From Cardiobacteriaceae bacterium (GTDB lineage Bacteria > Pseudomonadota > Gammaproteobacteria > Cardiobacteriales > Cardiobacteriaceae): a DNA stretch of 64,000 bases. This document shows, one piece after another, positions 1 through 64,000 of the stretch. The stretch's first letter is position 1. Every line of letters begins with the position of its first letter. A program made the translations under genes and the position numbers. The DNA lies in contig JAUNEA010000002.1 in assembly GCA_030525785.1 (NCBI GenBank), positions 124,001-188,000 on the forward strand, given 5' to 3'. Below the pieces are notes generated by a model. The model worked only from the letters and a program-made list of their open reading frames with translations. It did not search any database and was not told the DNA's origin.

Positions 1-1022
1 GCGTGCAACTTTCTGCAATTATCGAAGCGCTTTCAGGCGGTAATTTGTTGTTGATGTTGATTTTGGTTGCTGGCTTTAGCTTGATTTTGGGCATGGGCTT
101 GCCAACAACGGCAAACTATATTGTGGTTTCTTCCTTGATGGCGGTGGTTATTGTGGAGGTGGGCAGACAAAATGGCTTGATTGTGCCGATGATAGCCGTG
201 CATTTGTTTGTATTCTACTTTGGCATTATGGCTGATGTGACACCTCCTGTGGGCTTAGCTTCTTTCGCAGCCGCTGCCATTTCAGGCGGTAGCCCCATTA
301 AAACAGGCTTGGTCGCTTTTTGGTACAGCATGCGTACAGCGCTCCTGCCGTTCTTCTTCATTTTCAACACTGATATTTTGTTGATTGATGTTGGCATAGC
401 GAAAGGTATTTTGATTTTTGGTGTAACCATTGTTGCAATGCTTGCCTTTACTTCTGCCACTATGAACTATCTTTTGACCAAAAATCGTTGGTATGAAACG
501 GCGCTCTTAGTATTAGCAACGTTGTTATTGTTCCGTCCAGGCTTATTTATAGAAAAAATTTCACCATCTAGTGTGAAAGTTTCGCCAGAGGTCTTTTTAC
601 AGGATTTGGAACGAGCGCCTGTGGGGCATAAAATTTTGTTGCAAGTCTCAGGATTAAATGATGTTGGCAAACCTATTACCTTCTATTCTGAGTTGCCCAT
701 TCTTAAAGGTGAGAATAGCGAAGAACGCCTAAGCGCTTTGGGATTAACCTTAAAACCTACTGATGACACTATTGAGTTCAATGGGCAGATGGTGAAAAAA
801 ATCATCATTGATGATGTGACTACCGATTCTCTGGCGCAAAAAGCTGGTTTGGATTGGGATCAAGTGATTTTGAGCGTGGTGTTGCCTGTGGAAGGAAGTT
901 TGGCGAAGGAATGGGCCTTTATTCCTGGCATTGGCTTGTATTTGTGGGTTATTTATTTGCAGCGTAGACGCGTGAACAAAGCGCTTTTGCGTGGTAATGT
1001 GGAAACGTCCGTAGTGTCATAA
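1..1022 (+). CDS. TRAP transporter fused permease, C-terminal part (5' end outside window)
   Basis: This is the C-terminal part of a TRAP transporter membrane component of the 4TM/12TM fused class, which imports an organic solute with a periplasmic binding protein and an ion gradient. The reading frame is open at base 1, so the start lies upstream. The first roughly 170 visible residues are strongly hydrophobic and contain the DctM-type stretch GLPTTANYIVVSSLMAVV and the loop MADVTPPVGLASFAAAA. The last 150 residues form a soluble region resembling the DUF3394 tail found on many fused TRAP permeases, followed by a final hydrophobic segment and a basic end. The substrate cannot be read from this part. 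A universal stress protein gene follows after 11 bp, an arrangement seen with other TRAP systems. Confidence 0.88.
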   Translation, partial: VQLSAIIEALSGGNLLLMLILVAGFSLILGMGLPTTANYIVVSSLMAVVIVEVGRQNGLIVPMIAVHLFVFYFGIMADVTPPVGLASFAAAAISGGSPIKTGLVAFWYSMRTALLPFFFIFNTDILLIDVGIAKGILIFGVTIVAMLAFTSATMNYLLTKNRWYETALLVLATLLLFRPGLFIEKISPSSVKVSPEVFLQDLERAPVGHKILLQVSGLNDVGKPITFYSELPILKGENSEERLSALGLTLKPTDDTIEFNGQMVKKIIIDDVTTDSLAQKAGLDWDQVILSVVLPVEGSLAKEWAFIPGIGLYLWVIYLQRRRVNKALLRGNVETSVVS

Positions 1023-1033
1023 GTGGAGGGCTT

Positions 1034-1447
1034 ATGTTTGAGAGAATTTTGATTGCATTGGATTTGGATTATCTCGACCACATTGAGAAAACCAAACAAG
1101 CAGCTTTTGCCTTAGGGGGCGATAAAGCGCTTTATCAGCTGGTGACGGTATTGCCTCCTTTAGGAGGGAGTATGGTTTCTTCTTTCTTACCTGTAGGCTA
1201 TGAGAAGAAAATTATGGCTGGTTTGCAAGAGCGTTTGCATGAGGTAAGCGCTTTGCATTTTGCAGGCAAGCAAGTGAAACATATTGTGGCACATGGCACG
1301 GTTTATGAAGAAATCAGTCAAATTGCTGATAAAGAACATAGCGATGTGATTGTGGTTATCACAGGAAAATCCAAAGGTCAGGCTTTGGGGCCAAATGCGG
1401 CGCGTATTGCGCGTTATTCGCACAAACCTGTCTTTATTATTCGTTAA
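1034..1447 (+). CDS. Universal stress protein, UspA family
   Basis: A 137-residue single-domain UspA-fold protein. It opens with the typical first strand and turn MFERILIALDLDYLDH and ends with the nucleotide-loop region ITGKSKGQALGPNAARIARY followed by a KPVFIIR strand. Length and both ends match the family. The start has a good ribosome site (GGAGG, about 6 nt upstream). It lies 11 bp after the TRAP permease and is probably co-transcribed. In Halomonas the Usp protein TeaD sits beside a TRAP transporter and modulates it; a similar regulatory role here is inference from position. The glycine-rich loop differs from the strict GxxGx9GS/T form, so ATP binding is uncertain. Confidence 0.85.
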   Translation: MFERILIALDLDYLDHIEKTKQAAFALGGDKALYQLVTVLPPLGGSMVSSFLPVGYEKKIMAGLQERLHEVSALHFAGKQVKHIVAHGTVYEEISQIADKEHSDVIVVITGKSKGQALGPNAARIARYSHKPVFIIR

Positions 1448-1464
1448 AACAAAGGGGTCTTAAC

Positions 1465-2403
1465 ATGAAACGTTCCTTATCGGTGATTTTAATCAGCGCA
1501 GCATTGAGCAATATTGGCATAGCGCAGGAAGCTGCTGTTAATCCTTTAGCATTGCCTGCATTGGAGGAAGGAAAATGCACGGCACTTGTGGTGGTTCCTG
1601 CAAAATTTGAACCACGCACTGAGCAGATTGTGATTAAAGAAGAAAGCAAAACCATTGACATTGTGCCAGCAGAGTACGAATGGGTTGATGAGAAGGTGGA
1701 AGTGAAGCCTGAGACAAAGCGCTTAGAAGTTATTCCTGCTGTTTTTGAAACGGTTGAAGAAGAGATTGTGATTGAACCTGCAACCGTAAGCAAAGAAGTG
1801 ATTGCACCACAATACAGTGATGTTGTTGAAGAAGTGGTAGCCAAACCTGCCCATCGTGCGATTCGTAGCGAAGGTAGCGCCAGAACTTTCTCCAATATGG
1901 GCGAGGCATTGCGGGTAGAAGAAGTGCCAGCGCAACATGAGAAAATTGTGAAGAAAGTGGTACAAGAGCAGGCAGCCGTGAAAGAAAGTGTGATTGAGCC
2001 AAAGACTATGCTGGTGAAAAAGCAGGTTTTGGTTGAAGAAGCGCGGACACAAGAAGTGATTGAGCCTGCGGTTTATGAAACAGTGCGCGTGAAGAAATTG
2101 GTGAAAGAAGCGCAAGAAGTTGAGCGTGTGATTCCTGCTGAATACGCGGAAGTAACGGTATTTGAGAAGGTTTCTGATGCAGAAGTTCGTTGGGAACAGG
2201 TGGTTTGCCAGAATGAATCCAACACCAATGTTATCGCGGCCGTGCAAAGCGCTTTGAAAGAGCGTGGTTATAAAGTTGGCACGGTTGATGGCGTGATGGG
2301 GCGTGGTACGCAAAAAATCCTTGAGAAATTCCAAAAGGATAACAATCTTGCTGTTGGTGGTATCACGGAAGAAACCTTGAAAGCTTTGGGAATTAATCCT
2401 TAA
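1465..2403 (+). CDS. Secreted peptidoglycan-binding protein with degenerate internal repeats
   Basis: A 312-residue exported protein. Residues 1-20 form a signal peptide ending near GIAQ. Residues about 40-240 consist of degenerate repeats of 20-30 residues built around [IV]PAxYxxV followed by charged strands such as EKVEVKPETK and EEIVIEPATV. Residues about 255-312 form a PG_binding_1 domain (VQSALKERGYKVGTVDGVMG, then a TQKILEKFQ helix), expected to bind peptidoglycan in the periplasm. Cys38 and Cys248 bracket the repeats and could form a disulfide. The repeat section is unusually rich in Val, Glu and Lys. No catalytic domain is visible. A structural or anchoring role is inference; I do not recognise a named gene. 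A strong terminator follows directly. Confidence 0.75.
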   Translation: MKRSLSVILISAALSNIGIAQEAAVNPLALPALEEGKCTALVVVPAKFEPRTEQIVIKEESKTIDIVPAEYEWVDEKVEVKPETKRLEVIPAVFETVEEEIVIEPATVSKEVIAPQYSDVVEEVVAKPAHRAIRSEGSARTFSNMGEALRVEEVPAQHEKIVKKVVQEQAAVKESVIEPKTMLVKKQVLVEEARTQEVIEPAVYETVRVKKLVKEAQEVERVIPAEYAEVTVFEKVSDAEVRWEQVVCQNESNTNVIAAVQSALKERGYKVGTVDGVMGRGTQKILEKFQKDNNLAVGGITEETLKALGINP

Positions 2404-2436
2404 TGGCTTGAGCCAAAGCGCTTTGGTTTAAAATCT

Positions 2437-2466
2437 AAAAAACCTCCACTTCGGTGGAGGTTTTTT
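2437..2466. terminator. Bidirectional intrinsic terminator
   Basis: A perfect 7-bp stem CCTCCAC/GTGGAGG closed by a TTCG tetraloop, with an A-tract on the left and a T-tract on the right, so it can work on both strands. It lies between the convergent peptidoglycan-binding protein gene and the antiporter gene. A CAAAGCGCTTTG palindrome sits immediately to its left at 2414-2425. Confidence 0.92.
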
Positions 2467-2485
2467 GTTAGGTAATCAAAGCGCT

Positions 2486-3565
2486 TTACGGCACAATCAC
2501 GGTGAATACATAAGCCGATAAATTCACCAGTAATACAATGCCATACAGCATATTCGTTCTGCCTTGACTGAGCGATAACATCGTGATGAATAAAGATAAG
2601 CAAAGCAAAATCATCGATTTCCAATCTAAACCCAAAATCATCGGAATATCATAGATTAAGCACACCATCGCTACCGCTGGAATGGTTAGACCAATGCTCG
2701 CCAATGCAGAGCCTAAGGCTAAGTTGATGCTGGTTTGTAGGCGATTGTGTTTTGCCGCACTCAGTGCCGCCATGCCTTCAGGCAACAGCACCACCGCCGC
2801 AATAATAACCCCCACCAAAGCCAATGGCGCACCCATAGAAACCACCAGCTTTTCAATGGTTGGAGAAAGCGCTTTGGCGAGCAAAACCACAATACCCAAA
2901 CATACCACCAATAAGCCTAAACTACCCAATGTTACAGCTGTTGAAGGGGGTGGTAAATGATGGTGTTGGTTGTCATCATCGGCGATAAAGTAATCACGAT
3001 GGCGAACGGTTTGCATCATGATGAACGAAAAATAAAGCACCAACGAAGCAATAGCAACGAAAATCAGCTGAGCTTTGTTGTAAGTGCCAACAGGTGAGCT
3101 GGTGGTGAAGTTGGGTAAGACTAGCGTCAGTACCAAAATGGCGACCAATGTCACCAAAGCCATTGTCGCGGATTTTTGACCAAACATCTGGATTTTGTGG
3201 CGTAAGCCGCCCATCATTAAGCAGCCACCTAAAATGCCATTCAAAATCAACATGATGGCAGCAAAAACGGTATCACGCGCCAAATAAGCTGTGTTATCTC
3301 CGCCTGCAACCATCAATGAGATAATGAGCGCTACTTCAATGACCGTAATGGCTAGTGCAAGAATGATGGTACCAAAAGGCTCTCCCACTTTATGTGCTAC
3401 TACCTCCGCATGATGCACCGCCGATAAGACACTACCAATCAATAAGCCACTGGCAAGGATTTGCAACAAAGCGCTTTCTTTGATGCCAATGAAGTATAGA
3501 ATCCAAGCAAAAACAGGAAGTAATGCTGACCATAAGGGAATTTTGTTTAAATTCGTTTGCGCCAT
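2486..3565 (-). CDS. chaA: Sodium/potassium/calcium-proton antiporter, ChaA type
   Basis: A 359-residue inner-membrane antiporter of the calcium/cation exchanger superfamily. It contains two related alpha-repeat signatures: GEPFGTIILALAITVIEVAL around residues 62-81, and GAPLALVGVIIAAVVLLPEG around 243-262. Each carries the conserved Glu expected in the ion path. About eleven hydrophobic segments are visible, split by a hydrophilic DDDNQHHHLPPP loop near residue 200. In Escherichia coli ChaA exports Ca2+, Na+ and K+ against protons at alkaline pH; the same role is inferred. The start has AAGGA 7 nt upstream. The gene is monocistronic, convergent with the upstream gene and divergent from tgt. 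Confidence 0.85.
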   Translation of the reverse strand: MAQTNLNKIPLWSALLPVFAWILYFIGIKESALLQILASGLLIGSVLSAVHHAEVVAHKVGEPFGTIILALAITVIEVALIISLMVAGGDNTAYLARDTVFAAIMLILNGILGGCLMMGGLRHKIQMFGQKSATMALVTLVAILVLTLVLPNFTTSSPVGTYNKAQLIFVAIASLVLYFSFIMMQTVRHRDYFIADDDNQHHHLPPPSTAVTLGSLGLLVVCLGIVVLLAKALSPTIEKLVVSMGAPLALVGVIIAAVVLLPEGMAALSAAKHNRLQTSINLALGSALASIGLTIPAVAMVCLIYDIPMILGLDWKSMILLCLSLFITMLSLSQGRTNMLYGIVLLVNLSAYVFTVIVP

Positions 3566-3683
3566 AGAAATCCTTAATTTATCTTGATTATGATGAAGAA
3601 ATAAGCTTTTCTCTCAGGGCATTGTAACAAAGGCTTAACCTGTAAAGCGCTTTGCGTGAGCGGAGCATCGAGCGATTTTGAGG

Positions 3684-3689
3684 TATGAT
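3684..3689 (+). promoter_or_regulatory. Possible -10 box for tgt
   Basis: TATGAT lies 25 bp before the tgt start in the 149-bp divergent gap with the antiporter gene. No good -35 hexamer is present at 16-18 bp spacing, so this is a weak call. Confidence 0.35.
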
Positions 3690-3711
3690 GAGGGTTTTTC
3701 TCTATGGATAA

Positions 3712-4824
<1,113 letters not shown>

Positions 4825-4858
4825 GTAATGCTACCTCAGAGGATAGGGTAACTTGCGT

Positions 4859-4864
4859 TATAAT
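4859..4864 (+). promoter_or_regulatory. Possible -10 box for yajC-secDF
   Basis: TATAAT lies 72 bp upstream of yajC, just after the tgt stop. No clear -35 hexamer is visible, so secDF may also be read from upstream of tgt. Confidence 0.4.
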
Positions 4865-4935
4865 GCCCCTTTCACACTCAAAGCCCCAAAGCGCTTTGAG
4901 TGCTTCTTTTGACTTGAAACGATACGGAGATTTTT

Positions 4936-5388
4936 ATGTTTTTCATTCAAACAGCTTACGCCCAACAAGCAGCAGCACCACAAGGTGGTGGCATGGGTTC
5001 GATGTTGATGCTGATTATTATGTTTGTGGTGATGTATTTCTTGATGATTCGCCCACAGCAAAAACGTGTGAAAGAGCATCGTGAATTGGTAGCGGCGCTG
5101 AAAAAAGGCGATGAAGTCGCAACCAGTACAGGTTTGATGGGCAGAATTGTGGCACTTGATGACTTTGCCGTAGATTTAGAAGTGGCGAAAAATACTGTGA
5201 TTCGTATCCAACGACCTTTTGTGGCAGGTATTTTGCCCAAAGGCAGCTTAAAAGCAACTTTGGGCAGCAAAGCAGCGAATGAAGAAGCCTCTGAGCCTGC
5301 AAAAGTTGAAAAGGCGGAGAAAGCGCCTGAAGCCCCAAAATCAGCAGATGATGCTCAAGCTGAGCCTAATGGTTCTGAGCAAAAATAA
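4936..5388 (+). CDS. yajC: Sec translocase accessory subunit YajC
   Basis: A small inner-membrane protein that associates with SecDF and SecYEG. It is 150 residues long, longer than the roughly 110 of E. coli. One transmembrane helix is visible (MGSMLMLIIMFVVMYFLMI, about residues 17-35), followed by the family hallmark RPQQKRVKEH, a basic cytoplasmic domain with KKGDEVATSTGLMGRI, and an Ala/Glu/Lys-rich tail from about residue 115. The tail is low-complexity and explains the extra length. GGAG lies 7 nt before the ATG. Position between tgt and secD confirms the identity. Confidence 0.95.
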   Translation: MFFIQTAYAQQAAAPQGGGMGSMLMLIIMFVVMYFLMIRPQQKRVKEHRELVAALKKGDEVATSTGLMGRIVALDDFAVDLEVAKNTVIRIQRPFVAGILPKGSLKATLGSKAANEEASEPAKVEKAEKAPEAPKSADDAQAEPNGSEQK

Positions 5389-5446
5389 GCACCTTTTACA
5401 ATGATAATCCCCACAAAGCAAAGCGCTTTGTGGGATAGGAGCAATT

Positions 5447-7306
5447 ATGCCGAAAGTTTTCGCCACTTGGAAATATGGGCTGATTTTGGCGGTTACGCTA
5501 ATGGGCACCTTATTGGCGTTGCCTAATATTTTTGGGAAAAGCCCAGCAGTTCAAGTGCAATTTAAAGATGAAGTGGTGGCACAACAAGCCGTAATACAAA
5601 TAGATTGGGGAGGTCTTAATCCTATTCGTTGGCAACAAGTGGGCAATAAAGTCGATTTCTTCTTTGCTGGAACAGATGCTCAGTTGCAAGCCAAAGATTT
5701 GCTGGCAAAGCGCTACCCTGATGCCAATGTCGCGGTTAATTTACTACCAAATACACCGCAATTTTTGCAAGATATGGGCTTAACGCCAATGAATTTGGGC
5801 TTGGATTTGCGCGGTGGGATTTCGTTTTTGTTGCAAGTTGATGTGAATGAATTATTGACGCGTAAAAGTAACGAATTGCTGGAATTGGTAACTGATAATT
5901 TGCGTAAAGCTAATCTTTCCTTCCAAGAGATTGAGATGTTGAAAGAAGGTGGGGTATTAGTCTATTTCAGCGATGACGAAGGGCGCGAACAAGCCCTCAA
6001 TGCGCTTTTCCAATATTTGCCACATGATGTGCAACGGTTGAAAACGGCAGAGAATGGTCGCCTTGCTTTGCGTTTGCAATACACAGAAGAGGGCATAAGC
6101 GCTTTGAAACGCCGTGCGGCAGAGCAGAACCGTATTCGCATGTCAGGGCGTGTGAACAGCTTGGGCGTTGCAGAGCCTTCGATTCAAGTAGTTGGCGATG
6201 ATAGAATTTTGGTGCAATTACCAGGAATTCAAGATGTAACGCAAGCCAAAGAATTGCTGGGTTCAACAGCAACGCTCGAATTCTATATGGTTGATGAACA
6301 AGCAGATATTGCCCAAGCAGTTAAAATGGGTCGTGCAACACTACATAGCAAGCTAGCCTATTTTGAAGATGGCACACCTATTGTACTGAAGCGTAAAGTC
6401 ATTATGAGTGGTGAGCATATTACTGATGCAGTTGCTAATCCTTATGGGCAAAGTGGCCCTGAGGTTCATGTAACCTTAGACAGCGCAGGTGGTTCACAGA
6501 TGGCACAAATTACGCGCGAAAATCTGCAAAAACAAATGGCAACGATGTATGTGGAATACATTCCTGTCACGCGCCAAAATGCAGAAGGCAAACCTGAAAC
6601 CATCGTCGAAAAACGCGAAACTGTGGTGAATGCTGCAACCATTCAAGGTCAATTCGGTGCAAACTTCCAAATCACAGGCGTTTCTCCTGTTTCACGTGCG
6701 GAAAAACTGGCTGCAACTTTACGTGCTGGCTCATTGGTTGCTCCTGTTTATATTATTGAAGAGCGTACAATTGGCCCTTCAGCAGGTCAGAAAAATATTG
6801 ATCAAGGCATGAGTGCATCTTTGCTTGGTTTGGTTTTGGTAATGTTATTTATGGGGATTTACTACAAGAAATTGGGTTGGTTTGCCAATATTGCTTTGGT
6901 GTTCAACTTGATTCTGCTGGTTGGTCTCATGTCGATGATTGGGGCAACTTTAACCTTGCCAGGTATTGCAGGAATTGTGCTGACACTGGGTATGGCAGTT
7001 GATGCTAATGTGTTGATTTATGAGAGGATTCGTGAGGAATTGGTGCAAGGTATTCAGCCCACTGAATCTACAAGACAAGGCTTTGCCAATGCGCTTTCAA
7101 CCATCGTTGATGCCAACATCACCACATTGATTGTTGCCATTATGCTGTTTAGCTTTGGCGCAGGTCCTATTAAAGGCTTCGCTGTGACCTTATCGTTGGG
7201 TATCTTAACCACTATGTTCAGCGCTATTTTCGTCACCAGAGCTTTGGTAGAGTATTTCTTACTACGCAATCCTAAGCCTAATTTGGGGTTGGAGGTGAAA
7301 AAATGA
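5447..7306 (+). CDS. secD: Protein translocase subunit SecD
   Basis: Proton-driven motor subunit that helps pull exported proteins across the inner membrane. The 619 residues fit the family. One N-terminal transmembrane helix (about 10-28) is followed by a large periplasmic domain with the D1 motif LGLDLRGGISFLLQVD, then a C-terminal block of five membrane helices with GIAGIVLTLGMAVDANVLIYERIREE, the canonical RND-type signature. It overlaps secF by 4 bp (ATGA), showing translational coupling. The coding sequence is poor in the AAGCGCTT palindrome compared with most genes here. Confidence 0.97.
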   Translation: MPKVFATWKYGLILAVTLMGTLLALPNIFGKSPAVQVQFKDEVVAQQAVIQIDWGGLNPIRWQQVGNKVDFFFAGTDAQLQAKDLLAKRYPDANVAVNLLPNTPQFLQDMGLTPMNLGLDLRGGISFLLQVDVNELLTRKSNELLELVTDNLRKANLSFQEIEMLKEGGVLVYFSDDEGREQALNALFQYLPHDVQRLKTAENGRLALRLQYTEEGISALKRRAAEQNRIRMSGRVNSLGVAEPSIQVVGDDRILVQLPGIQDVTQAKELLGSTATLEFYMVDEQADIAQAVKMGRATLHSKLAYFEDGTPIVLKRKVIMSGEHITDAVANPYGQSGPEVHVTLDSAGGSQMAQITRENLQKQMATMYVEYIPVTRQNAEGKPETIVEKRETVVNAATIQGQFGANFQITGVSPVSRAEKLAATLRAGSLVAPVYIIEERTIGPSAGQKNIDQGMSASLLGLVLVMLFMGIYYKKLGWFANIALVFNLILLVGLMSMIGATLTLPGIAGIVLTLGMAVDANVLIYERIREELVQGIQPTESTRQGFANALSTIVDANITTLIVAIMLFSFGAGPIKGFAVTLSLGILTTMFSAIFVTRALVEYFLLRNPKPNLGLEVKK

Positions 7307-8223
7307 TTATGCATTTGCCTCAAATGGCGTTTATGAGCCATGCCAAGAAAGGAGCATGGTTCTCTGTAGTGCTGACAATTGCATCGCTGTTGTTGATAAT
7401 GGTGCGAGGATTTAATTTTGGTCTTGAGCTAACAGGCGGTGCAACCATTGAAATTCAGTATCCTCAAGCTGCCAATATCACGCAAATCCGCCAAATTGTG
7501 CAACAGATTCACCCTGAAGCTAGTGTTATTCAATATGGCTCATCGCAAGATGTGCAAGTGCGTTTTGGGGAAGTTTCTGGTCGCGATACAGAAGCTGTTA
7601 TGCGTGATATGGTAAGCGCTTTGAAAGCTGATGCTCCCGAAATAAAACTTTTGGGGCAATCCAAAATCGGTGGACAATACAAAGAAGAGTTGGTTGAAAA
7701 AGGCATTGCTGCGCTTTTATTATCCAGCTTGGGTATGGTCATTTACTTAGGGCTTCGCTTTGAGTGGAAATTTGCTTTTGGCGCGATTCTGTCTCAGTTG
7801 CACGATGTGATTGTGGTAGCTGCTTTGTTTTCACTGACTCAATGGACATTTGACCTCACCATTTTAGCTGCATTGCTAGCAGTTTTGGGCTATTCTGTGA
7901 ACGATACAGTGGTCGTTTATGATCGTATTCGGGAAAATTTTATCCACTATCCTAGTATGAAGCCAAAAGATGTGTTGGATTTATCCATTAACCAAACTCT
8001 CGCCCGAACCATCATCACCAGCTTGACGACCTTGCTCGCCGTTCTCGCATTGGCTATCTTCGGTGGCTCAACTTTATTTGGCTTCGCTATCGCCATGATT
8101 GCAGGGATTGTTTTTGGAACTTATTCTTCTATTTTTGTCGCCAGTTCAGCGGTTTATCTGATGAACGTCAAACATGAAGACCTACTCCCTCGCGCTAAAG
8201 TCCAACTTGATGATCTACCTTAA
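7303..8223 (+). CDS. secF: Protein translocase subunit SecF
   Basis: Partner of SecD in the SecDF translocation motor. It has 306 residues with an N-terminal helix, a short periplasmic domain carrying FNFGLELTGGATIEIQYP, then five helices with LAALLAVLGYSVNDTVVVYDRIRENF, the diagnostic SecF signature. The start ATG overlaps the secD stop and has GGAGG about 8 nt upstream. A second Met at codon 3 is possible as the start. The stop codon lies inside the left arm of the large inverted repeat described separately. Confidence 0.96.
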   Translation: MIMHLPQMAFMSHAKKGAWFSVVLTIASLLLIMVRGFNFGLELTGGATIEIQYPQAANITQIRQIVQQIHPEASVIQYGSSQDVQVRFGEVSGRDTEAVMRDMVSALKADAPEIKLLGQSKIGGQYKEELVEKGIAALLLSSLGMVIYLGLRFEWKFAFGAILSQLHDVIVVAALFSLTQWTFDLTILAALLAVLGYSVNDTVVVYDRIRENFIHYPSMKPKDVLDLSINQTLARTIITSLTTLLAVLALAIFGGSTLFGFAIAMIAGIVFGTYSSIFVASSAVYLMNVKHEDLLPRAKVQLDDLP

Positions 8224-8489
8224 ACCCAAAGCGCTTTGTTCTTTGGAATAAGTCATTTGTGCTTTACTCGGGGCTTTGCCCCGAACCCCAGCAGGGGCAT
8301 GATGCCCCTGCACCCCGCAAAGTATTTTAAAAAGTAAAACCCCCACCAAAACTTTGTTTTGAGTGGGGGTTTTACTTTTTAATGCTCTGGGGTCAAGGGG
8401 TGTAACACCCCTTGTGGGGGCTTGGGGGTGAAACCCCCAAATAAAGAATCAACACCTTATTCCAAAGAATAAAGCGCTTTGGGTTTAAG
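8219..8489. repeat. Nested palindromic element between convergent genes
   Basis: A 34-bp inverted repeat (left arm 8219-8252, right arm 8456-8489, one mismatch) encloses about 200 bp of non-coding DNA. Each arm starts with the stop codon of one of the two convergent genes and contains AAAGCGCTTT. Inside lie further palindromes: CGGGG/CCCCG at 8269-8283, GCAGGGGCAT/ATGCCCCTGC around 8291-8311, an 18-bp terminator stem at 8330-8380, AAGGGGTG/CACCCCTT at 8395-8413, and TTGGGGG/CCCCCAA at 8423-8441. No transposase gene or target duplication is seen. It could be a compound bidirectional terminator or a small non-autonomous repeat. Confidence 0.85.
8330..8380. terminator. Strong bidirectional terminator for secF and hmuV
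   Basis: An 18-bp perfect stem (8330-8347 with 8363-8380) carries an internal CAAAA/TTTTG extension in the loop. The stem has C-runs flanked by A-rich and T-rich ends, so both strands end in a U-rich tail. It sits in the centre of the nested palindrome between the convergent genes. Confidence 0.88.
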
Positions 8490-9246
8490 AGTAGAGTGTG
8501 CCTTGATGGGTGTGGTGGCGGTAGATAGTGGTTTGGTACATGGTTTGTAGATTTGAATCGGTGAGAACTTCATCAGCAGAGCCACATGCAAGGAGTTTGC
8601 CGTCATGTAGTGCAATGAGAGTATCAGCGTGGCGGTGGGCATGGCTTAAATTATGCAACACAACCACGATACTTTTACCCTGTTCTTCAACCAGATATTT
8701 CAAATAGGCAAAGAGCTGACGTTCGTGACGAATGTCGAGATGATTACTAGGCTCATCAAGTAGCAACACAGGGCTATCTTGCATCAGTGCGCGAATGATA
8801 GCCAATCGTTGGCGTTCGCCACCTGAAAGCGAGGAGACGCGTTTATGAGCAAGCGCTTTGAGTTCGAAATGTTCAAAGAGAGCAAGCGCTTTGGTTTCGT
8901 CAGCGCTTGCATGAGTTTGATACCATGCCAAACGTTTGGATACGCCAAGCAACGCGTATTCCAAAGCGCTTAGTGGCAGAGAGAATTGCTCATGTTGCCC
9001 AACCCAAGCAATTTTGCCTTGATTCAAGCAATTGATGACCTTATCGCCTAAACAATGAATATCCCCTTGCAAGCGAGCATTGGGGACATGCCCAAGCAAG
9101 GCATGTAAGAGCGTGCTTTTGCCAGCGCCATTGGAGCCAATAAGGGCAACCAGTTGATGCTGAGGAATACTGAGTTTAGGGATTTCCAATAAGCGCTTTG
9201 CGCCAGCTTGAACGCTTAGCTGATGGAGGGTAAACAAATCAACCAT
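8485..9246 (-). CDS. hmuV: Heme ABC transporter ATP-binding protein
   Basis: A 253-residue ABC ATPase of the iron/B12/heme class, the cytoplasmic motor for HmuU. Walker A is GSNGAGKSTLL (about residues 36-46), the signature is SLSGGERQRLAIIRALMQ, and Walker B is PVLLLDEPSNHLD, followed by the switch His in VVVLHNLSHAH. It overlaps hmuU by 8 bp and ends the hmuSTUV operon. BtuD or FecE identity is formally possible, but the neighbouring HmuS and HmuT point to heme. Its stop codon lies in the right arm of the nested inverted repeat. Confidence 0.9.
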   Translation of the reverse strand: MVDLFTLHQLSVQAGAKRLLEIPKLSIPQHQLVALIGSNGAGKSTLLHALLGHVPNARLQGDIHCLGDKVINCLNQGKIAWVGQHEQFSLPLSALEYALLGVSKRLAWYQTHASADETKALALFEHFELKALAHKRVSSLSGGERQRLAIIRALMQDSPVLLLDEPSNHLDIRHERQLFAYLKYLVEEQGKSIVVVLHNLSHAHRHADTLIALHDGKLLACGSADEVLTDSNLQTMYQTTIYRHHTHQGTLYS

Positions 9247-10222
9247 ATCGCCCTGCCTTCATGAATAGCCAGACAAAGAAAGGGCCTCCCAGTAATGCCA
9301 ACACAATGCCTACAGGTAAATCAATAGGATAACTGATGAGCCGTGCGCTACTATCAATCACCAACAGCATCATTGCGCCCAGCCAGCCCGAATAGAGCAT
9401 CAGCTTTGTTCGTCCACCGCCTTTGATAAGCGCCATCATATTGGGAACCATCATGCCAATGAAACCAATCACGCCTGCCAGAGAGACCGCCGCTCCTGTT
9501 AGCAAAGCGCTTCCGATAACGGTTAGCATACGGGTTTGTTGTACCGAGATGCCCATAGTATGAGCATGAGTTTCGCCAAGCATCAGAATATCGAGCCGTT
9601 TGCCCAGTGGTAACAAAATAATCAAGCCTAATATCATGGAGCCTAAAGCATAGCGAATAGGTACAAAGCCAGCTTCTGCCATGCTACCTGCGAGCCAATT
9701 GGTAGCACTGCGTAACACCAAATCATCGGATAAAAACAGTATCAAGCTGACCAATGCTCCACAAAAAGCGCTTAGGATAAATCCTGTTATCAGCAGCCCT
9801 ACTTTACCGCCACCCCAAAATCGATGGCATAACAAAATAAACCCACAAGCAAACAACGCGCCCAAAAACGCCGCCAAAGGCACACCAATACCTGAAATCC
9901 CTAAGCCCAAAACCACCACCACGCCCAAAGCTGCTCCGCCAGAGGTGCCGATTAAACTGGGGTCAGCGAGTGGATTTTCGAACAATGCTTGCAATGCCGA
10001 GCCACTCACAGCCAAACTCATGCCTACCAATAAAGCACTAACAACGCGAGGATAGCGAATGTTCCACATCATCTCATTGAGATGATAAGGCGCTTTCCAG
10101 GTGCCAAAACCCACGCCTAAAGCTAAGTAAATCAACGCTAAACTTCCAATGAACCACCCAAGCCATAGCAAAGATGGCTTGGGTATGAGAATCAAAGCGC
10201 TTTGGTTTGGCTCGTGATTCAT
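9239..10222 (-). CDS. hmuU: Heme ABC transporter permease, FecCD family
   Basis: A 327-residue polytopic permease of the FecCD/BtuC family with about nine to ten hydrophobic segments. Family motifs are RYPRVVSALLVGMSLAVSGSALQ after the first helix, NPLADPSLIGTSGGAALGVV, and AGVIGFIGMMVPNMMALI near the ATPase coupling region. It is expected to form a homodimer that moves heme from the HmuT binding protein to the cytoplasm. It overlaps hmuT by 4 bp and hmuV by 8 bp, so the operon is translationally coupled. Confidence 0.92.
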   Translation of the reverse strand: MNHEPNQSALILIPKPSLLWLGWFIGSLALIYLALGVGFGTWKAPYHLNEMMWNIRYPRVVSALLVGMSLAVSGSALQALFENPLADPSLIGTSGGAALGVVVVLGLGISGIGVPLAAFLGALFACGFILLCHRFWGGGKVGLLITGFILSAFCGALVSLILFLSDDLVLRSATNWLAGSMAEAGFVPIRYALGSMILGLIILLPLGKRLDILMLGETHAHTMGISVQQTRMLTVIGSALLTGAAVSLAGVIGFIGMMVPNMMALIKGGGRTKLMLYSGWLGAMMLLVIDSSARLISYPIDLPVGIVLALLGGPFFVWLFMKAGRYG

Positions 10223-11016
10223 TGGGCTAAATCATGCAATTGTTTGACTACTTCTGGGCTTTTCAGTTCATAACGTAAAAAGCTATTGGCAGGCCAATAA
10301 TGGACTTGATTGTTTTGAGCTGCGGGGCTTTGAGCAATTTCCTCACGTTGTTTCACCACCTCAATCTCGCCTAAAGCGCTTTTATGATGCTCAGCGATGA
10401 TAATCACATCAGGATTAGCCGCCAGCCAACCTTCACGCGAAAGAGGCTTTAAGCCATCAACGTCAGCTGCATTGATGCCGCCAGCCAGCTTGATGAAGGT
10501 ATCGCCAACGGTGCCACGACCTGCCACAATCCGACCATCGTAACTCAGCAGATAACGTTTGCCTGTTTCGGGTAAGGCTTGCATGCCTTGTTGCCATTGT
10601 TGAGAAAGAGCTTTGGCTTTCTCTGTTTTCCCTAATAGCTCGCCTAATTTTTCAATGCTGTGCACATAGGATTCTAAGCTTTCATCAGGTGCAACATTAA
10701 CCGCATTCACGCCCAAAGCGCTTAGTTTGTCAAAGATATTGTTGGGCAATACCATGTAACTACCCACGACCAAATCAGGCTCTAGCGCCACAATCGGTTC
10801 AACCGTGAGGTTACGATGAACCCCAACACTTGCCACATCTTTGAGGGCAGGATTACGGTTGGTACTATCTTTGCCTACAATGCGCTCTGTACCATCAAGT
10901 TCCACCACAATATCAACCACATCAGGGCTTAAGGTTACAATGCGCTTGACATCAGCTTGCGCAATCCCCAGTGCAAACAAAGCGCTTAGGCTTAAGATTT
11001 TCCACCACGACTTCAT
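10219..11016 (-). CDS. hmuT: Periplasmic heme-binding protein
   Basis: A 265-residue class III substrate-binding protein. Residues 1-21 form a signal peptide ending in GIAQA; its hydrophobic core includes Ser-Ala-Leu encoded by the genome's AAGCGCTT palindrome. Two lobes follow, with typical stretches RIVTLSPDVVDIVVELDG, VEPIVALEPDLVVGS and LSREGWLAANPDVIIIAEH. A YDGRIVAGRGTVGDT segment fits HmuT/PhuT proteins, which use Tyr or His to hold heme. It accepts heme from an outer-membrane receptor that is not encoded nearby. It overlaps hmuS and hmuU by 4 bp each. Confidence 0.9.
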   Translation of the reverse strand: MKSWWKILSLSALFALGIAQADVKRIVTLSPDVVDIVVELDGTERIVGKDSTNRNPALKDVASVGVHRNLTVEPIVALEPDLVVGSYMVLPNNIFDKLSALGVNAVNVAPDESLESYVHSIEKLGELLGKTEKAKALSQQWQQGMQALPETGKRYLLSYDGRIVAGRGTVGDTFIKLAGGINAADVDGLKPLSREGWLAANPDVIIIAEHHKSALGEIEVVKQREEIAQSPAAQNNQVHYWPANSFLRYELKSPEVVKQLHDLAQ

Positions 11017-12149
11017 GCTCCCTCCTTTTTTTCAAACAATTGGCACAGCTCATCAAGTAAAGTATTCCAGCGTGGGCATTGTTCGGAGCCTTCGTGGCGT
11101 TCGCCAAAGAGAGTGATGATGCTGTTGCCATATTTATCAAAGCCTTCAATGGCGGTGGTAAATCCACCATCAACACTGGGGCGCTTGACCCACCATACTT
11201 GTTTCAATGCTTCATCATGAAGATGGAGATTGAAGCCGTTGTGGTCATGGTCAAGAATATTGAACCAGCCACTGGCGCGTTTGAGGGTTTTAACGGTGCC
11301 TGTTTGGATTTGCACCATGCCTGTGTTGCCGACAAAAATCATCACAGGAATTTCTTTCTCAGCCAAATGTTCAAACAAAACCTCAATAACGCTCGGTTGA
11401 AGCGCTTTGCTCATGCCTTCTGGCGCTTGATGGTAACTGCTGGCTCGGTCAAGCTTGTATTGGCTGAGAACGCCATGAAAATCGTGAATATCTTTGAGAT
11501 TGCGCCAATCGTTTTGGAAAGCGCTTTGTTGTTCCGCGCTGAGCTGGTGATAGTGCCAATCGCTTTGTGGAACAATGGATTGTAGTGTGATGCTTGCTTG
11601 GGCTTGGTTGGCGTATTTGTCGCAAAGCGCTTGGAAACGCGCAAGATTTTCAGGACTTTTATCCTGCACAAAGGCTTTGCTCACCGCTTGTCCTAAGTTG
11701 TCGTAAAACTGAATGCTGTAGCTTTGACGTTCAGGATTAACCACTGCCAACATATGAGCCCAGCGTTTGATGAAAATGCGTAAATCCAAACCGCCTTCAT
11801 TGACTGCTAAGCCAAATTGCGGCCCAATCTTGAGGTTGCTGAATGCGCCCAGTTTTTCATGTACGGCAAATTCATTGCGCACAATATTTTCCATCACGCC
11901 GAGCGATTCCAGCTCCATCAGCATTTCTGCACACGCTCCACCCAAATAACGGCTCTCAGGCGATGCCAGCAACAATTGAAATTCGCTCACCCCAAAGCGC
12001 TTTGCGCCTTCAGTCGGGAATAACATGGGGGTTTCTTTTTTGGCATCGAGATATTTCTGCCAAAGCTCTTGGTCTTTGGATTGAGGGTTTAGGGTAATAT
12101 CATGAGGAGCAATAGGATTTTTCTCGATAAGATTAGGATCTGTTCTCAT
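11013..12149 (-). CDS. hmuS: Hemin-degrading/heme chaperone protein HmuS (HemS/ChuS family)
   Basis: A 378-residue cytoplasmic heme-handling protein made of two HemS-type half domains. Recognisable stretches are EGAKRFGVSEFQLLLA and NEFAVHEKLGAFSNLKIGP in the first half, and VMIFVGNTGMVQIQTG with WFNILDHDHNGFNLHL in the second. Members bind heme and release iron or pass heme to other proteins. As first gene of hmuSTUV it probably sets iron-controlled expression. ATG follows AAAGGA with about 10 nt spacing. A TonB-dependent heme receptor would be expected beside it but is missing here. Confidence 0.93.
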   Translation of the reverse strand: MRTDPNLIEKNPIAPHDITLNPQSKDQELWQKYLDAKKETPMLFPTEGAKRFGVSEFQLLLASPESRYLGGACAEMLMELESLGVMENIVRNEFAVHEKLGAFSNLKIGPQFGLAVNEGGLDLRIFIKRWAHMLAVVNPERQSYSIQFYDNLGQAVSKAFVQDKSPENLARFQALCDKYANQAQASITLQSIVPQSDWHYHQLSAEQQSAFQNDWRNLKDIHDFHGVLSQYKLDRASSYHQAPEGMSKALQPSVIEVLFEHLAEKEIPVMIFVGNTGMVQIQTGTVKTLKRASGWFNILDHDHNGFNLHLHDEALKQVWWVKRPSVDGGFTTAIEGFDKYGNSIITLFGERHEGSEQCPRWNTLLDELCQLFEKKEGA

Positions 12150-12181
12150 GGTTAGGGTTCCTTTGAAATGAGAGGTTAAAA

Positions 12182-12207
12182 GATAATGTTTCTTATCAAG
12201 TATTATA
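12182..12207 (-). promoter_or_regulatory. hmuS promoter with candidate Fur box
   Basis: On the minus strand a perfect -10 box TATAAT occupies 12202-12207. Immediately downstream the inverted repeat GATAA-N6-TTATC (12182-12197) resembles a Fur site and would overlap the transcription start. No strong -35 is visible. Iron-Fur repression of a heme operon is common; here it is inferred from the motif and position. Confidence 0.6.
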
Positions 12208-12270
12208 ACAAAATGAATGAATGGTTAGGATAGGTGGAGAAAAGCGCTTTGCTGCTTTATCAATAGACAT

Positions 12271-12293
12271 AAAAAAACCCGCAAGTGCGGGTT
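12271..12293 (-). terminator. Terminator of the cheX-like operon
   Basis: AACCCGC/GCGGGTT stem with a 4-nt loop, followed on the minus strand by a run of seven T. It lies 17 bp after the CheX-like gene stop and insulates that operon from hmuS. Confidence 0.9.
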
Positions 12294-12309
12294 GAAAACT
12301 ATTTGAGAA

Positions 12310-12774
12310 TCAACTATTAGGATTAAAGGTTAAGCAAATGACCAATGCCGCTTTGTAAGATTTCCATTTCATAGGAATGATGAACGAGCGTGCATCGCGT
12401 TGCAAAATATTTTCATCAGGTAAGCCTTCCACCACATGAGGCACAGAAATTTCAAACTCCTCACCGTATTCTGCGCGCGCGTTACCTGATAAGGTATTGG
12501 CAATCTCGCCTGCAATATCGCGAATCATGGGTTCTGAAGTATCAGGCTCGTTCAGAGAAATCAAAACATGGCGCAGCAAAACTTGGGGTGCGGTGAAATA
12601 AATACAACCATGATAGGGGCCTGTGATGGTAATCACGCCTGAATAATCATAAGCGACAGGTTCGCGGTTGCTTGTGATGTAGGGGGTGGAAACTTCAATA
12701 TCGACTTTATTGACTTCTTTGAAGAAACGGTTAATGCCGTTAATAAAAGTCAGCATATTATCTTCAGTAATCAC
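12310..12774 (-). CDS. CheX-like chemotaxis phosphatase-family protein
   Basis: A 154-residue protein of the CheX/CheC/FliY-related fold. The characteristic ExxN phosphatase signature is visible in IAGEIANTLSGNAR (Glu90, Asn93). CheX proteins dephosphorylate CheY-type response regulators, and this gene directly follows such a regulator. The GTG start at 12774 has GGAG 7 nt upstream and overlaps the regulator gene by 11 bp; an ATG at 12756 is an alternative. It is third in the kinase-regulator-CheX operon and is followed by a terminator. Function as a phosphatase is inferred from family and context. Confidence 0.78.
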   Translation of the reverse strand: MITEDNMLTFINGINRFFKEVNKVDIEVSTPYITSNREPVAYDYSGVITITGPYHGCIYFTAPQVLLRHVLISLNEPDTSEPMIRDIAGEIANTLSGNARAEYGEEFEISVPHVVEGLPDENILQRDARSFIIPMKWKSYKAALVICLTFNPNS

Positions 12775-13141
12775 TAGAATTCTCCATAAGTTCGGTTAAT
12801 GCCTTCAAAAGTGCTTGGTCGCTAAAAGGCTTGGTTAGAAAACCATTGGCTCCATATTCTAACGCTTTAATGCCTGTTTCTTTATCAGAGATGGCGGAAA
12901 CCACCAAAATTTCTATTTTTGGATTGATTTTAATCAGATTTTGAATACACTCAACGCCATTCATCATCGGCATATTTAAATCCATCGTCACCACATCAGG
13001 CTGATATTGGCGAAACATTTTGATAGCTTCTAAGCCATTTTTGGCACGGCAAACCACGTTAAATTTGCCCTGTAAAGCGGGAGAACGGGCAATTTTGTTG
13101 CGTATGATGATGGAATCATCAACCACCATTAATTGATACAT
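12764..13141 (-). CDS. Single-domain response regulator, CheY-like
   Basis: A 125-residue receiver domain with no output domain. The acidic pair Asp8-Asp9 is in VVDDS, the phospho-acceptor Asp54 in VVTMDLNMPMMNG, the conserved Ser in VVSAISDKE and the Lys in LTKPFSD. It should be phosphorylated by the CheA-like kinase encoded just upstream and act by protein contact. No flagellar genes are in the window, so the target is unknown; type IV pili or an enzyme are possibilities. It overlaps the CheX-like gene and starts 21 bp after the kinase stop. Confidence 0.88.
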   Translation of the reverse strand: MYQLMVVDDSIIIRNKIARSPALQGKFNVVCRAKNGLEAIKMFRQYQPDVVTMDLNMPMMNGVECIQNLIKINPKIEILVVSAISDKETGIKALEYGANGFLTKPFSDQALLKALTELMENSSDY

Positions 13142-13162
13142 AAATTCAATGCTCTCAATAGT

Positions 13163-15241
13163 TTAAGAAAAACGAATATGGAAGCGAGTATAAGCGCCAG
13201 CTTCACTTTCAATCCCTAGCTTACCATTAATGGCTTGCAAACGCTCGCGCACCGCGCCCATGCCCACGCCTTGCCCTGCATCTTCTGTGACATGTACAGC
13301 CGTTGAAAATCCTGACACAAACAAAATCGGGTAAAGTGCTTTGGGGCTAAGCGCTTTGATGTCTTGCCCCATAAATTCAGGTAAAACAGCAGCTTTTTCA
13401 CGCAAAGCTTCGAGATTGATGCCTGCGCCATCATCAGATACGCAAAGCTCAAATTGTTCTCCATGCGCATTGAGTTCAATATGAACCACACCTTCAGGAT
13501 TTTTGCCGATGGCTTTGCGTTGTTTGGGGTTTTCAATACCATGAACAATAGCATTGCGAACCAATTGAATCATAATCTCTTTGAGGATATCGAGTTTATC
13601 GTTATCTAAAGTATGCTGGTCAAAGCCAGCCATTTCTAAAGTCACCAATTTTCCTTGTCTGGTGGCAATATCTTGGCTGAATTGCTCGAAATATTGCATC
13701 AGTAATGAAGCATTGTTTTCGGTTGCTTGATGAATTTCACGCGCCAATTGTTCAGCATTTTCTACTTTAATACCACCTAAGCGTTTTAAAAGTTGCTCTG
13801 TTTTTTCTACGCTACTCATCAAATCTTCTAAATCGATGGTAAAGCCGAAGAAATCGTTACCACGTAAATGTTCTTGTTTGCTGAGAATTTGCAATTTATC
13901 TTCCATTTTCGTGGTTAGATTGACAAACAAGCGCAAATCCAAAGCAGATGCTTCGCCTTTAAGCAAATGTGCTTCGCGGAATAAGTCTTCAATTTTGCTT
14001 CGGAAATCAATTGAGCGTAAAGCAGGGCGGCGCAAAATGCCGTTCATTCGATTAGAGCCAGCCACCACATTGCGAATAAAACTTTCCAGCAGTTGATGGT
14101 CTACGCGTAAAATGGTTGTTAGCATTTCCAGCTGCATATCGCTGTGTTCGCGTTCATTTTCTAAGCGCTTTTCGGTGGTGATGTTTTCTGTGGTATCGCG
14201 GACACTGGCTAAAATTCCCGTGATTTTTTTGCTTTCTGCATCAATCACTCGGCGAAATTGGAAGCTTAGCCAGCGATCTTCGCCATCTGCTTGTCGCACT
14301 TGAATATTGTTCAAAGGATTTAAATCGCCAATTAAATTTTGCTTGATGCGAGGATTTAAAACTTGCTTCAAAAATCGTTCTAAAAGTTGAATTTGGCTTT
14401 TGGGAACTAAATCATCAAGAACATGATACAAATTCATTTGATGGCGTGGCTTGAATTGAACATATTGATGAAGCGCTTTGGAATATTGGGTAGAAACGTT
14501 AAAATTCAAATCAATTAAGAATAATCCTTCATGAACACTGTCTAAAATAGACTGGTAATCCTGATGGATAGTCATCATTTCTTGGTCTTGCTGACGTAAA
14601 CGGCGTATAAAAATAAAAAACAGTAGGAATAAATAAAGAATGGCAATAAAAATTCTGGTTACCATGATGATATTTTGTGCCAGCTCGCTATCGCCAGCTG
14701 ATTGAGTGACCAACGTATTTAAAAGGCGATAATAGCTTATCAATAAATCTACATGGGTATCTACTTCTAAAAGTTTATAACGTAAGGTATCATCATAAGG
14801 GAAAGCGCTTTGGCTCAATAAAGGAGATACTTTACTTTGGGTGGCTTTCCATTCTGTGAGAATACTGTTAATAAGATTGTTATTATCTAATTCTTGCAAG
14901 GAGCCAAGTCGGAAATTGTATTGATAGACTTTCATACCTTGTTCTAATTCTTGAATCAAAGCATGAATATAATTAACTTGGTTATTCAAATTATCCATTA
15001 AGGTAGCTGTGATGGCTTCTTGTGGCTTTTCGCTCATGTGCAACAACGCATCATGGGTGGATTTGTCCAAATCCATGAGATGATAAGCAGTGGTGATAAG
15101 CTTGTTTTGGATTTCATGGTTGTGGTTGTTGGTATGTGCAAAAAATTGTTGTGCACCAAAGAAGATGAGCAACGAGAAGATGAACAATATCGAGCTGATG
15201 ATGATGCCACGATAGCGTTTTTTCCAAGAATTTTGAATCAT
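13163..15241 (-). CDS. Membrane-bound CheA-like histidine kinase with PAS and Hpt-type domains
   Basis: A 692-residue sensor kinase of unusual layout. Transmembrane helices lie at about 12-31 and 191-212 and enclose a helical periplasmic sensor domain. A PAS domain spans about 225-355 (DGEDRWLSFQFRRVID). A helical Hpt-like region follows, with the phospho-His425 in FREAHLLKGEAS. The C-terminal ATPase is of CheA type: N box LVRNAIVHGIENPKQRKAIG (Asn563), SDDGAGI and GQGVGMGAVRERL. No CheW-like P5 domain is present, so it should not couple to classical chemoreceptors; the periplasmic and PAS domains are its own sensors. It is first gene of a three-gene operon with CheY- and CheX-like proteins. 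The signal is unknown. Confidence 0.85.
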   Translation of the reverse strand: MIQNSWKKRYRGIIISSILFIFSLLIFFGAQQFFAHTNNHNHEIQNKLITTAYHLMDLDKSTHDALLHMSEKPQEAITATLMDNLNNQVNYIHALIQELEQGMKVYQYNFRLGSLQELDNNNLINSILTEWKATQSKVSPLLSQSAFPYDDTLRYKLLEVDTHVDLLISYYRLLNTLVTQSAGDSELAQNIIMVTRIFIAILYLFLLFFIFIRRLRQQDQEMMTIHQDYQSILDSVHEGLFLIDLNFNVSTQYSKALHQYVQFKPRHQMNLYHVLDDLVPKSQIQLLERFLKQVLNPRIKQNLIGDLNPLNNIQVRQADGEDRWLSFQFRRVIDAESKKITGILASVRDTTENITTEKRLENEREHSDMQLEMLTTILRVDHQLLESFIRNVVAGSNRMNGILRRPALRSIDFRSKIEDLFREAHLLKGEASALDLRLFVNLTTKMEDKLQILSKQEHLRGNDFFGFTIDLEDLMSSVEKTEQLLKRLGGIKVENAEQLAREIHQATENNASLLMQYFEQFSQDIATRQGKLVTLEMAGFDQHTLDNDKLDILKEIMIQLVRNAIVHGIENPKQRKAIGKNPEGVVHIELNAHGEQFELCVSDDGAGINLEALREKAAVLPEFMGQDIKALSPKALYPILFVSGFSTAVHVTEDAGQGVGMGAVRERLQAINGKLGIESEAGAYTRFHIRFS

Positions 15242-15362
15242 AGCGAAGCCTTAAAGGATTTGAAAATACAGTGATAGTTTACCAAAAGCTAGGCATTCTG
15301 GAATGATGAGATAACATGATTCTCCCTATGATGCCTTGATGAGAAAATGTAAAGGATTGATA

Positions 15363-18300
15363 ATGAAAGATAAAACTAAAGACCTTCCTCCCACAAGCCT
15401 TCCTCCTCATTTCAAGCCTCAATGGGAGCAATTGTTGTGTGCTGATGCACATGGTTTGCGAAAGCTTTGGAAAAAAATCATGCAACGCGAGCGAGAGCAT
15501 TTGCCAGCCGAGCGTGATAAAGCGCTTTTTTCCACGCGTTACCAAAAAAGCCATGCCCAATTTTTAGCACGTCAAAGCGCTTTGCCCACGCCAAAATTGA
15601 ATCAAAACCTTCCTGTTTTGGCGCATCAAAGCGCTTTGTTGGAGGCGATTTCGAAGCATCAAGTGGTGATTATCAGTGGGGAGACAGGGTCAGGGAAAAC
15701 CACTCAATTGCCACAGTTGTGCTTGAAGCTAGGTTTGGGAGCCAAAGGCATGATTGCTCACACTCAGCCTCGCCGAATTGCTGCGCGTAGTGTCGCTTCA
15801 AGAATTGCAGAGGAGCTGGATTGCGTGTTGGGAGAAGAGGTGGGTTATCAGGTTCGTTTTGATGAAAAATACAATGAAAACACCATTATCAAGCTGATGA
15901 CCGATGGCATGTTGTTGGCAGAAACCTTGCATGACCCTTACCTCTCAAAATACGAAGTCATTATTGTGGACGAGGCACACGAGCGTAGCCTCAACATTGA
16001 TTTCCTATTGGGCTATTTACACCGATTGCTCCCCAAGCGACCTGATTTAAAAGTCATCATCACCTCCGCAACGATTGATAGTGATTTGTTTGCAAAGCAT
16101 TTTAATGCCCCAAGTTTTTCGGTTAGTGGGCGAAGCTATCCTGTGGAGATTCGTTATCGGGAACCTTTGCCTGATGAGGATTTGCCAGAGCAGATTCAAA
16201 GCGCTTTGTTGGAATTGGAGCGTGAGGGGCAGGGCGATGTGTTGGTTTTTTTGCCCACCGAACGCGAGATTCGAGAAACCTTGTCGTATTTACAAAAACA
16301 ACAACAGCTGAATCATCAATCGTTGCAGGCAGAAATTGTGCCACTATTTGGCAGGTTATCACTTGCTGAGCAACAGGCAGTTTTTCACCCCAAAGCCAAA
16401 AAGCGCATTGTGTTATCGACCAATGTGGCGGAAACCTCGCTCACCGTGCCGCGTATCAAATATGTTATTGATACAGGCACAGCACGAATCAGCCGCTATT
16501 CTTTGCGTACCAAAACCCAACGCCTGCCTATTGAAGCCATATCACAAGCGGCGGCTAACCAACGCGCAGGGCGATGTGGGCGTTTGAGCGCAGGCATTTG
16601 CATTCGTTTGTACAGTGAAGAGGATTTCAAATCCCGAGCAGAATTTACCGAGCCTGAAATTTTGCGTACGAATCTGGCGGCGGTGATTTTGCAGATGTTG
16701 GCGCTGCAATTGGGCGATGTAGGCAATTTTCCCTTTGTTGAACCACCTGATGAACGCTTGATTAATGATGGTTATCGTTTGTTGTTTGAATTGAAAGCTG
16801 TCAATGAGAAGAATGAGTTAAGCGCTTTGGGGCGGAAAATGGCAAGTTTGCCCATTGACCCACGCTTTGCGCGGATTGTGTTTGAGGCGGAGCGGAAAGG
16901 GTGTTTGCAAGAGGCTTTGATTGTACTTGCTGCTTTATCTTTACAAGATCCACGTGAGCGACCTTTTGGGCAAGAGGCGGTTGCAGACCAGCGTCAAGGC
17001 GAATTTCAAGACCCAAACAGCGATTTCCAAACCCTGCTGAACCTCTTTTTCCGCTACCAACATGAGCGTCATGCCTTGAGTAACAAAGCGCTTAGGGCAT
17101 GGTGTAACCGTTATTTTCTCCATGAAGGGCGTATGCGCGAATGGCGCGAGCTGGTTAATCAGTTGTTGCGCGATTGTCGTGAGCGTAAGCTGGCTATCAA
17201 TGATTTAGGCACACACGAATGGTTGGACAAACCTGAAGGTAGCAAAGGGCGATTTGGTTTGGTGAATCCTTCGCTAGAGAGTTTGCATCGTGCGTTACTT
17301 TCAGGTTTTTTAGACCAAGTTGGCTTATGGGACGAGCAAAGCCAAAGTTATCTAGGCACGCGTAATCGCCGTTTTCGCCTATTTCCAGCAAGCGCTTTGG
17401 CGAAGAAAAAACTATCTTCTGTTATGGCAGCGCAGATTGTAGAAACGAGTCAAGTTTTTGCGCGTGTATGTGCGCCGATTGTGTTGGCAGATTTGGAGCA
17501 GCTTGCTTCTCATCTCACCAAAACCCAATACCGAAACCCCCATTGGAGCAAAAAGGCAGGCAATGTGATGGCGGAGGAAACGGTGTTGCTTTATGGTTTG
17601 CCACTGGTTTCAGGAAGACAAAAGCCTTTTTTCAAACAAGACAAAGCGCTTTCGCATCGCATTTTTGTAGAAGAGGCATTGGTGACAGGCGAGCTGAATA
17701 CGCGTTTATCGGTGATTAAACAGAATTTAGCATTGCGCGAGAAGCTGGAGGATTTTGAAGACCGCTTGCGAAACCGCAGTATTTTGTTAGATGAGCAAAC
17801 CATCGCCGCGTTTTATTATCAGCGTTTGGACGAGAGCGTCCATAGCGTGGTTAGCTTAGAGCAATGGGCGAAGGAGCATGGCGAAAGCGCTTTGCGTATG
17901 CAAGAGTCGGATTTATTGCAAGAAAATGCAACCACCAGCCACGAAGGTTACCCTGATTATTTAAGCTTGCATGGTCAGCAATTTGCGCTGAGTTATCATT
18001 TTGAGCCTGGCGCAGTTGATGATGGTGTGACAGTGATTGTGCCACTGACGGCATTGAATGTTTTACAGGAAAGGGATTTGGAGCGTTTGGTGCCAGCGAT
18101 GTTTGTGGGCAAGCTGGAGGCGATGTTACGCGCTTTGCCGAAAGTTTGGCGGCGACAATTTGTGCCGATTCCTGATTATGCCAAAGCGCTTGGCGAGCGT
18201 TTAGCAGAGATGAAAGATGCACCACTTGATGAGCAATTAAGCGCCGCGATTTTTGCCATGCGTGGTATCAAAATCCCTGTGGAAACATGGGCAGAATTGA

Positions 18301-19349
18301 ATCTTGACCCTCATTGCCGCATGAATATTCGCCTGATGGAAGGCGGAAAAGTGGTGGCAGAGGGGCGTGATTTAAGCGCTTTGCAACAGCAGTTCTCTAG
18401 CCGAGCTTCTGAATCGTTTCAGGCGAGAAGTCAAAGCGCTTTGGTAACAGGCGATGTGGTGAATGATTGGGCGTGGGAGCATTTGCCCATGCAAGAGAAG
18501 ATGAAAGGCGGTATGTTGGGTTATCCTGCGTTGACGCTTGAGAGCGATGGGCAATTGCGTTTGCGTTTGCACGATGACCCAGAACGCGCCAAGCAACATC
18601 ATGCCTTAGGGGTATTGCATTTGTTTCGTTTGAAGCTTAGCCCCGAAATCAATTATTTACGCAAGCAATTGCCGAATATGAGCCGCTTAGCTTTGTATTA
18701 CCAGAAAATCATTAAATCGGTAGGCGGTGCGCAACAAGGGCATTTGTTAGATGATTTGGTGGCAGCGTCCATTAAAGCGCTTTGTTTGCAACATGAGGTT
18801 CCTCGTAGCAAGCTAAGTTATCAAAGCGCTTTGGCACTTTTGAAGAAAGAATTGGTGCGTAACGTGACGCAACTATCCAAACAATTGGAGGCTTTGCTGG
18901 CAAGCTACAGCGAGGTGAATGAGCGTTTGCGTGGCGTGAAATATGCGCCAGCGCGTGAAGATATTGAGCGTCAGATAGGGCGGTTGGTTTATGTTGGCTT
19001 TATTCAATCAACAGAGCCAAAGCGCTTTGTGGATTTAACGCGTTATATGCAAGCTTTACTGAAAAGGTTGGACAAAATGAAGCTTGACCCCATGAAAGAT
19101 GCTCGTTGGCAGGAGCAGATTTTGCCTTATGAGCAGGCGTTACAAAGCGCTTTGGCACAGGCAAAGATTGTTCATATTGGTCAGGTGAGTAGTGAACGAG
19201 GTTTTCAAGGAGCGCGAGGAGAGGCGTTGGTTTCGTATTTTTGGTTGTTGGAGGAATGGCGCGTGCAATGCTTTGCGCAGGAATTGGGAACGGCGGTGAA
19301 GGTGTCTTCAAAGCGCTTAGATGAGTGTTTTTCAGTGTTGAAAGGCTAA
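15363..19349 (+). CDS. hrpA: ATP-dependent RNA helicase HrpA
   Basis: A very large DEAH-box RNA helicase (about 1,328 residues from the chosen start). In E. coli HrpA acts on mRNA processing and on stalled ribosomes. Walker A is SGETGSGKTTQLPQL, motif II VDEAHERSLNIDFLL, motif III ITSATIDSD, motif VI AANQRAGRCGRLS; then winged-helix, HA2 and OB regions and the long C-terminal DUF3418 region. The frame extends upstream to TTG 15336 and ATG 15339, but ATG 15363 has AAAGGA at good spacing and is preferred. The gene carries about 17 copies of the AAGCGCTT palindrome, the largest number in any gene here. Its stop lies 1 bp from that of the convergent peptidase gene. Confidence 0.95.
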   Translation: MKDKTKDLPPTSLPPHFKPQWEQLLCADAHGLRKLWKKIMQREREHLPAERDKALFSTRYQKSHAQFLARQSALPTPKLNQNLPVLAHQSALLEAISKHQVVIISGETGSGKTTQLPQLCLKLGLGAKGMIAHTQPRRIAARSVASRIAEELDCVLGEEVGYQVRFDEKYNENTIIKLMTDGMLLAETLHDPYLSKYEVIIVDEAHERSLNIDFLLGYLHRLLPKRPDLKVIITSATIDSDLFAKHFNAPSFSVSGRSYPVEIRYREPLPDEDLPEQIQSALLELEREGQGDVLVFLPTEREIRETLSYLQKQQQLNHQSLQAEIVPLFGRLSLAEQQAVFHPKAKKRIVLSTNVAETSLTVPRIKYVIDTGTARISRYSLRTKTQRLPIEAISQAAANQRAGRCGRLSAGICIRLYSEEDFKSRAEFTEPEILRTNLAAVILQMLALQLGDVGNFPFVEPPDERLINDGYRLLFELKAVNEKNELSALGRKMASLPIDPRFARIVFEAERKGCLQEALIVLAALSLQDPRERPFGQEAVADQRQGEFQDPNSDFQTLLNLFFRYQHERHALSNKALRAWCNRYFLHEGRMREWRELVNQLLRDCRERKLAINDLGTHEWLDKPEGSKGRFGLVNPSLESLHRALLSGFLDQVGLWDEQSQSYLGTRNRRFRLFPASALAKKKLSSVMAAQIVETSQVFARVCAPIVLADLEQLASHLTKTQYRNPHWSKKAGNVMAEETVLLYGLPLVSGRQKPFFKQDKALSHRIFVEEALVTGELNTRLSVIKQNLALREKLEDFEDRLRNRSILLDEQTIAAFYYQRLDESVHSVVSLEQWAKEHGESALRMQESDLLQENATTSHEGYPDYLSLHGQQFALSYHFEPGAVDDGVTVIVPLTALNVLQERDLERLVPAMFVGKLEAMLRALPKVWRRQFVPIPDYAKALGERLAEMKDAPLDEQLSAAIFAMRGIKIPVETWAELNLDPHCRMNIRLMEGGKVVAEGRDLSALQQQFSSRASESFQARSQSALVTGDVVNDWAWEHLPMQEKMKGGMLGYPALTLESDGQLRLRLHDDPERAKQHHALGVLHLFRLKLSPEINYLRKQLPNMSRLALYYQKIIKSVGGAQQGHLLDDLVAASIKALCLQHEVPRSKLSYQSALALLKKELVRNVTQLSKQLEALLASYSEVNERLRGVKYAPAREDIERQIGRLVYVGFIQSTEPKRFVDLTRYMQALLKRLDKMKLDPMKDARWQEQILPYEQALQSALAQAKIVHIGQVSSERGFQGARGEALVSYFWLLEEWRVQCFAQELGTAVKVSSKRLDECFSVLKG

Positions 19350-19350
19350 A

Positions 19351-20358
19351 TTAGGGCTTTGCTGATTTCAACATTTCCAATGCCTTCATTTGTTGCTCTG
19401 CTCGAAACTGCCAGCTGTTGAGTTCCTCTTGGGCTAGAGGATATTGGCTTGGGAGGCGTACGGTTAATGGATCGTGCGCCACGCCATGAATTCTGACTTC
19501 ATAATGCAGATGAGGCCCTGTAGAAAAGCCTGTGTTACCAACGTGGGCAATGATTTGCCCACGTTTGACCCGTTCTCCTTCTTCCACAAAATAACGATGC
19601 AAATGAGCATAACGCGTTTCGTAACCTTGAGCATGATCAATGATGATGAGTTTGCCATAGCCTGATTGTCGCCCCACAAAACGCACAACGCCATCGCCTG
19701 TGCTGCGAACTTCACGACCAATCGGCGCTGCAAAATCCACTCCTTCATGTGGGCGAACTTGGCGTGTGATGGGGTGAATGCGATGTAAATCAAAGGGAGA
19801 AGAAATGCGGTCGTAATGCAAAGGATAGCGATCCATCGCGGCTTCGGGCGCATTACCTCGTTTATCATAAAAAGCTATTTTTCCGTGTTCTTCGCGGGCA
19901 AAAAAAGCGCTTTGTGGTAAGAAAATTGCCAACATTTTGCTATTGATAGGGTTAATGGCTCCCTGATGTTCGTAATCAGCATAGAGCAAATCAATGTGGA
20001 TGTTGCTGAGGTGACTTAAGCGGGAATGCAAAGGCGTTAATTGCGCCAGCAAAACAGGATTGATGTCGCTTTTTAACAAAGCGCTTAGGCAGTTTTGAGA
20101 GCAGTGGAGGGTTTGATAACGTTTGATAAAAGCGCTTTGATGAGCTGGGGGAGGAGGTAATGAATCCGAAGGTTCATCGGTTGGAAGGTTAGCAATTTCG
20201 GGTATTTGTGGGGCGATGGGCTGGCTTGGGGCAGGAGGAATTTTGTTATACTCAGCAGGCGAAATCTCGCTTAGATACAGAAATGCCAGCCCTAAAAGGA
20301 GGCTCGATGGCAGCAAAATCCACAGCATTTTGCGCACAATCGTGTCGTTTTTTAACAT
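19351..20358 (-). CDS. M23-family peptidoglycan endopeptidase
   Basis: A 335-residue membrane-anchored or secreted metallopeptidase. Residues 9-28 form an N-terminal hydrophobic signal or anchor segment, followed by a Pro-rich linker. The LytM domain occupies about 200-310, with zinc ligands in RPHEGVDFAAP (HxxxD) and HLHYEVRIHG, plus RYAHLHRY. Such enzymes cleave peptide cross-links between stem peptides for cell-wall growth or division. All zinc ligands are present, so it is probably active rather than an EnvC/NlpD-like activator. It is divergent from tyrS with only about 30 bp between starts; AAAGGG lies before its ATG. Confidence 0.88.
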   Translation of the reverse strand: MLKNDTIVRKMLWILLPSSLLLGLAFLYLSEISPAEYNKIPPAPSQPIAPQIPEIANLPTDEPSDSLPPPPAHQSAFIKRYQTLHCSQNCLSALLKSDINPVLLAQLTPLHSRLSHLSNIHIDLLYADYEHQGAINPINSKMLAIFLPQSAFFAREEHGKIAFYDKRGNAPEAAMDRYPLHYDRISSPFDLHRIHPITRQVRPHEGVDFAAPIGREVRSTGDGVVRFVGRQSGYGKLIIIDHAQGYETRYAHLHRYFVEEGERVKRGQIIAHVGNTGFSTGPHLHYEVRIHGVAHDPLTVRLPSQYPLAQEELNSWQFRAEQQMKALEMLKSAKP

Positions 20359-20387
20359 TTTTACCCTTTGTTGGTTAAGGAATTATG

Positions 20388-21584
20388 ATGGATAAGATAC
20401 AAGAACAATTGCAAGTTTTAAAACGTGGCGCACAGGATTTTATTGGAGAAGCCGAGCTTATCGAAAAACTCAAGGCAGGGAAGACCTTGCGCGTTAAATT
20501 AGGCATGGATCCCACAGCGCCAGATTTGCATTTTGGGCATACGGTTGTGCTGAATAAAATGCGTCAGTTTCAAGATTTTGGTCATAAAATTCTGTTTTTG
20601 ATTGGGGATTTTACCGCACAAATCGGCGACCCTTCGGGCAAAAATGCTACGCGTCCGCCCCTGTCAAAAGAGCAAGTTTTGGCAAATGCTGAAACCTACA
20701 AGCAACAAGTGTTCAAAATTCTTGACCCTGAAAAAACCGAGATTGTTTTTAACTCCGATTGGATGGATAAAATGACTTCTGTGGATATGATTCGCCTTGC
20801 TTCGCGCTATACCGTTGCGCGGATTTTAGAGCGTGATGATTTCCAAAAACGCTACAGCGAAAATCGCCCCATTGCGGTGCATGAGTTTTTGTATCCCTTA
20901 ACGCAAGGCTATGATTCGGTAGCGCTTTGTGCAGATGTGGAGTTGGGCGGAACTGATCAGAAGTTTAACCTTTTGGTGGGGCGTGATTTACAACGTGAAT
21001 ACGGACAAAGTGCGCAAACCGTTATCACCATGCCTATTTTAGAAGGCTTAGACGGTGTGCAGAAAATGAGTAAATCGCTGGGCAATTATGTGGGGATTTT
21101 TGATGCGCCTAATGAGATGTTTGGCAAAATTATGTCCATTTCTGATGATTTGATGTGGCGCTGGTTTGATTTGCTGTCTATGCGTCCACTTTCAGAGATT
21201 GAAACCTTAAAACAAGAAGCGGTAAATGGTCGTAATCCGCGCGATATTAAATTTGAATTGGCGCGTGAATTGATTACGCGTTTCCACAGTGAAGCGGAGG
21301 CTTTGGAAGCTCAAAATGCCTTTGAAAAGCGCTTTGCCAAAAATGAAATCCCTGAAGATTTGGAAACCATTCGTCTTGAAAGCTCTGAACCCATGCCGAT
21401 TGCGCAAGTCTTAAAACAAGCAGGTTTGTGCCAAAGTACCAGCGAGGCTTTGCGCCATATTCAAGCGGGTGCTGTGAAGCTTGAGGGGGAGAAGGTTGAG
21501 GACAAAGCGCTTTGCTTGGAAAAAGGATTTGTGGGCGTATTGCAAGTGGGTAAGCGGAAAATGATTCGGGTAGAAATGGCATGA
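20388..21584 (+). CDS. tyrS: Tyrosyl-tRNA synthetase
   Basis: Class I synthetase charging tRNA-Tyr. About 398 residues. The HIGH-type motif is [13 protein letters not shown], the KMSKS loop [12 protein letters not shown], and tyrosine-binding segments include [22 protein letters not shown]-terminal S4 RNA-binding domain ([20 protein letters not shown]) is present. It belongs to the TyrZ-like subgroup with the short KMSKS context. Tandem ATG codons occur at 20385 and 20388; the second gives ideal spacing to AAGGA. The stop overlaps the next gene start (ATGA). Confidence 0.96.
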
Positions 21585-22900
21585 AGAAGGCGGTAATTGG
21601 GCTGCTGATGGGGATATGGGTTCTTAGCGTACAAAGCGCTTTAGCTCAGCCTCTTCTCTCGGCAGTGGGGGCAAGCAAAGGTAATTCTCGCCATCAAGTC
21701 TTTCAGGATTACAAATCCAGCATTTATCAAGTGCGCAGTGTGCGATTAGAAACAGGGCAGAAAATTGCGATTGGCTCGGGATTTTTAGTGGGCGATGGTT
21801 CGTTGGTGGCAACCAATTACCACGTTATCTCCCCTACGCTCTCGCGCGAGGGCTATGGTGTTGATTATTTAGACGTGAACAATCAGCAGGGTAGATTATC
21901 GCTGGTAGCGGTTGATGTGATTAATGATTTAGCCTTGCTCAGGGCGGAAAGCGCTTTGGGCAAGCCTCTGAACTTTGCCAAGCATTCCGAACAGGGTGAC
22001 ACGTTATTCTCACTGGGCAACCCCAATGATTTGGGCTTTTCTATTGTTGAAGGTAGCAGCAACGGTATGCAACAAAATACCTCGACACCGCGCCTTTTGT
22101 TCTCAGGCGCATTGAATCCTGGTATGAGTGGTGGGCCAACGTTGAACGAAAAGGGCGAAGTAGTAGGCGTGAATGTTGCAACACAAGGCAATGGCATTGG
22201 ATTTATTGTTCCTGTGGAATATCTAAGCGCTTTGCTTGAGCGTGTGGAGAAAGAAGAGGGCAAGCTGCCAAGTGTTGATGAGTTGAATGCTCAAATTGCT
22301 CATCAATTGATGGCAGATAATGAGCAGTATTACCAACGATTCCTAAAACCCAAACTGCCTACAGGAACCTTAGGTCGCTACAATGTTCCCATGGAAATTA
22401 GCGATGATATACGATGCTGGGACGGCTCTGAAGAGCCAGAAGCAGAGGATTTGGTTAGCGGGCAAACCTTGATTTGCGCCAACAGTCGCCAGATTTATCT
22501 AAGCGATCATGTGCAAGTGGGCAATGCAGCTTATGTTTATTCGCAGTATTTTGCGCGTGAGCCATTATCGAGTGCGCGGTTTTATCGCTTGTACAGTGGG
22601 CAATACTTTATTTCTTATCAGCATCGTATGAGAAGAGATTATGGTGATTTCCGTTGCCAAGCAGGCTTTATTGATATTTCTGGGCGAGCATTTAAAACCA
22701 CTTATTGTGTTCAGCCCTCTAAAAAATACATGAATGGCGATGTGGCATTGGTTGATGCTTATTTAACGGCTGCCGATGTGGGCGATAAAAATCAAGGATT
22801 TATGATTGATGTGATGCTGGAAGGCATTCAAGAATCGCTTGCAAAGCAAGTACTTTCTAACTTTTTGGAGCAAATCACATGGCAAGAAGAGAAACCGTAA
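21581..22900 (+). CDS. Periplasmic trypsin-like serine protease (HtrA-like, no PDZ domain)
   Basis: A 439-residue secreted S1C-type protease. The signal peptide ends in VQSALA before QPLL; the Ser-Ala-Leu is encoded by a palindrome copy. The catalytic triad is visible: His in ATNYHVISP, Asp in DVINDLALL and Ser in [10 protein letters not shown], with a [16 protein letters not shown] strand. Unlike DegP, no PDZ domain follows. Instead a roughly 200-residue Cys- and Tyr-rich C-terminal domain of unknown fold is present (Cys in IRCWDG, LICANS, FRCQAG, TTYCVQ). It is coupled by ATGA to tyrS and by overlap to the next membrane protein gene. Substrate unknown. Confidence 0.85.
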
Positions 22901-23472
22901 GCCTTCATTGGGCGTGGCAGCTGCCGTTCAAAGCGCTTTGTGCCTTGCTCGTTGCGGTGGGCTTGAGTTTGTTTGACGATTACTTGGGGCAGTCGCAAGA
23001 ATATTTGATGAATTATCAGCTACTGATGCATTTCTTGATTGTGATGGGGGCATTGGTTCTTGCAACGCATGTGCTGGTGTATCCGTTTGTGAACAAAGTG
23101 CTGATTTTGGAGATTGTTTTCCTGATTAGCCTATTTCATATTATTGATTATACAATGGATTTTTTCGCCAATTGGTGGGGGTTTCGTTATGAGCCGTTGC
23201 CGAAGTATTTGGTGTCGATGGTGGCGGTTGTGTGGTTTGTGTGGCAATTGCGTTTGTTGTTGAAGCGATATGTGAGCCATCAAAGCGCTTTGGGAAAGGC
23301 TTTGTGGTTGGGTATGTTGCCTGTGGTAATGATGGCAGTTTATGGTTACTTAGCACACCATAATTTTTTTGCACAACGTGCAGGCAGTTATCCTGAGTAT
23401 CACACTATGCTTTATCAACAGCAAGGCAAGCAAGGGCAGCCGATTAAGCAGTTTTTTAGATTGACTGAATAG
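22879..23472 (+). CDS. Hypothetical membrane protein
   Basis: A 197-residue protein I do not recognise. Four to five hydrophobic segments are visible: about 15-31, 43-67, 72-92, 110-128 and 141-160. The C-terminal 35 residues are polar (YPEYHTMLYQQQGKQGQPIK). The ATG has GGAG 9 nt upstream and lies 22 bp inside the end of the protease gene, so the pair is probably co-translated and may act together in the envelope. The last codons contain the -35 box of the dps promoter. Confidence 0.7.
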   Translation: MARRETVSLHWAWQLPFKALCALLVAVGLSLFDDYLGQSQEYLMNYQLLMHFLIVMGALVLATHVLVYPFVNKVLILEIVFLISLFHIIDYTMDFFANWWGFRYEPLPKYLVSMVAVVWFVWQLRLLLKRYVSHQSALGKALWLGMLPVVMMAVYGYLAHHNFFAQRAGSYPEYHTMLYQQQGKQGQPIKQFFRLTE

Positions 23473-23488
23473 AATAATCGTCTATAAT
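23461..23488 (+). promoter_or_regulatory. Strong sigma70-type promoter of dps
   Basis: TTGACT (23461-23466), 16-bp spacer, TATAAT (23483-23488). It lies 35 bp upstream of the dps start, and the -35 overlaps the end of the preceding coding sequence. This is one of the best promoters in the window. Confidence 0.85.
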
Positions 23489-23522
23489 GGTTTTGTTTTT
23501 TAAATGTTGCTAGGAGCAAAAA

Positions 23523-24008
23523 ATGAGTTCAAATGTTAATAAAATCAATATCGGCTTAAGCGATGAACAACGTCAAGCCATTGCTTACGGATTGTCTAAA
23601 GTATTGGCAGACACTTACACTCTCTATCTCAAAACCCATAACTATCATTGGAACGTTAAAGGCCCTATGTTCCGCACCTTGCACTTGATGTTTGAAGAGC
23701 AATACAACGAGTTAGCGTTGGCGGTGGATTTGGTAGCTGAGCGTATCCGCGCATTGGATTACTTGGCTCCTGGTTCTTACAGTGAGTTTGCTGCTTTGAC
23801 TTCTATCAAAGAAGGCGTAGGGGCAACCGATGCGAAAAGCATGATTCGTGAATTGGTTGAGGGGCAAGAAGCGGTTGCGCGTACTTGCCGTGAGTTGTTC
23901 CCTGTGGTTGATGAAGCCAATGACCAACCTACTGCTGACCTTCTCACGGTTCGCATGCAAACCCACGAAAAAACCGCTTGGATGTTGCGCTCTTTACTTG
24001 AAGGCTAA
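23523..24008 (+). CDS. dps: DNA starvation/stationary phase protection protein Dps
   Basis: A 161-residue ferritin-like mini-ferritin, expected to form a 12-mer that oxidises and stores iron and protects DNA from hydrogen peroxide. The intersubunit ferroxidase site is visible: [20 protein letters not shown] on helix A and [20 protein letters not shown] on helix B. Helix D includes [14 protein letters not shown]. The N-terminus is short, with only two Lys, so DNA binding by the tail is uncertain. AGGAG precedes the ATG. The gene is monocistronic with its own promoter and terminator and carries no palindrome copy. Confidence 0.95.
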
Positions 24009-24031
24009 TTCAATCCATCGTTGAAAAGCCA

Positions 24032-24069
24032 AACCCCCACGAAAATGTTTTCTCGTGGGGGTTTTTTTA
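24032..24069 (+). terminator. Intrinsic terminator after dps
   Basis: A 12-bp stem AAACCCCCACGA/TCGTGGGGGTTT followed by a T run. It lies 23 bp after the dps stop and, with A-rich sequence on the left, probably also serves the convergent NlpC/P60 gene. Confidence 0.93.
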
Positions 24070-24106
24070 TGGGTTGGGTTTAAAAAGGCGTGCAAAGCGC
24101 TTTGTT

Positions 24107-24928
24107 TTACCAGCGGTAGGCGTGTAGGTAGAAGGCGTTGCCTTGTTGGGTTTGCATGCGTTTTGAGGCTTCCTCTAAATGTTCACGCACCACTTTCATA
24201 TGATGCCCACTGGCGTGGATAATCTCTTGGTTAGAATATGCCACCATCACATGACCTTTGGTGAAGAGCAAATCCCCTGCTTGTAGGGTATCGAGTGAAA
24301 TGCTTTTATGGTGAGTTTTGAGATAAAGCGCTTGTAAATCGCTATCGCGTGGAATGAGATAACCCGCGCGAAGATAACACCACTGAGCTAGCGCCGAGCA
24401 ATCCAAGCCAGCTAAGCCACGACCACCCCAAACATAGCTCCGCCCCAGTTGCTCCAAAGCGCTTTGTTCGATGCTGCTTACCGTGTCAAGGGCTTCAAGA
24501 TGACGACCATCAAGCCAGCCCAAGCCTGAAACGTAGGCATAACCATCTTGCCATTCATCAGGGCTGAGCCAGCTATCTTGGGGGAGTACAGTGATGATGG
24601 GGCTTTTGAGATTGGCTTTCTGTGTGACAGGAGCTATGGCAATTGTGCGGTGGGTGGCAGTGTGAGGGGGATTGGTTTGGAGCGATAAAGCGCTTTGGCT
24701 GACCCAGCCACAGTAATCATCACGCAAGCTTTGGGTGTAGAGGAAAGTACCGAGTTGTTGCAAGATGCGTACGGGTTCACCATAAGTGTATTGGCTTTGG
24801 CGTGGGCTATGGTGGTTGGGTTCAAGGTAAACCCAAGTTTCAGGCGCATTTATTACGCCATAACCTAAAGACGTGAAGCCATGATAGAGGCGACTATCGC
24901 GTTGGCTGGGGATTTCAAGATCAAACAT
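24107..24928 (-). CDS. NlpC/P60-family cysteine peptidase with SH3-like region
   Basis: A protein of about 273 residues. The first half resembles bacterial SH3 wall-binding segments (GVINAPETWVYLEPN, and SQSLRDDYCGWVSQ). The second half is an NlpC/P60 domain: Cys in GLDCSALAQWCYLRAGY, His in GHVMVAYSN and a third polar site in IIHASGHH. Such enzymes cut D-Glu to diamino-acid bonds in peptidoglycan peptides. The ATG at 24928 has AGGA 7 nt upstream; the longer frame begins with TTG and adds a short hydrophobic stretch. From the preferred start there is no signal peptide, which suggests cytoplasmic muropeptide recycling. It lies 43 bp after lptG on the same strand. Confidence 0.82.
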   Translation of the reverse strand: MFDLEIPSQRDSRLYHGFTSLGYGVINAPETWVYLEPNHHSPRQSQYTYGEPVRILQQLGTFLYTQSLRDDYCGWVSQSALSLQTNPPHTATHRTIAIAPVTQKANLKSPIITVLPQDSWLSPDEWQDGYAYVSGLGWLDGRHLEALDTVSSIEQSALEQLGRSYVWGGRGLAGLDCSALAQWCYLRAGYLIPRDSDLQALYLKTHHKSISLDTLQAGDLLFTKGHVMVAYSNQEIIHASGHHMKVVREHLEEASKRMQTQQGNAFYLHAYRW

Positions 24929-24971
24929 AAAGATTCCTAACAGGCATAAAGACAAAGCGCTTTGAGCAGAT

Positions 24972-25964
24972 TTATTGCTGCCTCAGTCGCCATAACGGGT
25001 AACTGGCAAACAACACATTGGGAAACAGCACAGCCACCCAAACTGACCACTGCAAAAGCAGCGTCAAATTCGTCAAAACTCCTTGCACCAAATAATACCC
25101 CAAGCCGAGCAAAATCCCGATGAGCAATCGTAACCCTTGCCCACCCAAACGGCTATGTCCAAAAGCAAAAGGCAGAGCAAGAAGTAGCATGGTTAGGGTA
25201 GTTAAGGGGTAGCTCAATTGTTGGAAGTAATGGAGTTGTTCTCGTTGGCTATCTTGATGATAATGTTTGAGAAGTTGGATAAGTTCGTGTTGTTCACGGA
25301 GGCGAGTAGCGTACTCTGGGTGACCAAGTTTGGCGATGTGTTCGGGGGTCAAAGCGCTTTGCCATGTCGTGATGGGCTTGGGCGATGAGCGTTCGTTTTG
25401 GCTAAGGGTTGATTGGTAGGCATTTTGGAGCTGCCAAGTGTTGTTTTGCCATGTTGCGCGTTCGATATGAGTGAGGGTTAGGGGGTTGGCTTGGTAGAGG
25501 TGAACATGATGCAGGGTATGATCTTCTTGACGTTCAATATGGACAATGGTTTCGCCGTCAAGCAACCAAAGCGCTTTGGAGGCAGAATGAGGCGGGGTTT
25601 TAGGGGCAATTTCTTGTATCAGCAAGGCTATGAAACCTGCGACTAAAGCAAAGCCTAAGCCACTGCGCACGATTCGCCATTGGCTACAACCGCTGGCTTG
25701 AAGGAGGGTTAGTTCGTTATGGCTAGCGTGTTGTCCATAGCCCAGCAAACTACCCAATAACAAAGCAGCAGGGAGATAGAGGCTGATTTTTTGGGGTAGC
25801 TCGTGGATTAGCTGTTGTATGAAGGGGAGTAAAGCGCTTTTGCCATAGGTTTTGCTGGCTTCTGAGCTGCCTTCTGCCACCAAATCCAACACCAACAAAA
25901 CCAGCAATACTCCCAACACGCTTTTTATCAAGGTTTTGAGCAGATAGCGATCCATTTGAGTCAT
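24972..25964 (-). CDS. lptG: LPS export ABC transporter permease LptG
   Basis: Inner-membrane permease that with LptF and LptB extracts lipopolysaccharide and drives it along the Lpt bridge. From ATG 25964 it has 330 residues. Helices 1-3 lie near 12-115, then a periplasmic beta-jellyroll-like domain (about 130-245), then helices 4-6 (LTTLTMLLLALPFAFG onwards). HASHNELTLLQASGCSQWRIV is the coupling-helix motif for LptB. The start chosen overlaps the lptF stop as ATGA and has GGAG 8 nt upstream; upstream ATG codons at 25979 and 25988 fall further inside lptF. lptB is not in the window. Confidence 0.93.
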   Translation of the reverse strand: MTQMDRYLLKTLIKSVLGVLLVLLVLDLVAEGSSEASKTYGKSALLPFIQQLIHELPQKISLYLPAALLLGSLLGYGQHASHNELTLLQASGCSQWRIVRSGLGFALVAGFIALLIQEIAPKTPPHSASKALWLLDGETIVHIERQEDHTLHHVHLYQANPLTLTHIERATWQNNTWQLQNAYQSTLSQNERSSPKPITTWQSALTPEHIAKLGHPEYATRLREQHELIQLLKHYHQDSQREQLHYFQQLSYPLTTLTMLLLALPFAFGHSRLGGQGLRLLIGILLGLGYYLVQGVLTNLTLLLQWSVWVAVLFPNVLFASYPLWRLRQQ

Positions 25965-27043
25965 GTTTTTCTTCTCCATAGCCACCATGCAAACAAGAGC
26001 ATCATGCCGTGTAATAATGGGCTTGCAAACCAGAGTAGGGCTTGTTTTTTGCTGAGTGAAGCTAACAAATCCAGCACTGTTATGTAGCTCGCATAGCCCA
26101 AAAAGATGGGCAACACACGCTGGTGCTGAGCTGAGCGTGGTTTCTGATGAGCCAGCAGTGGTAAGAAGAGGCTATAAATCAAGAGGCTGATGGCAGGGTT
26201 AAAGCGATTGAGCCATTCGCTTCGATGGGCTGGTGAATCATCAAGTTCGCTGGGGAATAAATGGCGTAATAAAGCTCGGCGTTCAATTTCAGGCTCTGGG
26301 AAGGTTAGCTCGGCTCGTTCGAAATGCAGTAAAGATTGCTCAGAGACATCGGATTCAGCTTGAGACAAAGCGCTTTGCAGATGAATCCCATCATTTAAGA
26401 CGACTGCTCGTTGGCGCACATCAAATTGGGCAGAGCTGGAGAAAATCAGCGTTTGCTGGAGGGGAGCATCAGAAGCGGAGGAGGTTGGGGTATGTTGGTA
26501 GAAGAATTGTTCCATGCCTTGTTCAGAAAGCGCTTTGGCATAAAACACACGACCATCAGCCAGCAGGCGAAAACGGTTAGGTGCAAGAAATGCCATAGCA
26601 GCATCTTGGCGTGCGCGTTGTAATAGGCTTTCTTGCTTGAGATAAATGGCAGGCAAGATAAAAAGTTGGGCAAAGAGTATCAACGCTGAAAGAGGCACGG
26701 CGAGGCTAAGCAGGGCGCGAAGTTGTTGCTCTGAGCCAATGCCACAAGCGCGTAAAGCAGTATGTTCAAGGCTACTGTGTAATCGACCCAACACCAAAGC
26801 GCTTGCCAGCACATAAACAATCGGTGCTAGCAGAAGAGTAAATCGCAGCATTTGCAATACAATCATTGGCGCAATCGCTGATAAAGCAATATCGCCTTTG
26901 GCAGCAGCGCTAAGCAAATTAGATAGACGAAAGCTGATAAGAATGGCAATAAGAATCAGCAAAATAGCGCCAAAATATCGCCATAATTGTCGGCGCAATA
27001 AGCGATCAAGCAACAGAGGTTGCCAGAGAGTTAGAAGAAACAT
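25961..27043 (-). CDS. lptF: LPS export ABC transporter permease LptF
   Basis: Partner permease of LptG, about 360 residues from ATG 27043. The N-terminal region LLDRLLRRQLWRYFGAILLI leads into helix 1; the coupling segment is HSSLEHTALRACGIGSEQQL; a periplasmic domain follows (about 130-260), then helices 4-6. Length agrees with LptF of other Gammaproteobacteria. The frame extends to 27190 but would overlap pepA and encode a Lys/Asn-rich stretch, so the extension is rejected. No clear ribosome site precedes 27043, and a nearby TTG cannot be excluded. Divergent from pepA, as in many relatives. Confidence 0.9.
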   Translation of the reverse strand: MFLLTLWQPLLLDRLLRRQLWRYFGAILLILIAILISFRLSNLLSAAAKGDIALSAIAPMIVLQMLRFTLLLAPIVYVLASALVLGRLHSSLEHTALRACGIGSEQQLRALLSLAVPLSALILFAQLFILPAIYLKQESLLQRARQDAAMAFLAPNRFRLLADGRVFYAKALSEQGMEQFFYQHTPTSSASDAPLQQTLIFSSSAQFDVRQRAVVLNDGIHLQSALSQAESDVSEQSLLHFERAELTFPEPEIERRALLRHLFPSELDDSPAHRSEWLNRFNPAISLLIYSLFLPLLAHQKPRSAQHQRVLPIFLGYASYITVLDLLASLSKKQALLWFASPLLHGMMLLFAWWLWRRKT

Positions 27044-27153
27044 GATGCGTGAGGAGAAGAGGGAATGAGGTTTAAAAATCGTTGGTTTGGGCGTAAGATG
27101 ACGCTTGTGCGCTTTATTGTAAAGCGCTTTGTTGTTTTTTGTGGAGTTAAACG

Positions 27154-28608
27154 ATGAAATTATCAGTAGTATCAGGTGATTTGGCAACATTGGCAGCAGA
27201 TGTTGTGGTGGTGGCGCAGTTGGAAAATGGCGATTTTAGCCCGAGCTTAAGCGCTTTGGATAAAGCCAGTCATGGTTATTTTTCGGCGCAAAAAGAGAAA
27301 GGCAACTTGCCTGCTAAAGTGGCTACTGCGCGTTTGTTTGTTGATGTTGCTGGAGTTTCAGCTGAGCGAGTATTGGTTGTGAAGCTGGGCGAGAAACAAC
27401 TGGCGCAAGGCGCTGGTATCGCCGTCAACATGGCGCGTGAATATGGCTGGGAGCAGGTTGTTTGTGCGTTGGCAGAATTAGGCGCTTGCCCACAAAGCGC
27501 TTTAGAACGCGTTTTCAAAGGCGTTGCGCAGGCGGATTATGTTTTTGATGCTTACAAAAGCGAAAAACAAAACCGCAAAGCACTTTCTTTCCAAGCTTAT
27601 AGCCAAGCTGAGGCTGGTATTGCTCAAGCTGCGCTGACTTACGGTGAGGCTTATTTGAAAGGTTCATACAAAACGCGTGATTTGGTGAACACACCGCCAA
27701 ATGTCTGTGTGCCAGCTTATTTGGGTGAACAAGCTCTTGAGATGGCAAAGCGTTTGCCTTTAACGGTGCAGGTGTTGGTCAAAAAAGATATTGAGGCACT
27801 GGGCATGGGGGGCGTGTTAGGCGTTGGGCAGGGTAGCGTTAATGAGCCACGTTTCATCATCATGGAATACAAACACCCAGAAGCAAAAAATGCCCAACCA
27901 ATTGTTTTGGTAGGAAAAGGTGTGACTTTTGATACAGGTGGCATTTCGATTAAACCAGCAGCAGGTATGGACGAAATGAAAGGCGATATGGGGGGAGCTG
28001 CAGCTGTTTTTGGCGCGATGGAAGCGCTTTGTGCAGCGAAATTGCCTTTGCATGTGGTTGCGTTGGTGGCGAGCGTTGAGAATATGCCTGATGGCAATGC
28101 GATTCGCCCTGGTGATATTTTGAAAAGCTTATCGGGTAAAACGGTTGAAGTTTTGAATACCGATGCCGAAGGGCGCTTGATTTTGATGGACGCTTTGACC
28201 TATGCCGAACGCTACAATCCTCAAGCTGTGATTGATATGGCGACATTAACAGGAGCGATTGTGATTGCTTTGGGTTCACATCGTGCAGGCTTGATGGGCA
28301 ACAATGAAGCTTTGGTGGAGGATTTATTCCAAGCAGGCGAACGCGCAGAAGATTTGGTGTGGAAAATGCCTATTGATAAAGAATATCTCGAGATGATGAA
28401 AAGCCCCTTTGCTGATATTGCTAACATTTCTGGCACGCGTGAGGCTGGTTCTTTAACAGCTGGCGCATTCTTAAGCGCTTTTGCCGAGAAATATCCGTGG
28501 GCGCATTTGGATATTGCAGGGGTTTCTTTTGCCAGCGGTAAGAATAAAGGTGGCACAGGTCGCCCTGTGGCGTTGTTGTTGGAATACTTCCGTACGGTAG
28601 CCGCTTGA
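27154..28608 (+). CDS. pepA: Leucyl aminopeptidase PepA
   Basis: Cytosolic M17 metallo-aminopeptidase of 484 residues. The signature NTDAEGRLILMDALTYAE is present, together with two-metal-site residues in LVGKGVTFDTGGISIK and DMGGAAAVFGAME. In E. coli PepA also binds DNA and assists Xer recombination and carAB control; whether it does so here cannot be told. The divergent pepA/lptF pair is a gammaproteobacterial arrangement, but holC, usually next to pepA, is replaced by rsmG. The ATG is preceded by GGAG at 9 nt. The stop overlaps the rsmG start by 1 bp. Confidence 0.96.
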   Translation: MKLSVVSGDLATLAADVVVVAQLENGDFSPSLSALDKASHGYFSAQKEKGNLPAKVATARLFVDVAGVSAERVLVVKLGEKQLAQGAGIAVNMAREYGWEQVVCALAELGACPQSALERVFKGVAQADYVFDAYKSEKQNRKALSFQAYSQAEAGIAQAALTYGEAYLKGSYKTRDLVNTPPNVCVPAYLGEQALEMAKRLPLTVQVLVKKDIEALGMGGVLGVGQGSVNEPRFIIMEYKHPEAKNAQPIVLVGKGVTFDTGGISIKPAAGMDEMKGDMGGAAAVFGAMEALCAAKLPLHVVALVASVENMPDGNAIRPGDILKSLSGKTVEVLNTDAEGRLILMDALTYAERYNPQAVIDMATLTGAIVIALGSHRAGLMGNNEALVEDLFQAGERAEDLVWKMPIDKEYLEMMKSPFADIANISGTREAGSLTAGAFLSAFAEKYPWAHLDIAGVSFASGKNKGGTGRPVALLLEYFRTVAA

Positions 28609-29264
28609 TGTTGATTCGTGAGGAGGCGCACAAAGCGCTTTGCTCAGGCATTGCCGCCTTGCCTTTTGAGGTAACGGCGGCACAAATTGCCAAGCTCGAA
28701 CAGTATTTGGCGCTCTTAAACCAATGGAATCGCGTGCATAACTTAACGGCTGTTCGTGATGAAGTGGAGCAGGTGAAGGTACATATATTGGATTGCTTGG
28801 CGATTGTGCCGTATTTGCCTGAAGGTCGATTAGCAGACATTGGCTCAGGAGCTGGTTTGCCTGCGCTTATCCTTGCCATCATGCAGCCCGAACGCGCGAT
28901 TGTTGCGGTTGAAAGCAGCAGTAAAAAAGCGGCTTTTATTCGGCAAGTGCAAAGCGCTTTGGGGCTGAAGAAGGTAGAGGTGGTGTCTAAGCGAGTAGAG
29001 GCTTGGCAGGATAAGGTTGATGTGGTGGTTTCGCGGGCGATGGCTGAGGTGAATCTGTTGTTGGATTTGACCAAGCATCTGGCGCATGAGCGAACAGAAT
29101 GGTGGTTGATGAAGGCATTGCAGGAGGAAACGATTCGCCGTGAAGGATTTGTGCAGCATCAGATAGAAGTGCATGTGCCACTTTTGGAAGGAAAGCGAGT
29201 GTTGTTGCAGGTTCGGCAGCAGTCAAATGGAACCTCTAGGTCACAAAGCGCTTTGGAGACATGA
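28608..29264 (+). CDS. rsmG: 16S rRNA (guanine527-N7)-methyltransferase RsmG
   Basis: Methylates G527 of 16S rRNA using S-adenosylmethionine. 218 residues. The SAM-binding loop is LADIGSGAGLPALILAI, with an acidic ribose-binding VAVESSSKKAAFI strand and the HILDCLAIVPYL segment upstream. The ATG at 28608 overlaps the pepA stop as TGATG; a TTG three bases earlier is in frame but less likely. The stop overlaps parB as ATGA. Three full palindrome copies lie within this short gene. Confidence 0.94.
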   Translation: MLIREEAHKALCSGIAALPFEVTAAQIAKLEQYLALLNQWNRVHNLTAVRDEVEQVKVHILDCLAIVPYLPEGRLADIGSGAGLPALILAIMQPERAIVAVESSSKKAAFIRQVQSALGLKKVEVVSKRVEAWQDKVDVVVSRAMAEVNLLLDLTKHLAHERTEWWLMKALQEETIRREGFVQHQIEVHVPLLEGKRVLLQVRQQSNGTSRSQSALET

Positions 29265-30160
29265 TGCAGCAGCCCTCTTTGTTTACGCAAGCATCAGATG
29301 CCAACGAACCTAACTCATTGACAGAGCAAGAGCAGGCTAAAGAAACATGGGTTTACTTGCCGATTTCTGCGATTAAGGCTGGCGAATTTCAGCCGCGTTA
29401 TGATTTTGAGCCTGAGAAATTGGCAGAATTGAGCCAGTCCATTGCAGAGCTTGGTGTTTTGCAGCCCTTGATTGTGCGCCGTTTGTTGGAAACAAAGCGC
29501 TTTGATGGAGTAGAGTACGAGATTATCGCAGGTGAGAGACGTTTTCGGGCGGCAAAAATGGCTGGCTTGACGCAAGTGCCATGTTGGGTGCGAGATTATG
29601 CCCAGCAAACGGCAGCGACTGTGGCGCTGGTGGAGAATTTACAACGGGCAGATTTGAATGTAGTCGAAGTGGCGCGAGGTTATCAGCGGTTGGCGGAAGA
29701 ATTTTCGATGACTCATCAACAGATTGCGCAGAAAGTTGGCTGCTCACGTTCAGCAGTGAGCAACACACTTCGCTTGTTAGGGCTAACGCCTGTCGTTTTA
29801 AGCGCTTTGCAGCATAATCGGATAGAAATGGCGCACGCGCGAGCGATGCTAAGCCTAAGCCCCAATCAGCAAGAATCGATGTTGCAAGAGATTGAGAAAA
29901 AGGGGCTTTCGGTGCGTGAGGTTGAACAACGCGTGCGCCAAAGCGCTTTGGGCTATCGTGCAAAACCTCGAAAAGCATCAAAAGCGATAGGTGTGGATAA
30001 AGATGCGGAAGTCTTGTATTTGGAGCAAAGACTTACAGAATGGTTTGGTGTAGAGGTGAGCATTGAGCATCAGAGCAATGGTCAAGGGAAAGTTGTGTTT
30101 CATTATCATGATTTAGACGCGCTTGATGATGTGCTGCAACGTTTAGGCTATGTTTCTTAA
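29261..30160 (+). CDS. parB: Chromosome-partitioning protein ParB
   Basis: DNA- and CTP-binding clamp that loads at parS near the replication origin. 299 residues. The N-terminal domain shows the CTP-pocket motifs LQPLIVRRLLE and GERRFRAAKMAG, then VALVENLQRADLNVVEVARGY. A helix-turn-helix follows (HQQIAQKVGCSRSAVSNTLR), and a C-terminal dimerisation part (WFGVEVSIEHQ, RLGYVS). It is in the usual place between rsmG and the atp operon, but parA, which normally precedes it, is missing: rsmG and parB overlap directly. No TGTTNCACGTGAAACA-like parS was recognised nearby. Confidence 0.93.
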   Translation: MMQQPSLFTQASDANEPNSLTEQEQAKETWVYLPISAIKAGEFQPRYDFEPEKLAELSQSIAELGVLQPLIVRRLLETKRFDGVEYEIIAGERRFRAAKMAGLTQVPCWVRDYAQQTAATVALVENLQRADLNVVEVARGYQRLAEEFSMTHQQIAQKVGCSRSAVSNTLRLLGLTPVVLSALQHNRIEMAHARAMLSLSPNQQESMLQEIEKKGLSVREVEQRVRQSALGYRAKPRKASKAIGVDKDAEVLYLEQRLTEWFGVEVSIEHQSNGQGKVVFHYHDLDALDDVLQRLGYVS

Positions 30161-30214
30161 ATATTTTGTAGATATGAAGAAAAAACAAGACAAAAGAAGC
30201 GCTTTGTGGCAACA

Positions 30215-30243
30215 TTGACCAAAGTTTACAAAAATCTTATAAT
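30215..30243 (+). promoter_or_regulatory. Sigma70-type promoter of the ATP synthase operon
   Basis: TTGACC (30215-30220), 17-bp spacer, TATAAT (30238-30243). Its quality and position just before atpI make it the likely operon promoter. The predicted start point (about 30249-30251) falls 2-4 bases after the first base of the annotated atpI ATG, which raises a question about that start. Confidence 0.85.
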
Positions 30244-30246
30244 TTT

Positions 30247-31405
<1,159 letters not shown>

Positions 31406-31437
31406 ACCCTTATCTTTAACTATCTTGGAGAAATCTC

Positions 31438-31722
31438 ATGGAAAAAGTTTTTGCTATCGTTAGCTTACAAAGCACTACAGCCATTGCTGTTGCGATTATC
31501 TTAGGTTGTGCAGCATTAGGTACTGCTTTGGCTTTCGCCTTGTTGGGTGGTAAATACATTGAAAGCAGCGCTCGCCAGCCTGAAATGATGAAACCTTTAC
31601 AAACCAAATTCTTCATTATCGCTGGTTTGGTGGATGCGGTAGCGATGATTGCTGTAGTTGTTGCGTTGTTGATGGTTTTTGGCAACCCATTGTTGAGCGC
31701 TGTAGAAGCTGCGGCAAAATAA
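31438..31722 (+). CDS. atpE: ATP synthase F0 subunit c
   Basis: A 94-residue hairpin of two membrane helices forming the c-ring. The ion-carrying carboxylate is Asp66 in [15 protein letters not shown], the polar loop is ARQPEMM, and helix 1 is Gly/Ala-rich ([16 protein letters not shown]). The absence of a Gln in helix 1 near the site argues for proton rather than sodium coupling. The length exceeds E. coli AtpE by about 15 residues, mostly at the N-terminus. TTGGAG lies about 9 nt upstream. Confidence 0.97.
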
Positions 31723-31752
31723 TCTGAGCACCAAAGAAAGCGAGGTGCAGTG

Positions 31753-32223
31753 ATGACTCTTCATTTTACACTCATAGGACAAATGGGAACCTTCCTTGTT
31801 CTTTGGTGGTTCGTTCACAAGTATGTATGGCCATTGTTTGCACAAGCAGTTGAAGAGCGACGTAAGAAAATTCAGGAAGGCTTAAGCATGGCAGATCAAG
31901 CAAAGTTCTCCATGCAGGCAGCAGAAGCTAATTCTGCTGAAATGATTGAACAAGCAAAACTTCAAGCCGCTGAGATTTTAGCTCGCGCACAAAAACAAGC
32001 TGATCGTATGGTTGCTGATGCTAAAGAAGAAGCGCAAGTAGCCAGTAAGCGTGAATTTGAAGATGCGCGTGAGGAAATTGAGCAAGAGAAGCGAAAAGCG
32101 CGTGAATCCTTGAGAAGTGAGGTGTCTGCTCTGGTAGTTGCTGGTGTCAGCCAAGTTCTTGCGCGTGAAGTAAATGCTAAAGATCATCAACAACTCTTGA
32201 AAGAACTTAGCGAGAAACTCTAA
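31753..32223 (+). CDS. atpF: ATP synthase F0 subunit b
   Basis: Peripheral stalk subunit, 156 residues: one N-terminal membrane helix (LIGQMGTFLVLWWFVHKYVW) and a long charged coiled coil rich in Ala, Glu, Lys and Gln. The ATG at 31753 follows GAGGTG; a GTG three bases earlier is in frame but not needed. The stop overlaps the atpH start by one base. Confidence 0.96.
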   Translation: MTLHFTLIGQMGTFLVLWWFVHKYVWPLFAQAVEERRKKIQEGLSMADQAKFSMQAAEANSAEMIEQAKLQAAEILARAQKQADRMVADAKEEAQVASKREFEDAREEIEQEKRKARESLRSEVSALVVAGVSQVLAREVNAKDHQQLLKELSEKL

Positions 32224-32762
32224 TGCAAGCACAAACCATCGCGCGACCATATGCAAAAGCTGTTTTTGGTCGCGCAGCAGACAAAAAACAGCAGCAACAA
32301 TGGCAACAGTTTTTGACATTGTCCGCAGCATTGGTCGCCGATGTTGACATTAAAAAGCGCTTAGGTTTACCTAATTTTATGGTGGATTTGGTGCAATGGC
32401 TTGATCAGTGGTTGCAGGAGCAACGTCAACAAGTTTTGACTCAAGAAGAGAAAAACTTCTTACAGGTATTACAAGATCAAGATCGATTAATGATACTCCC
32501 TGAAATTGCAAAAATTTTCGCTGAGCTTGTGCATGAACAAGCTCAAATCTGCGCTGTTTATGTGCAAACAGCACATGAGCTTGATGCTGAATCAGAAAAA
32601 CTTTTAAAAGCAACAATGGTGCGTAAAATTGGTCGTGATGTTGAGATGACTGTGAGTGTTAATCCTGAATTAATGGCTGGTGTACTTATTGAATACAATG
32701 GGCAAGTCATTGATCAAACGCTTAAAGGTCGTTTGTCAGATTTTGCACAACTACTGAATTAA
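32223..32762 (+). CDS. atpH: ATP synthase F1 subunit delta
   Basis: Connects the b-subunit stalk to the top of F1. 179 residues: an N-terminal helical bundle starting ARPYAKAVFGRAAD and the C-terminal motif PELMAGVLIEYNGQVIDQTLKGRLSDFA typical of delta/OSCP proteins (shown here as the last 40 residues). It has one of the only two palindrome copies in the atp operon, near 32354, in a non-canonical AAGCGCTTAG form. Confidence 0.96.
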   Translation: MQAQTIARPYAKAVFGRAADKKQQQQWQQFLTLSAALVADVDIKKRLGLPNFMVDLVQWLDQWLQEQRQQVLTQEEKNFLQVLQDQDRLMILPEIAKIFAELVHEQAQICAVYVQTAHELDAESEKLLKATMVRKIGRDVEMTVSVNPELMAGVLIEYNGQVIDQTLKGRLSDFAQLLN

Positions 32763-32777
32763 GATTAAGGAATCAAT

Positions 32778-34319
32778 ATGCAATTAAATCCTGCTGAAAT
32801 TAGCGGTTTTATTCAAGATAAAATTGCTAACTACGATAAAAAAGTAGAAAGCAAAACCGAAGGTACGATTATTAGTTTGGCTGATGGTATTGCACTTATT
32901 CAAGGTTTAAGTCAAGTGATGTTAGGGGAGATGATTGCATTTCCTGGTAATGTTTATGGTTTGGCGTTGAACCTTGAGCGTGATAGCGTTGGTGCAGTTA
33001 TTTTGGGTGAATTTGACCACTTACGTGAAGGTGATAAAGTTACTTGCACAGGAAAAATTCTCGAAGTTCCTGTTGGTGCTGAGCTCTTGGGGCGTGTAGT
33101 CAATGCGCTTGGTAAAGCGATTGATGGTAAGGGTGAAATTAAAACTCAATTAACCTCTCCAATTGAAAAAATTGCTCCAGGCGTCATCGAGCGTCAATCA
33201 GTTGATCAACCCTTACAAACAGGTTTGAAAACCATTGATACAATGGTGCCAATTGGTCGTGGTCAGCGTGAGTTAATTATCGGTGACCGTCAGACAGGAA
33301 AAACAGCTATTGCGGTTGATGCTATTATTAATCAAAAAAATACTGGTGTTAAATGCATTTATGTTGCAGTTGGTCAAAAAGCCTCTTCTATTGCGGCAGT
33401 CGTTCGTAAGTTAGAAGAGCATGATGCATTGAAACATACGATTATTGTTGCAGCAACAGCTTCTGATAGTGCTGCATTACAATTCATTGCGCCTTATGTT
33501 GGTTGTGCGATGGGCGAGTACTTCCGTGACCGTGGTGAGGATGCTTTGATTGTTTATGATGATTTAACCAAGCAAGCTTGGGCTTATCGTCAGGTATCAT
33601 TATTGTTACGTCGCCCACCTGGTCGTGAGGCTTATCCAGGCGATGTTTTCTACTTACATTCACGTTTATTGGAGCGTGCATCTCGTATTAATGCTGCAGA
33701 AGTTGAGCGTTTAACCAACGGTGAAGTTAAGGGTAAAACAGGCTCTTTGACTGCATTGCCTATTATTGAAACTCAGGCTGGTGACGTGTCTGCTTTCGTT
33801 CCAACTAACGTTATTTCTATTACAGATGGTCAGATTTTCTTAGAAACCGATCTCTTTAACTCAGGTATTCGCCCTGCGATTAATGCTGGTTTGTCTGTTT
33901 CTCGTGTAGGTGGTGCAGCTCAAACGAAAATTATTAAGAAATTAGGTGGTGGTGTACGTTTAGCCTTAGCGCAGTATCGTGAATTGGCAGCATTTTCACA
34001 ATTTGCTTCTGATTTAGACGATGCAACACGCAAACAATTAGAGCATGGTCGTAGCGTAACAGAATTAATGAAACAAAAACAATTTTCTCCATTAAGTGTG
34101 GGAGAGTTGGCGGTTTCCTTATTCGCGGCAGATAAAGGCTTTTTATCAGGTATTCCAGTTGAAAAGATTGGCGCCTTCGAAGAAGGATTATTGCGCTTTA
34201 TGCACAGCGATTATGCAGACTTGATTAAGCATTTGGATCAAACAGGTGCTTATGATAATGATATTGAAGCACAATTGACTAAAGCGCTTACAAGCTTCAA
34301 AGAAAAAGGCGTTTGGTAA
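32778..34319 (+). CDS. atpA: ATP synthase F1 subunit alpha
   Basis: Regulatory nucleotide-binding subunit of F1, 513 residues as in E. coli. Walker A is [15 protein letters not shown], and [17 protein letters not shown] is the ATPase alpha/beta signature. The N-terminal [14 protein letters not shown] helix contacts delta. It lies 15 bp after atpH with AAGGA upstream. The second palindrome of the operon is near its end (TKALTSF). Confidence 0.98.
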
Positions 34320-34329
34320 GGAGTCGGCT

Positions 34330-36644
<2,315 letters not shown>

Positions 36645-36651
36645 GGTGCTT

Positions 36652-37113
36652 ATGTCAGGAACATTTCAACTAACGATTGTGAATGTGGATCGTCATTGGT
36701 TTGCGGGTGAAGTACAATCTTTGGTTGTTCCAACCTCAACAGGAGAATTGGGTGTGCTAGCTGGGCACACTCCATTTCTTGCCATGTTAGGCACAGGTAG
36801 ATTGCGTTTGGTACGAGCTGGAAGCCAAGAAGAAGAAAGTTTTTTTGTTTCCGGTGGATTTGTAGAGATTCAAGCTAAGCAAGTAGTTGTGCTGGCTGAT
36901 GAATTAATTGCATCAGGTACAGACGCTGAAATTGCTCAAGCACAGGAGCGTATTGCATCGCGTGCTGAGCGTTATAAGCAAACATTGCTGGCAGCTGCTT
37001 CTCATGAACGAGCGGAAGTAAGCCAAACCGATATTGATCGCGCACAGGTTATGCTGGAGCAATCTCTTTCTCAAATGGCATCGTTGCAACGGATTAATAA
37101 AGTGGTTTTCTAA
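36652..37113 (+). CDS. atpC: ATP synthase F1 subunit epsilon
   Basis: Inhibitory rotor subunit, 153 residues from ATG 36652. The N-terminal beta-sandwich includes TIVNVDRHWFAGEVQSLVVP, GELGVLAGHTPFLAML and FFVSGGFVEIQ; a C-terminal two-helix hairpin follows. The frame opens at GTG 36646, but the ATG with GAGG about 5 nt upstream is preferred. It closes the operon, with a terminator 28 bp after the stop. Confidence 0.96.
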   Translation: MSGTFQLTIVNVDRHWFAGEVQSLVVPTSTGELGVLAGHTPFLAMLGTGRLRLVRAGSQEEESFFVSGGFVEIQAKQVVVLADELIASGTDAEIAQAQERIASRAERYKQTLLAAASHERAEVSQTDIDRAQVMLEQSLSQMASLQRINKVVF

Positions 37114-37141
37114 AAGCGCTTTGTTGTTCAGCTTATTATAT

Positions 37142-37169
37142 ATAGCCTCTTTAATGAGGCTATTTTTTT
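37142..37169 (+). terminator. Terminator of the atp operon
   Basis: ATAGCCTC/GAGGCTAT 8-bp stem, 6-nt loop, followed by seven T. It lies 28 bp after the atpC stop. Confidence 0.93.
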
Positions 37170-37251
37170 GGACATTAAATGTTGTTGTTTTAATTTTTCG
37201 GTTGAAGAAATTTACTTGATTCTTATACTACTTGTTGTATTCCTAAAAAGA

Positions 37252-37282
37252 AAAGCGCTTTGGTATTAAACCAAAGCGCTTT
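37252..37282 (-). terminator. sucD terminator made from two palindrome copies
   Basis: Two copies of the genome palindrome, extended to AAAGCGCTTTGGT and ACCAAAGCGCTTT, form a perfect 13-bp stem around a 5-nt loop. On the minus strand a T-rich run follows. It lies 21 bp after the sucD stop. The use of paired short repeats as a terminator resembles paired DNA uptake sequences in Neisseria and Pasteurellaceae. Confidence 0.85.
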
Positions 37283-37303
37283 GTGTTTTTAGCTAACCAA
37301 TGA

Positions 37304-38176
37304 TTAGGCTTTCATTAACTGTTTTAAAGTTGCGCCAATATCAGCTGGTGAGCGAACAGTTGCCACGCCTGCAGCTTCTAAAGCACGGAATTTATCTGCT
37401 GCAGTTCCTTTACCGCCAGCAATAATCGCGCCAGCATGACCCATACGTTTACCAGCAGGAGCAGTAACCCCAGCGATATAGGCTACGACAGGTTTGGTTA
37501 CATGAGCCTTGATGAACTCAGCAGCTTCTTCTTCTGCAGAACCACCAATTTCACCAACCATAACAATGCCTTTGGTTTGTTCATCAGCTTGGAAGGCAGC
37601 TAAAACATCAACAAAGCTTGTGCCGTTGATAGGGTCACCACCGATGCCCACGCAAGTTGATTGACCTAGACCAATGCCTGTAGTTTGGTGAACAGCTTCG
37701 TAAGTTAAAGTGCCAGAGCGAGAAACAATGCCTACGCTACCTTTCAAATGAATATGACCAGGCATAATACCCATTTTGCATTCGCCAGGTGTAATCACGC
37801 CAGGGCAGTTTGGACCAATCAAGCGAGATTTGCTGCCTGCCAAAGCGCTTTTTACTTTCATCATATCCAAAACAGGAATACCTTCTGTGATACAAGCAAT
37901 GATTTCAATACCAGCATCAATGGCTTCTAAAATAGAATCCGCAGCAAAGGGAGGGGGAACGAAAATCATTGATGCATTCGCGCCTGTTTCTTTAACGGCT
38001 TCATGGCAGTTATTGAAAACAGGGCGATCTAAATGGGTTGAGCCGCCTTTATTTGGAGTTACACCACCAACCAACTGAGTACCATATGCGATGGCTTGTT
38101 CAGAGTGGAAAGTGCCTTGTGCGCCCGTAAAGCCTTGTGTGATGACTTTGGTGTCTTTATTGATGTAAATACTCAT
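37304..38176 (-). CDS. sucD: Succinyl-CoA ligase subunit alpha
   Basis: TCA-cycle enzyme subunit, 290 residues. CoA-binding Rossmann fold at the N-terminus ([17 protein letters not shown]), [20 protein letters not shown], and the phospho-His in [17 protein letters not shown]. It lies 11 bp after sucC. Paired with SucC it converts succinyl-CoA to succinate with nucleotide phosphorylation. The other TCA genes usually upstream (sucAB) are not here. Confidence 0.97.
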
Positions 38177-38187
38177 GATGCTTCTCC

Positions 38188-39354
38188 TTATTTGCCCGCA
38201 GCCGCTGCCACTGCTTTTTTCGCAGCATCGGTTAAATCATCTGCTGATGTAATGCCTAAGCCACTCTCATCAAGCATTTTACGCCCTAATTCAACGTTAG
38301 TTCCTTGCAAGCGAGCAACCACAGGCACTTTCAAATCAATTTCTTTGGCAGCATTGATAATGCCTTCTGCAATCAAATCACAACGCACGATGCCACCAAA
38401 AATGTTCACCAAAATAGATTTTACTTCAGGCGATGAAAGAATCAATTTGAAGGCTTGTTTGACACGTTCAGAAGTTGCACCGCCACCGACATCTAAGAAG
38501 TTTGCAGGCTCACCACCATGCAATTTCACAATATCCATGGTTGCCATCGCTAAGCCTGCACCATTAACCATACAGCCGATGTTGCCATCTAAAGCCACAT
38601 AGTTCAGCTCCAATTCTTGTGCACGGTTTTCGCGCTCATCTTCTTGGGTTGGATCGCGCATATCGGCTAAATCTTTGTGACGGTAAAGCGCATTGTCATC
38701 AACGCCAATTTTTGCATCTAACGCCAATAATTGACCTTCTTCTGTCACAATCAAGGGGTTGATTTCAACCATTGCCAAATCTTTTTCGATGAACAGCTTG
38801 TACAAACCATCGAGCAGATTAGAGAGCTGGGCGATTTGTTTTTTGTCCAAGCCCATGGCAAAGCCTAACTGGCGACCAATATAGGGGAAATAGCCAGCAG
38901 CAGGGTCTACACCAATGCTGATGATTTTCTCTGGCGTATGCGCCGCCACTTCCTCAATATCCATACCGCCTTCAGCTGAAGCAATAAAGGAAACACGTTT
39001 CGTAGCACGGTCAACAACTGCTGAAACATAAAGTTCATCAGCAATACGCAAGCCCTCTTCAATCAAAACCATATTGATAGGTAATGCTACATCGCCAGTT
39101 TGATGTGTTTTTAAGGTATTTCCAATCATGTTGGAAGCAATGGTGCGTACTTCATCAAGTGATTTTGCAACCTTCACGCCACCTGCTTTACCGCGTCCAC
39201 CAGCATGTACTTGAGCTTTGACCACCCAAACACTACCACCGAGTTCTTCAGCAGCTGCAACAGCTTCATCAGCTGATTTAGCCAGAATGCTACGCGGAAC
39301 ATCTACGCCGTATTCACGGAATAGTGCCTTAGCTTGATATTCATGTAAATTCAT
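38188..39354 (-). CDS. sucC: Succinyl-CoA ligase subunit beta
   Basis: 388 residues, equal to E. coli SucC. ATP-grasp domain at the N-terminus ([30 protein letters not shown]), metal-binding MVEINPL and [13 protein letters not shown], and the CoA-ligase domain at the C-terminus ([25 protein letters not shown]). No palindrome copy in the gene. It is preceded by a 128-bp gap with one palindrome copy. Confidence 0.97.
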
Positions 39355-39482
39355 AGGTTTATCCCCATCTGGTTCAAATAATCTTTACGGTATAGCCACC
39401 GAATCTGCTACAAAGCGCTTTTATCTTAACAAAAAAGCAACGTTACAGGAAGTCAGTGGCGATAGGCTCATCAGGCAAATGA

Positions 39483-41021
39483 TTAAGCCAGCTGAGGTTT
39501 TTTCAAGACAAATACCAAAGCTGCTAAGGTAATGCCTGTGGTAATAAAGCCTGCTAAGCCTGATTGCGTGAATCCCAGCGCCAAGTAGCCGATAAAGCTT
39601 GCAACAGCAACGAGTATCGCATAAGGCAATTGCGTGGTAACGTGGTCAATATGGTTACACTGTGCGCCTGTGGAAGAGAGAATAGTGGTGTCGGAAACAG
39701 GTGAACAGTGATCCCCACAAACAGCGCCTGCCATGACGGCAGATAAGCAAGGAATCATCAGCTCAGGCGCATTTTGCCCTGCAATAGCAGCAGCAATGGG
39801 CAACATAATGCCAAAGGTTCCCCAGCTAGTGCCTGTGGAGAATGCCATAGCAGTTCCGAGTAAGAAGAGTAAGGCGGGCAAAAGCTTGGGAGAGAGTGTG
39901 TCAGACAGCAGGCTGGCGAGATAAGTTCCTGTTTTCATGTCGCTTACAGTATTGTTAATCGTCCAAGCAAAGCAGAGAATTAAAATCGCGCCCATCATGG
40001 ATTGAATACCTGTGAGACAAGTATGCACGAATTTTTGCGAGGTCAAACTGCGATCCATCACAATCAAGGCACTGATGACCAAAACAGCCAAGCTTCCGCC
40101 AAAGACTAACGATACTCCAACGGTGGTATTCTCAAAAGCTCCTAAAATGCTAAATGGCAAATTATCCGCAGAAAGCGCTTTGTAGCCTGTGAACATCATC
40201 ATGGCGATGGTGGCAAAAATCAGCGTCATAATAGGTAACACTAAATTTCGCACATGACCTTGCACCATACTTCCTGCTTCTGGATCAACAAAAGCACGAG
40301 CTTTCGCGCGGTATTCATGCTCAGCCATTGTGCCAATGTCAATAGAAGCATAAGCCACCACAAACACCAACAGTAACGAGAAGATGGCATAAAAATTCAT
40401 CGAACTCATCGTGAGGAACGCGCCCATTGGAGAATAGCTGGTGATGGCATAAGTAGTAAGAATTCCAGAAATCAGCGTAATAATGTAGGCACCCCAGCTG
40501 GAAATAGGCATGATAACGCACATTGGAGCGGCGGTTGAGTCAAGAATATAGGCGAGTTTGGCGCGTGAGACTTGGAATTTATCTGTAACAGGACGAGCAA
40601 TTGCCCCAACAGCAAGGCTATGGAAATAGTCATCAATGAAGGTAACGAAAACCAAAGAAGCCGCGAGCAATTTGGCTCCGCGTCTCGTTTTAATGCGCTT
40701 TTCCGCCCAGCGTACGAATGCACGATTACTTCCTGAGGCGCTGAGTAGTGAGGTTAAAATGCCAAGTAAAATAAGGAAAATCAATATGTTGAGCGTATCC
40801 CAATTGAGCGAGAACTGCCCATCTTCCACACTGTAAACCAAAGAGCTGACTTGGTCTTTGATGTAGGAAAGCGCTTTGAAAGGCTCGTTCATATGCAACA
40901 TAACAGCGCCTGTTATGATGCCGATACTTAGTGAAAGTAAAACACGGCGCGTGATGATGGCGAGAGTAAGCGCCAAAATCGGTGGAATAATAGAGAGAGG
41001 AGAAGAAGCGTAATCAATCAT
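39483..41021 (-). CDS. NhaC-family antiporter, probable lysine transporter
   Basis: A 512-residue inner-membrane protein with about 12 hydrophobic segments. NhaC-type motifs are FVTFIDDYFHSLAVGAI, the STAAPMCVIMPISSWGAY loop, GTSWGTFGIMLPIAAAIAG and GAVCGDHCSPVSDTTILSS. The family was named for Na+/H+ exchange, but members under lysine riboswitches have been proposed as lysine transporters (LysW). The riboswitch immediately upstream here supports lysine as substrate and argues against a sodium-homeostasis role. Substrate is inference. It is monocistronic, reading away from rluD on the same strand. Confidence 0.85.
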   Translation of the reverse strand: MIDYASSPLSIIPPILALTLAIITRRVLLSLSIGIITGAVMLHMNEPFKALSYIKDQVSSLVYSVEDGQFSLNWDTLNILIFLILLGILTSLLSASGSNRAFVRWAEKRIKTRRGAKLLAASLVFVTFIDDYFHSLAVGAIARPVTDKFQVSRAKLAYILDSTAAPMCVIMPISSWGAYIITLISGILTTYAITSYSPMGAFLTMSSMNFYAIFSLLLVFVVAYASIDIGTMAEHEYRAKARAFVDPEAGSMVQGHVRNLVLPIMTLIFATIAMMMFTGYKALSADNLPFSILGAFENTTVGVSLVFGGSLAVLVISALIVMDRSLTSQKFVHTCLTGIQSMMGAILILCFAWTINNTVSDMKTGTYLASLLSDTLSPKLLPALLFLLGTAMAFSTGTSWGTFGIMLPIAAAIAGQNAPELMIPCLSAVMAGAVCGDHCSPVSDTTILSSTGAQCNHIDHVTTQLPYAILVAVASFIGYLALGFTQSGLAGFITTGITLAALVFVLKKPQLA

Positions 41022-41092
41022 AAGGTTCTGCCTGCTAAAGGTGGATTTAAAACAGGAGAACTACTGAGGCATGGCAAACAACCCAGCCCACC

Positions 41093-41250
41093 GTAGCACT
41101 CCATAGTTCATCAACTATGACAGCAATGCGACTTTCGCCTACATTGCCAACCCGAGCTTATGACTAAGCTCAGGCTTCGGCGTGTACTCCTTTTGGTTCT
41201 CTTCAACGTTATCCACTCAGAAAACGGACTCATCGTACACGCGCCTCTAC
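41093..41250 (-). ncRNA. Lysine riboswitch (L box)
   Basis: Read on the minus strand, the 158-nt region shows the L-box core in order: 5' P1 GTAG with AGGCGCG, an early loop AGT, GGAG followed by CGCCGAAG, then a stem-loop at CTGAGCTTAGTCATAAGCTC, CTGTCAT with its flanking hairpin, and GGAGTGCTAC closing P1. It lies in the leader of the NhaC-family gene, 71 bp before its ATG. An 8-nt leader segment at 41257-41264 is complementary to the region before the ATG at 41030-41037, which may be the expression switch. The 352-bp gap between nhaC and rluD holds nothing else except two palindrome copies near 41313 and 41360. Confidence 0.88.
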
Positions 41251-41373
41251 GAGAAATAGCAGGCTTATCTTAACGGAAAATTAATACGTTAGGGGGAAAT
41301 GATGTATAAAGCGCTTTGGAGGAAAATCCAGAATCTTGGGAATATCTCTTGAGGGCAAAGCGCTTTGTGTAGG

Positions 41374-42339
41374 TTATTGAGGAGATTGTAGAGGGCGCAG
41401 TGTTTCCAAAAGCTTTGTCATATCCTCTGGAACAGGACATTCAAATACCAACTCCTGTTCTGTTTTGGGGTGATAAAGGGCGAGTTCGGTTGCGTGTAAG
41501 GCTTGACGTGGAAATTGTTGCAAGGCTTCACGAATAGGGGCAGGGGTGCCTTTGATGATGTGGGCTTTGCCGTATAAAGGGTCACCAACCAAAGGATAAT
41601 GGGCATCGGATAAATGAACACGGATTTGATGCGTTCTTCCTGTTTCCAGCTGAACGCGTAACAAGGTTGCCACCTCGCCAAAACGTTCTTCAATGCGGAA
41701 ATGGGTGATAGCCTCACGCCCATCTTCGCGCACCGCCATTTTCAAGCGATCGTGAGGGTGTCTGCCGATAGGCTTATCGATGGTGTTACCTGCGGTTACA
41801 TAGCGATACACCAAAGCAAGATAAGTCCGTCCCATGTCATGACTTTGTAATTGCTCGACCAAATGATGATGGGCGCGTAAGCTGCGAGCGACTACCATCA
41901 AGCCAGAAGTATCTTTATCCAAGCGATGAACGATGCCTGCGCGAGGTAGCTTAGAGAGTTCAGGGAAGTGGTACAAAAGTGCATTGAGTAATGTGCCACT
42001 GGCGTTACCTGCTGCGGGGTGAACAACCAAGCCAGCAGGTTTATGAATCACGATAATTTCTTTATCCTGATGCACGACTTCAATGGCAATATTTTCTGCC
42101 AAATCCTCACTTGGTTCAGCTTCGGGTAATTCAGCAATAATTTCATCGCCATACATCAGAATGTATTTGGCTTTTTCAACACGCTGATTGACCAAAACGC
42201 TGCCAGCTTTAATGGCTTGTTGCCAACGGCTGCGTGAGTATTCGGGCGAGAGTTCGGCAAGTGCTTGGTCAAGGCGCTTGCCTTGTAGGGTTTGATCAAC
42301 TTGATGCTGGAGAGTTGGGTTATCGTGTGTTTCTGTCAT
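41374..42339 (-). CDS. rluD: 23S rRNA pseudouridine synthase RluD
   Basis: Makes pseudouridines in helix 69 of 23S rRNA. About 321 residues from ATG 42339; the frame runs 21 codons further up but would cross the bamD start region. An N-terminal S4 domain (QGKRLDQALAELSPEYSRSR) is followed by the catalytic motif AGIVHRLDKDTSGLMVVAR with the active Asp, and the C-terminal ETGRTHQIRVHL. It is divergent from bamD with 40 bp between starts, the same pairing as in E. coli and many relatives. Confidence 0.95.
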   Translation of the reverse strand: MTETHDNPTLQHQVDQTLQGKRLDQALAELSPEYSRSRWQQAIKAGSVLVNQRVEKAKYILMYGDEIIAELPEAEPSEDLAENIAIEVVHQDKEIIVIHKPAGLVVHPAAGNASGTLLNALLYHFPELSKLPRAGIVHRLDKDTSGLMVVARSLRAHHHLVEQLQSHDMGRTYLALVYRYVTAGNTIDKPIGRHPHDRLKMAVREDGREAITHFRIEERFGEVATLLRVQLETGRTHQIRVHLSDAHYPLVGDPLYGKAHIIKGTPAPIREALQQFPRQALHATELALYHPKTEQELVFECPVPEDMTKLLETLRPLQSPQ

Positions 42340-42379
42340 GGTATTTACGTTTATAATGAAGCTTTTTGAGGAGAGTGTT

Positions 42380-43210
42380 ATGCGTTTGATGCGGTCTGTC
42401 ACAGCGATGGCGCTGGTTGGGGCGTTGGTAGGTTGTTCGGCGTTGCAAGAGGATAAAACTCAAAATTGGAGCGCGGAGCAACTGTTTAACGAAGCGCGAG
42501 CTGAGAAAGAAAATGGTAATTTTACAACTGCCAGCGATTATTACTCAAAATTCTTAACACGTTTCCCCTATGGCGCTATGGCGCAACAAAGCGCTTTAGA
42601 GTTAGCGTACAGTCAGCAACAAGATGGCGAGAGTCAGAAAGCCTTAGAAACCATTGAGAATTTTATCCGCACTTATCCCAATCATGAATACATTGACTAT
42701 GCCTACTATTTGCGAGGTATCATTGCCTATGAACGCAATTTAACCTTCTTCAAGCGTGTTAATCCCGTCAATTTGGCACAGACAGACCCCAAAATTTTGT
42801 TGCGAGCATTTGAGTCATTTGAGGTTTTGGTGAATAAATATCCGCAGAGTGAATATTCGGAAGATGCGCGTTACCGTATGTTGTATTTAAAGAATTTGAT
42901 GGGGCAACATGAGCTTGAGGTAGCATTGCATTATTTGCGCACGGGCGCTTATTTGGCGGCTATTCAGCGTGCGCAGGGGGTAGTGGTGCATTTTGAGCAG
43001 ACACCAAGTACACCTTATGCCTTAGCAGTTATTGCACGTGCTTATCAGGAGTTAGGCGATGAGCGCCGTTCAGGAGAGTATCGGCAGGTGCTGGAACATA
43101 ATTTCTCTGAGGAAGTACGCTCTGATGAGGAGGTGCAACGATTGTTGCGTGGTGATATTAAGTTGAAGAATAGTTTGTGGCAGTGGCTAACAACCAAGCC
43201 AAAAGTGTAA
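42380..43210 (+). CDS. bamD: Outer-membrane assembly lipoprotein BamD
   Basis: Essential lipoprotein of the BAM complex that inserts beta-barrel proteins. 276 residues from ATG 42380, which has GAGGAG about 5 nt upstream. The lipobox LVGC places the lipidated Cys at 19. TPR repeats follow, with family stretches LFNEARAEKENGNFTTASDY, RFPYG, ELAYSQQQDGESQKALETI and YPNHEYIDYAYYLRG. A TATAAT at 42352-42357 could be its -10 box. Confidence 0.95.
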   Translation: MRLMRSVTAMALVGALVGCSALQEDKTQNWSAEQLFNEARAEKENGNFTTASDYYSKFLTRFPYGAMAQQSALELAYSQQQDGESQKALETIENFIRTYPNHEYIDYAYYLRGIIAYERNLTFFKRVNPVNLAQTDPKILLRAFESFEVLVNKYPQSEYSEDARYRMLYLKNLMGQHELEVALHYLRTGAYLAAIQRAQGVVVHFEQTPSTPYALAVIARAYQELGDERRSGEYRQVLEHNFSEEVRSDEEVQRLLRGDIKLKNSLWQWLTTKPKV

Positions 43211-43216
43211 GAAAAA

Positions 43217-43248
43217 AGGGGGAAGAAGTATGGTAACTCCTTCCCCCT
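43217..43248. terminator. Terminator between bamD and metG
   Basis: AGGGGGAAG/CTTCCCCCT 9-bp stem with a 14-nt loop; A-rich to its left and T-rich to its right, so it can serve both convergent genes. Confidence 0.8.
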
Positions 43249-43267
43249 ATGGTTGTTTCGTTTAATT

Positions 43268-45310
43268 TTAGCTGACTTTCATGCCTGCAACTGCACGCCC
43301 TGAAGCTTGTAATAATTGCAGTGTCTCTTCATTGGAAGCTGATAAAATCATGCCTTCGCTCATGCCAAAGCGCATTTTGCGTGGTGCAAGATTGGCCAGC
43401 AACAAGACCAATGTGCCAACCAGCTCCTCAGGTTGATGATACTTGGCAATACCAGAAAAGACTTGACGCTGCCCTAAATCGCCCACATCAAGCTGGAATT
43501 TCAGCAGTTTATCTGAGCCTTCTACTTTTTCGCAGTGCAACACTTTCGCCACACGAATATCGAGTTTGGCAAAATCATCAATGCTGATGGTTGCAGTGTC
43601 AGCTTGAGTTTCGGCGGTAGGTTTGGTTTCGGTGGTCATGGTTTTTTGCTCCTGTTTTAAATCTTCAAGACTGTCATGAATCAAAGCTTGAGTTTGTTTT
43701 TCTTCAATGCGTGAGATTAAGGGTTGATAAGGATTGATGGTGTGATTGAGCAAAGCGCTTTGGGCATTTTCCCAGCTGAAGTGATGAACATTCAAAAATT
43801 GGGCAACTTCTTCGGCAATTTTCGGCAAAATAGGTTGTAAGTAGATAATTAGCTGACGGAAAGCATTCAAGCCCACAGTGGCAATCTGTTGCACACTGGC
43901 GACTTGCTCAGGGTCTTTGATTTTCGCCCATGGTTTTTGTTCATCAATGTAGGCATTGGCAGCATCGGCTAAGGTCATGATTTCACGAACGGCTTGCCCA
44001 AATTCGCGCTGTTCATAAGCTTGGGCGATGATTTCACTTTGGCGTGCAAACGTTTGGAACAAAGTGTCATCTTCGAGTTTATCCGCCAATTTTCCATCAA
44101 AGTGTTTGCTGATAAATGGCGCAAGTCGGCTGGCAAGATTGACCAATTTGCCCACCAAATCGCTGTTGGCTTTCGCGCGAAAATCTTCTAAATTCAAATC
44201 CAAATCTTCAACACGACTGCTTAAGCGACTCGCGAAATAATAACGCAAATACTCAGGGCGCAAATGTTTGAGATAGGTCTCGGCTTTGATGAATGTACCA
44301 CGCGATTTACTCATTTTCTCGCCATTAACCGTTAAAAAGCCATGACAAAATACCCCCGAAGGTAAACGATAGCCAGCGCCTTTGAGCATCGCAGGCCAGA
44401 AAAGCATATGGAAATAGGCAATATCTTTGCCGATAAAATGATAGAGTTCTGTTTCGGAATTTTGTTGCCAGAAATCATCAAAATTCAGATTTTTCTCAGC
44501 ACAAAGCGCTTTGAAGCTCGCCATATAGCCGACAGGTGCATCAAGCCAAACATAGAAATATTTATCTTCTGTTTCAGGAATTTTGAATCCCCAATAAGGC
44601 GCATCACGGCTAATATCCCATGCCGCCAAGCCTGAAACAAACCATTCTGCCAATTTATTGCGCATACTCTCTTGAATCAAAGCGCTTTGTAGCCAGTGTT
44701 GTAAAAAGCCTTCAAATTGTGGCAAATCAAAGAAATAATGCTCGCTGGCTTTGGTGATAGGGGCTTTGCCTGAGACAACAGAATAGGGGTTAATCAAATC
44801 ATGGGCATCATATGTTGAGCCGCAGACTTCACAATTGTCGCCATATTGGTCTTTGGCATGGCATTTGGGGCATTCGCCTTTGACAAAACGGTCAGGTAGG
44901 AAAAGCGCTTTTTCCTCATCATAGAGTTGCTCGATAGAGCGCGTGATGATGTAGCCTTTATCTTTGAGAGCTTGATAGATTTCGTAGCTGTAGGCTTGGT
45001 TCTCAGGGCTATGGGTACTGTGGTATTGATGATGATTGACCAAAAAGCCTTGAAAATCGCGCATGTGTTCGGTGCGGCTTTTGTCAATCAAGGCTTGGGC
45101 AGTGATGCCTTCTTTTTCGGCGCGTAACATAATCGCTGTGCCGTGAGCATCATCTGCGCAAACATAATGGCATTCATGCCCCCGCATTTGCTGAAAACGT
45201 ACCCAAATATCGGTTTGAATATATTCGACCATATGCCCCAAATGAATGGGGCCATTGGCATAAGGGAGGGCGCTGGTCACCAAAATACGGCGAGAAGGGC
45301 TATGGCTCAT
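43268..45310 (-). CDS. metG: Methionyl-tRNA synthetase
   Basis: Class I synthetase, 680 residues, matching the long E. coli form. HIGH motif in [18 protein letters not shown], zinc-finger insertion [23 protein letters not shown] in [15 protein letters not shown], and a C-terminal EMAP/Trbp-type tRNA-binding domain ([44 protein letters not shown]) that supports dimerisation. A low-complexity Thr/Glu linker joins the last two domains. It carries about five palindrome copies. Confidence 0.97.
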
Positions 45311-45361
45311 GATAATGTCCTTATAAAATGAAAGAGATTTGTGAAATAGATTTGGAAAGCT

Positions 45362-45403
45362 GACTATTTTAAGTCATAGTCTCGATTTTAGGCGATAGTC
45401 TCG
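45362..45403. promoter_or_regulatory. Cluster of three ATAGTC/GACTAT half sites
   Basis: In the 139-bp divergent gap between metG and the lipoprotein gene, GACTAT (45362-45367) and ATAGTC (45376-45381) form an inverted repeat, and ATAGTCTCG recurs in direct orientation at 45376-45384 and 45395-45403. TAGAAT right after it (45405-45410) may be a -10 box for the lipoprotein gene. The arrangement looks like an operator; the regulator is unknown. Confidence 0.45.
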
Positions 45404-45449
45404 GTAGAATGTTGTGCGAGCTTTTACAACATAACCAAAAGGTGAATAA

Positions 45450-47096
45450 ATGAAGATGAAACAATTAGCCCTTGTTGCGTTAATTACCAGCAGCCTCAGT
45501 TTGATGGGTTGCGAGGATTCTAATAACGCCAGCAATCAAGCCAGTGAAACCAAAGCTGCTGAAAGCGCTCCAGTGGCTGTAGAAACGAAGCCAGCCGAAA
45601 CAAAAGCCACTTTTGATGCTGCGAAAGTTGCGGATAATGCCCAAGCTCGTTATGAAGGCTTGAGCAAAACCTCACAAGCTCTTTATGACGTTATGCTTAG
45701 CCACGCTAAGCCTATGATAACTTTGGATATTAAATCCTCTGATTATGCTCGTCAAGAACAAGGCGCAACAGCAAAAAGCGCTTTGAATTTAAAATTTGAT
45801 GGAAAATCTCTTGATTTGGATAAGGATATTAACATTAGCCTGACCAGCCACGATACCATCAGCTACAACGAAGCGCTTTGGAATGAAGGCGTTGAGGCGC
45901 GTGTAGAATCTAAATTGGAATTCTCTGATGCATTGCTGAAAAGCCTTGAGATTAACCCAGAAGAAGCACCCGCTGCGGTTGAAGTGCTGAAACAATTGGA
46001 AAGCAAAAGCTTTGCTCGTACGGATTTCTTGAAAGATAAGCAAGTGCGTAGCGTTGTTGAAGTGGGTTCAGTAGAAATCAAAGCACCAGATGGTAGCAAA
46101 GAATTTATCTTCAAAGGCTTAAACACGGAATCTAACTTTAACGAAGAGCAGATTTTGGCACTGTTGGGCGCTGGAGAATATCGCTATGATTTCAAAGGAA
46201 TAGAAGTTAAAGAAGATGCTCAAGCCCTTTTAGATTTCAAACCTTTCAATCTTCAATACACTTTAAGCCCAGCAGGCGATTTGGTTCTCAAAGGAAGCGC
46301 TTTGGAAATCGATGTGCCTAAAGAAGATGGCAAGATTAAGATCAATGAAGTGGTGGGTGATGGCAAAGTAAGCGCTTACGATACCAACATCGCCAGCTAC
46401 TTGGGCAATAGCAATCTCAGCTTCAAAGATATTGAAATTAAAGCGCCTGACTTTAATGGTCAAGCCTATAACTTTGGTAGCCTTCATTTAAATAGCCATT
46501 CAGCTCTGAATGACCAAGCTTACACGATCTCCTTCAAATTGGCTTTTGATATCAATGATAAAACCATCAAAGCGCTTGTGCCTGATGCGCCAGCTAATGT
46601 GGAATGGAAGCAAGTTAGCTTTGAAATGGAAGGTTCACGTTGGAGCGCGGATTTGATGAAGCTGGTGAATCAAGCCCAACAAATCCAGCAGAAACTTGAA
46701 GAAAACCCTGAAGAAGCACAAGCATTCTTAGCTGATGCTTTGGAGTTGGTGTTCCGCGACCAATCTAATTTCAAACTGAAAGCCTCATTGGAAACCTCAT
46801 TGGGTGCCGTGAAATTGGATAGCTTGTTAACGCCTGTCGCCAATGTTCAGTTTGATAAAGCGAAATTCTTAGAAGAGCTGAAATCAGGAGCCTTTGATGA
46901 GAAAACAGCTGGACAATGGTTTGAGCTTGATGCTTTGGTAACAGCTGATGCAAAATTGCTTGATGAAACAGGCGCTTCTATGATGTTGATGATGATGGGT
47001 GGCGAGCTTATTGAGCAGAAAGATGGTCAATACCGTGCGCATTTCTTGTTCAAAAACAACGAAGCAACTGTAAACGGTAAACCTTTACCTCACTAA
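45450..47096 (+). CDS. Large lipoprotein, DUF945/YdgA-like
   Basis: A 548-residue predicted lipoprotein. The signal ends with LMGC (Cys21), followed by an Asn/Ala/Glu/Lys-rich flexible linker to about residue 55. The rest alternates predicted beta strands of the pattern seen in DUF945 proteins (LNLKFDGKSLDLDKDINISL, VEVGSVEIKAPDGSKEFIF, GDLVLKGSALEIDVP). E. coli YdgA is a distant relative of unknown function in the envelope. Family assignment is tentative. AAGGTGA precedes the ATG; a second ATG two codons later is possible. It ends at a clear terminator. Confidence 0.65.
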   Translation: MKMKQLALVALITSSLSLMGCEDSNNASNQASETKAAESAPVAVETKPAETKATFDAAKVADNAQARYEGLSKTSQALYDVMLSHAKPMITLDIKSSDYARQEQGATAKSALNLKFDGKSLDLDKDINISLTSHDTISYNEALWNEGVEARVESKLEFSDALLKSLEINPEEAPAAVEVLKQLESKSFARTDFLKDKQVRSVVEVGSVEIKAPDGSKEFIFKGLNTESNFNEEQILALLGAGEYRYDFKGIEVKEDAQALLDFKPFNLQYTLSPAGDLVLKGSALEIDVPKEDGKIKINEVVGDGKVSAYDTNIASYLGNSNLSFKDIEIKAPDFNGQAYNFGSLHLNSHSALNDQAYTISFKLAFDINDKTIKALVPDAPANVEWKQVSFEMEGSRWSADLMKLVNQAQQIQQKLEENPEEAQAFLADALELVFRDQSNFKLKASLETSLGAVKLDSLLTPVANVQFDKAKFLEELKSGAFDEKTAGQWFELDALVTADAKLLDETGASMMLMMMGGELIEQKDGQYRAHFLFKNNEATVNGKPLPH

Positions 47097-47128
47097 GCTC
47101 AAAACGCACTAAAGCGCTTTGATGCAGA

Positions 47129-47157
47129 AAAGCCACCTTGTTTCAGGTGGCTTTTTT
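47129..47157. terminator. Terminator between lipoprotein gene and eptA-like gene
   Basis: AAAGCCACCT/AGGTGGCTTT 10-bp stem, 6-nt loop, T run to the right and A-rich to the left. It lies 33 bp after the lipoprotein gene stop and 40 bp before the convergent gene stop. Confidence 0.93.
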
Positions 47158-47197
47158 GATGCTTTGGAGATTTTGGAAATGGAATGTTTTGACATGA

Positions 47198-48796
47198 TTA
47201 ATCAAGATGGCAGAGGTTTAAATGAGGTTCTAGCCCTCCATCATAGGAAACAACGCCAGCGCAGCCCAAAATACTATGAAATACTTCATCATGTGATAAA
47301 AGCAATTTTTGTTCAAAGGCTTGTTTGATTTTCTCGACCAACAAAGCCCCTTGCTCACTGTTACGGTAGCTCTCCGAAAACCACCAGACCATAGGAATAG
47401 AAAATTGCTCTTTGGGCGCTGTTTGCACAGGCTGACCATGAAAATAATGCCCATCTTCACCTAAGGATTCGCCATGATCGGAAACATAGAGCAAAAGCGC
47501 TTTGTGGGGGCGTAAGGCTTCGATAATGTCTGCCAGAAAGTCATCAACCGCCACCACTGTATTATCGTAAGCCCGTCCCAAATCCTCTCGTGAACATTCT
47601 GCCACATCAGGCTTTTGGCAATAAGGCTGGAAAGGTATGAGGTTGGGATTGATGCGATCGGCATAGGTTTGATGGGAGCCAAGCGTGTGAGCAATAATGA
47701 GTTGCTTGCCTCCTTGATAAGAAGCGATGGCCTTTAAGACATAAGGCAATAAGGCGCGATCACGAGCGCCATCGGCTTGTTCTGCGGTAATTTGATATTT
47801 GCTGATTAAGGTGTCATAGCCTAAATAGGCATAAAAGCCACTTAAGGTTTGTAGGGAGTAAATATGGGTTTGGTAGCCAAGATAACGGAAAATTTGCCCA
47901 AAAGAGGATTGTTTGACAGAACGACCTTGCTCTTTCGCGAGCAAGGGAGAAGCGAGGCAATGGAGGGAATTGATGGTTAAAGTGTCACAGGAGGTAGCTA
48001 GAAAGGGATACAAATCAGGAATTTTTGAAAGGCGAGGATTGGTTTGCTTTGGATAACCCAATAGGGAGAAATGATCACCGCGTGTGCTTTCTCCTAAAAC
48101 CACCACCACCAGCAAATCTTCCACTTGACTTTGATAGTGATAGCGTTGGGTGAGGTCTTCCACTTGCAGATAATCGCGTTTCATTTTTTTGAGGCTTTTA
48201 TAGGCACGATGAAAGTTGTAGAGGGCATCAACAGGTGAGAACGTAAACACATCGCTCATAAATCGACTATCACGAATATGCCCTTTATCGCGAAAATGGT
48301 AATCGTGATGATGGAAAATCACGGCAATCAGTAACAAGCCTCCTAAAAGCAACAAAGCGCTTTGCTTGAGTAAGGATTGCCAAGAAAGCGCTTTAAGTTT
48401 CAAGCGGCTCATCACCACCATCGGAATACCAGCTACCAAGCTTACAAACACGATGCCTTGCCACGAAAACATCTCTGCTGTTAAATCTGCCTCGCTCAAC
48501 AAAGCGCTTAGCAGAATGTCTTCTGAGATAAGTACTTGATAACGGCTTTTGACAAAAAGAGCCACCGAAGCTATCAACAATTGCACGCTCAGCCAAACTT
48601 TAAAACCACGAGCAGGTAGCCACAAAAAAGGGGTCATCAACACCACCCACGCTATCATCACCCACCAAGCGCTTTGTCCAACCCATAAACCATTCATCAG
48701 CCCTAAATAAAGGGTTATGCTGAGCAAAAGGCTGGGTTTTGTGGGATTGTACAGAGCTTGGAATAGGTGAGCGAGGAGTGATGTTTTAGGTTTCAT
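47198..48796 (-). CDS. Phosphoethanolamine transferase, EptA-like
   Basis: A 532-residue inner-membrane enzyme with five N-terminal helices (residues about 23-165) and a periplasmic sulfatase-fold domain. The nucleophile Thr238 lies in VLGESTRGDHFSLLGY, and metal ligands lie in YVSDHGESLGEDGHYFHG. Such enzymes move phosphoethanolamine from phosphatidylethanolamine to lipid A or other glycans, which alters surface charge. Whether the acceptor is lipid A, core sugars or another glycan (EptA, EptB, EptC, OpgE) cannot be decided here. It follows sodC by 12 bp and is probably in the same operon. Confidence 0.88.
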   Translation of the reverse strand: MKPKTSLLAHLFQALYNPTKPSLLLSITLYLGLMNGLWVGQSAWWVMIAWVVLMTPFLWLPARGFKVWLSVQLLIASVALFVKSRYQVLISEDILLSALLSEADLTAEMFSWQGIVFVSLVAGIPMVVMSRLKLKALSWQSLLKQSALLLLGGLLLIAVIFHHHDYHFRDKGHIRDSRFMSDVFTFSPVDALYNFHRAYKSLKKMKRDYLQVEDLTQRYHYQSQVEDLLVVVVLGESTRGDHFSLLGYPKQTNPRLSKIPDLYPFLATSCDTLTINSLHCLASPLLAKEQGRSVKQSSFGQIFRYLGYQTHIYSLQTLSGFYAYLGYDTLISKYQITAEQADGARDRALLPYVLKAIASYQGGKQLIIAHTLGSHQTYADRINPNLIPFQPYCQKPDVAECSREDLGRAYDNTVVAVDDFLADIIEALRPHKALLLYVSDHGESLGEDGHYFHGQPVQTAPKEQFSIPMVWWFSESYRNSEQGALLVEKIKQAFEQKLLLSHDEVFHSILGCAGVVSYDGGLEPHLNLCHLD

Positions 48797-48808
48797 GGTT
48801 CAATCCGT

Positions 48809-49357
48809 TTACTCAATGACACCACATGCCATACGAGCGCCACCACCACCTAAAGGTGCAGGGTGGTCAGCATGATTATCGCCACCAGCATGAATCATCA
48901 ACGAACGAGCGCGAATATCCTCTAATTTCTTCAAGCGTGGTGCCAAAACAGGATAATCAGCTACTCCTTCAGCATTCACAAACAAGGCGGGTAAATCCCC
49001 TAAATGCGCTTCATCTGACCAAGGAAAGCCATGATGTGGCGCATTGTGTGGATTCCAATGTCCACCAGCGCCTAAGCCAAGAACGAGTTTGCCGTCTTTT
49101 TCTTTAGGTTCACAGCTGGGGTTTTCGTGAATATGGAAACCATGTAAACCTACGCTTAGGTCATGCAAATCGGGTGTGAAGACTAGACCATATGGTGATT
49201 CAGTAATGATGATAGATCCAATGTCACGATTGCCACGTTCAAGGTCAAGCAGTTGCATGGAAACGCGAAGATGGGGGGTTTGTGGATCAAGAGGTTGGTG
49301 ATGTTGATGAGCAAAAAGTGGTAATGCCACGAGAGAGAGTAATTTGAGGATTTTCAT
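48809..49357 (-). CDS. sodC: Periplasmic Cu/Zn superoxide dismutase
   Basis: 182 residues with a signal peptide of about 16 residues (cut near LFA before HQHH). Copper and zinc ligands are visible in [41 protein letters not shown] and [13 protein letters not shown]; the disulfide Cys pair is in NPSC and MACGVI. The mature N-terminus starts HQHHQ, a short His-rich extension like those that help metal capture in Haemophilus SodC. It removes superoxide in the periplasm. Confidence 0.95.
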
Positions 49358-49427
49358 AGAGTTCCTGAAAAGTTTATAAAATGATTGAAAAAGCGCTTTG
49401 GGAAATAAACCACCATCACAAGTAGAT

Positions 49428-49895
49428 TCAATCTAACTTACCGTTGTGATAAATCATGGGGGCATTGTCAGCGTCATGAATGGTATGTAAAACACGCGCT
49501 ACAAAAATATCATGGTCTCCACCTTGCCATTGCTCCTCAATTCGCACCGTAAGATGAGCATGTGCGCCTTGTAGATAAGGGACATGGGAAGGATTGTTCT
49601 CATCAATTAGCTGTTCCAATCCTTCACGATTTGCGCCCGCAAATTGGTAGACCAAAGCGCTTTGACCTTGCGCCATGATGTTGATAGCGAGCTCTTTGCC
49701 ACATTTCAGCTGTGGGAAGACGAAAGCGCTTTGATTGATGCAAAACAACACCAATGGTGGTTCCAGTGAAAGTGCTGAGAAGGCGCTGACAGTGATGCCT
49801 TGAATGTTGTGGTTTTCATCGCGCCAACTTAAGACTGTTACCCCAGAGGCAAAGCGCTTTAGGGTATTTTTGTAATCGGTGGCATTAATGCTCAT
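49428..49895 (-). CDS. Flavin reductase-domain protein
   Basis: A 155-residue FMN-binding split-barrel protein: [19 protein letters not shown], the flavin-contact motif [18 protein letters not shown], and [18 protein letters not shown]. The family includes HpaC-type reductases that supply FADH2 or FMNH2 to monooxygenases. No partner oxygenase is nearby. The ATG overlaps the livF stop (ATGA), so it is co-translated with the branched-chain amino acid transporter, an unusual neighbour. Electron acceptor is unknown. Three palindrome copies lie in the gene. Confidence 0.85.
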
Positions 49896-50599
49896 GCGTG
49901 TCCTCCCAAATAGGCCTCTTTGATTTTATCGCTGGCAAGAAGATTTTGCCCTGTATCACTGTGGGTGATTTGCCCTAATTCCAGAATGTAGCCACGGTCA
50001 GCAATCTGAAGCGCTTTGTGGGCATTTTGCTCAACTAAGAAGATGGTAATGCCTTCTTTGCGAATATCTTGAATGATGCTGAAAATTTGGTTGATGATGA
50101 TAGGAGCCAAGCCCAATGATGGCTCATCAAGCAACAAAACTTTAGGCTGCATCATCAATCCTCGACCAATAGCCAGCATTTGTTGCTCACCACCTGAGAG
50201 TGTGCCTGCTCGTTGATGGCGACGCTCTTTTAAGCGTGGGAAAAGTGTATAAGCATGCTCCAAGCCTTGTTCAATGATATTTTGTGGCTGATGAAAACCG
50301 CCCAATTCCAAATTCTCTTCAACACTCAAGCTCGGGAAAATTCTTCGTCCTTCGGGAACCAATGCAATCCCTAATTGCATGATTTCATGCGTTGGCATGC
50401 GTGTAATATCTTGTCCTAGATAAAGGATTTGACCCTTACGGGCAGTAGGGTTACCGCAAATGGTGTTCAGTAGAGTCGATTTTCCTGCACCATTGGCTCC
50501 GATTAACGTGACAATTTCCCCTTGTTCAACGGAAAGCTGAATGCCTTTTAAAGCTTCAATGGGGCCATAAAAAGTATGCACATCATTTAATTGCAACAT
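49892..50599 (-). CDS. livF: Branched-chain amino acid ABC transporter ATPase LivF
   Basis: A 235-residue ABC ATPase. Walker A GANGAGKSTLLNTICG, signature LSGGEQQMLAIGRGLM, Walker B VLLLDEPSLGLAP, and the LivF-specific ISIIQDIRKEGITIFLVEQNA (Q-loop and switch region shown in part). Works with LivG on LivHM. One base separates it from livG. Confidence 0.95.
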   Translation of the reverse strand: MLQLNDVHTFYGPIEALKGIQLSVEQGEIVTLIGANGAGKSTLLNTICGNPTARKGQILYLGQDITRMPTHEIMQLGIALVPEGRRIFPSLSVEENLELGGFHQPQNIIEQGLEHAYTLFPRLKERRHQRAGTLSGGEQQMLAIGRGLMMQPKVLLLDEPSLGLAPIIINQIFSIIQDIRKEGITIFLVEQNAHKALQIADRGYILELGQITHSDTGQNLLASDKIKEAYLGGHA

Positions 50600-50600
50600 A

Positions 50601-51365
50601 TTAGTCTTCCCCTAAATAGGCTTTAATCACATCTGGATTATTTTGGATTTCAACAGGAGTTCCATAAGCTAAGGGTCGCCCGTATTCCATCACCATAATA
50701 TGTTCAGAAATGCGCATAATGAGGCTCATATCGTGTTCAATCAACAAAACACTTAATTGGAATTCATCACGCAGATATTCGATGAGCTTAACCAATGCGG
50801 CGGTTTCTTGAGGGTTAAGCCCTGCAGCAGGCTCATCTAAAATCAAAACCTTAGGCTGAGTCATCATGCAACGAGCAATTTCCAAATAACGCTGTTGTCC
50901 ATAAGCAAGACTTCCTGCTTCATGATTGGCAAAAGCGCTTAGTCCAAAAATCTCTAAATAACGCTTGGCTTGATTCAATGCCATTTGCTCACTTTCTCGA
51001 TAGCTTTTAGTTTTAAAAATGCCTGAAAAATAGCCACGATTAAGCGCATTGTGTTTTGCCACTAAAAGATTTTCCAAAACAGTCATTTCTTTGAATAAAC
51101 GAATATTTTGAAACGTACGTGTTAAGCCTTTTTGCGCAATTTCAAAGCTGGATTTTCCTGTAATGACTTCACCAGCTAATTTGATTGTCCCTGCGGTAGG
51201 GCGATAAAACCCACTGATACAATTGAATACGGTAGTTTTTCCAGCGCCATTGGGGCCAATAATGGCAGCAATTTGTTGTTGATGTAAGGTGAAATTGACT
51301 TGGTCAACTGCCACCAATCCTCCAAATTGCATGCGTAATTGTTCAATTTCTAAAATAACACTCAT
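50601..51365 (-). CDS. livG: Branched-chain amino acid ABC transporter ATPase LivG
   Basis: A 254-residue ABC ATPase. Walker A GPNGAGKTTVFNCISG followed by the LivG-type FYRPTAGTI, GLTRTFQNIRLFKEMTVLENLL, signature LAYGQQRYLEIARCMM and Walker B VLILDEPAAGLNPQET. It overlaps livM by 4 bp. Confidence 0.96.
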   Translation of the reverse strand: MSVILEIEQLRMQFGGLVAVDQVNFTLHQQQIAAIIGPNGAGKTTVFNCISGFYRPTAGTIKLAGEVITGKSSFEIAQKGLTRTFQNIRLFKEMTVLENLLVAKHNALNRGYFSGIFKTKSYRESEQMALNQAKRYLEIFGLSAFANHEAGSLAYGQQRYLEIARCMMTQPKVLILDEPAAGLNPQETAALVKLIEYLRDEFQLSVLLIEHDMSLIMRISEHIMVMEYGRPLAYGTPVEIQNNPDVIKAYLGED

Positions 51366-52591
51366 GAATTAAGCTCCAATTTAGGACGCTGGGCAGGAAC
51401 CAAACCTTGTGGTCGCCAAATCATCATTAAAACCATCACTGCACCAAATATCAGCATACGATACTCTGAAAAGTTACGTGCTAATTCGGGCAAAACGGTA
51501 ATCGCAATAGCTGCCAAGATAACGCCTAATTGCGAACCCATGCCTCCAAGAACCACAATGGCTAAAATAATCGCACTTTCCAAAAAGGTAAAGGATTCTG
51601 GGCTAATAGAGCCTTGTTTGGCGGCAAAGAATGCTCCTGCAATACCTGCAAATAAAGAACCAATAGCAAAAGCGGATAGCTTAGCAACGGTTGGATTGAT
51701 GCCTAAAGAGCGACAGGCAATCTCATCTTCTCGAATTGCCTCCCATGCACGACCAATAGGCATACGTTGTAAACGATGAATAATCCAGACAGCTAAAATG
51801 CAGAAAAGCAGAATAATGCAGTAGAGGAAAATCATGCGATGCTGACTATTAAAAGCATAACCTGCCCATTCATGGAACGGTGTGTAACCTTCTGGAGCGC
51901 GTTTAGTGAAAACCAAATGGAATAAAGTTGGTGCTGGAATATCATGAATGCCATTAGGCCCTTTGGTAAATTGGTCTAAATTGTTTAACAATAAACGAAT
52001 GATTTCGCCAAAGCCTAAGGTGACAATAGCTAAATAATCACCTCGTAAACGCAAAATGGGAAAACCCAATAAAATACCGAATAAGGCTGCTATGATGCCT
52101 GATAGCGGAAGCAGGGTCCAAAAGCCATAGCCATATTGTTGTAAAATAGCGTAAGTATAAGCACCAATAGCATAGAATCCGACATAGCCTAAATTTAATA
52201 AGCCAGCAAAGCCCACCACAATATTTAAACCCAAGCCGAGTAAAACATAAACCAAAGCCAGTGTTGCAATATCTAAAGTGCCACGCGATGCCCAAAATGG
52301 CAAACTGATGCCAATCAGTATCAAAACTCCCAAACTTAAGTTGTGGTAATGACGATGGTGAGACGATTTCTTAGGAGAGCTTTGCCGAATCGTGCGGAAC
52401 CAAGCGCTTTGTTGGATTATCAGATACAAACCATGCAAAACAAAAGCCGCTAATCCTGTATAAAAGCTATGAAGCCATTGAGGTTTTAAGGATAATCCCA
52501 AAGCGCTTTGGTGAATATCAACCCCTAAAACGGGAATAGAGATGAAGAAGGTTAAGAGTGCGCTCCACAAAGCGTTTTTCAATAAAGACAT
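51362..52591 (-). CDS. livM: Branched-chain amino acid ABC transporter permease LivM
   Basis: A 409-residue permease with about ten membrane segments; the N-terminal roughly 100 residues are an extension as in E. coli LivM. Conserved stretches: GLGLNIVVGFAGLLNLGYVG, RLRGDYLAIVTLGFGEIIRL, GRAWEAIREDEIACRSLGI (EAA-like coupling loop) and SFTFLESAIILAIVVLGGMG. It shares one base with livH and overlaps livG by 4 bp. The unusual N-terminal part carries two of its palindrome copies (near 52405 and 52501). Confidence 0.95.
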   Translation of the reverse strand: MSLLKNALWSALLTFFISIPVLGVDIHQSALGLSLKPQWLHSFYTGLAAFVLHGLYLIIQQSAWFRTIRQSSPKKSSHHRHYHNLSLGVLILIGISLPFWASRGTLDIATLALVYVLLGLGLNIVVGFAGLLNLGYVGFYAIGAYTYAILQQYGYGFWTLLPLSGIIAALFGILLGFPILRLRGDYLAIVTLGFGEIIRLLLNNLDQFTKGPNGIHDIPAPTLFHLVFTKRAPEGYTPFHEWAGYAFNSQHRMIFLYCIILLFCILAVWIIHRLQRMPIGRAWEAIREDEIACRSLGINPTVAKLSAFAIGSLFAGIAGAFFAAKQGSISPESFTFLESAIILAIVVLGGMGSQLGVILAAIAITVLPELARNFSEYRMLIFGAVMVLMMIWRPQGLVPAQRPKLELNS

Positions 52592-53505
52592 TAGACTTTC
52601 TCCACAGCAGGCTTACCTAAAATACCACTTGGGCGGACCAGCAAAATCAAAATCAGCAAAGAAAAAGAAATAACATCTTTGTATTCGCTGGCAAAATAAG
52701 CCCCAGCAAAGTTTTCACTCAATCCCAATAAAAATCCACCCAGCATTGCGCCTGGAATAGAGCCAATGCCACCTAAAACAGCAGCAGTGAAAGCTTTCAT
52801 GCCTGCCATGAAGCCAATGTTGGGGTGAACAGTACCGTAATACAAAGCAATCAAAACACCAGCAACAGCTGCCAACGATGCGCCAATCATAAAAGTGAAG
52901 GAAATGATTTTATTGGTATCAATGCCTAATAATTGAGCCATGCCCAAATCTTCCGCACATGCTCGACAAGCTTTGCCTGTGCGAGAATGTTTGATGAATA
53001 AATGAAGAGCAATCATCGAGGCGAGAGTCACCACAAAAATAATGATTTGTAAGGCAGAGAGCGTAAAGGCATAAGGTGTTTGGCTAAAGAAGTCCCAGCG
53101 TGTGCTAATGACAGGTTGTAAGGAAATATTCTTAGCGCTTTGACCAATGGCAACATAGTTTTGTAAAAAGATAGACATGCCAATGGCAGAAATCAAAGGT
53201 ACCAATCTTGGTGAACGGCGCAATGGTTTATAGGCCAATTTTTCTACCAAAAAACCATAACCACTGGTGGTTAAAATGGCGAATAAAAAAACCAAAGCAA
53301 GTAATAGAGGTAAAAAGGTGATGCCAATCGATTGCAAACTAATCACAGCGACAATGCCAGAAAAAGCTCCAAGCATATAAATTTCGCCATGTGCAAAGTT
53401 AATTAAACCAATAATGCCATACACCATCGTGTAGCCAATCGCAATTAAGGCATAAATACTGCCCAGCGTTAGCCCATTGATGATTTGTTGGGTGAGTTCT
53501 TGCAT
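52591..53505 (-). CDS. livH: Branched-chain amino acid ABC transporter permease LivH
   Basis: About 304 residues from ATG 53505, beginning MQELTQQIINGLTLGSIYAL, which aligns with known LivH starts. The open frame runs back to TTG 53556 into the hairpin region and is rejected. Conserved segments are GYTMVYGIIGLINFAHGE, GKACRACAEDLGMAQLLGI (coupling loop) and AFTAAVLGGIGSIPGAMLGG. No clear ribosome site precedes the ATG. It lies after a hairpin that separates it from livK. Confidence 0.94.
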   Translation of the reverse strand: MQELTQQIINGLTLGSIYALIAIGYTMVYGIIGLINFAHGEIYMLGAFSGIVAVISLQSIGITFLPLLLALVFLFAILTTSGYGFLVEKLAYKPLRRSPRLVPLISAIGMSIFLQNYVAIGQSAKNISLQPVISTRWDFFSQTPYAFTLSALQIIIFVVTLASMIALHLFIKHSRTGKACRACAEDLGMAQLLGIDTNKIISFTFMIGASLAAVAGVLIALYYGTVHPNIGFMAGMKAFTAAVLGGIGSIPGAMLGGFLLGLSENFAGAYFASEYKDVISFSLLILILLVRPSGILGKPAVEKV

Positions 53506-53547
53506 AGTGATGATGAGTGAATAGGGCAAGCCCAATGGAATGGAAAA

Positions 53548-53590
53548 GGCGTTCAACCAAAGCGCTTTATGCTTAGGTTGAACGCCGATG
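53548..53590 (-). terminator. Attenuating hairpin between livK and livH
   Basis: GGCGTTCAACC/GGTTGAACGCC 11-bp perfect stem (53576-53586 with 53548-53558) with a 17-nt loop containing AAAGCGCTTT. On the minus strand TTTTCC follows. It lies 12 bp after the livK stop and probably lets most transcripts end there, giving more binding protein than permease. Confidence 0.75.
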
Positions 53591-53598
53591 GAGAGGGA

Positions 53599-54696
53599 TT
53601 ATTTTGATTCTAAGGTACGAGTACCATCAGATTTCAATTTATAAACCACTGATTTAAAGTCTTTCAAATCACCATTCTCTTGGAAAGCAATTTTTCCAAT
53701 AGGCGTTTCAAAGGTGTTTTCACGAATAGTTTGGGCAACAGTTTCTGGGTCATCTGATTTGGCGATATTTGCAGCATCAACCATCACTTTGACAGCTGAA
53801 TAAGCTGGCATCACGAAAGGTCCTGTACCATCTTGTCCTTTAGCAGCGATAGCATCAAGAATACCTTTGTTTTCAGGGAGTTCAGAGAAATTTACAGGAA
53901 CAGTTGCCAACAATCCTTCAGCAGCTTCACCAGCGATGGCAAAAATATCAGGGTTGTCAACGCCATCAGCACCCATGTAAGTTGGTTTGAAGCCTTGATC
54001 AGCGCCTTGACGCATAATTAAGCCCAATTCTGGGTGATAACCACCCCAGTAAACAAAATCAACTTCTTTGCTTTTGAGTTTGGTAATCAGAGCGGAGAAA
54101 TCGGTTTGACCAGCATTGACGCCTTCAAAGATAGCAGGAGTTACACCAGCAGCTTCCAAATCTTTTTTCACGCCTTCTGCCAAACCCTGACCATATTGTT
54201 GTTTGTCGTGCAAAATGGCGATATTTTTAGGTTTTAGAACTTCTAAGGCATGCTTGGCTGAAGCAGGAGCGCTTTGTGCATCAGTGCCGATGGTGCGGAA
54301 GATGGTGGTGTATCCATTTTTGCTTAAATCAGGAGAGGTAGCAGCAGGGCTAATCATCACGATGCCGTTTTCATCGTAAATTTTTGCAGCAGGTAAGGTG
54401 CTACCTGAGCATAAATGCCCAATCACAAATTTGACTCCATCATTAACGATTTGGTTAGCAACGGTTACGGCTTGTTTTGGCTCACAAACATCATCATAGA
54501 TTTTGTATTCCATTTGTTTGCCATTGAAGCCGCCTTGAGCATTGAGCTGTTCAATTGCCATGATAGCACCAACGTTTTGCATGGTGCCATACTGTGTTAC
54601 TGGGCCTGTGGTTGGGCCAGCGAGAGCGATGGTAATTTTATCAGCCGCCAAAGCGCTTTGTGCGAGGAAAGCTAAAGCCATTAGGGTTTTTTTCAT
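53599..54696 (-). CDS. livK: Branched-chain amino acid binding protein LivK/LivJ
   Basis: Periplasmic binding protein, 365 residues. The signal peptide ends FLAQSALA before ADKITIAL; the Ser-Ala-Leu is encoded by a palindrome copy. Type I two-lobe fold with IALAGPTTGPVTQYGTMQNVG, NDGVKFVIGHLCSGSTLPAA and ISPAATSPDL (ligand Ser/Thr residues), and FKPTYMGADGVDNPD. Cys pair in DDVCEP and HLCSGS as in LivJ/K. Leucine, isoleucine or valine is inferred. First gene of the liv operon. Confidence 0.94.
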   Translation of the reverse strand: MKKTLMALAFLAQSALAADKITIALAGPTTGPVTQYGTMQNVGAIMAIEQLNAQGGFNGKQMEYKIYDDVCEPKQAVTVANQIVNDGVKFVIGHLCSGSTLPAAKIYDENGIVMISPAATSPDLSKNGYTTIFRTIGTDAQSAPASAKHALEVLKPKNIAILHDKQQYGQGLAEGVKKDLEAAGVTPAIFEGVNAGQTDFSALITKLKSKEVDFVYWGGYHPELGLIMRQGADQGFKPTYMGADGVDNPDIFAIAGEAAEGLLATVPVNFSELPENKGILDAIAAKGQDGTGPFVMPAYSAVKVMVDAANIAKSDDPETVAQTIRENTFETPIGKIAFQENGDLKDFKSVVYKLKSDGTRTLESK

Positions 54697-54750
54697 ACAA
54701 TAATTCCTTTGCGGTTAATTAGGTTGGATAAAAGATTTGTGAAAATGAAG

Positions 54751-54778
54751 TTTTTAATAAACTTGCTTAGCTTGTCAA
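54751..54778 (-). promoter_or_regulatory. Probable livK promoter
   Basis: On the minus strand a perfect -35 TTGACA (54773-54778) is followed after 16 bp by TAAAAA (54751-54756). The -35 lies in an inverted ACTTG/CAAGT pair (54761-54780) that could bind a repressor. It is 55-80 bp upstream of livK. Confidence 0.6.
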
Positions 54779-54810
54779 GTGATTTGTGAATGGTAAGGAG
54801 GGAAAAGGTA

Positions 54811-55371
54811 ATGGGGCGCTTGGTATTACTCAATAAACCTTATGGGTTTTTGTGTCAATTTAGTGATGAAATGGGGCGGAAAACTTTAAAGGACTTGTTG
54901 CCTTTGCCTGATGTTTACCCAGCAGGGCGGTTGGATTTTGATAGTGAGGGGCTGGTGGTTCTCACTGATGATGGCAAGCTACAAGCTCAAATTAGTCACC
55001 CAAAATTTAAGTTGCCAAAAACTTATTGGGTGCAAGTGGAAGGTGAAATCAGTCAAAGCGCTTTGGATAAGCTTTCACGTGGTGTGATGCTAAAAGATGG
55101 CAAAACTTTACCAGCATTAGCAAAGCGCTTTGTCGGTGAGCCAGAGGTGTGGGCGAGAGAGCCTCCTATTCGTGAACGTAAAACCATTCCTACTTCTTGG
55201 CTTTCGCTCACTATCCTAGAGGGTCGCAATCGACAAGTTCGGCGTATGACAGCAGCAGTGGGTTTCCCAACATTGCGCCTGATTCGAGTCAAGGTTGGAG
55301 ATTGGTCGCTTGATGGATTGGGGTTGGGACAGTATCGTGAAATTTCTAGCTCAAAGCGCTTTGTGCGTTAA
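54811..55371 (+). CDS. rluE: 23S rRNA pseudouridine synthase RluE-type
   Basis: Single-domain pseudouridine synthase of the RsuA/RluB/E/F group, 186 residues from ATG 54811 (AAGGAGGG at ideal spacing; an earlier ATG at 54790 is less likely). Catalytic Asp in [19 protein letters not shown]; others are [26 protein letters not shown] and [22 protein letters not shown] (motif III region, abbreviated). No S4 domain, as in RluE, which modifies U2457. Three palindrome copies, two encoding KRF. Confidence 0.9.
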
Positions 55372-55424
55372 ACTGGGGTTAGAAATATGAAACAAAGCTA
55401 GCCTATTATTTTGGAGAACCATTG

Positions 55425-56459
55425 ATGAAACAAGCTATTGAACAGTTGATGCGTGGGCAAAACTTGAGCCCAACCCTAATGCAAGAGGCGATGGAAAAAC
55501 TGATGAGTGGCGCGGTGCATGAGGCGCAGATTGGAGCCTTTTTAACGGCATTATCGATGAAAGGGGAGACAGTAGAGGAAGTTTTGGCGGCGGTGCAAGT
55601 GATGCGTCAGTTGGCAGAGCCAGTTCAGTTGCCTGAAGGCATTTGGGTTGAAACGGTAGGAACAGGTGGCGATGGAGCGCATTTGTTCAATATTTCAACC
55701 GCTAGTGCGTTGTTAGCCGTATCAGCAGGGGCTAAAGTGGCGAAACATGGCAATGTGGGGGCGAGTACGGCAACGGGTAGTGCTGATGTATTGCGTCAGG
55801 CTGGTGTTGAACTGCAGCTTTCCGCACAAGAGGTGGCGCAATGTATGGCAGAAACAGGTTTCGGCTTTATGTTTGCTCAACGTTATCATCAAGCAATGAA
55901 ACATGTGGTGCCGAGCCGCAAAGCGCTTGGTTTTCGAACCATTTTCAATTTGTTAGGTCCTTTGGCAAATCCTGCTCCTGTGAAGCGTTGGGTTTTGGGG
56001 GTTTTTGATGAAAAATGGCTGATGCCTTACGCTGAAGTGGTCAAAGCGCTTGGGGCAGAGCGGGCTTTGGTGGTGCATGCTAAAGATGGCTTAGATGAGA
56101 TTTCTGTGTGCGCAGAAACCGATGTGGTTGAGCTTCTTCCTGATGGCACATTGACACGTTACACACTTAATCCAAGAGATTTTGGCTGGGATTATCAGGA
56201 TAAAAGCGCTTTGGTGGTGCAAAACAGCGCAGAAAGCTTGGCGATGATAGAGTGGCTTTTCAAAGATGCCAAACACGCGCCAGCGATTGCGGTAGATATG
56301 TTGGCAATCAACACGGCGGCGGTGCTGCGTATGGCGGACTTGGTAGAGACTTGGGAACAGGGCATTGAACGAGCCAAATTGATGATGCGTGGTGGTCGTG
56401 CTTGGCAAGTGCTACAAAAAGTGGCTTCGGTTAGTCAGCAAGTGAAGGGGGAGAGATGA
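55425..56459 (+). CDS. trpD: Anthranilate phosphoribosyltransferase
   Basis: Second step of tryptophan synthesis, joining anthranilate to PRPP. About 344 residues. PRPP loop VETVGTGGDGAHLFNIST, KHGNVGASTATGSADVL, and magnesium-site DGLDEISVCAETDV. ATG 55425 has GGAG 8 nt upstream. Overlaps trpC by 4 bp. trpEG and trpBA are not in the window, so the pathway is split. Confidence 0.96.
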   Translation: MKQAIEQLMRGQNLSPTLMQEAMEKLMSGAVHEAQIGAFLTALSMKGETVEEVLAAVQVMRQLAEPVQLPEGIWVETVGTGGDGAHLFNISTASALLAVSAGAKVAKHGNVGASTATGSADVLRQAGVELQLSAQEVAQCMAETGFGFMFAQRYHQAMKHVVPSRKALGFRTIFNLLGPLANPAPVKRWVLGVFDEKWLMPYAEVVKALGAERALVVHAKDGLDEISVCAETDVVELLPDGTLTRYTLNPRDFGWDYQDKSALVVQNSAESLAMIEWLFKDAKHAPAIAVDMLAINTAAVLRMADLVETWEQGIERAKLMMRGGRAWQVLQKVASVSQQVKGER

Positions 56460-57253
56460 GTGATATTTTGAGTAAGATTGTGGCAACCAAACGAGAAGAG
56501 GTTGCAGCACAACAAAAAGCGCTTTCTTTTGAGGCTTTGGTTGATGAGGCAAAGCGCTTTGGGGAACAACAAAAAACGCGTGGCTTTATGGCTGCCTTGC
56601 AAGCCAAAATAGAGGCAAGACAAACAGCTATCATTGCGGAGGTTAAAAAGGCATCGCCAAGCAAAGGTGTGATTCGGGCGGATTTTGATGCAGTTGCGAT
56701 TGCAAAAGCTTATGAACAGGCAGGGGCAACGTGTCTCTCTGTGCTGACAGATGAGCTGTATTTTCAAGGCAAGCCTGAGTATTTGCAGATGATTCGAGAG
56801 CAAAGCGCTTTGCCATTGCTGCGAAAAGATTTTGTGATAGACCCTTATCAAATTGTACAATCACGACTTTGGGGTGCAGATGCCATTTTGTTGATTGTCG
56901 CCATTTTGAATGATGACGAGCTGCTTTCGTACACCGAATTGGCGCAACAATGGGGGCTTGATGTGTTGGTTGAAGTGCATGATGAAGAAGAATGCGAACG
57001 TGCTTTGAAATTGCCTGTTTCTGTGATTGGGGTAAACAATCGCAATTTACGCAATTTCTCTATTTCGTTGGAGACTTCCATTCGTCTCAAGCAACAAATG
57101 CCCGAAGGGTATCAAGTGATTTGTGAAAGTGGGATTGAGCGCTATGAAGATGTTCTAACCATGCAACAAGCAGGGATTTATGGCTTTTTGGTTGGTAGCT
57201 CTTTGATGGCATCACCTGATGTAGGCAAAGCGCTTCGCCAGCTGATGGGTTAG
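56456..57253 (+). CDS. trpC: Indole-3-glycerol phosphate synthase
   Basis: Fourth step of tryptophan synthesis. 265 residues, TrpC only, not fused to TrpF as in E. coli. Catalytic Lys in IIAEVKKASPSKGVIRADFD, plus LLRKDFVIDPYQI, VIGVNNRNLRNF and CESGIERYEDV. The N-terminus includes two palindrome-encoded segments (QKALSF and AKRFGE) within 20 residues. Coupled to trpD by ATGA. Confidence 0.96.
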   Translation: MSDILSKIVATKREEVAAQQKALSFEALVDEAKRFGEQQKTRGFMAALQAKIEARQTAIIAEVKKASPSKGVIRADFDAVAIAKAYEQAGATCLSVLTDELYFQGKPEYLQMIREQSALPLLRKDFVIDPYQIVQSRLWGADAILLIVAILNDDELLSYTELAQQWGLDVLVEVHDEEECERALKLPVSVIGVNNRNLRNFSISLETSIRLKQQMPEGYQVICESGIERYEDVLTMQQAGIYGFLVGSSLMASPDVGKALRQLMG

Positions 57254-57288
57254 TTTTACCGTTTTAAGGTTTAAAGGAAGAAAAGATG

Positions 57289-57918
57289 ATGAGTCAGGTT
57301 TTTGAAATCAAACACCCTTTGCTCCAGCATAAATTGACGGAGTTGCGTAAAAAAGAAACGCCTACAATGGTTTTCCGAGCTTTAACCGCAGAAATTGGCG
57401 TGATGCTGGGTTATGAGGCCACGCGAGATTTAGAACTGGAATCTATCACCATTGAAACTCCTGTAGAGCAAACTCAAGCCCCTCAGTTAAAGGGTAAAAA
57501 ACAATGTATCGTGAGTATTTTGCGAGCAGGCAATGGCTTATTAGATGGCGTGTTGCGTTTGTTGCCAGCAGCGAAAGTTGGGCATATTGGTATGGAGCGT
57601 AATGAGGAAACTCATCGACCCTATGCGTATTACTGCAAATTGCCAAAGCGCTTAGAGGAGCGTGTGGTATTGGTGGTTGATCCTATGTTGGCAACGGGGT
57701 TTTCTGCTATTGAAAGTATTAATAAAATCAAAGAGCTTGGCGCTAAAGACATTCGCTTTATTTGTATGTTATCTGCGCCTGAAGGCATCAAAGCGCTTCG
57801 TGAGGCTCACCCTGATGTGCCAATCTATACGGGCTCTATTGACCGAGAGCTTAACCAAAATGCTTATATTTGTCCTGGTTTAGGTGATGCAGGGGATCGT
57901 TTGTATGGCACACTGTAA
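57289..57918 (+). CDS. upp: Uracil phosphoribosyltransferase
   Basis: Salvages uracil to UMP with PRPP. 209 residues. PRPP-binding motif VVLVVDPMLATGFSAIESI and the C-terminal uracil site YICPGLGDAGDRLYGT. Tandem ATG codons at 57286 and 57289; the second matches known starts (MSQVFEIKHP). It overlaps the next gene by 14 bp. Confidence 0.97.
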   Translation: MSQVFEIKHPLLQHKLTELRKKETPTMVFRALTAEIGVMLGYEATRDLELESITIETPVEQTQAPQLKGKKQCIVSILRAGNGLLDGVLRLLPAAKVGHIGMERNEETHRPYAYYCKLPKRLEERVVLVVDPMLATGFSAIESINKIKELGAKDIRFICMLSAPEGIKALREAHPDVPIYTGSIDRELNQNAYICPGLGDAGDRLYGTL

Positions 57919-58633
57919 CGTGTTCCGCCATCGATTCTTACCCTCGTTCAAAGCGCTTTGTATGCTGGCACTTCTGTGCGGTTTGCCGGCATGGGGGTTA
58001 GAGAATTATCGCGCGGTGTATGAGGTAGAGATTCGCGGTATTCGTGCTGGTGAAATGACGCTTGATAGTATCACTACTGCTAAAACCTATCGCCTCGATG
58101 CGCGTACCGAGCCATCAAGAGCAGCCAAGATGCTGGGTTATGGTGCGATTCGTGAGCATGTTCATGGGCGCTTACAGGGTGGGCAGATTTTGCCAGAACG
58201 TTATGAGCGTGAGATGATAGGCGATGAGGATTATTATCTGAACTATCAGTATGATGCAAAGGGGAAACAGGTTCAGGTTCAGAAAGGAAAAAGCGCTTTG
58301 ACGCTGGATTATGTAGACGGCAAACAGGCACTTGATATTCTTTCTCTGATCACACAAGCTTTACTTGATGAAGAACAAGGAAAAATGTCGAATGTTTATC
58401 ATCTGTTGAGTGAGGATAAACTACGAACCTACCAAGTTCGTCAGCTGAAAGACGAACAATGGAAAGAAAAAAACGGCAAGGTTTTGGATATTAAGGTGTA
58501 TGAACAAACCAACGGCGGACGTAAAACCTTAGTTTATTTGGCACAAAACCCCTTGCGTCTTGCAAAATTACAACAACTGCGTGACAATGAACCCCGTTTT
58601 AGCTTGAAGCTCCTTGACCACCAAATTCGCTAA
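57905..58633 (+). CDS. Exported DUF3108-like protein
   Basis: A 242-residue protein from ATG 57905, which has AGGGGA 8 nt upstream and lies inside the end of upp. An N-terminal signal-like segment (LCMLALLCGLPAWG) is followed by alternating strands: YRAVYEVEIRGIRAGEMTL, then GYGAIREHVHGRL, ILPERYER and YQYDAKGKQVQVQKGKSA, the pattern of DUF3108 periplasmic proteins. A palindrome copy encodes FKAL in the signal peptide. Function unknown; a lipid- or glycan-binding beta barrel is possible but not shown. Confidence 0.7.
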   Translation: MAHCNVFRHRFLPSFKALCMLALLCGLPAWGLENYRAVYEVEIRGIRAGEMTLDSITTAKTYRLDARTEPSRAAKMLGYGAIREHVHGRLQGGQILPERYEREMIGDEDYYLNYQYDAKGKQVQVQKGKSALTLDYVDGKQALDILSLITQALLDEEQGKMSNVYHLLSEDKLRTYQVRQLKDEQWKEKNGKVLDIKVYEQTNGGRKTLVYLAQNPLRLAKLQQLRDNEPRFSLKLLDHQIR

Positions 58634-58645
58634 TTTTTTGAATCT

Positions 58646-59584
58646 ATGAAAGTTTTATTGCTTACGCCCAAACACCCACCAAGTTACACTGATGATTTGT
58701 ATTTGGCGTTGCGTGCGAAGGTAGGAACCTGTGATTTTTATCCTCTTGATGAACGCCAAAGTAGTAATCTGGAGGAATTTTTCGCGCGCCATATTCGGTT
58801 GGCGCATTTTGATCGTATTCTTTTGATGTTTGATGGGAAGTTTATTTACGAACAAAGCCCATTTTTGCGTCGCTTACCAACGTTAGGCGTGTTATCGTTA
58901 AATTATGATGGCAATGATGCCTTGATTAATAAGCGCATGATTTCCAACTTCACCACGATGCCTTGGCTACGTTGGATTGGTTCGAATTTGGAGCTTTGTC
59001 ATCAATATCAAGATCAAGGCTATGATGCTTATTGGATTCCTTCTGTCTTTGATAATCAGAAGTTTGTGCAACGAATTCGCAAACGCGTTACGCGCTATTG
59101 TTATGTTTACGGTAATAAAGCAGCGTGTGATTTGGTGAGCGAGTCATTATCACATGCGATGTCGGTCATGCCGTTAAGCAAGGAAGAAGTGTTGAATGAT
59201 GATTCAATCCACTTTGCAAGCGAGGATATTTTTGTTTTTTGGCCTGATACGCATGATAACGATATGAGCCCGATGATTAAGGCAATGGCATGCGGTGCAG
59301 CGGTGGTGAGTCGAGATGTGAGCATGGAGAAGCGCGTGCTGTATGGTTGGCATGAAGGGCGCGATATGCTTTATGCAACCGATGAATTGCATTTGATTCG
59401 TTTGTTGCGTCAATTGGTTTTAGATGAAACGCTGATTCGTACACTTTCTCATCATGCTGTGCAAAAAGTTAAGCTTTTTTATCCACAGACGGTTGGTAAG
59501 CGTATTGGGGCGCATTTGGAGGTTCCTGTTCGTAATCCAGGCGATTATCGTATGAAACAACGTATTTTTGGGTTTGATATTTAG
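58646..59584 (+). CDS. Glycosyltransferase-like protein (GT-B type)
   Basis: A 312-residue soluble protein. It opens with a Rossmann-like strand MKVLLLTPKHPPSYTDDL, has a central switch region IPSVFDNQKFV, and ends with a GT-B nucleotide-sugar region: EDIFVFWPDTHDNDMSPMIK leading to AMACGAAVVSRDV, as in group 1 and CgeB/YkvP-like transferases. The usual EPFG Glu position reads DNDMSP, so donor binding may differ or be lost. It contains no AAGCGCTT copy, unlike its neighbours. The next gene starts directly after its stop codon. Substrate unknown. Confidence 0.6.
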   Translation: MKVLLLTPKHPPSYTDDLYLALRAKVGTCDFYPLDERQSSNLEEFFARHIRLAHFDRILLMFDGKFIYEQSPFLRRLPTLGVLSLNYDGNDALINKRMISNFTTMPWLRWIGSNLELCHQYQDQGYDAYWIPSVFDNQKFVQRIRKRVTRYCYVYGNKAACDLVSESLSHAMSVMPLSKEEVLNDDSIHFASEDIFVFWPDTHDNDMSPMIKAMACGAAVVSRDVSMEKRVLYGWHEGRDMLYATDELHLIRLLRQLVLDETLIRTLSHHAVQKVKLFYPQTVGKRIGAHLEVPVRNPGDYRMKQRIFGFDI

Positions 59585-61012
59585 ATGCAAACTTGGCGTG
59601 CCATTCTGCAAAACATTTGGCAAAGCGCTTGGGGATACCAAGCGCTTTTACTGATTTTAAGCGCCATAACCTCTTTCATGCTATGGCATTTTGACCATCA
59701 AACCTTAAGCGTTTACTCTGTGCAACAACTGTGGCAAAGCGCTTTGATGCCCGAAACACTGTGGCAACAGGTTTTACACCCCTTCTCAGGCGAGGAGCAT
59801 CGAGTGATTTTGCTGATGGGATTGCTTTCCAGCGTGAGTTTAGGGCTGTTTGCAGCGGTGTCGTTGCTTTTAGGTTTGAGTCGGCAGACGACATTGGTCT
59901 TGGTGCTTTTGATGAATTTTAACCCAGAATACAACGATGTACGTTTAAGTCTTGATGTTTTTCAGCTCATCATACCGTTGTGGCTTTTGGGGCTGTGGGG
60001 TTTACTGACCTATTACGCTCATCATCGGCTGAAAGCGCTTGGTTTGTGGACAGGTTGCTGGTTATTGGGCGTGATATTGGAACCTGCAACTTTACTGGTT
60101 GGGCTGGGTTTTCCTTGCTGTTTTGCGGTATTGGAGCATAAGGTCTCGAAAACATGGGGTATGTGGTGGCTGGGTTATGCCCTATTGGCTGGTTTGTTTG
60201 TTTTGCTTTTGCCACATACGCGAGAATTTGTGGTGCAATGGTGGGCATCGCTGAGCCACACCAAGCCTGATGCCTCTTCTTACTTCTTCCCATTGGGAGA
60301 TGGGCGTAGTTTAAGCTTAAGCGCTTTGCAATATTATGGCTTGGCTCTGGTGTTGGTATTGTTTAACTGGGCGAGATGTGCAGGTTTGGTGATTGTGGGT
60401 TTGGTTCTGGTGGGCTTACGCGCAAAAGTGACCTCTGTACTGGTGCCTCGTATTCGTTATTTCTTGTGGTTTGGCTTGTTGTTCATGGCTCTGTTATTGT
60501 CCTTTTTGTGGGTGCATATGGGGCGATGGTTTGGAGATTTGGCGTATATGCCATTGGTGATGGTGGGATTATTGCTGACTTCTGGTGCCGTCTTCTACAG
60601 TTTGGAACGCATGCGCCGTTTGTCTGATGTGCAGCGTTTGGTGTTGTTTTGGCTAGGTGTGAGCTACGCTTTGGCAAGTATGATGAGCTTTGGGCCAAGC
60701 GCAGGGCATTTGCGTGAGGCAGGTTTGTGGACGCATCATCATTTAGCCACTTTCGAACAAAGCGCTTTGCCCCAGAAGTTGCTCTACAGCAACAGCCCTC
60801 AAGCTTTATTTTACGCAGGTGTTTCGCCATTGGAGCGAGACGAGCATTATCGTCTTGACGTTTTAAGCGATGATTTGCCAAGTGATGCTTTGATTCTTTA
60901 CAGCCATTATCGCCATGCGCCATTGCCTGAAGATTTCAAGCGCTTTGAAACGCTGGCAAAGTTTACCAATCAGCACGGCGACCAAATTTACGCCTTGCGC
61001 TCTTCTCCTTAA
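59585..61012 (+). CDS. Polytopic membrane protein, possible GT-C-like
   Basis: A 475-residue protein I do not recognise. About ten hydrophobic segments span residues 18-375, including LLLILSAITSFMLWHF and VILLMGLLSSVSLGLFAAVS, followed by a C-terminal soluble domain of about 85 residues (LLYSNSPQALFYAGVSPLER, ALILYSHYRHAPLP). A multi-helix body with a C-terminal periplasmic domain and an acidic loop near FNPEYNDVRLSLD after early helices is reminiscent of GT-C transferases, but this is inference. It begins immediately after the stop of the transferase-like gene. Eight palindrome copies are present, three in the first 150 bp. Confidence 0.6.
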   Translation: MQTWRAILQNIWQSAWGYQALLLILSAITSFMLWHFDHQTLSVYSVQQLWQSALMPETLWQQVLHPFSGEEHRVILLMGLLSSVSLGLFAAVSLLLGLSRQTTLVLVLLMNFNPEYNDVRLSLDVFQLIIPLWLLGLWGLLTYYAHHRLKALGLWTGCWLLGVILEPATLLVGLGFPCCFAVLEHKVSKTWGMWWLGYALLAGLFVLLLPHTREFVVQWWASLSHTKPDASSYFFPLGDGRSLSLSALQYYGLALVLVLFNWARCAGLVIVGLVLVGLRAKVTSVLVPRIRYFLWFGLLFMALLLSFLWVHMGRWFGDLAYMPLVMVGLLLTSGAVFYSLERMRRLSDVQRLVLFWLGVSYALASMMSFGPSAGHLREAGLWTHHHLATFEQSALPQKLLYSNSPQALFYAGVSPLERDEHYRLDVLSDDLPSDALILYSHYRHAPLPEDFKRFETLAKFTNQHGDQIYALRSSP

Positions 61013-61027
61013 ACCCTAAGATTGACC

Positions 61028-62011
61028 ATGAGTTCTTCACTGTTGGACGTTCATTTATCACGTCTTGAGCCAACGCAATTACGCGCCCTTCGTCATCATT
61101 ATCAAATGGGCATCACCAGCACCATGCAAAGCGCTTTGACCGACTCTCCTCATGATCCCATTGCGGCGCAATTTGTGCCTGATGTGCGAGAGTTGGAGGT
61201 GCGTGAGGAGGAGCTTTCTGATCCCATTGGTGATGAGCCCCATAGCCCTGTGCCAAGTTTGGTGCATCGTTATCGGAATCGGGGTTTATGGAAAATCAAT
61301 AGCCACTGCGCGGTGTATTGTCGTTTTTGCTTTCGTAAAGAACAGATTGGCAAGAAAGGGCAGGGGGTGAGTGATGAGATGCGAGACAAAGCGCTTTGCT
61401 ATCTGCGTGAGCATCGAGATATTGAGGAATTGATTTTAAGTGGCGGAGATCCTTGGTTTTTAAGCCCAAAACGGTTGGCGCATTTTGTGTTGCCTGTGGG
61501 CGAAATGGCTCATATTCGCCGTGTTCGGATTCATACGCGTATGCCTGTGGTGGAACCTTCTGCGATAACAGAAGAATTGTTGGGCTTATTTAGCAGCTTG
61601 CCACAAAGTATCCATGTGGTGATTCATATCAACCACGCTCAAGAACTCACGCCTCCAGCGATTTCTGCTCTGGCAAAGATGAGGCAATCAGGCATGATGT
61701 TGTATTCGCAAAGTGTGTTGTTGAGGGGCGTGAATGATCGTGTTGAGGTGCTGGCTGATTTGATGAACAGGCTGCTTGATGTGGGTGTGATGCCGTATTA
61801 CTTGCACCATCTTGATCTTGCCAAAGGCACCAGCCATTTTCGCCTTACGCTTGCTGAAGGCAAAGCGCTTTATCAAGCTTTGCAACAGCGCCTTTCAGGC
61901 ATTGCCTTGCCGCGCTATATGGTTGAAATACCAGGTGGCGGCGGTAAAGTGCCTGTGATGTCGTTGAGTGATGAAGAATTATCTCATTTACAGCAGTTGG
62001 GATTGAATTAG
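61028..62011 (+). CDS. epmB: EF-P-(R)-beta-lysylation protein EpmB (lysine 2,3-aminomutase family)
   Basis: Radical-SAM enzyme that makes (R)-beta-lysine for attachment to elongation factor P by EpmA. 327 residues. The [4Fe-4S] cluster Cys triad is in NSHCAVYCRFCFRKEQIG (CxxxCxxC); PLP-site and barrel motifs include LILSGGDPWFLSP, RIHTRMPVVEPSAI and VEIPGGGGKVPVMS. The ATG at 61028 is preferred over the TTG at 61022. efp and epmA are not in the window. Length and lack of the long C-terminal part distinguish it from clostridial KamA. Confidence 0.9.
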   Translation: MSSSLLDVHLSRLEPTQLRALRHHYQMGITSTMQSALTDSPHDPIAAQFVPDVRELEVREEELSDPIGDEPHSPVPSLVHRYRNRGLWKINSHCAVYCRFCFRKEQIGKKGQGVSDEMRDKALCYLREHRDIEELILSGGDPWFLSPKRLAHFVLPVGEMAHIRRVRIHTRMPVVEPSAITEELLGLFSSLPQSIHVVIHINHAQELTPPAISALAKMRQSGMMLYSQSVLLRGVNDRVEVLADLMNRLLDVGVMPYYLHHLDLAKGTSHFRLTLAEGKALYQALQQRLSGIALPRYMVEIPGGGGKVPVMSLSDEELSHLQQLGLN

Positions 62012-62019
62012 GAGGCGAG

Positions 62020-63687
62020 ATGGCAAAGCGCTTTGAAGGTGGCTGGGCGAGATGGGGCTTTGCGCCTCGTTTGTTGGATTTGCGAGAGGGTTATACAGGG
62101 GCGCAAGCTTTGCGCGATGTAGGAGCAGGAATAACTGTAGCAATGGTGGCATTGCCTTTGGCGATGGCATTTGCGATAGCCTCAGGTTTGCCTCCACAAG
62201 CAGGCTTGTTTACTGCAGTGGTGGGTGGCTTTTTGATTTCGTTCTTGAGTGGTTCGCCTGTGCAAATTGGGGGGCCTGCTGGAGCGTTTATTGTGGTGGT
62301 TTATGGCATTGTGCAAGAGCATGGTGTTACAGGGCTTTGGGCTGCCACTTTCCTTTCTGGTGTAATGCTTTGGCTGATGGGCTTTTTGCGACTGGGCGTT
62401 TTGATTCAGTTTATTCCTGTGGCGGTTATTTTAGGCTTTACCAACGGCATTGCGGTGTTGATTGCTTTTTCGCAGATAGCTGATTTTTTGGGGCTAAGTT
62501 TGTCGGAGAAGCCAGCGGCATGGTGGGCATTGGTCAAAGCGCTTTGGACTGCTCGACACAGTTGGAGTGGTGAGGCTGTGTTGGTGGGTGTGTTATCGTT
62601 GATGGCGATGATTGTGTGGCATCAGATGCAAGGTATGTGGCGTGGTCGTTGGAGAATGCTCGCCTTTGTGCCAGCTTCTTTGTTGGCGCTGTTGGTGTCG
62701 TTGGGTGTTGTTTGGAGCTTGGGTTTACAGGTTCAGACTATTGGTTCGCGCTTTGGTGGCATTCCACAAGGCTTACCGCCACTTTCTGTGCCTGATTTTC
62801 AACAGCTAAGCGCTTTGTTCAAACCAGCATTTACACTGGCAATCTTGGGGGCTATTGAGTCGTTGTTATGCGCACGGGTGGCGGATTATTTGCTAAACGA
62901 TAGGCATCATGCCAATCAAGAGCTGATGGCACAAGGTGTTGCCAATATGCTGACACCTTGGTTCAGCGGTATGCCAGCTACAGGAACGATTGCCCGAACG
63001 GTAACGAATATCAAAAGTGGTGGTCGTACACCGATTGCAGGCATGACACATGCCTTAACAATTTTGGGCGTGATGCTGCTGTTTGCTCCATTCGCGCAAT
63101 ACATTCCCTTGCCTTGCTTAGCAGCGATTTTGTTGTTTGTGTCGTGGAATATGGGGGAATGGAAGGCTTTTGTGGCGCTTAAAAGCTATCGAGTGCCGTA
63201 TCGTTTGACGTTTCTAGCGGTGTTTGTGCTGACGGTGGTTGTGGATTTAACGGTTGCTGTTTTGGTGGGTATGGTGCTGGCGATGGTGATTGTTCTTTAT
63301 CGATTGTCGCAATTGATGGAGGAGGAAGTCGTGGACGTGCGCGAAGGCGTGGTGATGGTCAGTTTTCGTGGGGCATTGTTTTTTGGTGCAGTGCAACATT
63401 TGGCAGCGTGGGAGGAGAGTTTGCCTAAGAAGCGTCTGATTTTGGATTTGTCAGGCGTTATTTATATGGATAGCACAGGCGCGGAAGCATTAAGCGCTTT
63501 GTGGCGCAAAAGCGAGAGTAAAGGGGTGGATTTGTGGTTGTGTGGTTTGCGTCCTCAGGTTCTTTCGATGATTGAACGCGTGGGTTTGGCAAAGTATTTA
63601 TCGTACCCACCTTTTACCGATAGCCAAAGCGCTTTGTTGTTGGATACACAAATACATGAACGAGTGGAGAAGGTAGATGGAGCTTAG
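62020..63687 (+). CDS. SulP-family anion transporter with STAS domain
   Basis: A 555-residue SLC26/SulP transporter: about 12-14 membrane segments (residues 30-415) with AGITVAMVALPLAMAFAIASG, QAGLFTAVVGGFLISFL, GSPVQIGGPAGAFIVVV and ATGTIARTVTNIKSGGRTPI (segments abbreviated), then a cytoplasmic STAS domain (about 430-545) with LILDLSGVIYMDSTGAEAL. Family members carry sulfate, bicarbonate or dicarboxylates; the substrate is undetermined. GGAGGCGAG precedes the ATG. A palindrome copy begins at codon 2 and encodes AKRF. Confidence 0.92.
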   Translation: MAKRFEGGWARWGFAPRLLDLREGYTGAQALRDVGAGITVAMVALPLAMAFAIASGLPPQAGLFTAVVGGFLISFLSGSPVQIGGPAGAFIVVVYGIVQEHGVTGLWAATFLSGVMLWLMGFLRLGVLIQFIPVAVILGFTNGIAVLIAFSQIADFLGLSLSEKPAAWWALVKALWTARHSWSGEAVLVGVLSLMAMIVWHQMQGMWRGRWRMLAFVPASLLALLVSLGVVWSLGLQVQTIGSRFGGIPQGLPPLSVPDFQQLSALFKPAFTLAILGAIESLLCARVADYLLNDRHHANQELMAQGVANMLTPWFSGMPATGTIARTVTNIKSGGRTPIAGMTHALTILGVMLLFAPFAQYIPLPCLAAILLFVSWNMGEWKAFVALKSYRVPYRLTFLAVFVLTVVVDLTVAVLVGMVLAMVIVLYRLSQLMEEEVVDVREGVVMVSFRGALFFGAVQHLAAWEESLPKKRLILDLSGVIYMDSTGAEALSALWRKSESKGVDLWLCGLRPQVLSMIERVGLAKYLSYPPFTDSQSALLLDTQIHERVEKVDGA

Positions 63688-64000
63688 GGTTTTAACTGTA
63701 AGCCAGCTGAATCAAGGGATTCGTTTGTGTTTGGAAGATGTATTTGGCGATATTTGGCTGGAGGGGGAGATTTCCAATTTAGCAAGACCTAGCTCAGGGC
63801 ATGTGTATTTTTCGCTGAAAGATGACGAGGCGCAAATTGCTTGTGTGCTTTTTAAACAAATGCAAGCTGGCATGGGTTTATCGCTGGAGGCATTGGTACA
63901 TGGGCTAAAGATTCGAGTGCATGGAAAAGTGAGTGTGTACACCGTTCGGGGTAACTATCAATTGATGATTGACCGCCTTGAGCCTGTGGGGGAAGGTGCG
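63677..64000 (+). CDS. xseA: Exodeoxyribonuclease VII large subunit, N-terminal part (3' end outside window)
   Basis: Reading frame open to the window end (108 codons visible). The start ATG overlaps the SulP gene by 11 bp. The translated start MELRVLTVSQLNQGIR, then WLEGEISNLARPSSGHVYFS, KDDEAQIACVLFK and VRVHG-like KIRVHGKVSVYTVRGNYQL, is the OB-fold domain of XseA, which binds single-stranded DNA. The nuclease domain lies beyond the window. Confidence 0.93.
   Translation, partial: MELRVLTVSQLNQGIRLCLEDVFGDIWLEGEISNLARPSSGHVYFSLKDDEAQIACVLFKQMQAGMGLSLEALVHGLKIRVHGKVSVYTVRGNYQLMIDRLEPVGEGA

Follow-up and report, generated by a model that had tools for sequence, protein, structure and literature searches.

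A highly iterated palindromic 12-mer in the genome of a Cardiobacteriaceae bacterium as a possible uptake-like self-DNA mark

Across the window, the whole 64-kb stretch of DNA analysed here, 155 copies of the octamer AAGCGCTT were counted, along with 168 AGCGCT, 97 AAAGCGCTTT and 51 copies of the 12-mer CAAAGCGCTTTG (Table 1). The first core lies at position 25 and the last at 63627. The mean gap was 413 bp, matching the initial annotation, which had reported about 155 sites at one per roughly 410 bp. Genes were defined as greedy longest ORFs with our own script and no gene finder; on these ORF-based calls, 135 of the 155 sites are coding, 18 are intergenic and 2 lie across a gene end.

Table 1. 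Sites, paired sites and genes of the window
Feature	Position	Strand	Basis or remark
AAGCGCTT array, 155 sites, 51 of them full CAAAGCGCTTTG	25..63634	.	motif count
Full 12-mer CAAAGCGCTTTG, example	2245..2256	.	one of 51 in the window
Longest site-free stretch, ATP synthase gamma, beta and epsilon genes	34289..37113	+	gap in window sites
ATP synthase gamma	34330-35247	+	
ATP synthase beta	35265-36644	+	
ATP synthase epsilon	36646-37113	+	
Close pair, 21 bp apart, between convergent genes; long stem-loop then U-run, terminator-like hairpin	37251..37283	.	folding
Second intergenic close pair, 49 bp apart, forming a stem; no U-run noted	41307..41367	-	folding

The whole genome contains 4391 AAGCGCTT in 1,617,100 bases (about one per 370 bases, or 2715 per Mb), compared with 41 for the reversed control. 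An order-3 Markov model trained on the window predicted 10.9 sites there, a 14-fold excess, with the expectation inflated by the sites themselves. When the sites were masked, 1158 AAGCGCTT were observed against 15.1 expected in a 432-kb genome sample, from which one short locus reading as N had been dropped, corresponding to a 77-fold excess; for the 12-mer CAAAGCGCTTTG, the same model gave 0.17 expected against 468 observed. The claim of an excess over 100-fold above chance holds under equal base frequencies only (64000/65536 expected). Neither a genome-wide frequency at the Markov level nor an enrichment confined to the window, the two outcomes named in advance as contrary, was found. The earlier observation is thus confirmed and is stronger than first claimed. 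Among the open-licence literature matches listed, none appeared to describe the site.

The consensus of the sites is CAAAGCGCTTTG, with the inner 8 bases almost all-or-none and no conservation beyond 6 bases on either side of the centre. The half-sites were nearly independent: both were full at 468 sites, one at 287 and the other at 275, and neither at 126 (n = 1156, leaving out 2 of 1158 sites close to stretch ends). AAGCGCTT/CAAAGCGCTTTG is a true palindrome with a two-fold symmetric consensus, as had been described. A non-palindromic mark with a core that is palindromic by chance was ruled out, the halves being nearly independent and the two flanks conserved alike. Within the 12-mer context, single mismatches fell in the flanks and almost never in the core (36 core one-offs against 846 perfect sites), indicating that broken sites are removed. 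Transitions made up 19 of these 36, and the commonest change was C to T at the central CpG (11 of 36; AAGTGCTT O/E 2.5). One-offs of the bare octamer numbered 386 against 312 expected in 432 kb and are largely background. A basecalling artefact is an unlikely source of the sites, because it would need to write 12 bases.

Genome-wide, 1701 of 2083 classified sites lie inside predicted genes, after 46 of 2129 sites straddling gene ends were dropped; the density was nevertheless higher in non-coding DNA (5.74 per kb) than in coding DNA (2.34 per kb). The sites have altered the amino acids of many proteins. The peptide QSAL was seen 450 times in this genome against 8 expected, and SAL (848 against 164), KAL (592 against 133) and KRF (225 against 25) were also in excess; in two relatives, G003 and the sister-genus genome G006, motif peptides occurred at 1.0 to 2.4 times expectation. 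For the 156 proteins whose homologue reached 40% identity or more across 80 residues, identity was 43% at motif codons and 63% elsewhere. After 24 of 387 sites without a gap-free alignment were dropped, the homologous 8-mers of two relatives differed from the site by 2 to 6 bases in 295 of 363 alignments, and only 3 of the 363 sites were shared, all with G006. These differences show that the sites arose through point substitution, altering proteins. For the DUES, passages of PMC1939737 likewise suggest an origin by substitution.

A comparable density was absent from 11 other genomes of the family, 20 further genomes of the order and a 369-genome sample of the class, except that two genomes of the sister genus g7, G006 and G010, reached about one-quarter of it. 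The TTCGCGAA control flatters modest counts in many genomes, and ratios of 5- to 10-fold elsewhere were not taken as enrichment. In G006, the AAGCGCTT core lies inside a longer, different intergenic repeat, in arrays repeating every 31 bp, or about three helical turns, and no full CAAAGCGCTTTG occurred in 782 kb. The sister genus, for which the comparison of elements covered these 782 kb of G006 and 12.6 kb of G010, was therefore rejected as a carrier of the same element, and G006 is counted as a separate case. Among 80 named gamma- and betaproteobacterial loci around metG, the six densest have at most 3 sites; the best named matches of metG itself were 59% identical. Phages were rejected as carriers: one scan of viral contigs gave four stretches with a pair 200 to 230 bp apart, each with 2 sites only.

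The repeat of G006 bears on a further explanation, in which the site would belong to a mobile family of the REP or MITE type and have spread through the genome by copying. This is hardly credible for the window's genome, where nothing is conserved beyond 12 bp and most sites lie in predicted genes. Only G006, with copies mainly in intergenic arrays, resembles the REP and other intergenic palindrome families; the window's sites lack their longer conserved intergenic unit.

It is also very improbable that the core is a restriction target maintained by a selfish restriction-modification (R-M) system. The genome does hold at least three R-M gene sets, and other palindromes are strongly avoided (O/E of 0.04 for CCGG, 0.11 for GGCC and 0.17 for GATC), but R-M targets are usually avoided and not multiplied, in contrast to the 77-fold excess of AAGCGCTT, and AGCGCT was absent from 100 kb of the related genus g2.

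Four methylase loci were read. The m5C methylase has a helicase-type gene and a type II nuclease as neighbours. A DpnII-family nuclease comes after a Dam/CcrM-like pair, and the C16 enzyme combines nuclease and methylase in one type ISP protein; the fourth locus encodes a type III Mod. None of these four loci yielded an orphan methylase for the palindrome (genome 93.67% complete). None of the methylase families PF00145, PF01555 and PF02384 is common to all three enriched genomes: PF00145 is missing from G006 and G010, and the other two from G010 (78% complete). A shared methylase as the driver was thus unsupported in the three families searched. With nucleases at three loci, a type III Mod at the fourth and no shared family, the idea of a methylase target is weakened. 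The initial list of candidate roles can be narrowed accordingly to an uptake signal, a DNA-binding organiser and a repair-driven repeat, and the earlier interpretation is partly supported.

For the cyanobacterial HIP1, an origin in methylation-dependent repair was proposed by Elhai (2015; PMC4390886), and densities of 300 to 2700 per Mb with O/E values of 55 to 228 are given for most cyanobacteria outside group C1 (PMC4390886). The parallel drawn with HIP1 in the initial annotation holds in form and density: like HIP1 and the alternate HIPs (GCGATCGC; PMC4390886), AAGCGCTT is a palindromic octamer in genome-wide excess, found in and between genes, here at the 2715 per Mb given above. The ratio of one-off to perfect bare octamers was also similar (0.33 here, 0.48 on a HIP1 plasmid). 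The sequence and lineage differ, and no cognate orphan methylase was found here; the near absence of core mismatches in 12-mer context is another difference from HIP1. An alternate HIP, its core marked by a methyltransferase and the palindrome, functionless in itself, generated and maintained by methylation-dependent mismatch repair, would account for the octameric GC-centred palindrome and its HIP1-like density, and the lead of C-to-T changes at the central CpG among the one-offs is what methyl-cytosine decay would give. In addition, the first-ranked PADLOC model for the Dam protein was an orphan methylase. The methylase loci described above and the spacing of the sites argue against this origin, which we consider quite improbable.

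The spacing was more even than chance. In comparison with 300 permutations, gaps below 100 bp were depleted (275 against 481 ± 16 expected), gaps of 100 to 400 bp were enriched (1177 against 870 ± 21) and gaps above 800 bp were again depleted (169 against 242 ± 10). Sites within genes repelled each other within about 100 bp and were in excess at 150 to 300 bp, and each full 20-kb stretch among those read had 44 to 66 sites. Intergenic sites 40 to 200 bp apart were depleted, perhaps because short intergenic regions carry one site each. Gaps of 20 to 200 bp showed no clear helical phasing, and a weakening of sites with close neighbours was rejected, no such trend being seen. As a control, HIP1 was analysed on plasmid DNA (Trichormus plasmid A, a 350-kb stretch with 224 sites), where it was randomly spaced. 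Close gaps reached 1.01 to 1.09 of expectation there (217 gaps), compared with 0.44 to 0.67 for AAGCGCTT; 56 gaps were below 0.28 of the mean against 53 expected, and 21 were below 100 bp against 14. Random spacing of this kind, a comparison made in this analysis and not a published criterion, was not found for AAGCGCTT. Spacing sets AAGCGCTT apart from HIP1 and closer to uptake sequences, as far as the latter are covered by the published descriptions.

The same spacing could result from selection for a site every 150 to 400 bp if the reader were a chromosome organiser, an intracellular protein of two-fold symmetry with a role in the nucleoid, segregation or replication; its bound complex would cover about 100 bp, leaving nearer sites useless. 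The palindromic consensus with nearly independent half-sites fits such a protein, as do the resemblance of the repulsion range to a nucleoprotein footprint, the in-gene excess beyond it and the even coverage of the 20-kb stretches. The sister genus, with the same core, points the same way, G006 having both the 31-bp-pitch arrays and a LacI-type HTH protein. However, the window's genome lacks the LacI-type family, the analysis yielded no candidate protein, and six site-free stretches of 2.3 to more than 6 kb occur in 792 kb; moreover, we know of no sequence-specific organiser as dense as one site per 370 bp. We consider an organiser unlikely. A CcpA/LacI-type operator, suggested by listed literature matches of AAAGCGCTTT whose titles name CcpA or LacI-family regulators, was rejected, as the genome is without a LacI HTH.

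Close pairs of uptake sequences (DUS and USS) can form hairpins. Here, intergenic pairs 20 to 30 bp apart numbered 28 against 17.9 ± 4.3 expected, an excess of only 2.3 standard deviations, and other close intergenic distances were not enriched. Among the 58 intergenic pairs less than 60 bp apart, 3 lie between divergent genes and 20 have a T or A run of at least 4 just outside the pair. Since the excess is small and runs accompany 20 of 58 pairs only, a terminator role of the pairs is unproven. Four stretches were folded, each against 200 shuffles. The pair at 37253/37274 (-24.9 kcal/mol, z -5.4) and the pair at 41309/41358 (z -3.7) each beat all 200 shuffles; the latter pair lies between two minus-strand genes, 16 bp beyond the end of the first and upstream of the second. 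Two single sites were unremarkable (z 0.59 and -1.44), and the intergenic hairpins noted at the outset hold for close pairs.

The best explanation, with a probability of roughly 0.4, is that CAAAGCGCTTTG is a lineage-specific self-DNA mark resembling an uptake sequence, built up via biased DNA exchange. A two-fold symmetric protein, periplasmic or on the cell surface, would favour DNA bearing the core AAGCGCTT, giving site-bearing fragments from kin a better chance of entry and recombination. Point mutations creating a site would spread and those destroying one would be replaced; the genome would gradually fill with sites at even intervals, many amino acid changes being the price, and some close intergenic pairs would be reused as hairpins. 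We infer the receptor, the preferential uptake and the drive itself from the pattern of sites: genome-wide in one genus while other genera of the family are without such density, with few core one-offs, an origin by substitution, imposed peptides, even spacing, a non-coding excess and the pairs 20 to 30 bp apart.

Several of these features are shared with the USS of Pasteurellaceae and the DUS of Neisseriaceae, which, according to published descriptions, are genome-wide, lineage-specific, of point-substitution origin, in non-coding excess and evenly spaced. Passages of PMC7811141 and PMC1939737 describe the USS as relatively evenly distributed, while its spacing is less even than a role in compaction needs, according to Bakkali (PMC1939737). 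The average for the H. influenzae USS is given in PMC7811141 as about one per 1,000 bp; AAGCGCTT is 2 to 3 times denser, with in-gene repulsion to about 100 bp only. Known uptake sequences are described in PMC1939737 as non-palindromic, unlike the two-fold symmetric CAAAGCGCTTTG. A table of the same source gives 1008 copies of Chi in the 4.64 Mb of E. coli against 151 expected, Chi being, like AAGCGCTT, an overrepresented octamer.

The repulsion range also stands against the uptake reading, being shorter than the fragments that usually recombine, and close neighbours are not weaker sites, although redundancy might predict weakening. Known uptake sequences, moreover, are read by a single pilin subunit. 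Chi differs from AAGCGCTT in being non-palindromic and read in one orientation. The window's genome gave one match each for ComEC, DprA and the secretin, which is in favour of uptake; these were found in 14 of 15, 12 of 12 and 12 of 12 genomes searched, respectively, and fail to explain the site because most carriers are without it. Over 792 kb (49%) of the genome, a scan for type IV prepilins detected none, and stricter scans gave none either. The scan is a weak test, as it gave none in 460 kb of G003 and only 1 in the 1.44 Mb of the 80 named loci; in G006 it gave 6 in 782 kb (34%). More broadly, we put at somewhat short of even odds a reading in which a dimeric protein recognises CAAAGCGCTTTG every 370 bp or so and imposes even coverage, whether it serves as a symmetric receptor for self-recognition or organises the chromosome in a sequence-specific way. 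To our knowledge, a palindromic uptake sequence has no precedent, and the same is true of an organiser at such density.

Cyanobacteria, with HIP1, and two transformable bacterial families are the main known bearers of highly iterated oligomers, and the present genome adds a further setting, with a density at the top of the HIP1 range. Because the sampled relatives of this genus are without such density, comparison offers a means of dating the gain of the mark and of searching for its reader. Hundreds of peptides such as QSAL have been imposed on the proteome by a force that lies outside protein function. The repulsion within 100 bp, set against the random spacing of the one HIP1 plasmid analysed here, suggests a simple way, subject to a check on complete USS and HIP1 chromosomes, to separate marks selected for coverage from those driven by mutation. 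If the proposed reading is true, the palindrome would be a dimer-read genome mark of a new kind that rewrites a visible part of the proteome.

The palindromic core AAGCGCTT, which the initial annotation had put at about 155 sites, one per roughly 410 bp, is indeed present 155 times in the window, from position 25 (first) to position 63627 (last); gaps between sites average 413 bp. The extended form AAAGCGCTTT occurs 97 times and the full 12-mer consensus CAAAGCGCTTTG 51 times. The excess proposed for the window is genome-wide: the assembly (1,617,100 bases, 18 contigs, completeness 93.67%) contains 4391 cores, or 2715 per Mb, versus 41 copies of the reversed pattern used as a control. With an order-3 Markov model fitted after masking the sites, 1158 cores were found in a 432-kb sample of the genome versus 15.1 expected (77-fold), and 468 full 12-mers versus 0.17 expected. 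This density was unmatched among relatives. More than 235 copies were found in just three of the order's 32 genomes: this one and, in a sister genus, G006 (1674 copies in 2.3 Mb) and G010 (1427 copies in 2.1 Mb). In a class sample of 369 genomes, none apart from this one exceeded 378 copies. Two genomes of genus g2, in the same family, had 4 and 7 copies. Named matches to the metG of the window's genome reach at most 59% identity; its order is presumably Cardiobacteriales. Octamers as frequent as HIP1, the highly iterated palindrome of cyanobacteria, are found in very few bacterial genomes, according to PMC3497702. Among the matches listed in searches of open-licence literature, both for AAGCGCTT and for an uptake sequence in relatives of Cardiobacterium, none appeared to be a description of the site.

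Across 1156 sites, the outer consensus was T/A at ±5 (86%) and G/C at ±6 (70%), with hardly any signal beyond. Both half-sites were full in 468 sites, one in 562 and none in 126; the halves are thus nearly independent, and the mark is a genuine palindrome with two-fold symmetry. Compensation between halves was slight, with neither A nor T at ±5 in 12 sites versus about 24 expected by simple arithmetic. In 792 kb there were 846 perfect 12-mers, and one-off variants differed at the outermost position in 577 cases, at the next in 157 and at the four core positions together in 36, of which 19 were transitions. For the bare octamer, 710 one-off loci were found versus 2129 perfect ones (ratio 0.33; 0.48 for HIP1 on a plasmid). 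One-off octamers in the 432-kb sample numbered 386 versus 312 expected under the Markov model, indicating that few of them are decay products.

Site density, by our own ORF-based gene calls, was 5.74 per kb in intergenic versus 2.34 per kb in coding DNA. Proteins encoded in a 49% sample of the genome contained QSAL 450 times versus 8 expected, SAL 848 versus 164, KAL 592 versus 133 and KRF 225 versus 25; in the relatives G003 and G006, these words were at 1.0 to 2.4 times expectation. In the 156 proteins with a homologue, identity was 43% at motif codons (565/1307) and 63% at other codons (32302/51229). A gap in the homologue overlapped 20 of 387 sites, the homologous 8-mer was 2 to 6 bases different in 295 of 363 cases, and the site itself was present in 3 of 220 cases for G006 and in none of 143 for G003. 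The sites thus arise by substitution and alter proteins.

Spacing was compared with 300 permutations in which coding and intergenic totals were held fixed. Gaps below 100 bp were fewer than permuted (275 versus 481 ± 16), those of 100 to 400 bp more numerous (1177 versus 870 ± 21) and those above 800 bp fewer (169 versus 242 ± 10). Site-pair counts showed repulsion out to about 100 to 150 bp and none further; within genes, the pair ratio rose from 0.18 (<20 bp) to 0.76 (80 to 100 bp), 1.04 (100 to 150 bp) and 1.21 (200 to 300 bp). Sites with a close neighbor were not weaker in this genome. Three hexamers used as decoys on this DNA were random to slightly clustered. On plasmid A of Trichormus variabilis, HIP1 (224 sites and 217 gaps in 350 kb) was likewise random or slightly clustered (close gaps, 56 versus 53 expected; <100 bp, 21 versus 14), whereas the site studied here is evenly spaced and repelling. 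A drive by methylation or repair would fit the HIP1-like form and density, but this spacing and the methylase survey below are at odds with it, and we consider it improbable. A dimeric protein that organizes the chromosome by reading AAGCGCTT would fit the two-fold symmetry and the 100-bp repulsion range; it lacks a candidate protein and is rather unlikely, though less so than the methylation or repair drive.

Intergenic pairs 20 to 30 bp apart were in modest excess (28 versus 17.9 ± 4.3 expected; 2.3 standard deviations), and those 40 to 200 bp apart were depleted (0.15 to 0.41). The 58 intergenic pairs closer than 60 bp lay between tandem (38), convergent (15) or divergent (3) genes, with 2 unassigned, and 20 had a T or A run of at least 4 just outside. 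In the window, two close intergenic pairs folded with z of -5.4 and -3.7, and the folding of two single sites was unremarkable. Because of their gene arrangement, T/A runs and folding, some close pairs look like terminators. Pairs of the uptake sequences of Neisseriaceae (DUS) and Pasteurellaceae (USS) likewise serve as terminators.

Features located in the window's genome (G000) and in G006 (L, sampled locus; C, place holding methylase genes)
Feature	Genome and place	Coordinates	Basis
Adjacent genes for an m5C methylase, a type II nuclease and a helicase-type protein	G000 C8	L154:52-4076	PADLOC models
Dam and CcrM-like methylase pair, then DpnII-family nuclease	G000 C12		
Type ISP restriction-modification enzyme (nuclease, helicase and methylase in a single chain, at least 1610 residues)	G000 C16	L164:15167-19999	
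Type III Mod near contig end, no partner seen there	G000 C11		
Site-free stretch of at least 6.2 kb with tex and DpnII-type methylases	G000 C12	L160:13747-20000	
Alternating palindrome arrays (examples)	G006	L125:6140-6300; L128:19050-19160	

The C8 set is a predicted, complete-looking restriction-modification system, and the first 4.1 kb of its locus includes three motif sites. The PADLOC top model for the Dam protein is an orphan, yet a nuclease gene comes next. An additional PF02384 match scored under the cutoff. Profile searches gave no PF00145 match in G006 or G010 and no PF01555 or PF02384 match in G010; G006 is in any event a different kind of case. CCGG was very strongly avoided in 792 kb of the window's genome, window included (29 versus 748 expected), as were GGCC, GATC, GGCGCC and CCTAGG, which suggests heavy restriction, past or present, by several systems; the genome has a DpnII-type system that would fit the GATC avoidance. 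The site-free stretch is possibly a recent import. In 100 kb from the g2 genomes (L136 to L140), there was no AGCGCT and no ACGT, and each genome had several m5C methylase matches; this looks like restriction-driven avoidance in g2 of AGCGCT, the hexamer so abundant in the genus of the window.

A drive like that of uptake sequences is our leading, still tentative explanation (probability about 0.42). It would account for the accumulation of sites by substitution, the strictness of the core, their even spacing, their excess in non-coding DNA, the pairs that form hairpins and the restriction to one lineage. Palindromy, very high density, the short range of repulsion and the missing pilins weaken it. 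ComEC, DprA and a secretin are all present in the genome, but ComEC also occurs in 14 of the 15 genomes searched for it, and the other two in all 12 genomes searched for each. A prepilin scan found none in 792 kb of this genome or 460 kb of G003; it found six in G006 (782 kb) and a single one among named loci totalling 1.44 Mb. The absence tells mildly against a pilus-based receptor, and only mildly because the scan covered about half of the genome. The probability outside the three explanations falls to minor rivals and unknown causes.

In G006, the core is mostly intergenic (3.30 versus 0.32 per kb in coding DNA), with a coding density still about 5 times that of G003. AT-flanked AAGCGCTT alternates with the palindrome TGAGAAAATTTTCTCA in intergenic arrays of 31-bp pitch; 132 of 526 gaps were exactly 31 bp, and TTTT and AAAA tracts lie about 15 bp to each side of the core. 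No CAAAGCGCTTTG was found in 782 kb of G006. Samples of G006 also contained another interspersed family of words, built around GTAGGGACGTAGC and present in about 12 copies in 102 kb, and those of G003 a repeat with AGTCAGGAACA-type words (9 to 12 copies in 60 kb). LacI-type helix-turn-helix matches were confined to G006 and G010 among 12 family genomes searched, with none in the window's genome. The same 8-base core in two genera of one family hints that a reader of AAGCGCTT may be ancestral.

Follow-up and report, generated by a model that had tools for sequence, protein, structure and literature searches.

CheA, which is built from the domains P1 to P5, works together with chemoreceptors and CheW. 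In a survey of 13,673 CheA proteins the CheW domain was present in 100 % of them and was treated as a core domain (PMC10542144). The Pil-Chp system (PilGHIJ-ChpA) comprises the giant CheA-type kinase ChpA, receiver-only proteins, a separate methyl-accepting chemotaxis protein (MCP; PilJ) and a CheW (PilI). PilJ-type sensor domains are found elsewhere in NarX, a HisKA-type kinase, and in McpN, an MCP. Finally, phosphatases of the CheX/CheC type, including the CheX proteins of Thermotoga, Borrelia, Vibrio and Shewanella, share a characteristic fold, an ExxN motif and a CheY-like partner.

Here we describe a three-gene locus in a 64,000-nucleotide stretch of a Cardiobacteriaceae genome (hereafter the window), which encodes a CheA-like kinase, a CheY-like receiver and a CheX-like protein. 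Like CheA, the kinase has a P1-type Hpt domain, a P4-type ATPase domain and a receiver-only partner; unlike CheA, it carries its own transmembrane sensor and a PAS-like domain, and has neither P5/CheW nor a recognizable P3, whilst its loci have no MCP or CheW gene nearby. As the CheW domain is universal in the surveyed CheA proteins and absent here, these kinases do not belong to CheA in the sense of that work (PMC10542144). The CheX-like protein has the fold, motif and partner of the known phosphatases, but shares an operon with a sensor-fused kinase rather than belonging to a chemotaxis cluster. With Pil-Chp the trio has in common a CheA-type kinase, a receiver-only protein and, in the kinases of relatives, a PilJ-type sensor; the separate MCP, the CheW and the giant ChpA are features of Pil-Chp only, which in the home family forms a cluster of its own. 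A sensor-fused CheA-like kinase accompanied by CheY and CheX was not described in the non-subscription literature searched. Of two candidate precedents, Vibrio MotV/MotW (PMC8789113) proved to be unrelated, and Geobacter Esn (PMC5585712) is a different system, as it uses an MCP and CheW. Given that the same trio is found in the same order across many proteobacteria, it seems to be an autonomous signalling circuit that has so far gone undescribed, and we put the probability that it is a complete stand-alone one, in which a membrane kinase acts through a CheY-like messenger and a CheX-like protein erases the signal, at roughly 0.8.

Organization of the locus

The initial annotation had proposed an operon that encodes the kinase together with a receiver-only regulator and a CheX-like phosphatase. 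The ORF list places all three genes on the minus strand at the positions proposed, and profile searches agree with their identities, the phosphatase activity being a prediction. The features are as follows.

13163..15241, minus strand: sensor-fused CheA-like histidine kinase, 692 aa (ORF; Pfam HATPase_c and Hpt; CheA P4 in PDB, 3e-23; AF2 model)
12764..13141, minus strand: CheY-like receiver-only response regulator, 125 aa (Response_reg, 9e-27)
12310..12774, minus strand: CheX-like putative phosphatase, 154 aa, GTG start (PF13690, 1.9e-18; AF2; Foldseek)
12276..12293, minus strand: intrinsic-terminator-like stem-loop and T run, directly 3' of the CheX stop (hairpin scan)

The kinase and receiver genes are separated by 21 nt, and the GTG start of CheX overlaps the final codons and stop of the receiver. 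The hairpin after CheX has a 7-pair stem with five G-C pairs, and terminator-like matches in this region are as numerous as expected by chance. On the basis of the overlap, the short gap and the hairpin, the unit is most readily interpreted as a closed operon of three genes. Directly downstream, on the same strand and on the far side of the hairpin, lies a haem-uptake-like cluster (window positions 8485-12149) comprising a HutX-like protein, a binding protein, a permease and an ATPase; elsewhere this cluster is not conserved beside the trio.

Distribution and gene order

A search of the genome collection for the same triad, as the initial annotation had suggested, returned 30 loci from the Neisseriaceae, Cellvibrionaceae, Oceanospirillaceae, Spongiibacteraceae, Rhodocyclaceae/Zoogloeaceae, Comamonadaceae and others. 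In 28 of these the order kinase, receiver, CheX is kept on one strand (a count that includes L049, where the kinase is two ORFs). No collection locus matched the MCP or CheW profiles, nor was any additional neighbour gene generally conserved beside the trio, and hence the surroundings give no clue to its output. Within the home order, kinase and CheX were found in the very same eight of 32 genomes (Fisher p about 1e-7, ignoring the relatedness of the genomes); two further weak kinase matches among the 32 were a giant ChpA-like frame and a 600-aa frame. The home family contributes four complete trios besides the two of the home genome. In a class-wide sample the kinase was present in 12 of 369 genomes, including G005 and the home genome; 17 loci were newly retrieved from this sample, of which 13 contained the full trio in the same order. 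L110-L112 and L114 hold more distant kinases without partners. Searching the plasmid collection gave only partial matches, mostly to the ATPase domain of ordinary CheA.

The distribution is thus sporadic but widely spread, and with the trio recurring in dozens of genomes, chance can be excluded as the origin of the arrangement. Linkage is not obligatory, as CheX is not adjacent to the kinase in the home paralogue locus L021 or in L035, and in genomes G010 and G011 it lies on a separate contig. In two loci (L049:5548-7715 and L103:521-3080) separate ORFs encode parts of the kinase, with the receiver and CheX intact, and one of the breaks falls between the Hpt and ATPase parts; these represent either a natural split kinase or a sequencing error. 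Locus L020 (1486-2517) encodes a 343-aa protein in which a receiver domain precedes a long, coiled-coil-like stretch; a hydrophobic segment at its C terminus raises the possibility that it is a tail-anchored receiver.

Three systems in the home genome

The 1.6-Mb home genome holds two full trios, one in the window and one on contig C2 (locus L022), together with a third system on contig C15 (locus L021) that consists of a kinase-receiver pair without CheX. Their receivers account for three of the eight receiver matches in the genome. In the kinase tree, in which some branches are long, the three home kinases do not cluster together: that of the window groups with kinases of G008/G009, that of C2 with a Conchiformibius kinase, and that of C15, with weak support, among other Neisseriaceae kinases. 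Scattered in this way, they look like old, separate lineages. An ATPase beside PilT/PilU at C9:99517, considered as a fourth kinase, is most likely ParE, judging by its size and neighbour.

The palindrome CAAAGCGCTTTG occurs throughout the home genome, with 51 copies in the 64-kb window (e.g. at 2245, 8227, 15573 and 24093) against 0.2 expected from an order-3 Markov model. It often lies within genes, where it reads Gln-Ser-Ala-Leu, and hardly occurs in relatives; in L085 (G008), however, a related palindrome, ATAAGCGCTTAT, with the core AAGCGCTT, is common. The repeat resembles the highly iterated palindromes of cyanobacteria, and no relevant paper on it was found in the literature searched.

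Domain structure of the kinase

Hydropathy analysis, AF2 modelling and profile and fold searches divide the kinase as follows.

15131..15217, minus strand: transmembrane helix 1, residues 9-37 (hydropathy)
14687..15130, minus strand: outer helical sensor region, residues 38-185, probably periplasmic (AF2 helices; PilJ census)
14591..14686, minus strand: transmembrane helix 2, residues 186-217 (hydropathy)
14186..14545, minus strand: PAS-like domain, residues 233-352 (PAS_4, E 0.008; TIGR00229; AF2 mixed alpha/beta)
13787..14098, minus strand: Hpt domain, residues 382-485 (AF2 helices; CheA P1 structure 1tqg, 4e-9 with the family profile)
13967-13969, minus strand: predicted phospho-acceptor His425 (invariant; Hpt helix position)
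13169..13708, minus strand: CheA P4-type ATPase domain, residues 512-691 (Foldseek 1i58_B; invariant residues)

A periplasmic sensor and a PAS domain had both been ascribed to this protein. The former is supported, in that there are exactly two hydrophobic stretches and the ∼150 residues between them are predicted to be helical; the latter is weak by sequence, its PAS_4 match being below the Pfam cut-off and TIGR00229, at 22.2 bits, falling short of its cut-off of 22.9. The whole-kinase model (mean pLDDT 78) has a low pTM (0.47), such that the arrangement of its domains is not reliable.

For the Hpt domain, which had been suspected around His425, the model of this region predicts a bundle of helices at residues 382-404, 410-433, 437-454 and 461-505, with His425 in the second. 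The Pfam Hpt profile matches all 29 related kinases; its score for the window kinase (2.8e-4) is just under the cut-off, and those of both home-genome paralogues are above it. Moreover, a profile built from the 29 kinases finds CheA P1 structures, and His425, K428 and G429 are invariant among them. The CheA-type ATPase assignment is supported by a HATPase_c match of 2.7e-12, identification as CheA P4 by sequence, and a fold that superimposes on CheA P4 1i58_B with a TM-score of 0.87 and an rmsd of 1.9 Å. The residues of the N, G1 and G2 boxes (N563; D603, G605 and G607; G656, G658 and G660) are invariant in the 29 kinases.

The protein stops after P4 and, as the initial annotation had noted, has no CheW/P5 domain; none was found in the 29 relatives either. 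Nor did any of the 29 match the P3 dimerization domain (PF02895), and only 18-37 residues separate the positions corresponding to 484 and 512.

Sensor region and associated binding proteins

The PilJ domain (PF13675), which is also that of NarX and McpN, is the sensor in 23 of the 29 related kinases; no match was obtained for the window kinase or its two paralogues. When the kinase family profile was compared with structures, a weak match to the PilJ domain of a chemotaxis transducer (6gcv, E 0.002) was found. The three home kinases have lost the PilJ/NarX-type signature, and the sensor region of the window kinase has diverged.

In the home family and in Conchiformibius, six kinases have genes for periplasmic binding proteins (Peripla_BP_4), in one to four copies, just upstream of them:

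L022:8922-11363: Peripla_BP_4 genes directly beside the kinase
L035:2-976: one or more Peripla_BP_4 genes directly beside the kinase
L084:4854-5894: one or more Peripla_BP_4 genes directly beside the kinase
L087:5854-9366: one or more Peripla_BP_4 genes directly beside the kinase
L089:2986-8000: one or more Peripla_BP_4 genes directly beside the kinase
L091:4485-5500: Peripla_BP_4 gene directly beside the kinase, as two ORF fragments

No transporter genes were noted beside them in the stretches read, and the two home proteins start with lipoprotein-type signals, as read by eye. We infer that these proteins may present the kinase with a ligand, which could be a sugar.

Relation to chemoreceptors and the Pil-Chp system

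In agreement with the initial annotation, which had reported no receptors or CheW nearby, no CheW or MCP gene was found in the window; the same was true of the rest of the 94 %-complete home assembly. Several family members that carry the trio also have a Pil-Chp cluster flanked by accA and trxB, and in four relatives (G005, G006, G008 and G012) this cluster is at a separate locus, with the trio standing alone. Of the two flanking genes accA is normally essential, and both are normally present in such bacteria. The home assembly (G000) yielded no good match to accA and only a distant one (30 %) to trxB, and a Pil-Chp cluster was found neither at its contig ends nor in the tilS-pyrG region. As the flanks are missing along with the cluster, the whole accA-chp-trxB block probably fell in an assembly gap. 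We therefore make no claim that the organism is free of chemoreceptors, and a genome-wide loss of chemoreceptors and Pil-Chp with expansion of the trio system is an unsafe conclusion.

Taken together, the gene neighbourhoods and the four relatives with separately located Pil-Chp clusters indicate that the trio is a system additional to Pil-Chp. The kinase could nevertheless be a side input to it, with phosphoryl groups or the receiver feeding PilG/PilH or the pilus motors and CheX serving as the phosphatase that Pil-Chp lacks. The presence of the retraction genes PilT/PilU in the home genome and of PilT in all eight trio-bearing genomes of the order would fit such a link, as would the family members with both systems and the prevalence of PilJ as the sensor type of related kinases. 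However, retraction ATPases occur in 31 of 32 genomes of the order regardless of the trio, making this co-occurrence uninformative, and the trio has a receiver of its own, was not next to pil genes in any locus read, and is lacking in G002-G004 and G007, all of which have CheW. We consider a side input to Pil-Chp unlikely, whilst regulation of type IV pili is a candidate output of the trio.

Receiver and CheX

The catalytic positions of the two smaller proteins are as follows.

12980-12982, minus strand: receiver D54, predicted phospho-acceptor (invariant)
12505-12507, minus strand: CheX E90, predicted catalytic (ExxN motif)
12496-12498, minus strand: CheX N93, predicted catalytic (ExxN motif)

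The receiver is a single domain with the acidic pocket, Asp, Ser/Thr and Lys of its kind and without an output domain; D8, D9, D54, S82 and K104 are invariant in 24 sequences. For CheX, whose PF13690 match is above the cut-off, all 13 of the best Foldseek rows for the AF2 model (pLDDT 89) were CheX or CheX-type CheC-like proteins. Among solved structures, those of CheX, the Borrelia CheX-CheY complex among them, ranked above CheC and FliM. Conservation of the ExxN motif in orthologues, on which the phosphatase assignment had been made to depend, is complete (26/26). A role for CheX as an effector or adaptor that binds the phosphorylated receiver, with the kinase itself controlling dephosphorylation, is suggested by a fold that is common to FliM and CheC and by the one home system that does without CheX; set against the invariance of the catalytic Glu and Asn and the closeness of its fold to CheX structures, it strikes us as improbable. 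That the trio is an ordinary CheA chemotaxis system decaying after loss of its receptor genes, as the missing CheW and MCP of the home assembly might imply, we regard as extremely improbable, given that this gap is probably one of assembly and that the sensor-fused, CheW-less kinase recurs across many families with intact catalytic residues.

A proposed signalling circuit

The initial suggestion of a minimal circuit of kinase, regulator and phosphatase, with sensing built into the kinase, is supported by the predicted Hpt bundle, the ExxN conservation and the recurrence of the triad. Reasoning from these sequences and models, we propose that the membrane kinase uses its outer helical domain for sensing, perhaps together with the PAS-like domain; in one subgroup, the ligand would probably be presented by membrane-anchored periplasmic binding proteins. 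Sensing would then drive phosphorylation of His425 by the kinase's own P4-type ATPase domain. This would probably occur in trans, within a dimer that may be held by the transmembrane/PAS part, as no P3 domain was recognized. From His425 the phosphoryl group would pass to Asp54 of the receiver, and CheX would erase the signal using Glu90 and Asn93. As the receiver has no output domain, its phosphorylated form would act through protein-protein contact with a partner, and chemoreceptor arrays, CheW and methylation would all be dispensable.

Going beyond the single locus, we lean towards the view that these proteins are a separate class of sensor kinase. In such a kinase, a transmembrane sensor would drive CheA P1 and P4 directly, with no P3, P5, CheW or arrays involved; together with the receiver and CheX, the kinase would make up a portable three-gene circuit whose input may be swapped, as between PilJ-type sensors and periplasmic-binding-protein partners.

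CheA is considered to depend on CheW and chemoreceptors for its control. If the proposed circuit is correct, a CheA catalytic core wired straight to a membrane sensor would show how array-free regulation can work, and this would bear on whether such one-protein sensors were the origin of chemosensory systems or the product of their decay. The hosts of the trio include non-flagellated oral Neisseriaceae, and so small and methylation-free a circuit points to an output that may be controlled by a diffusible receiver.
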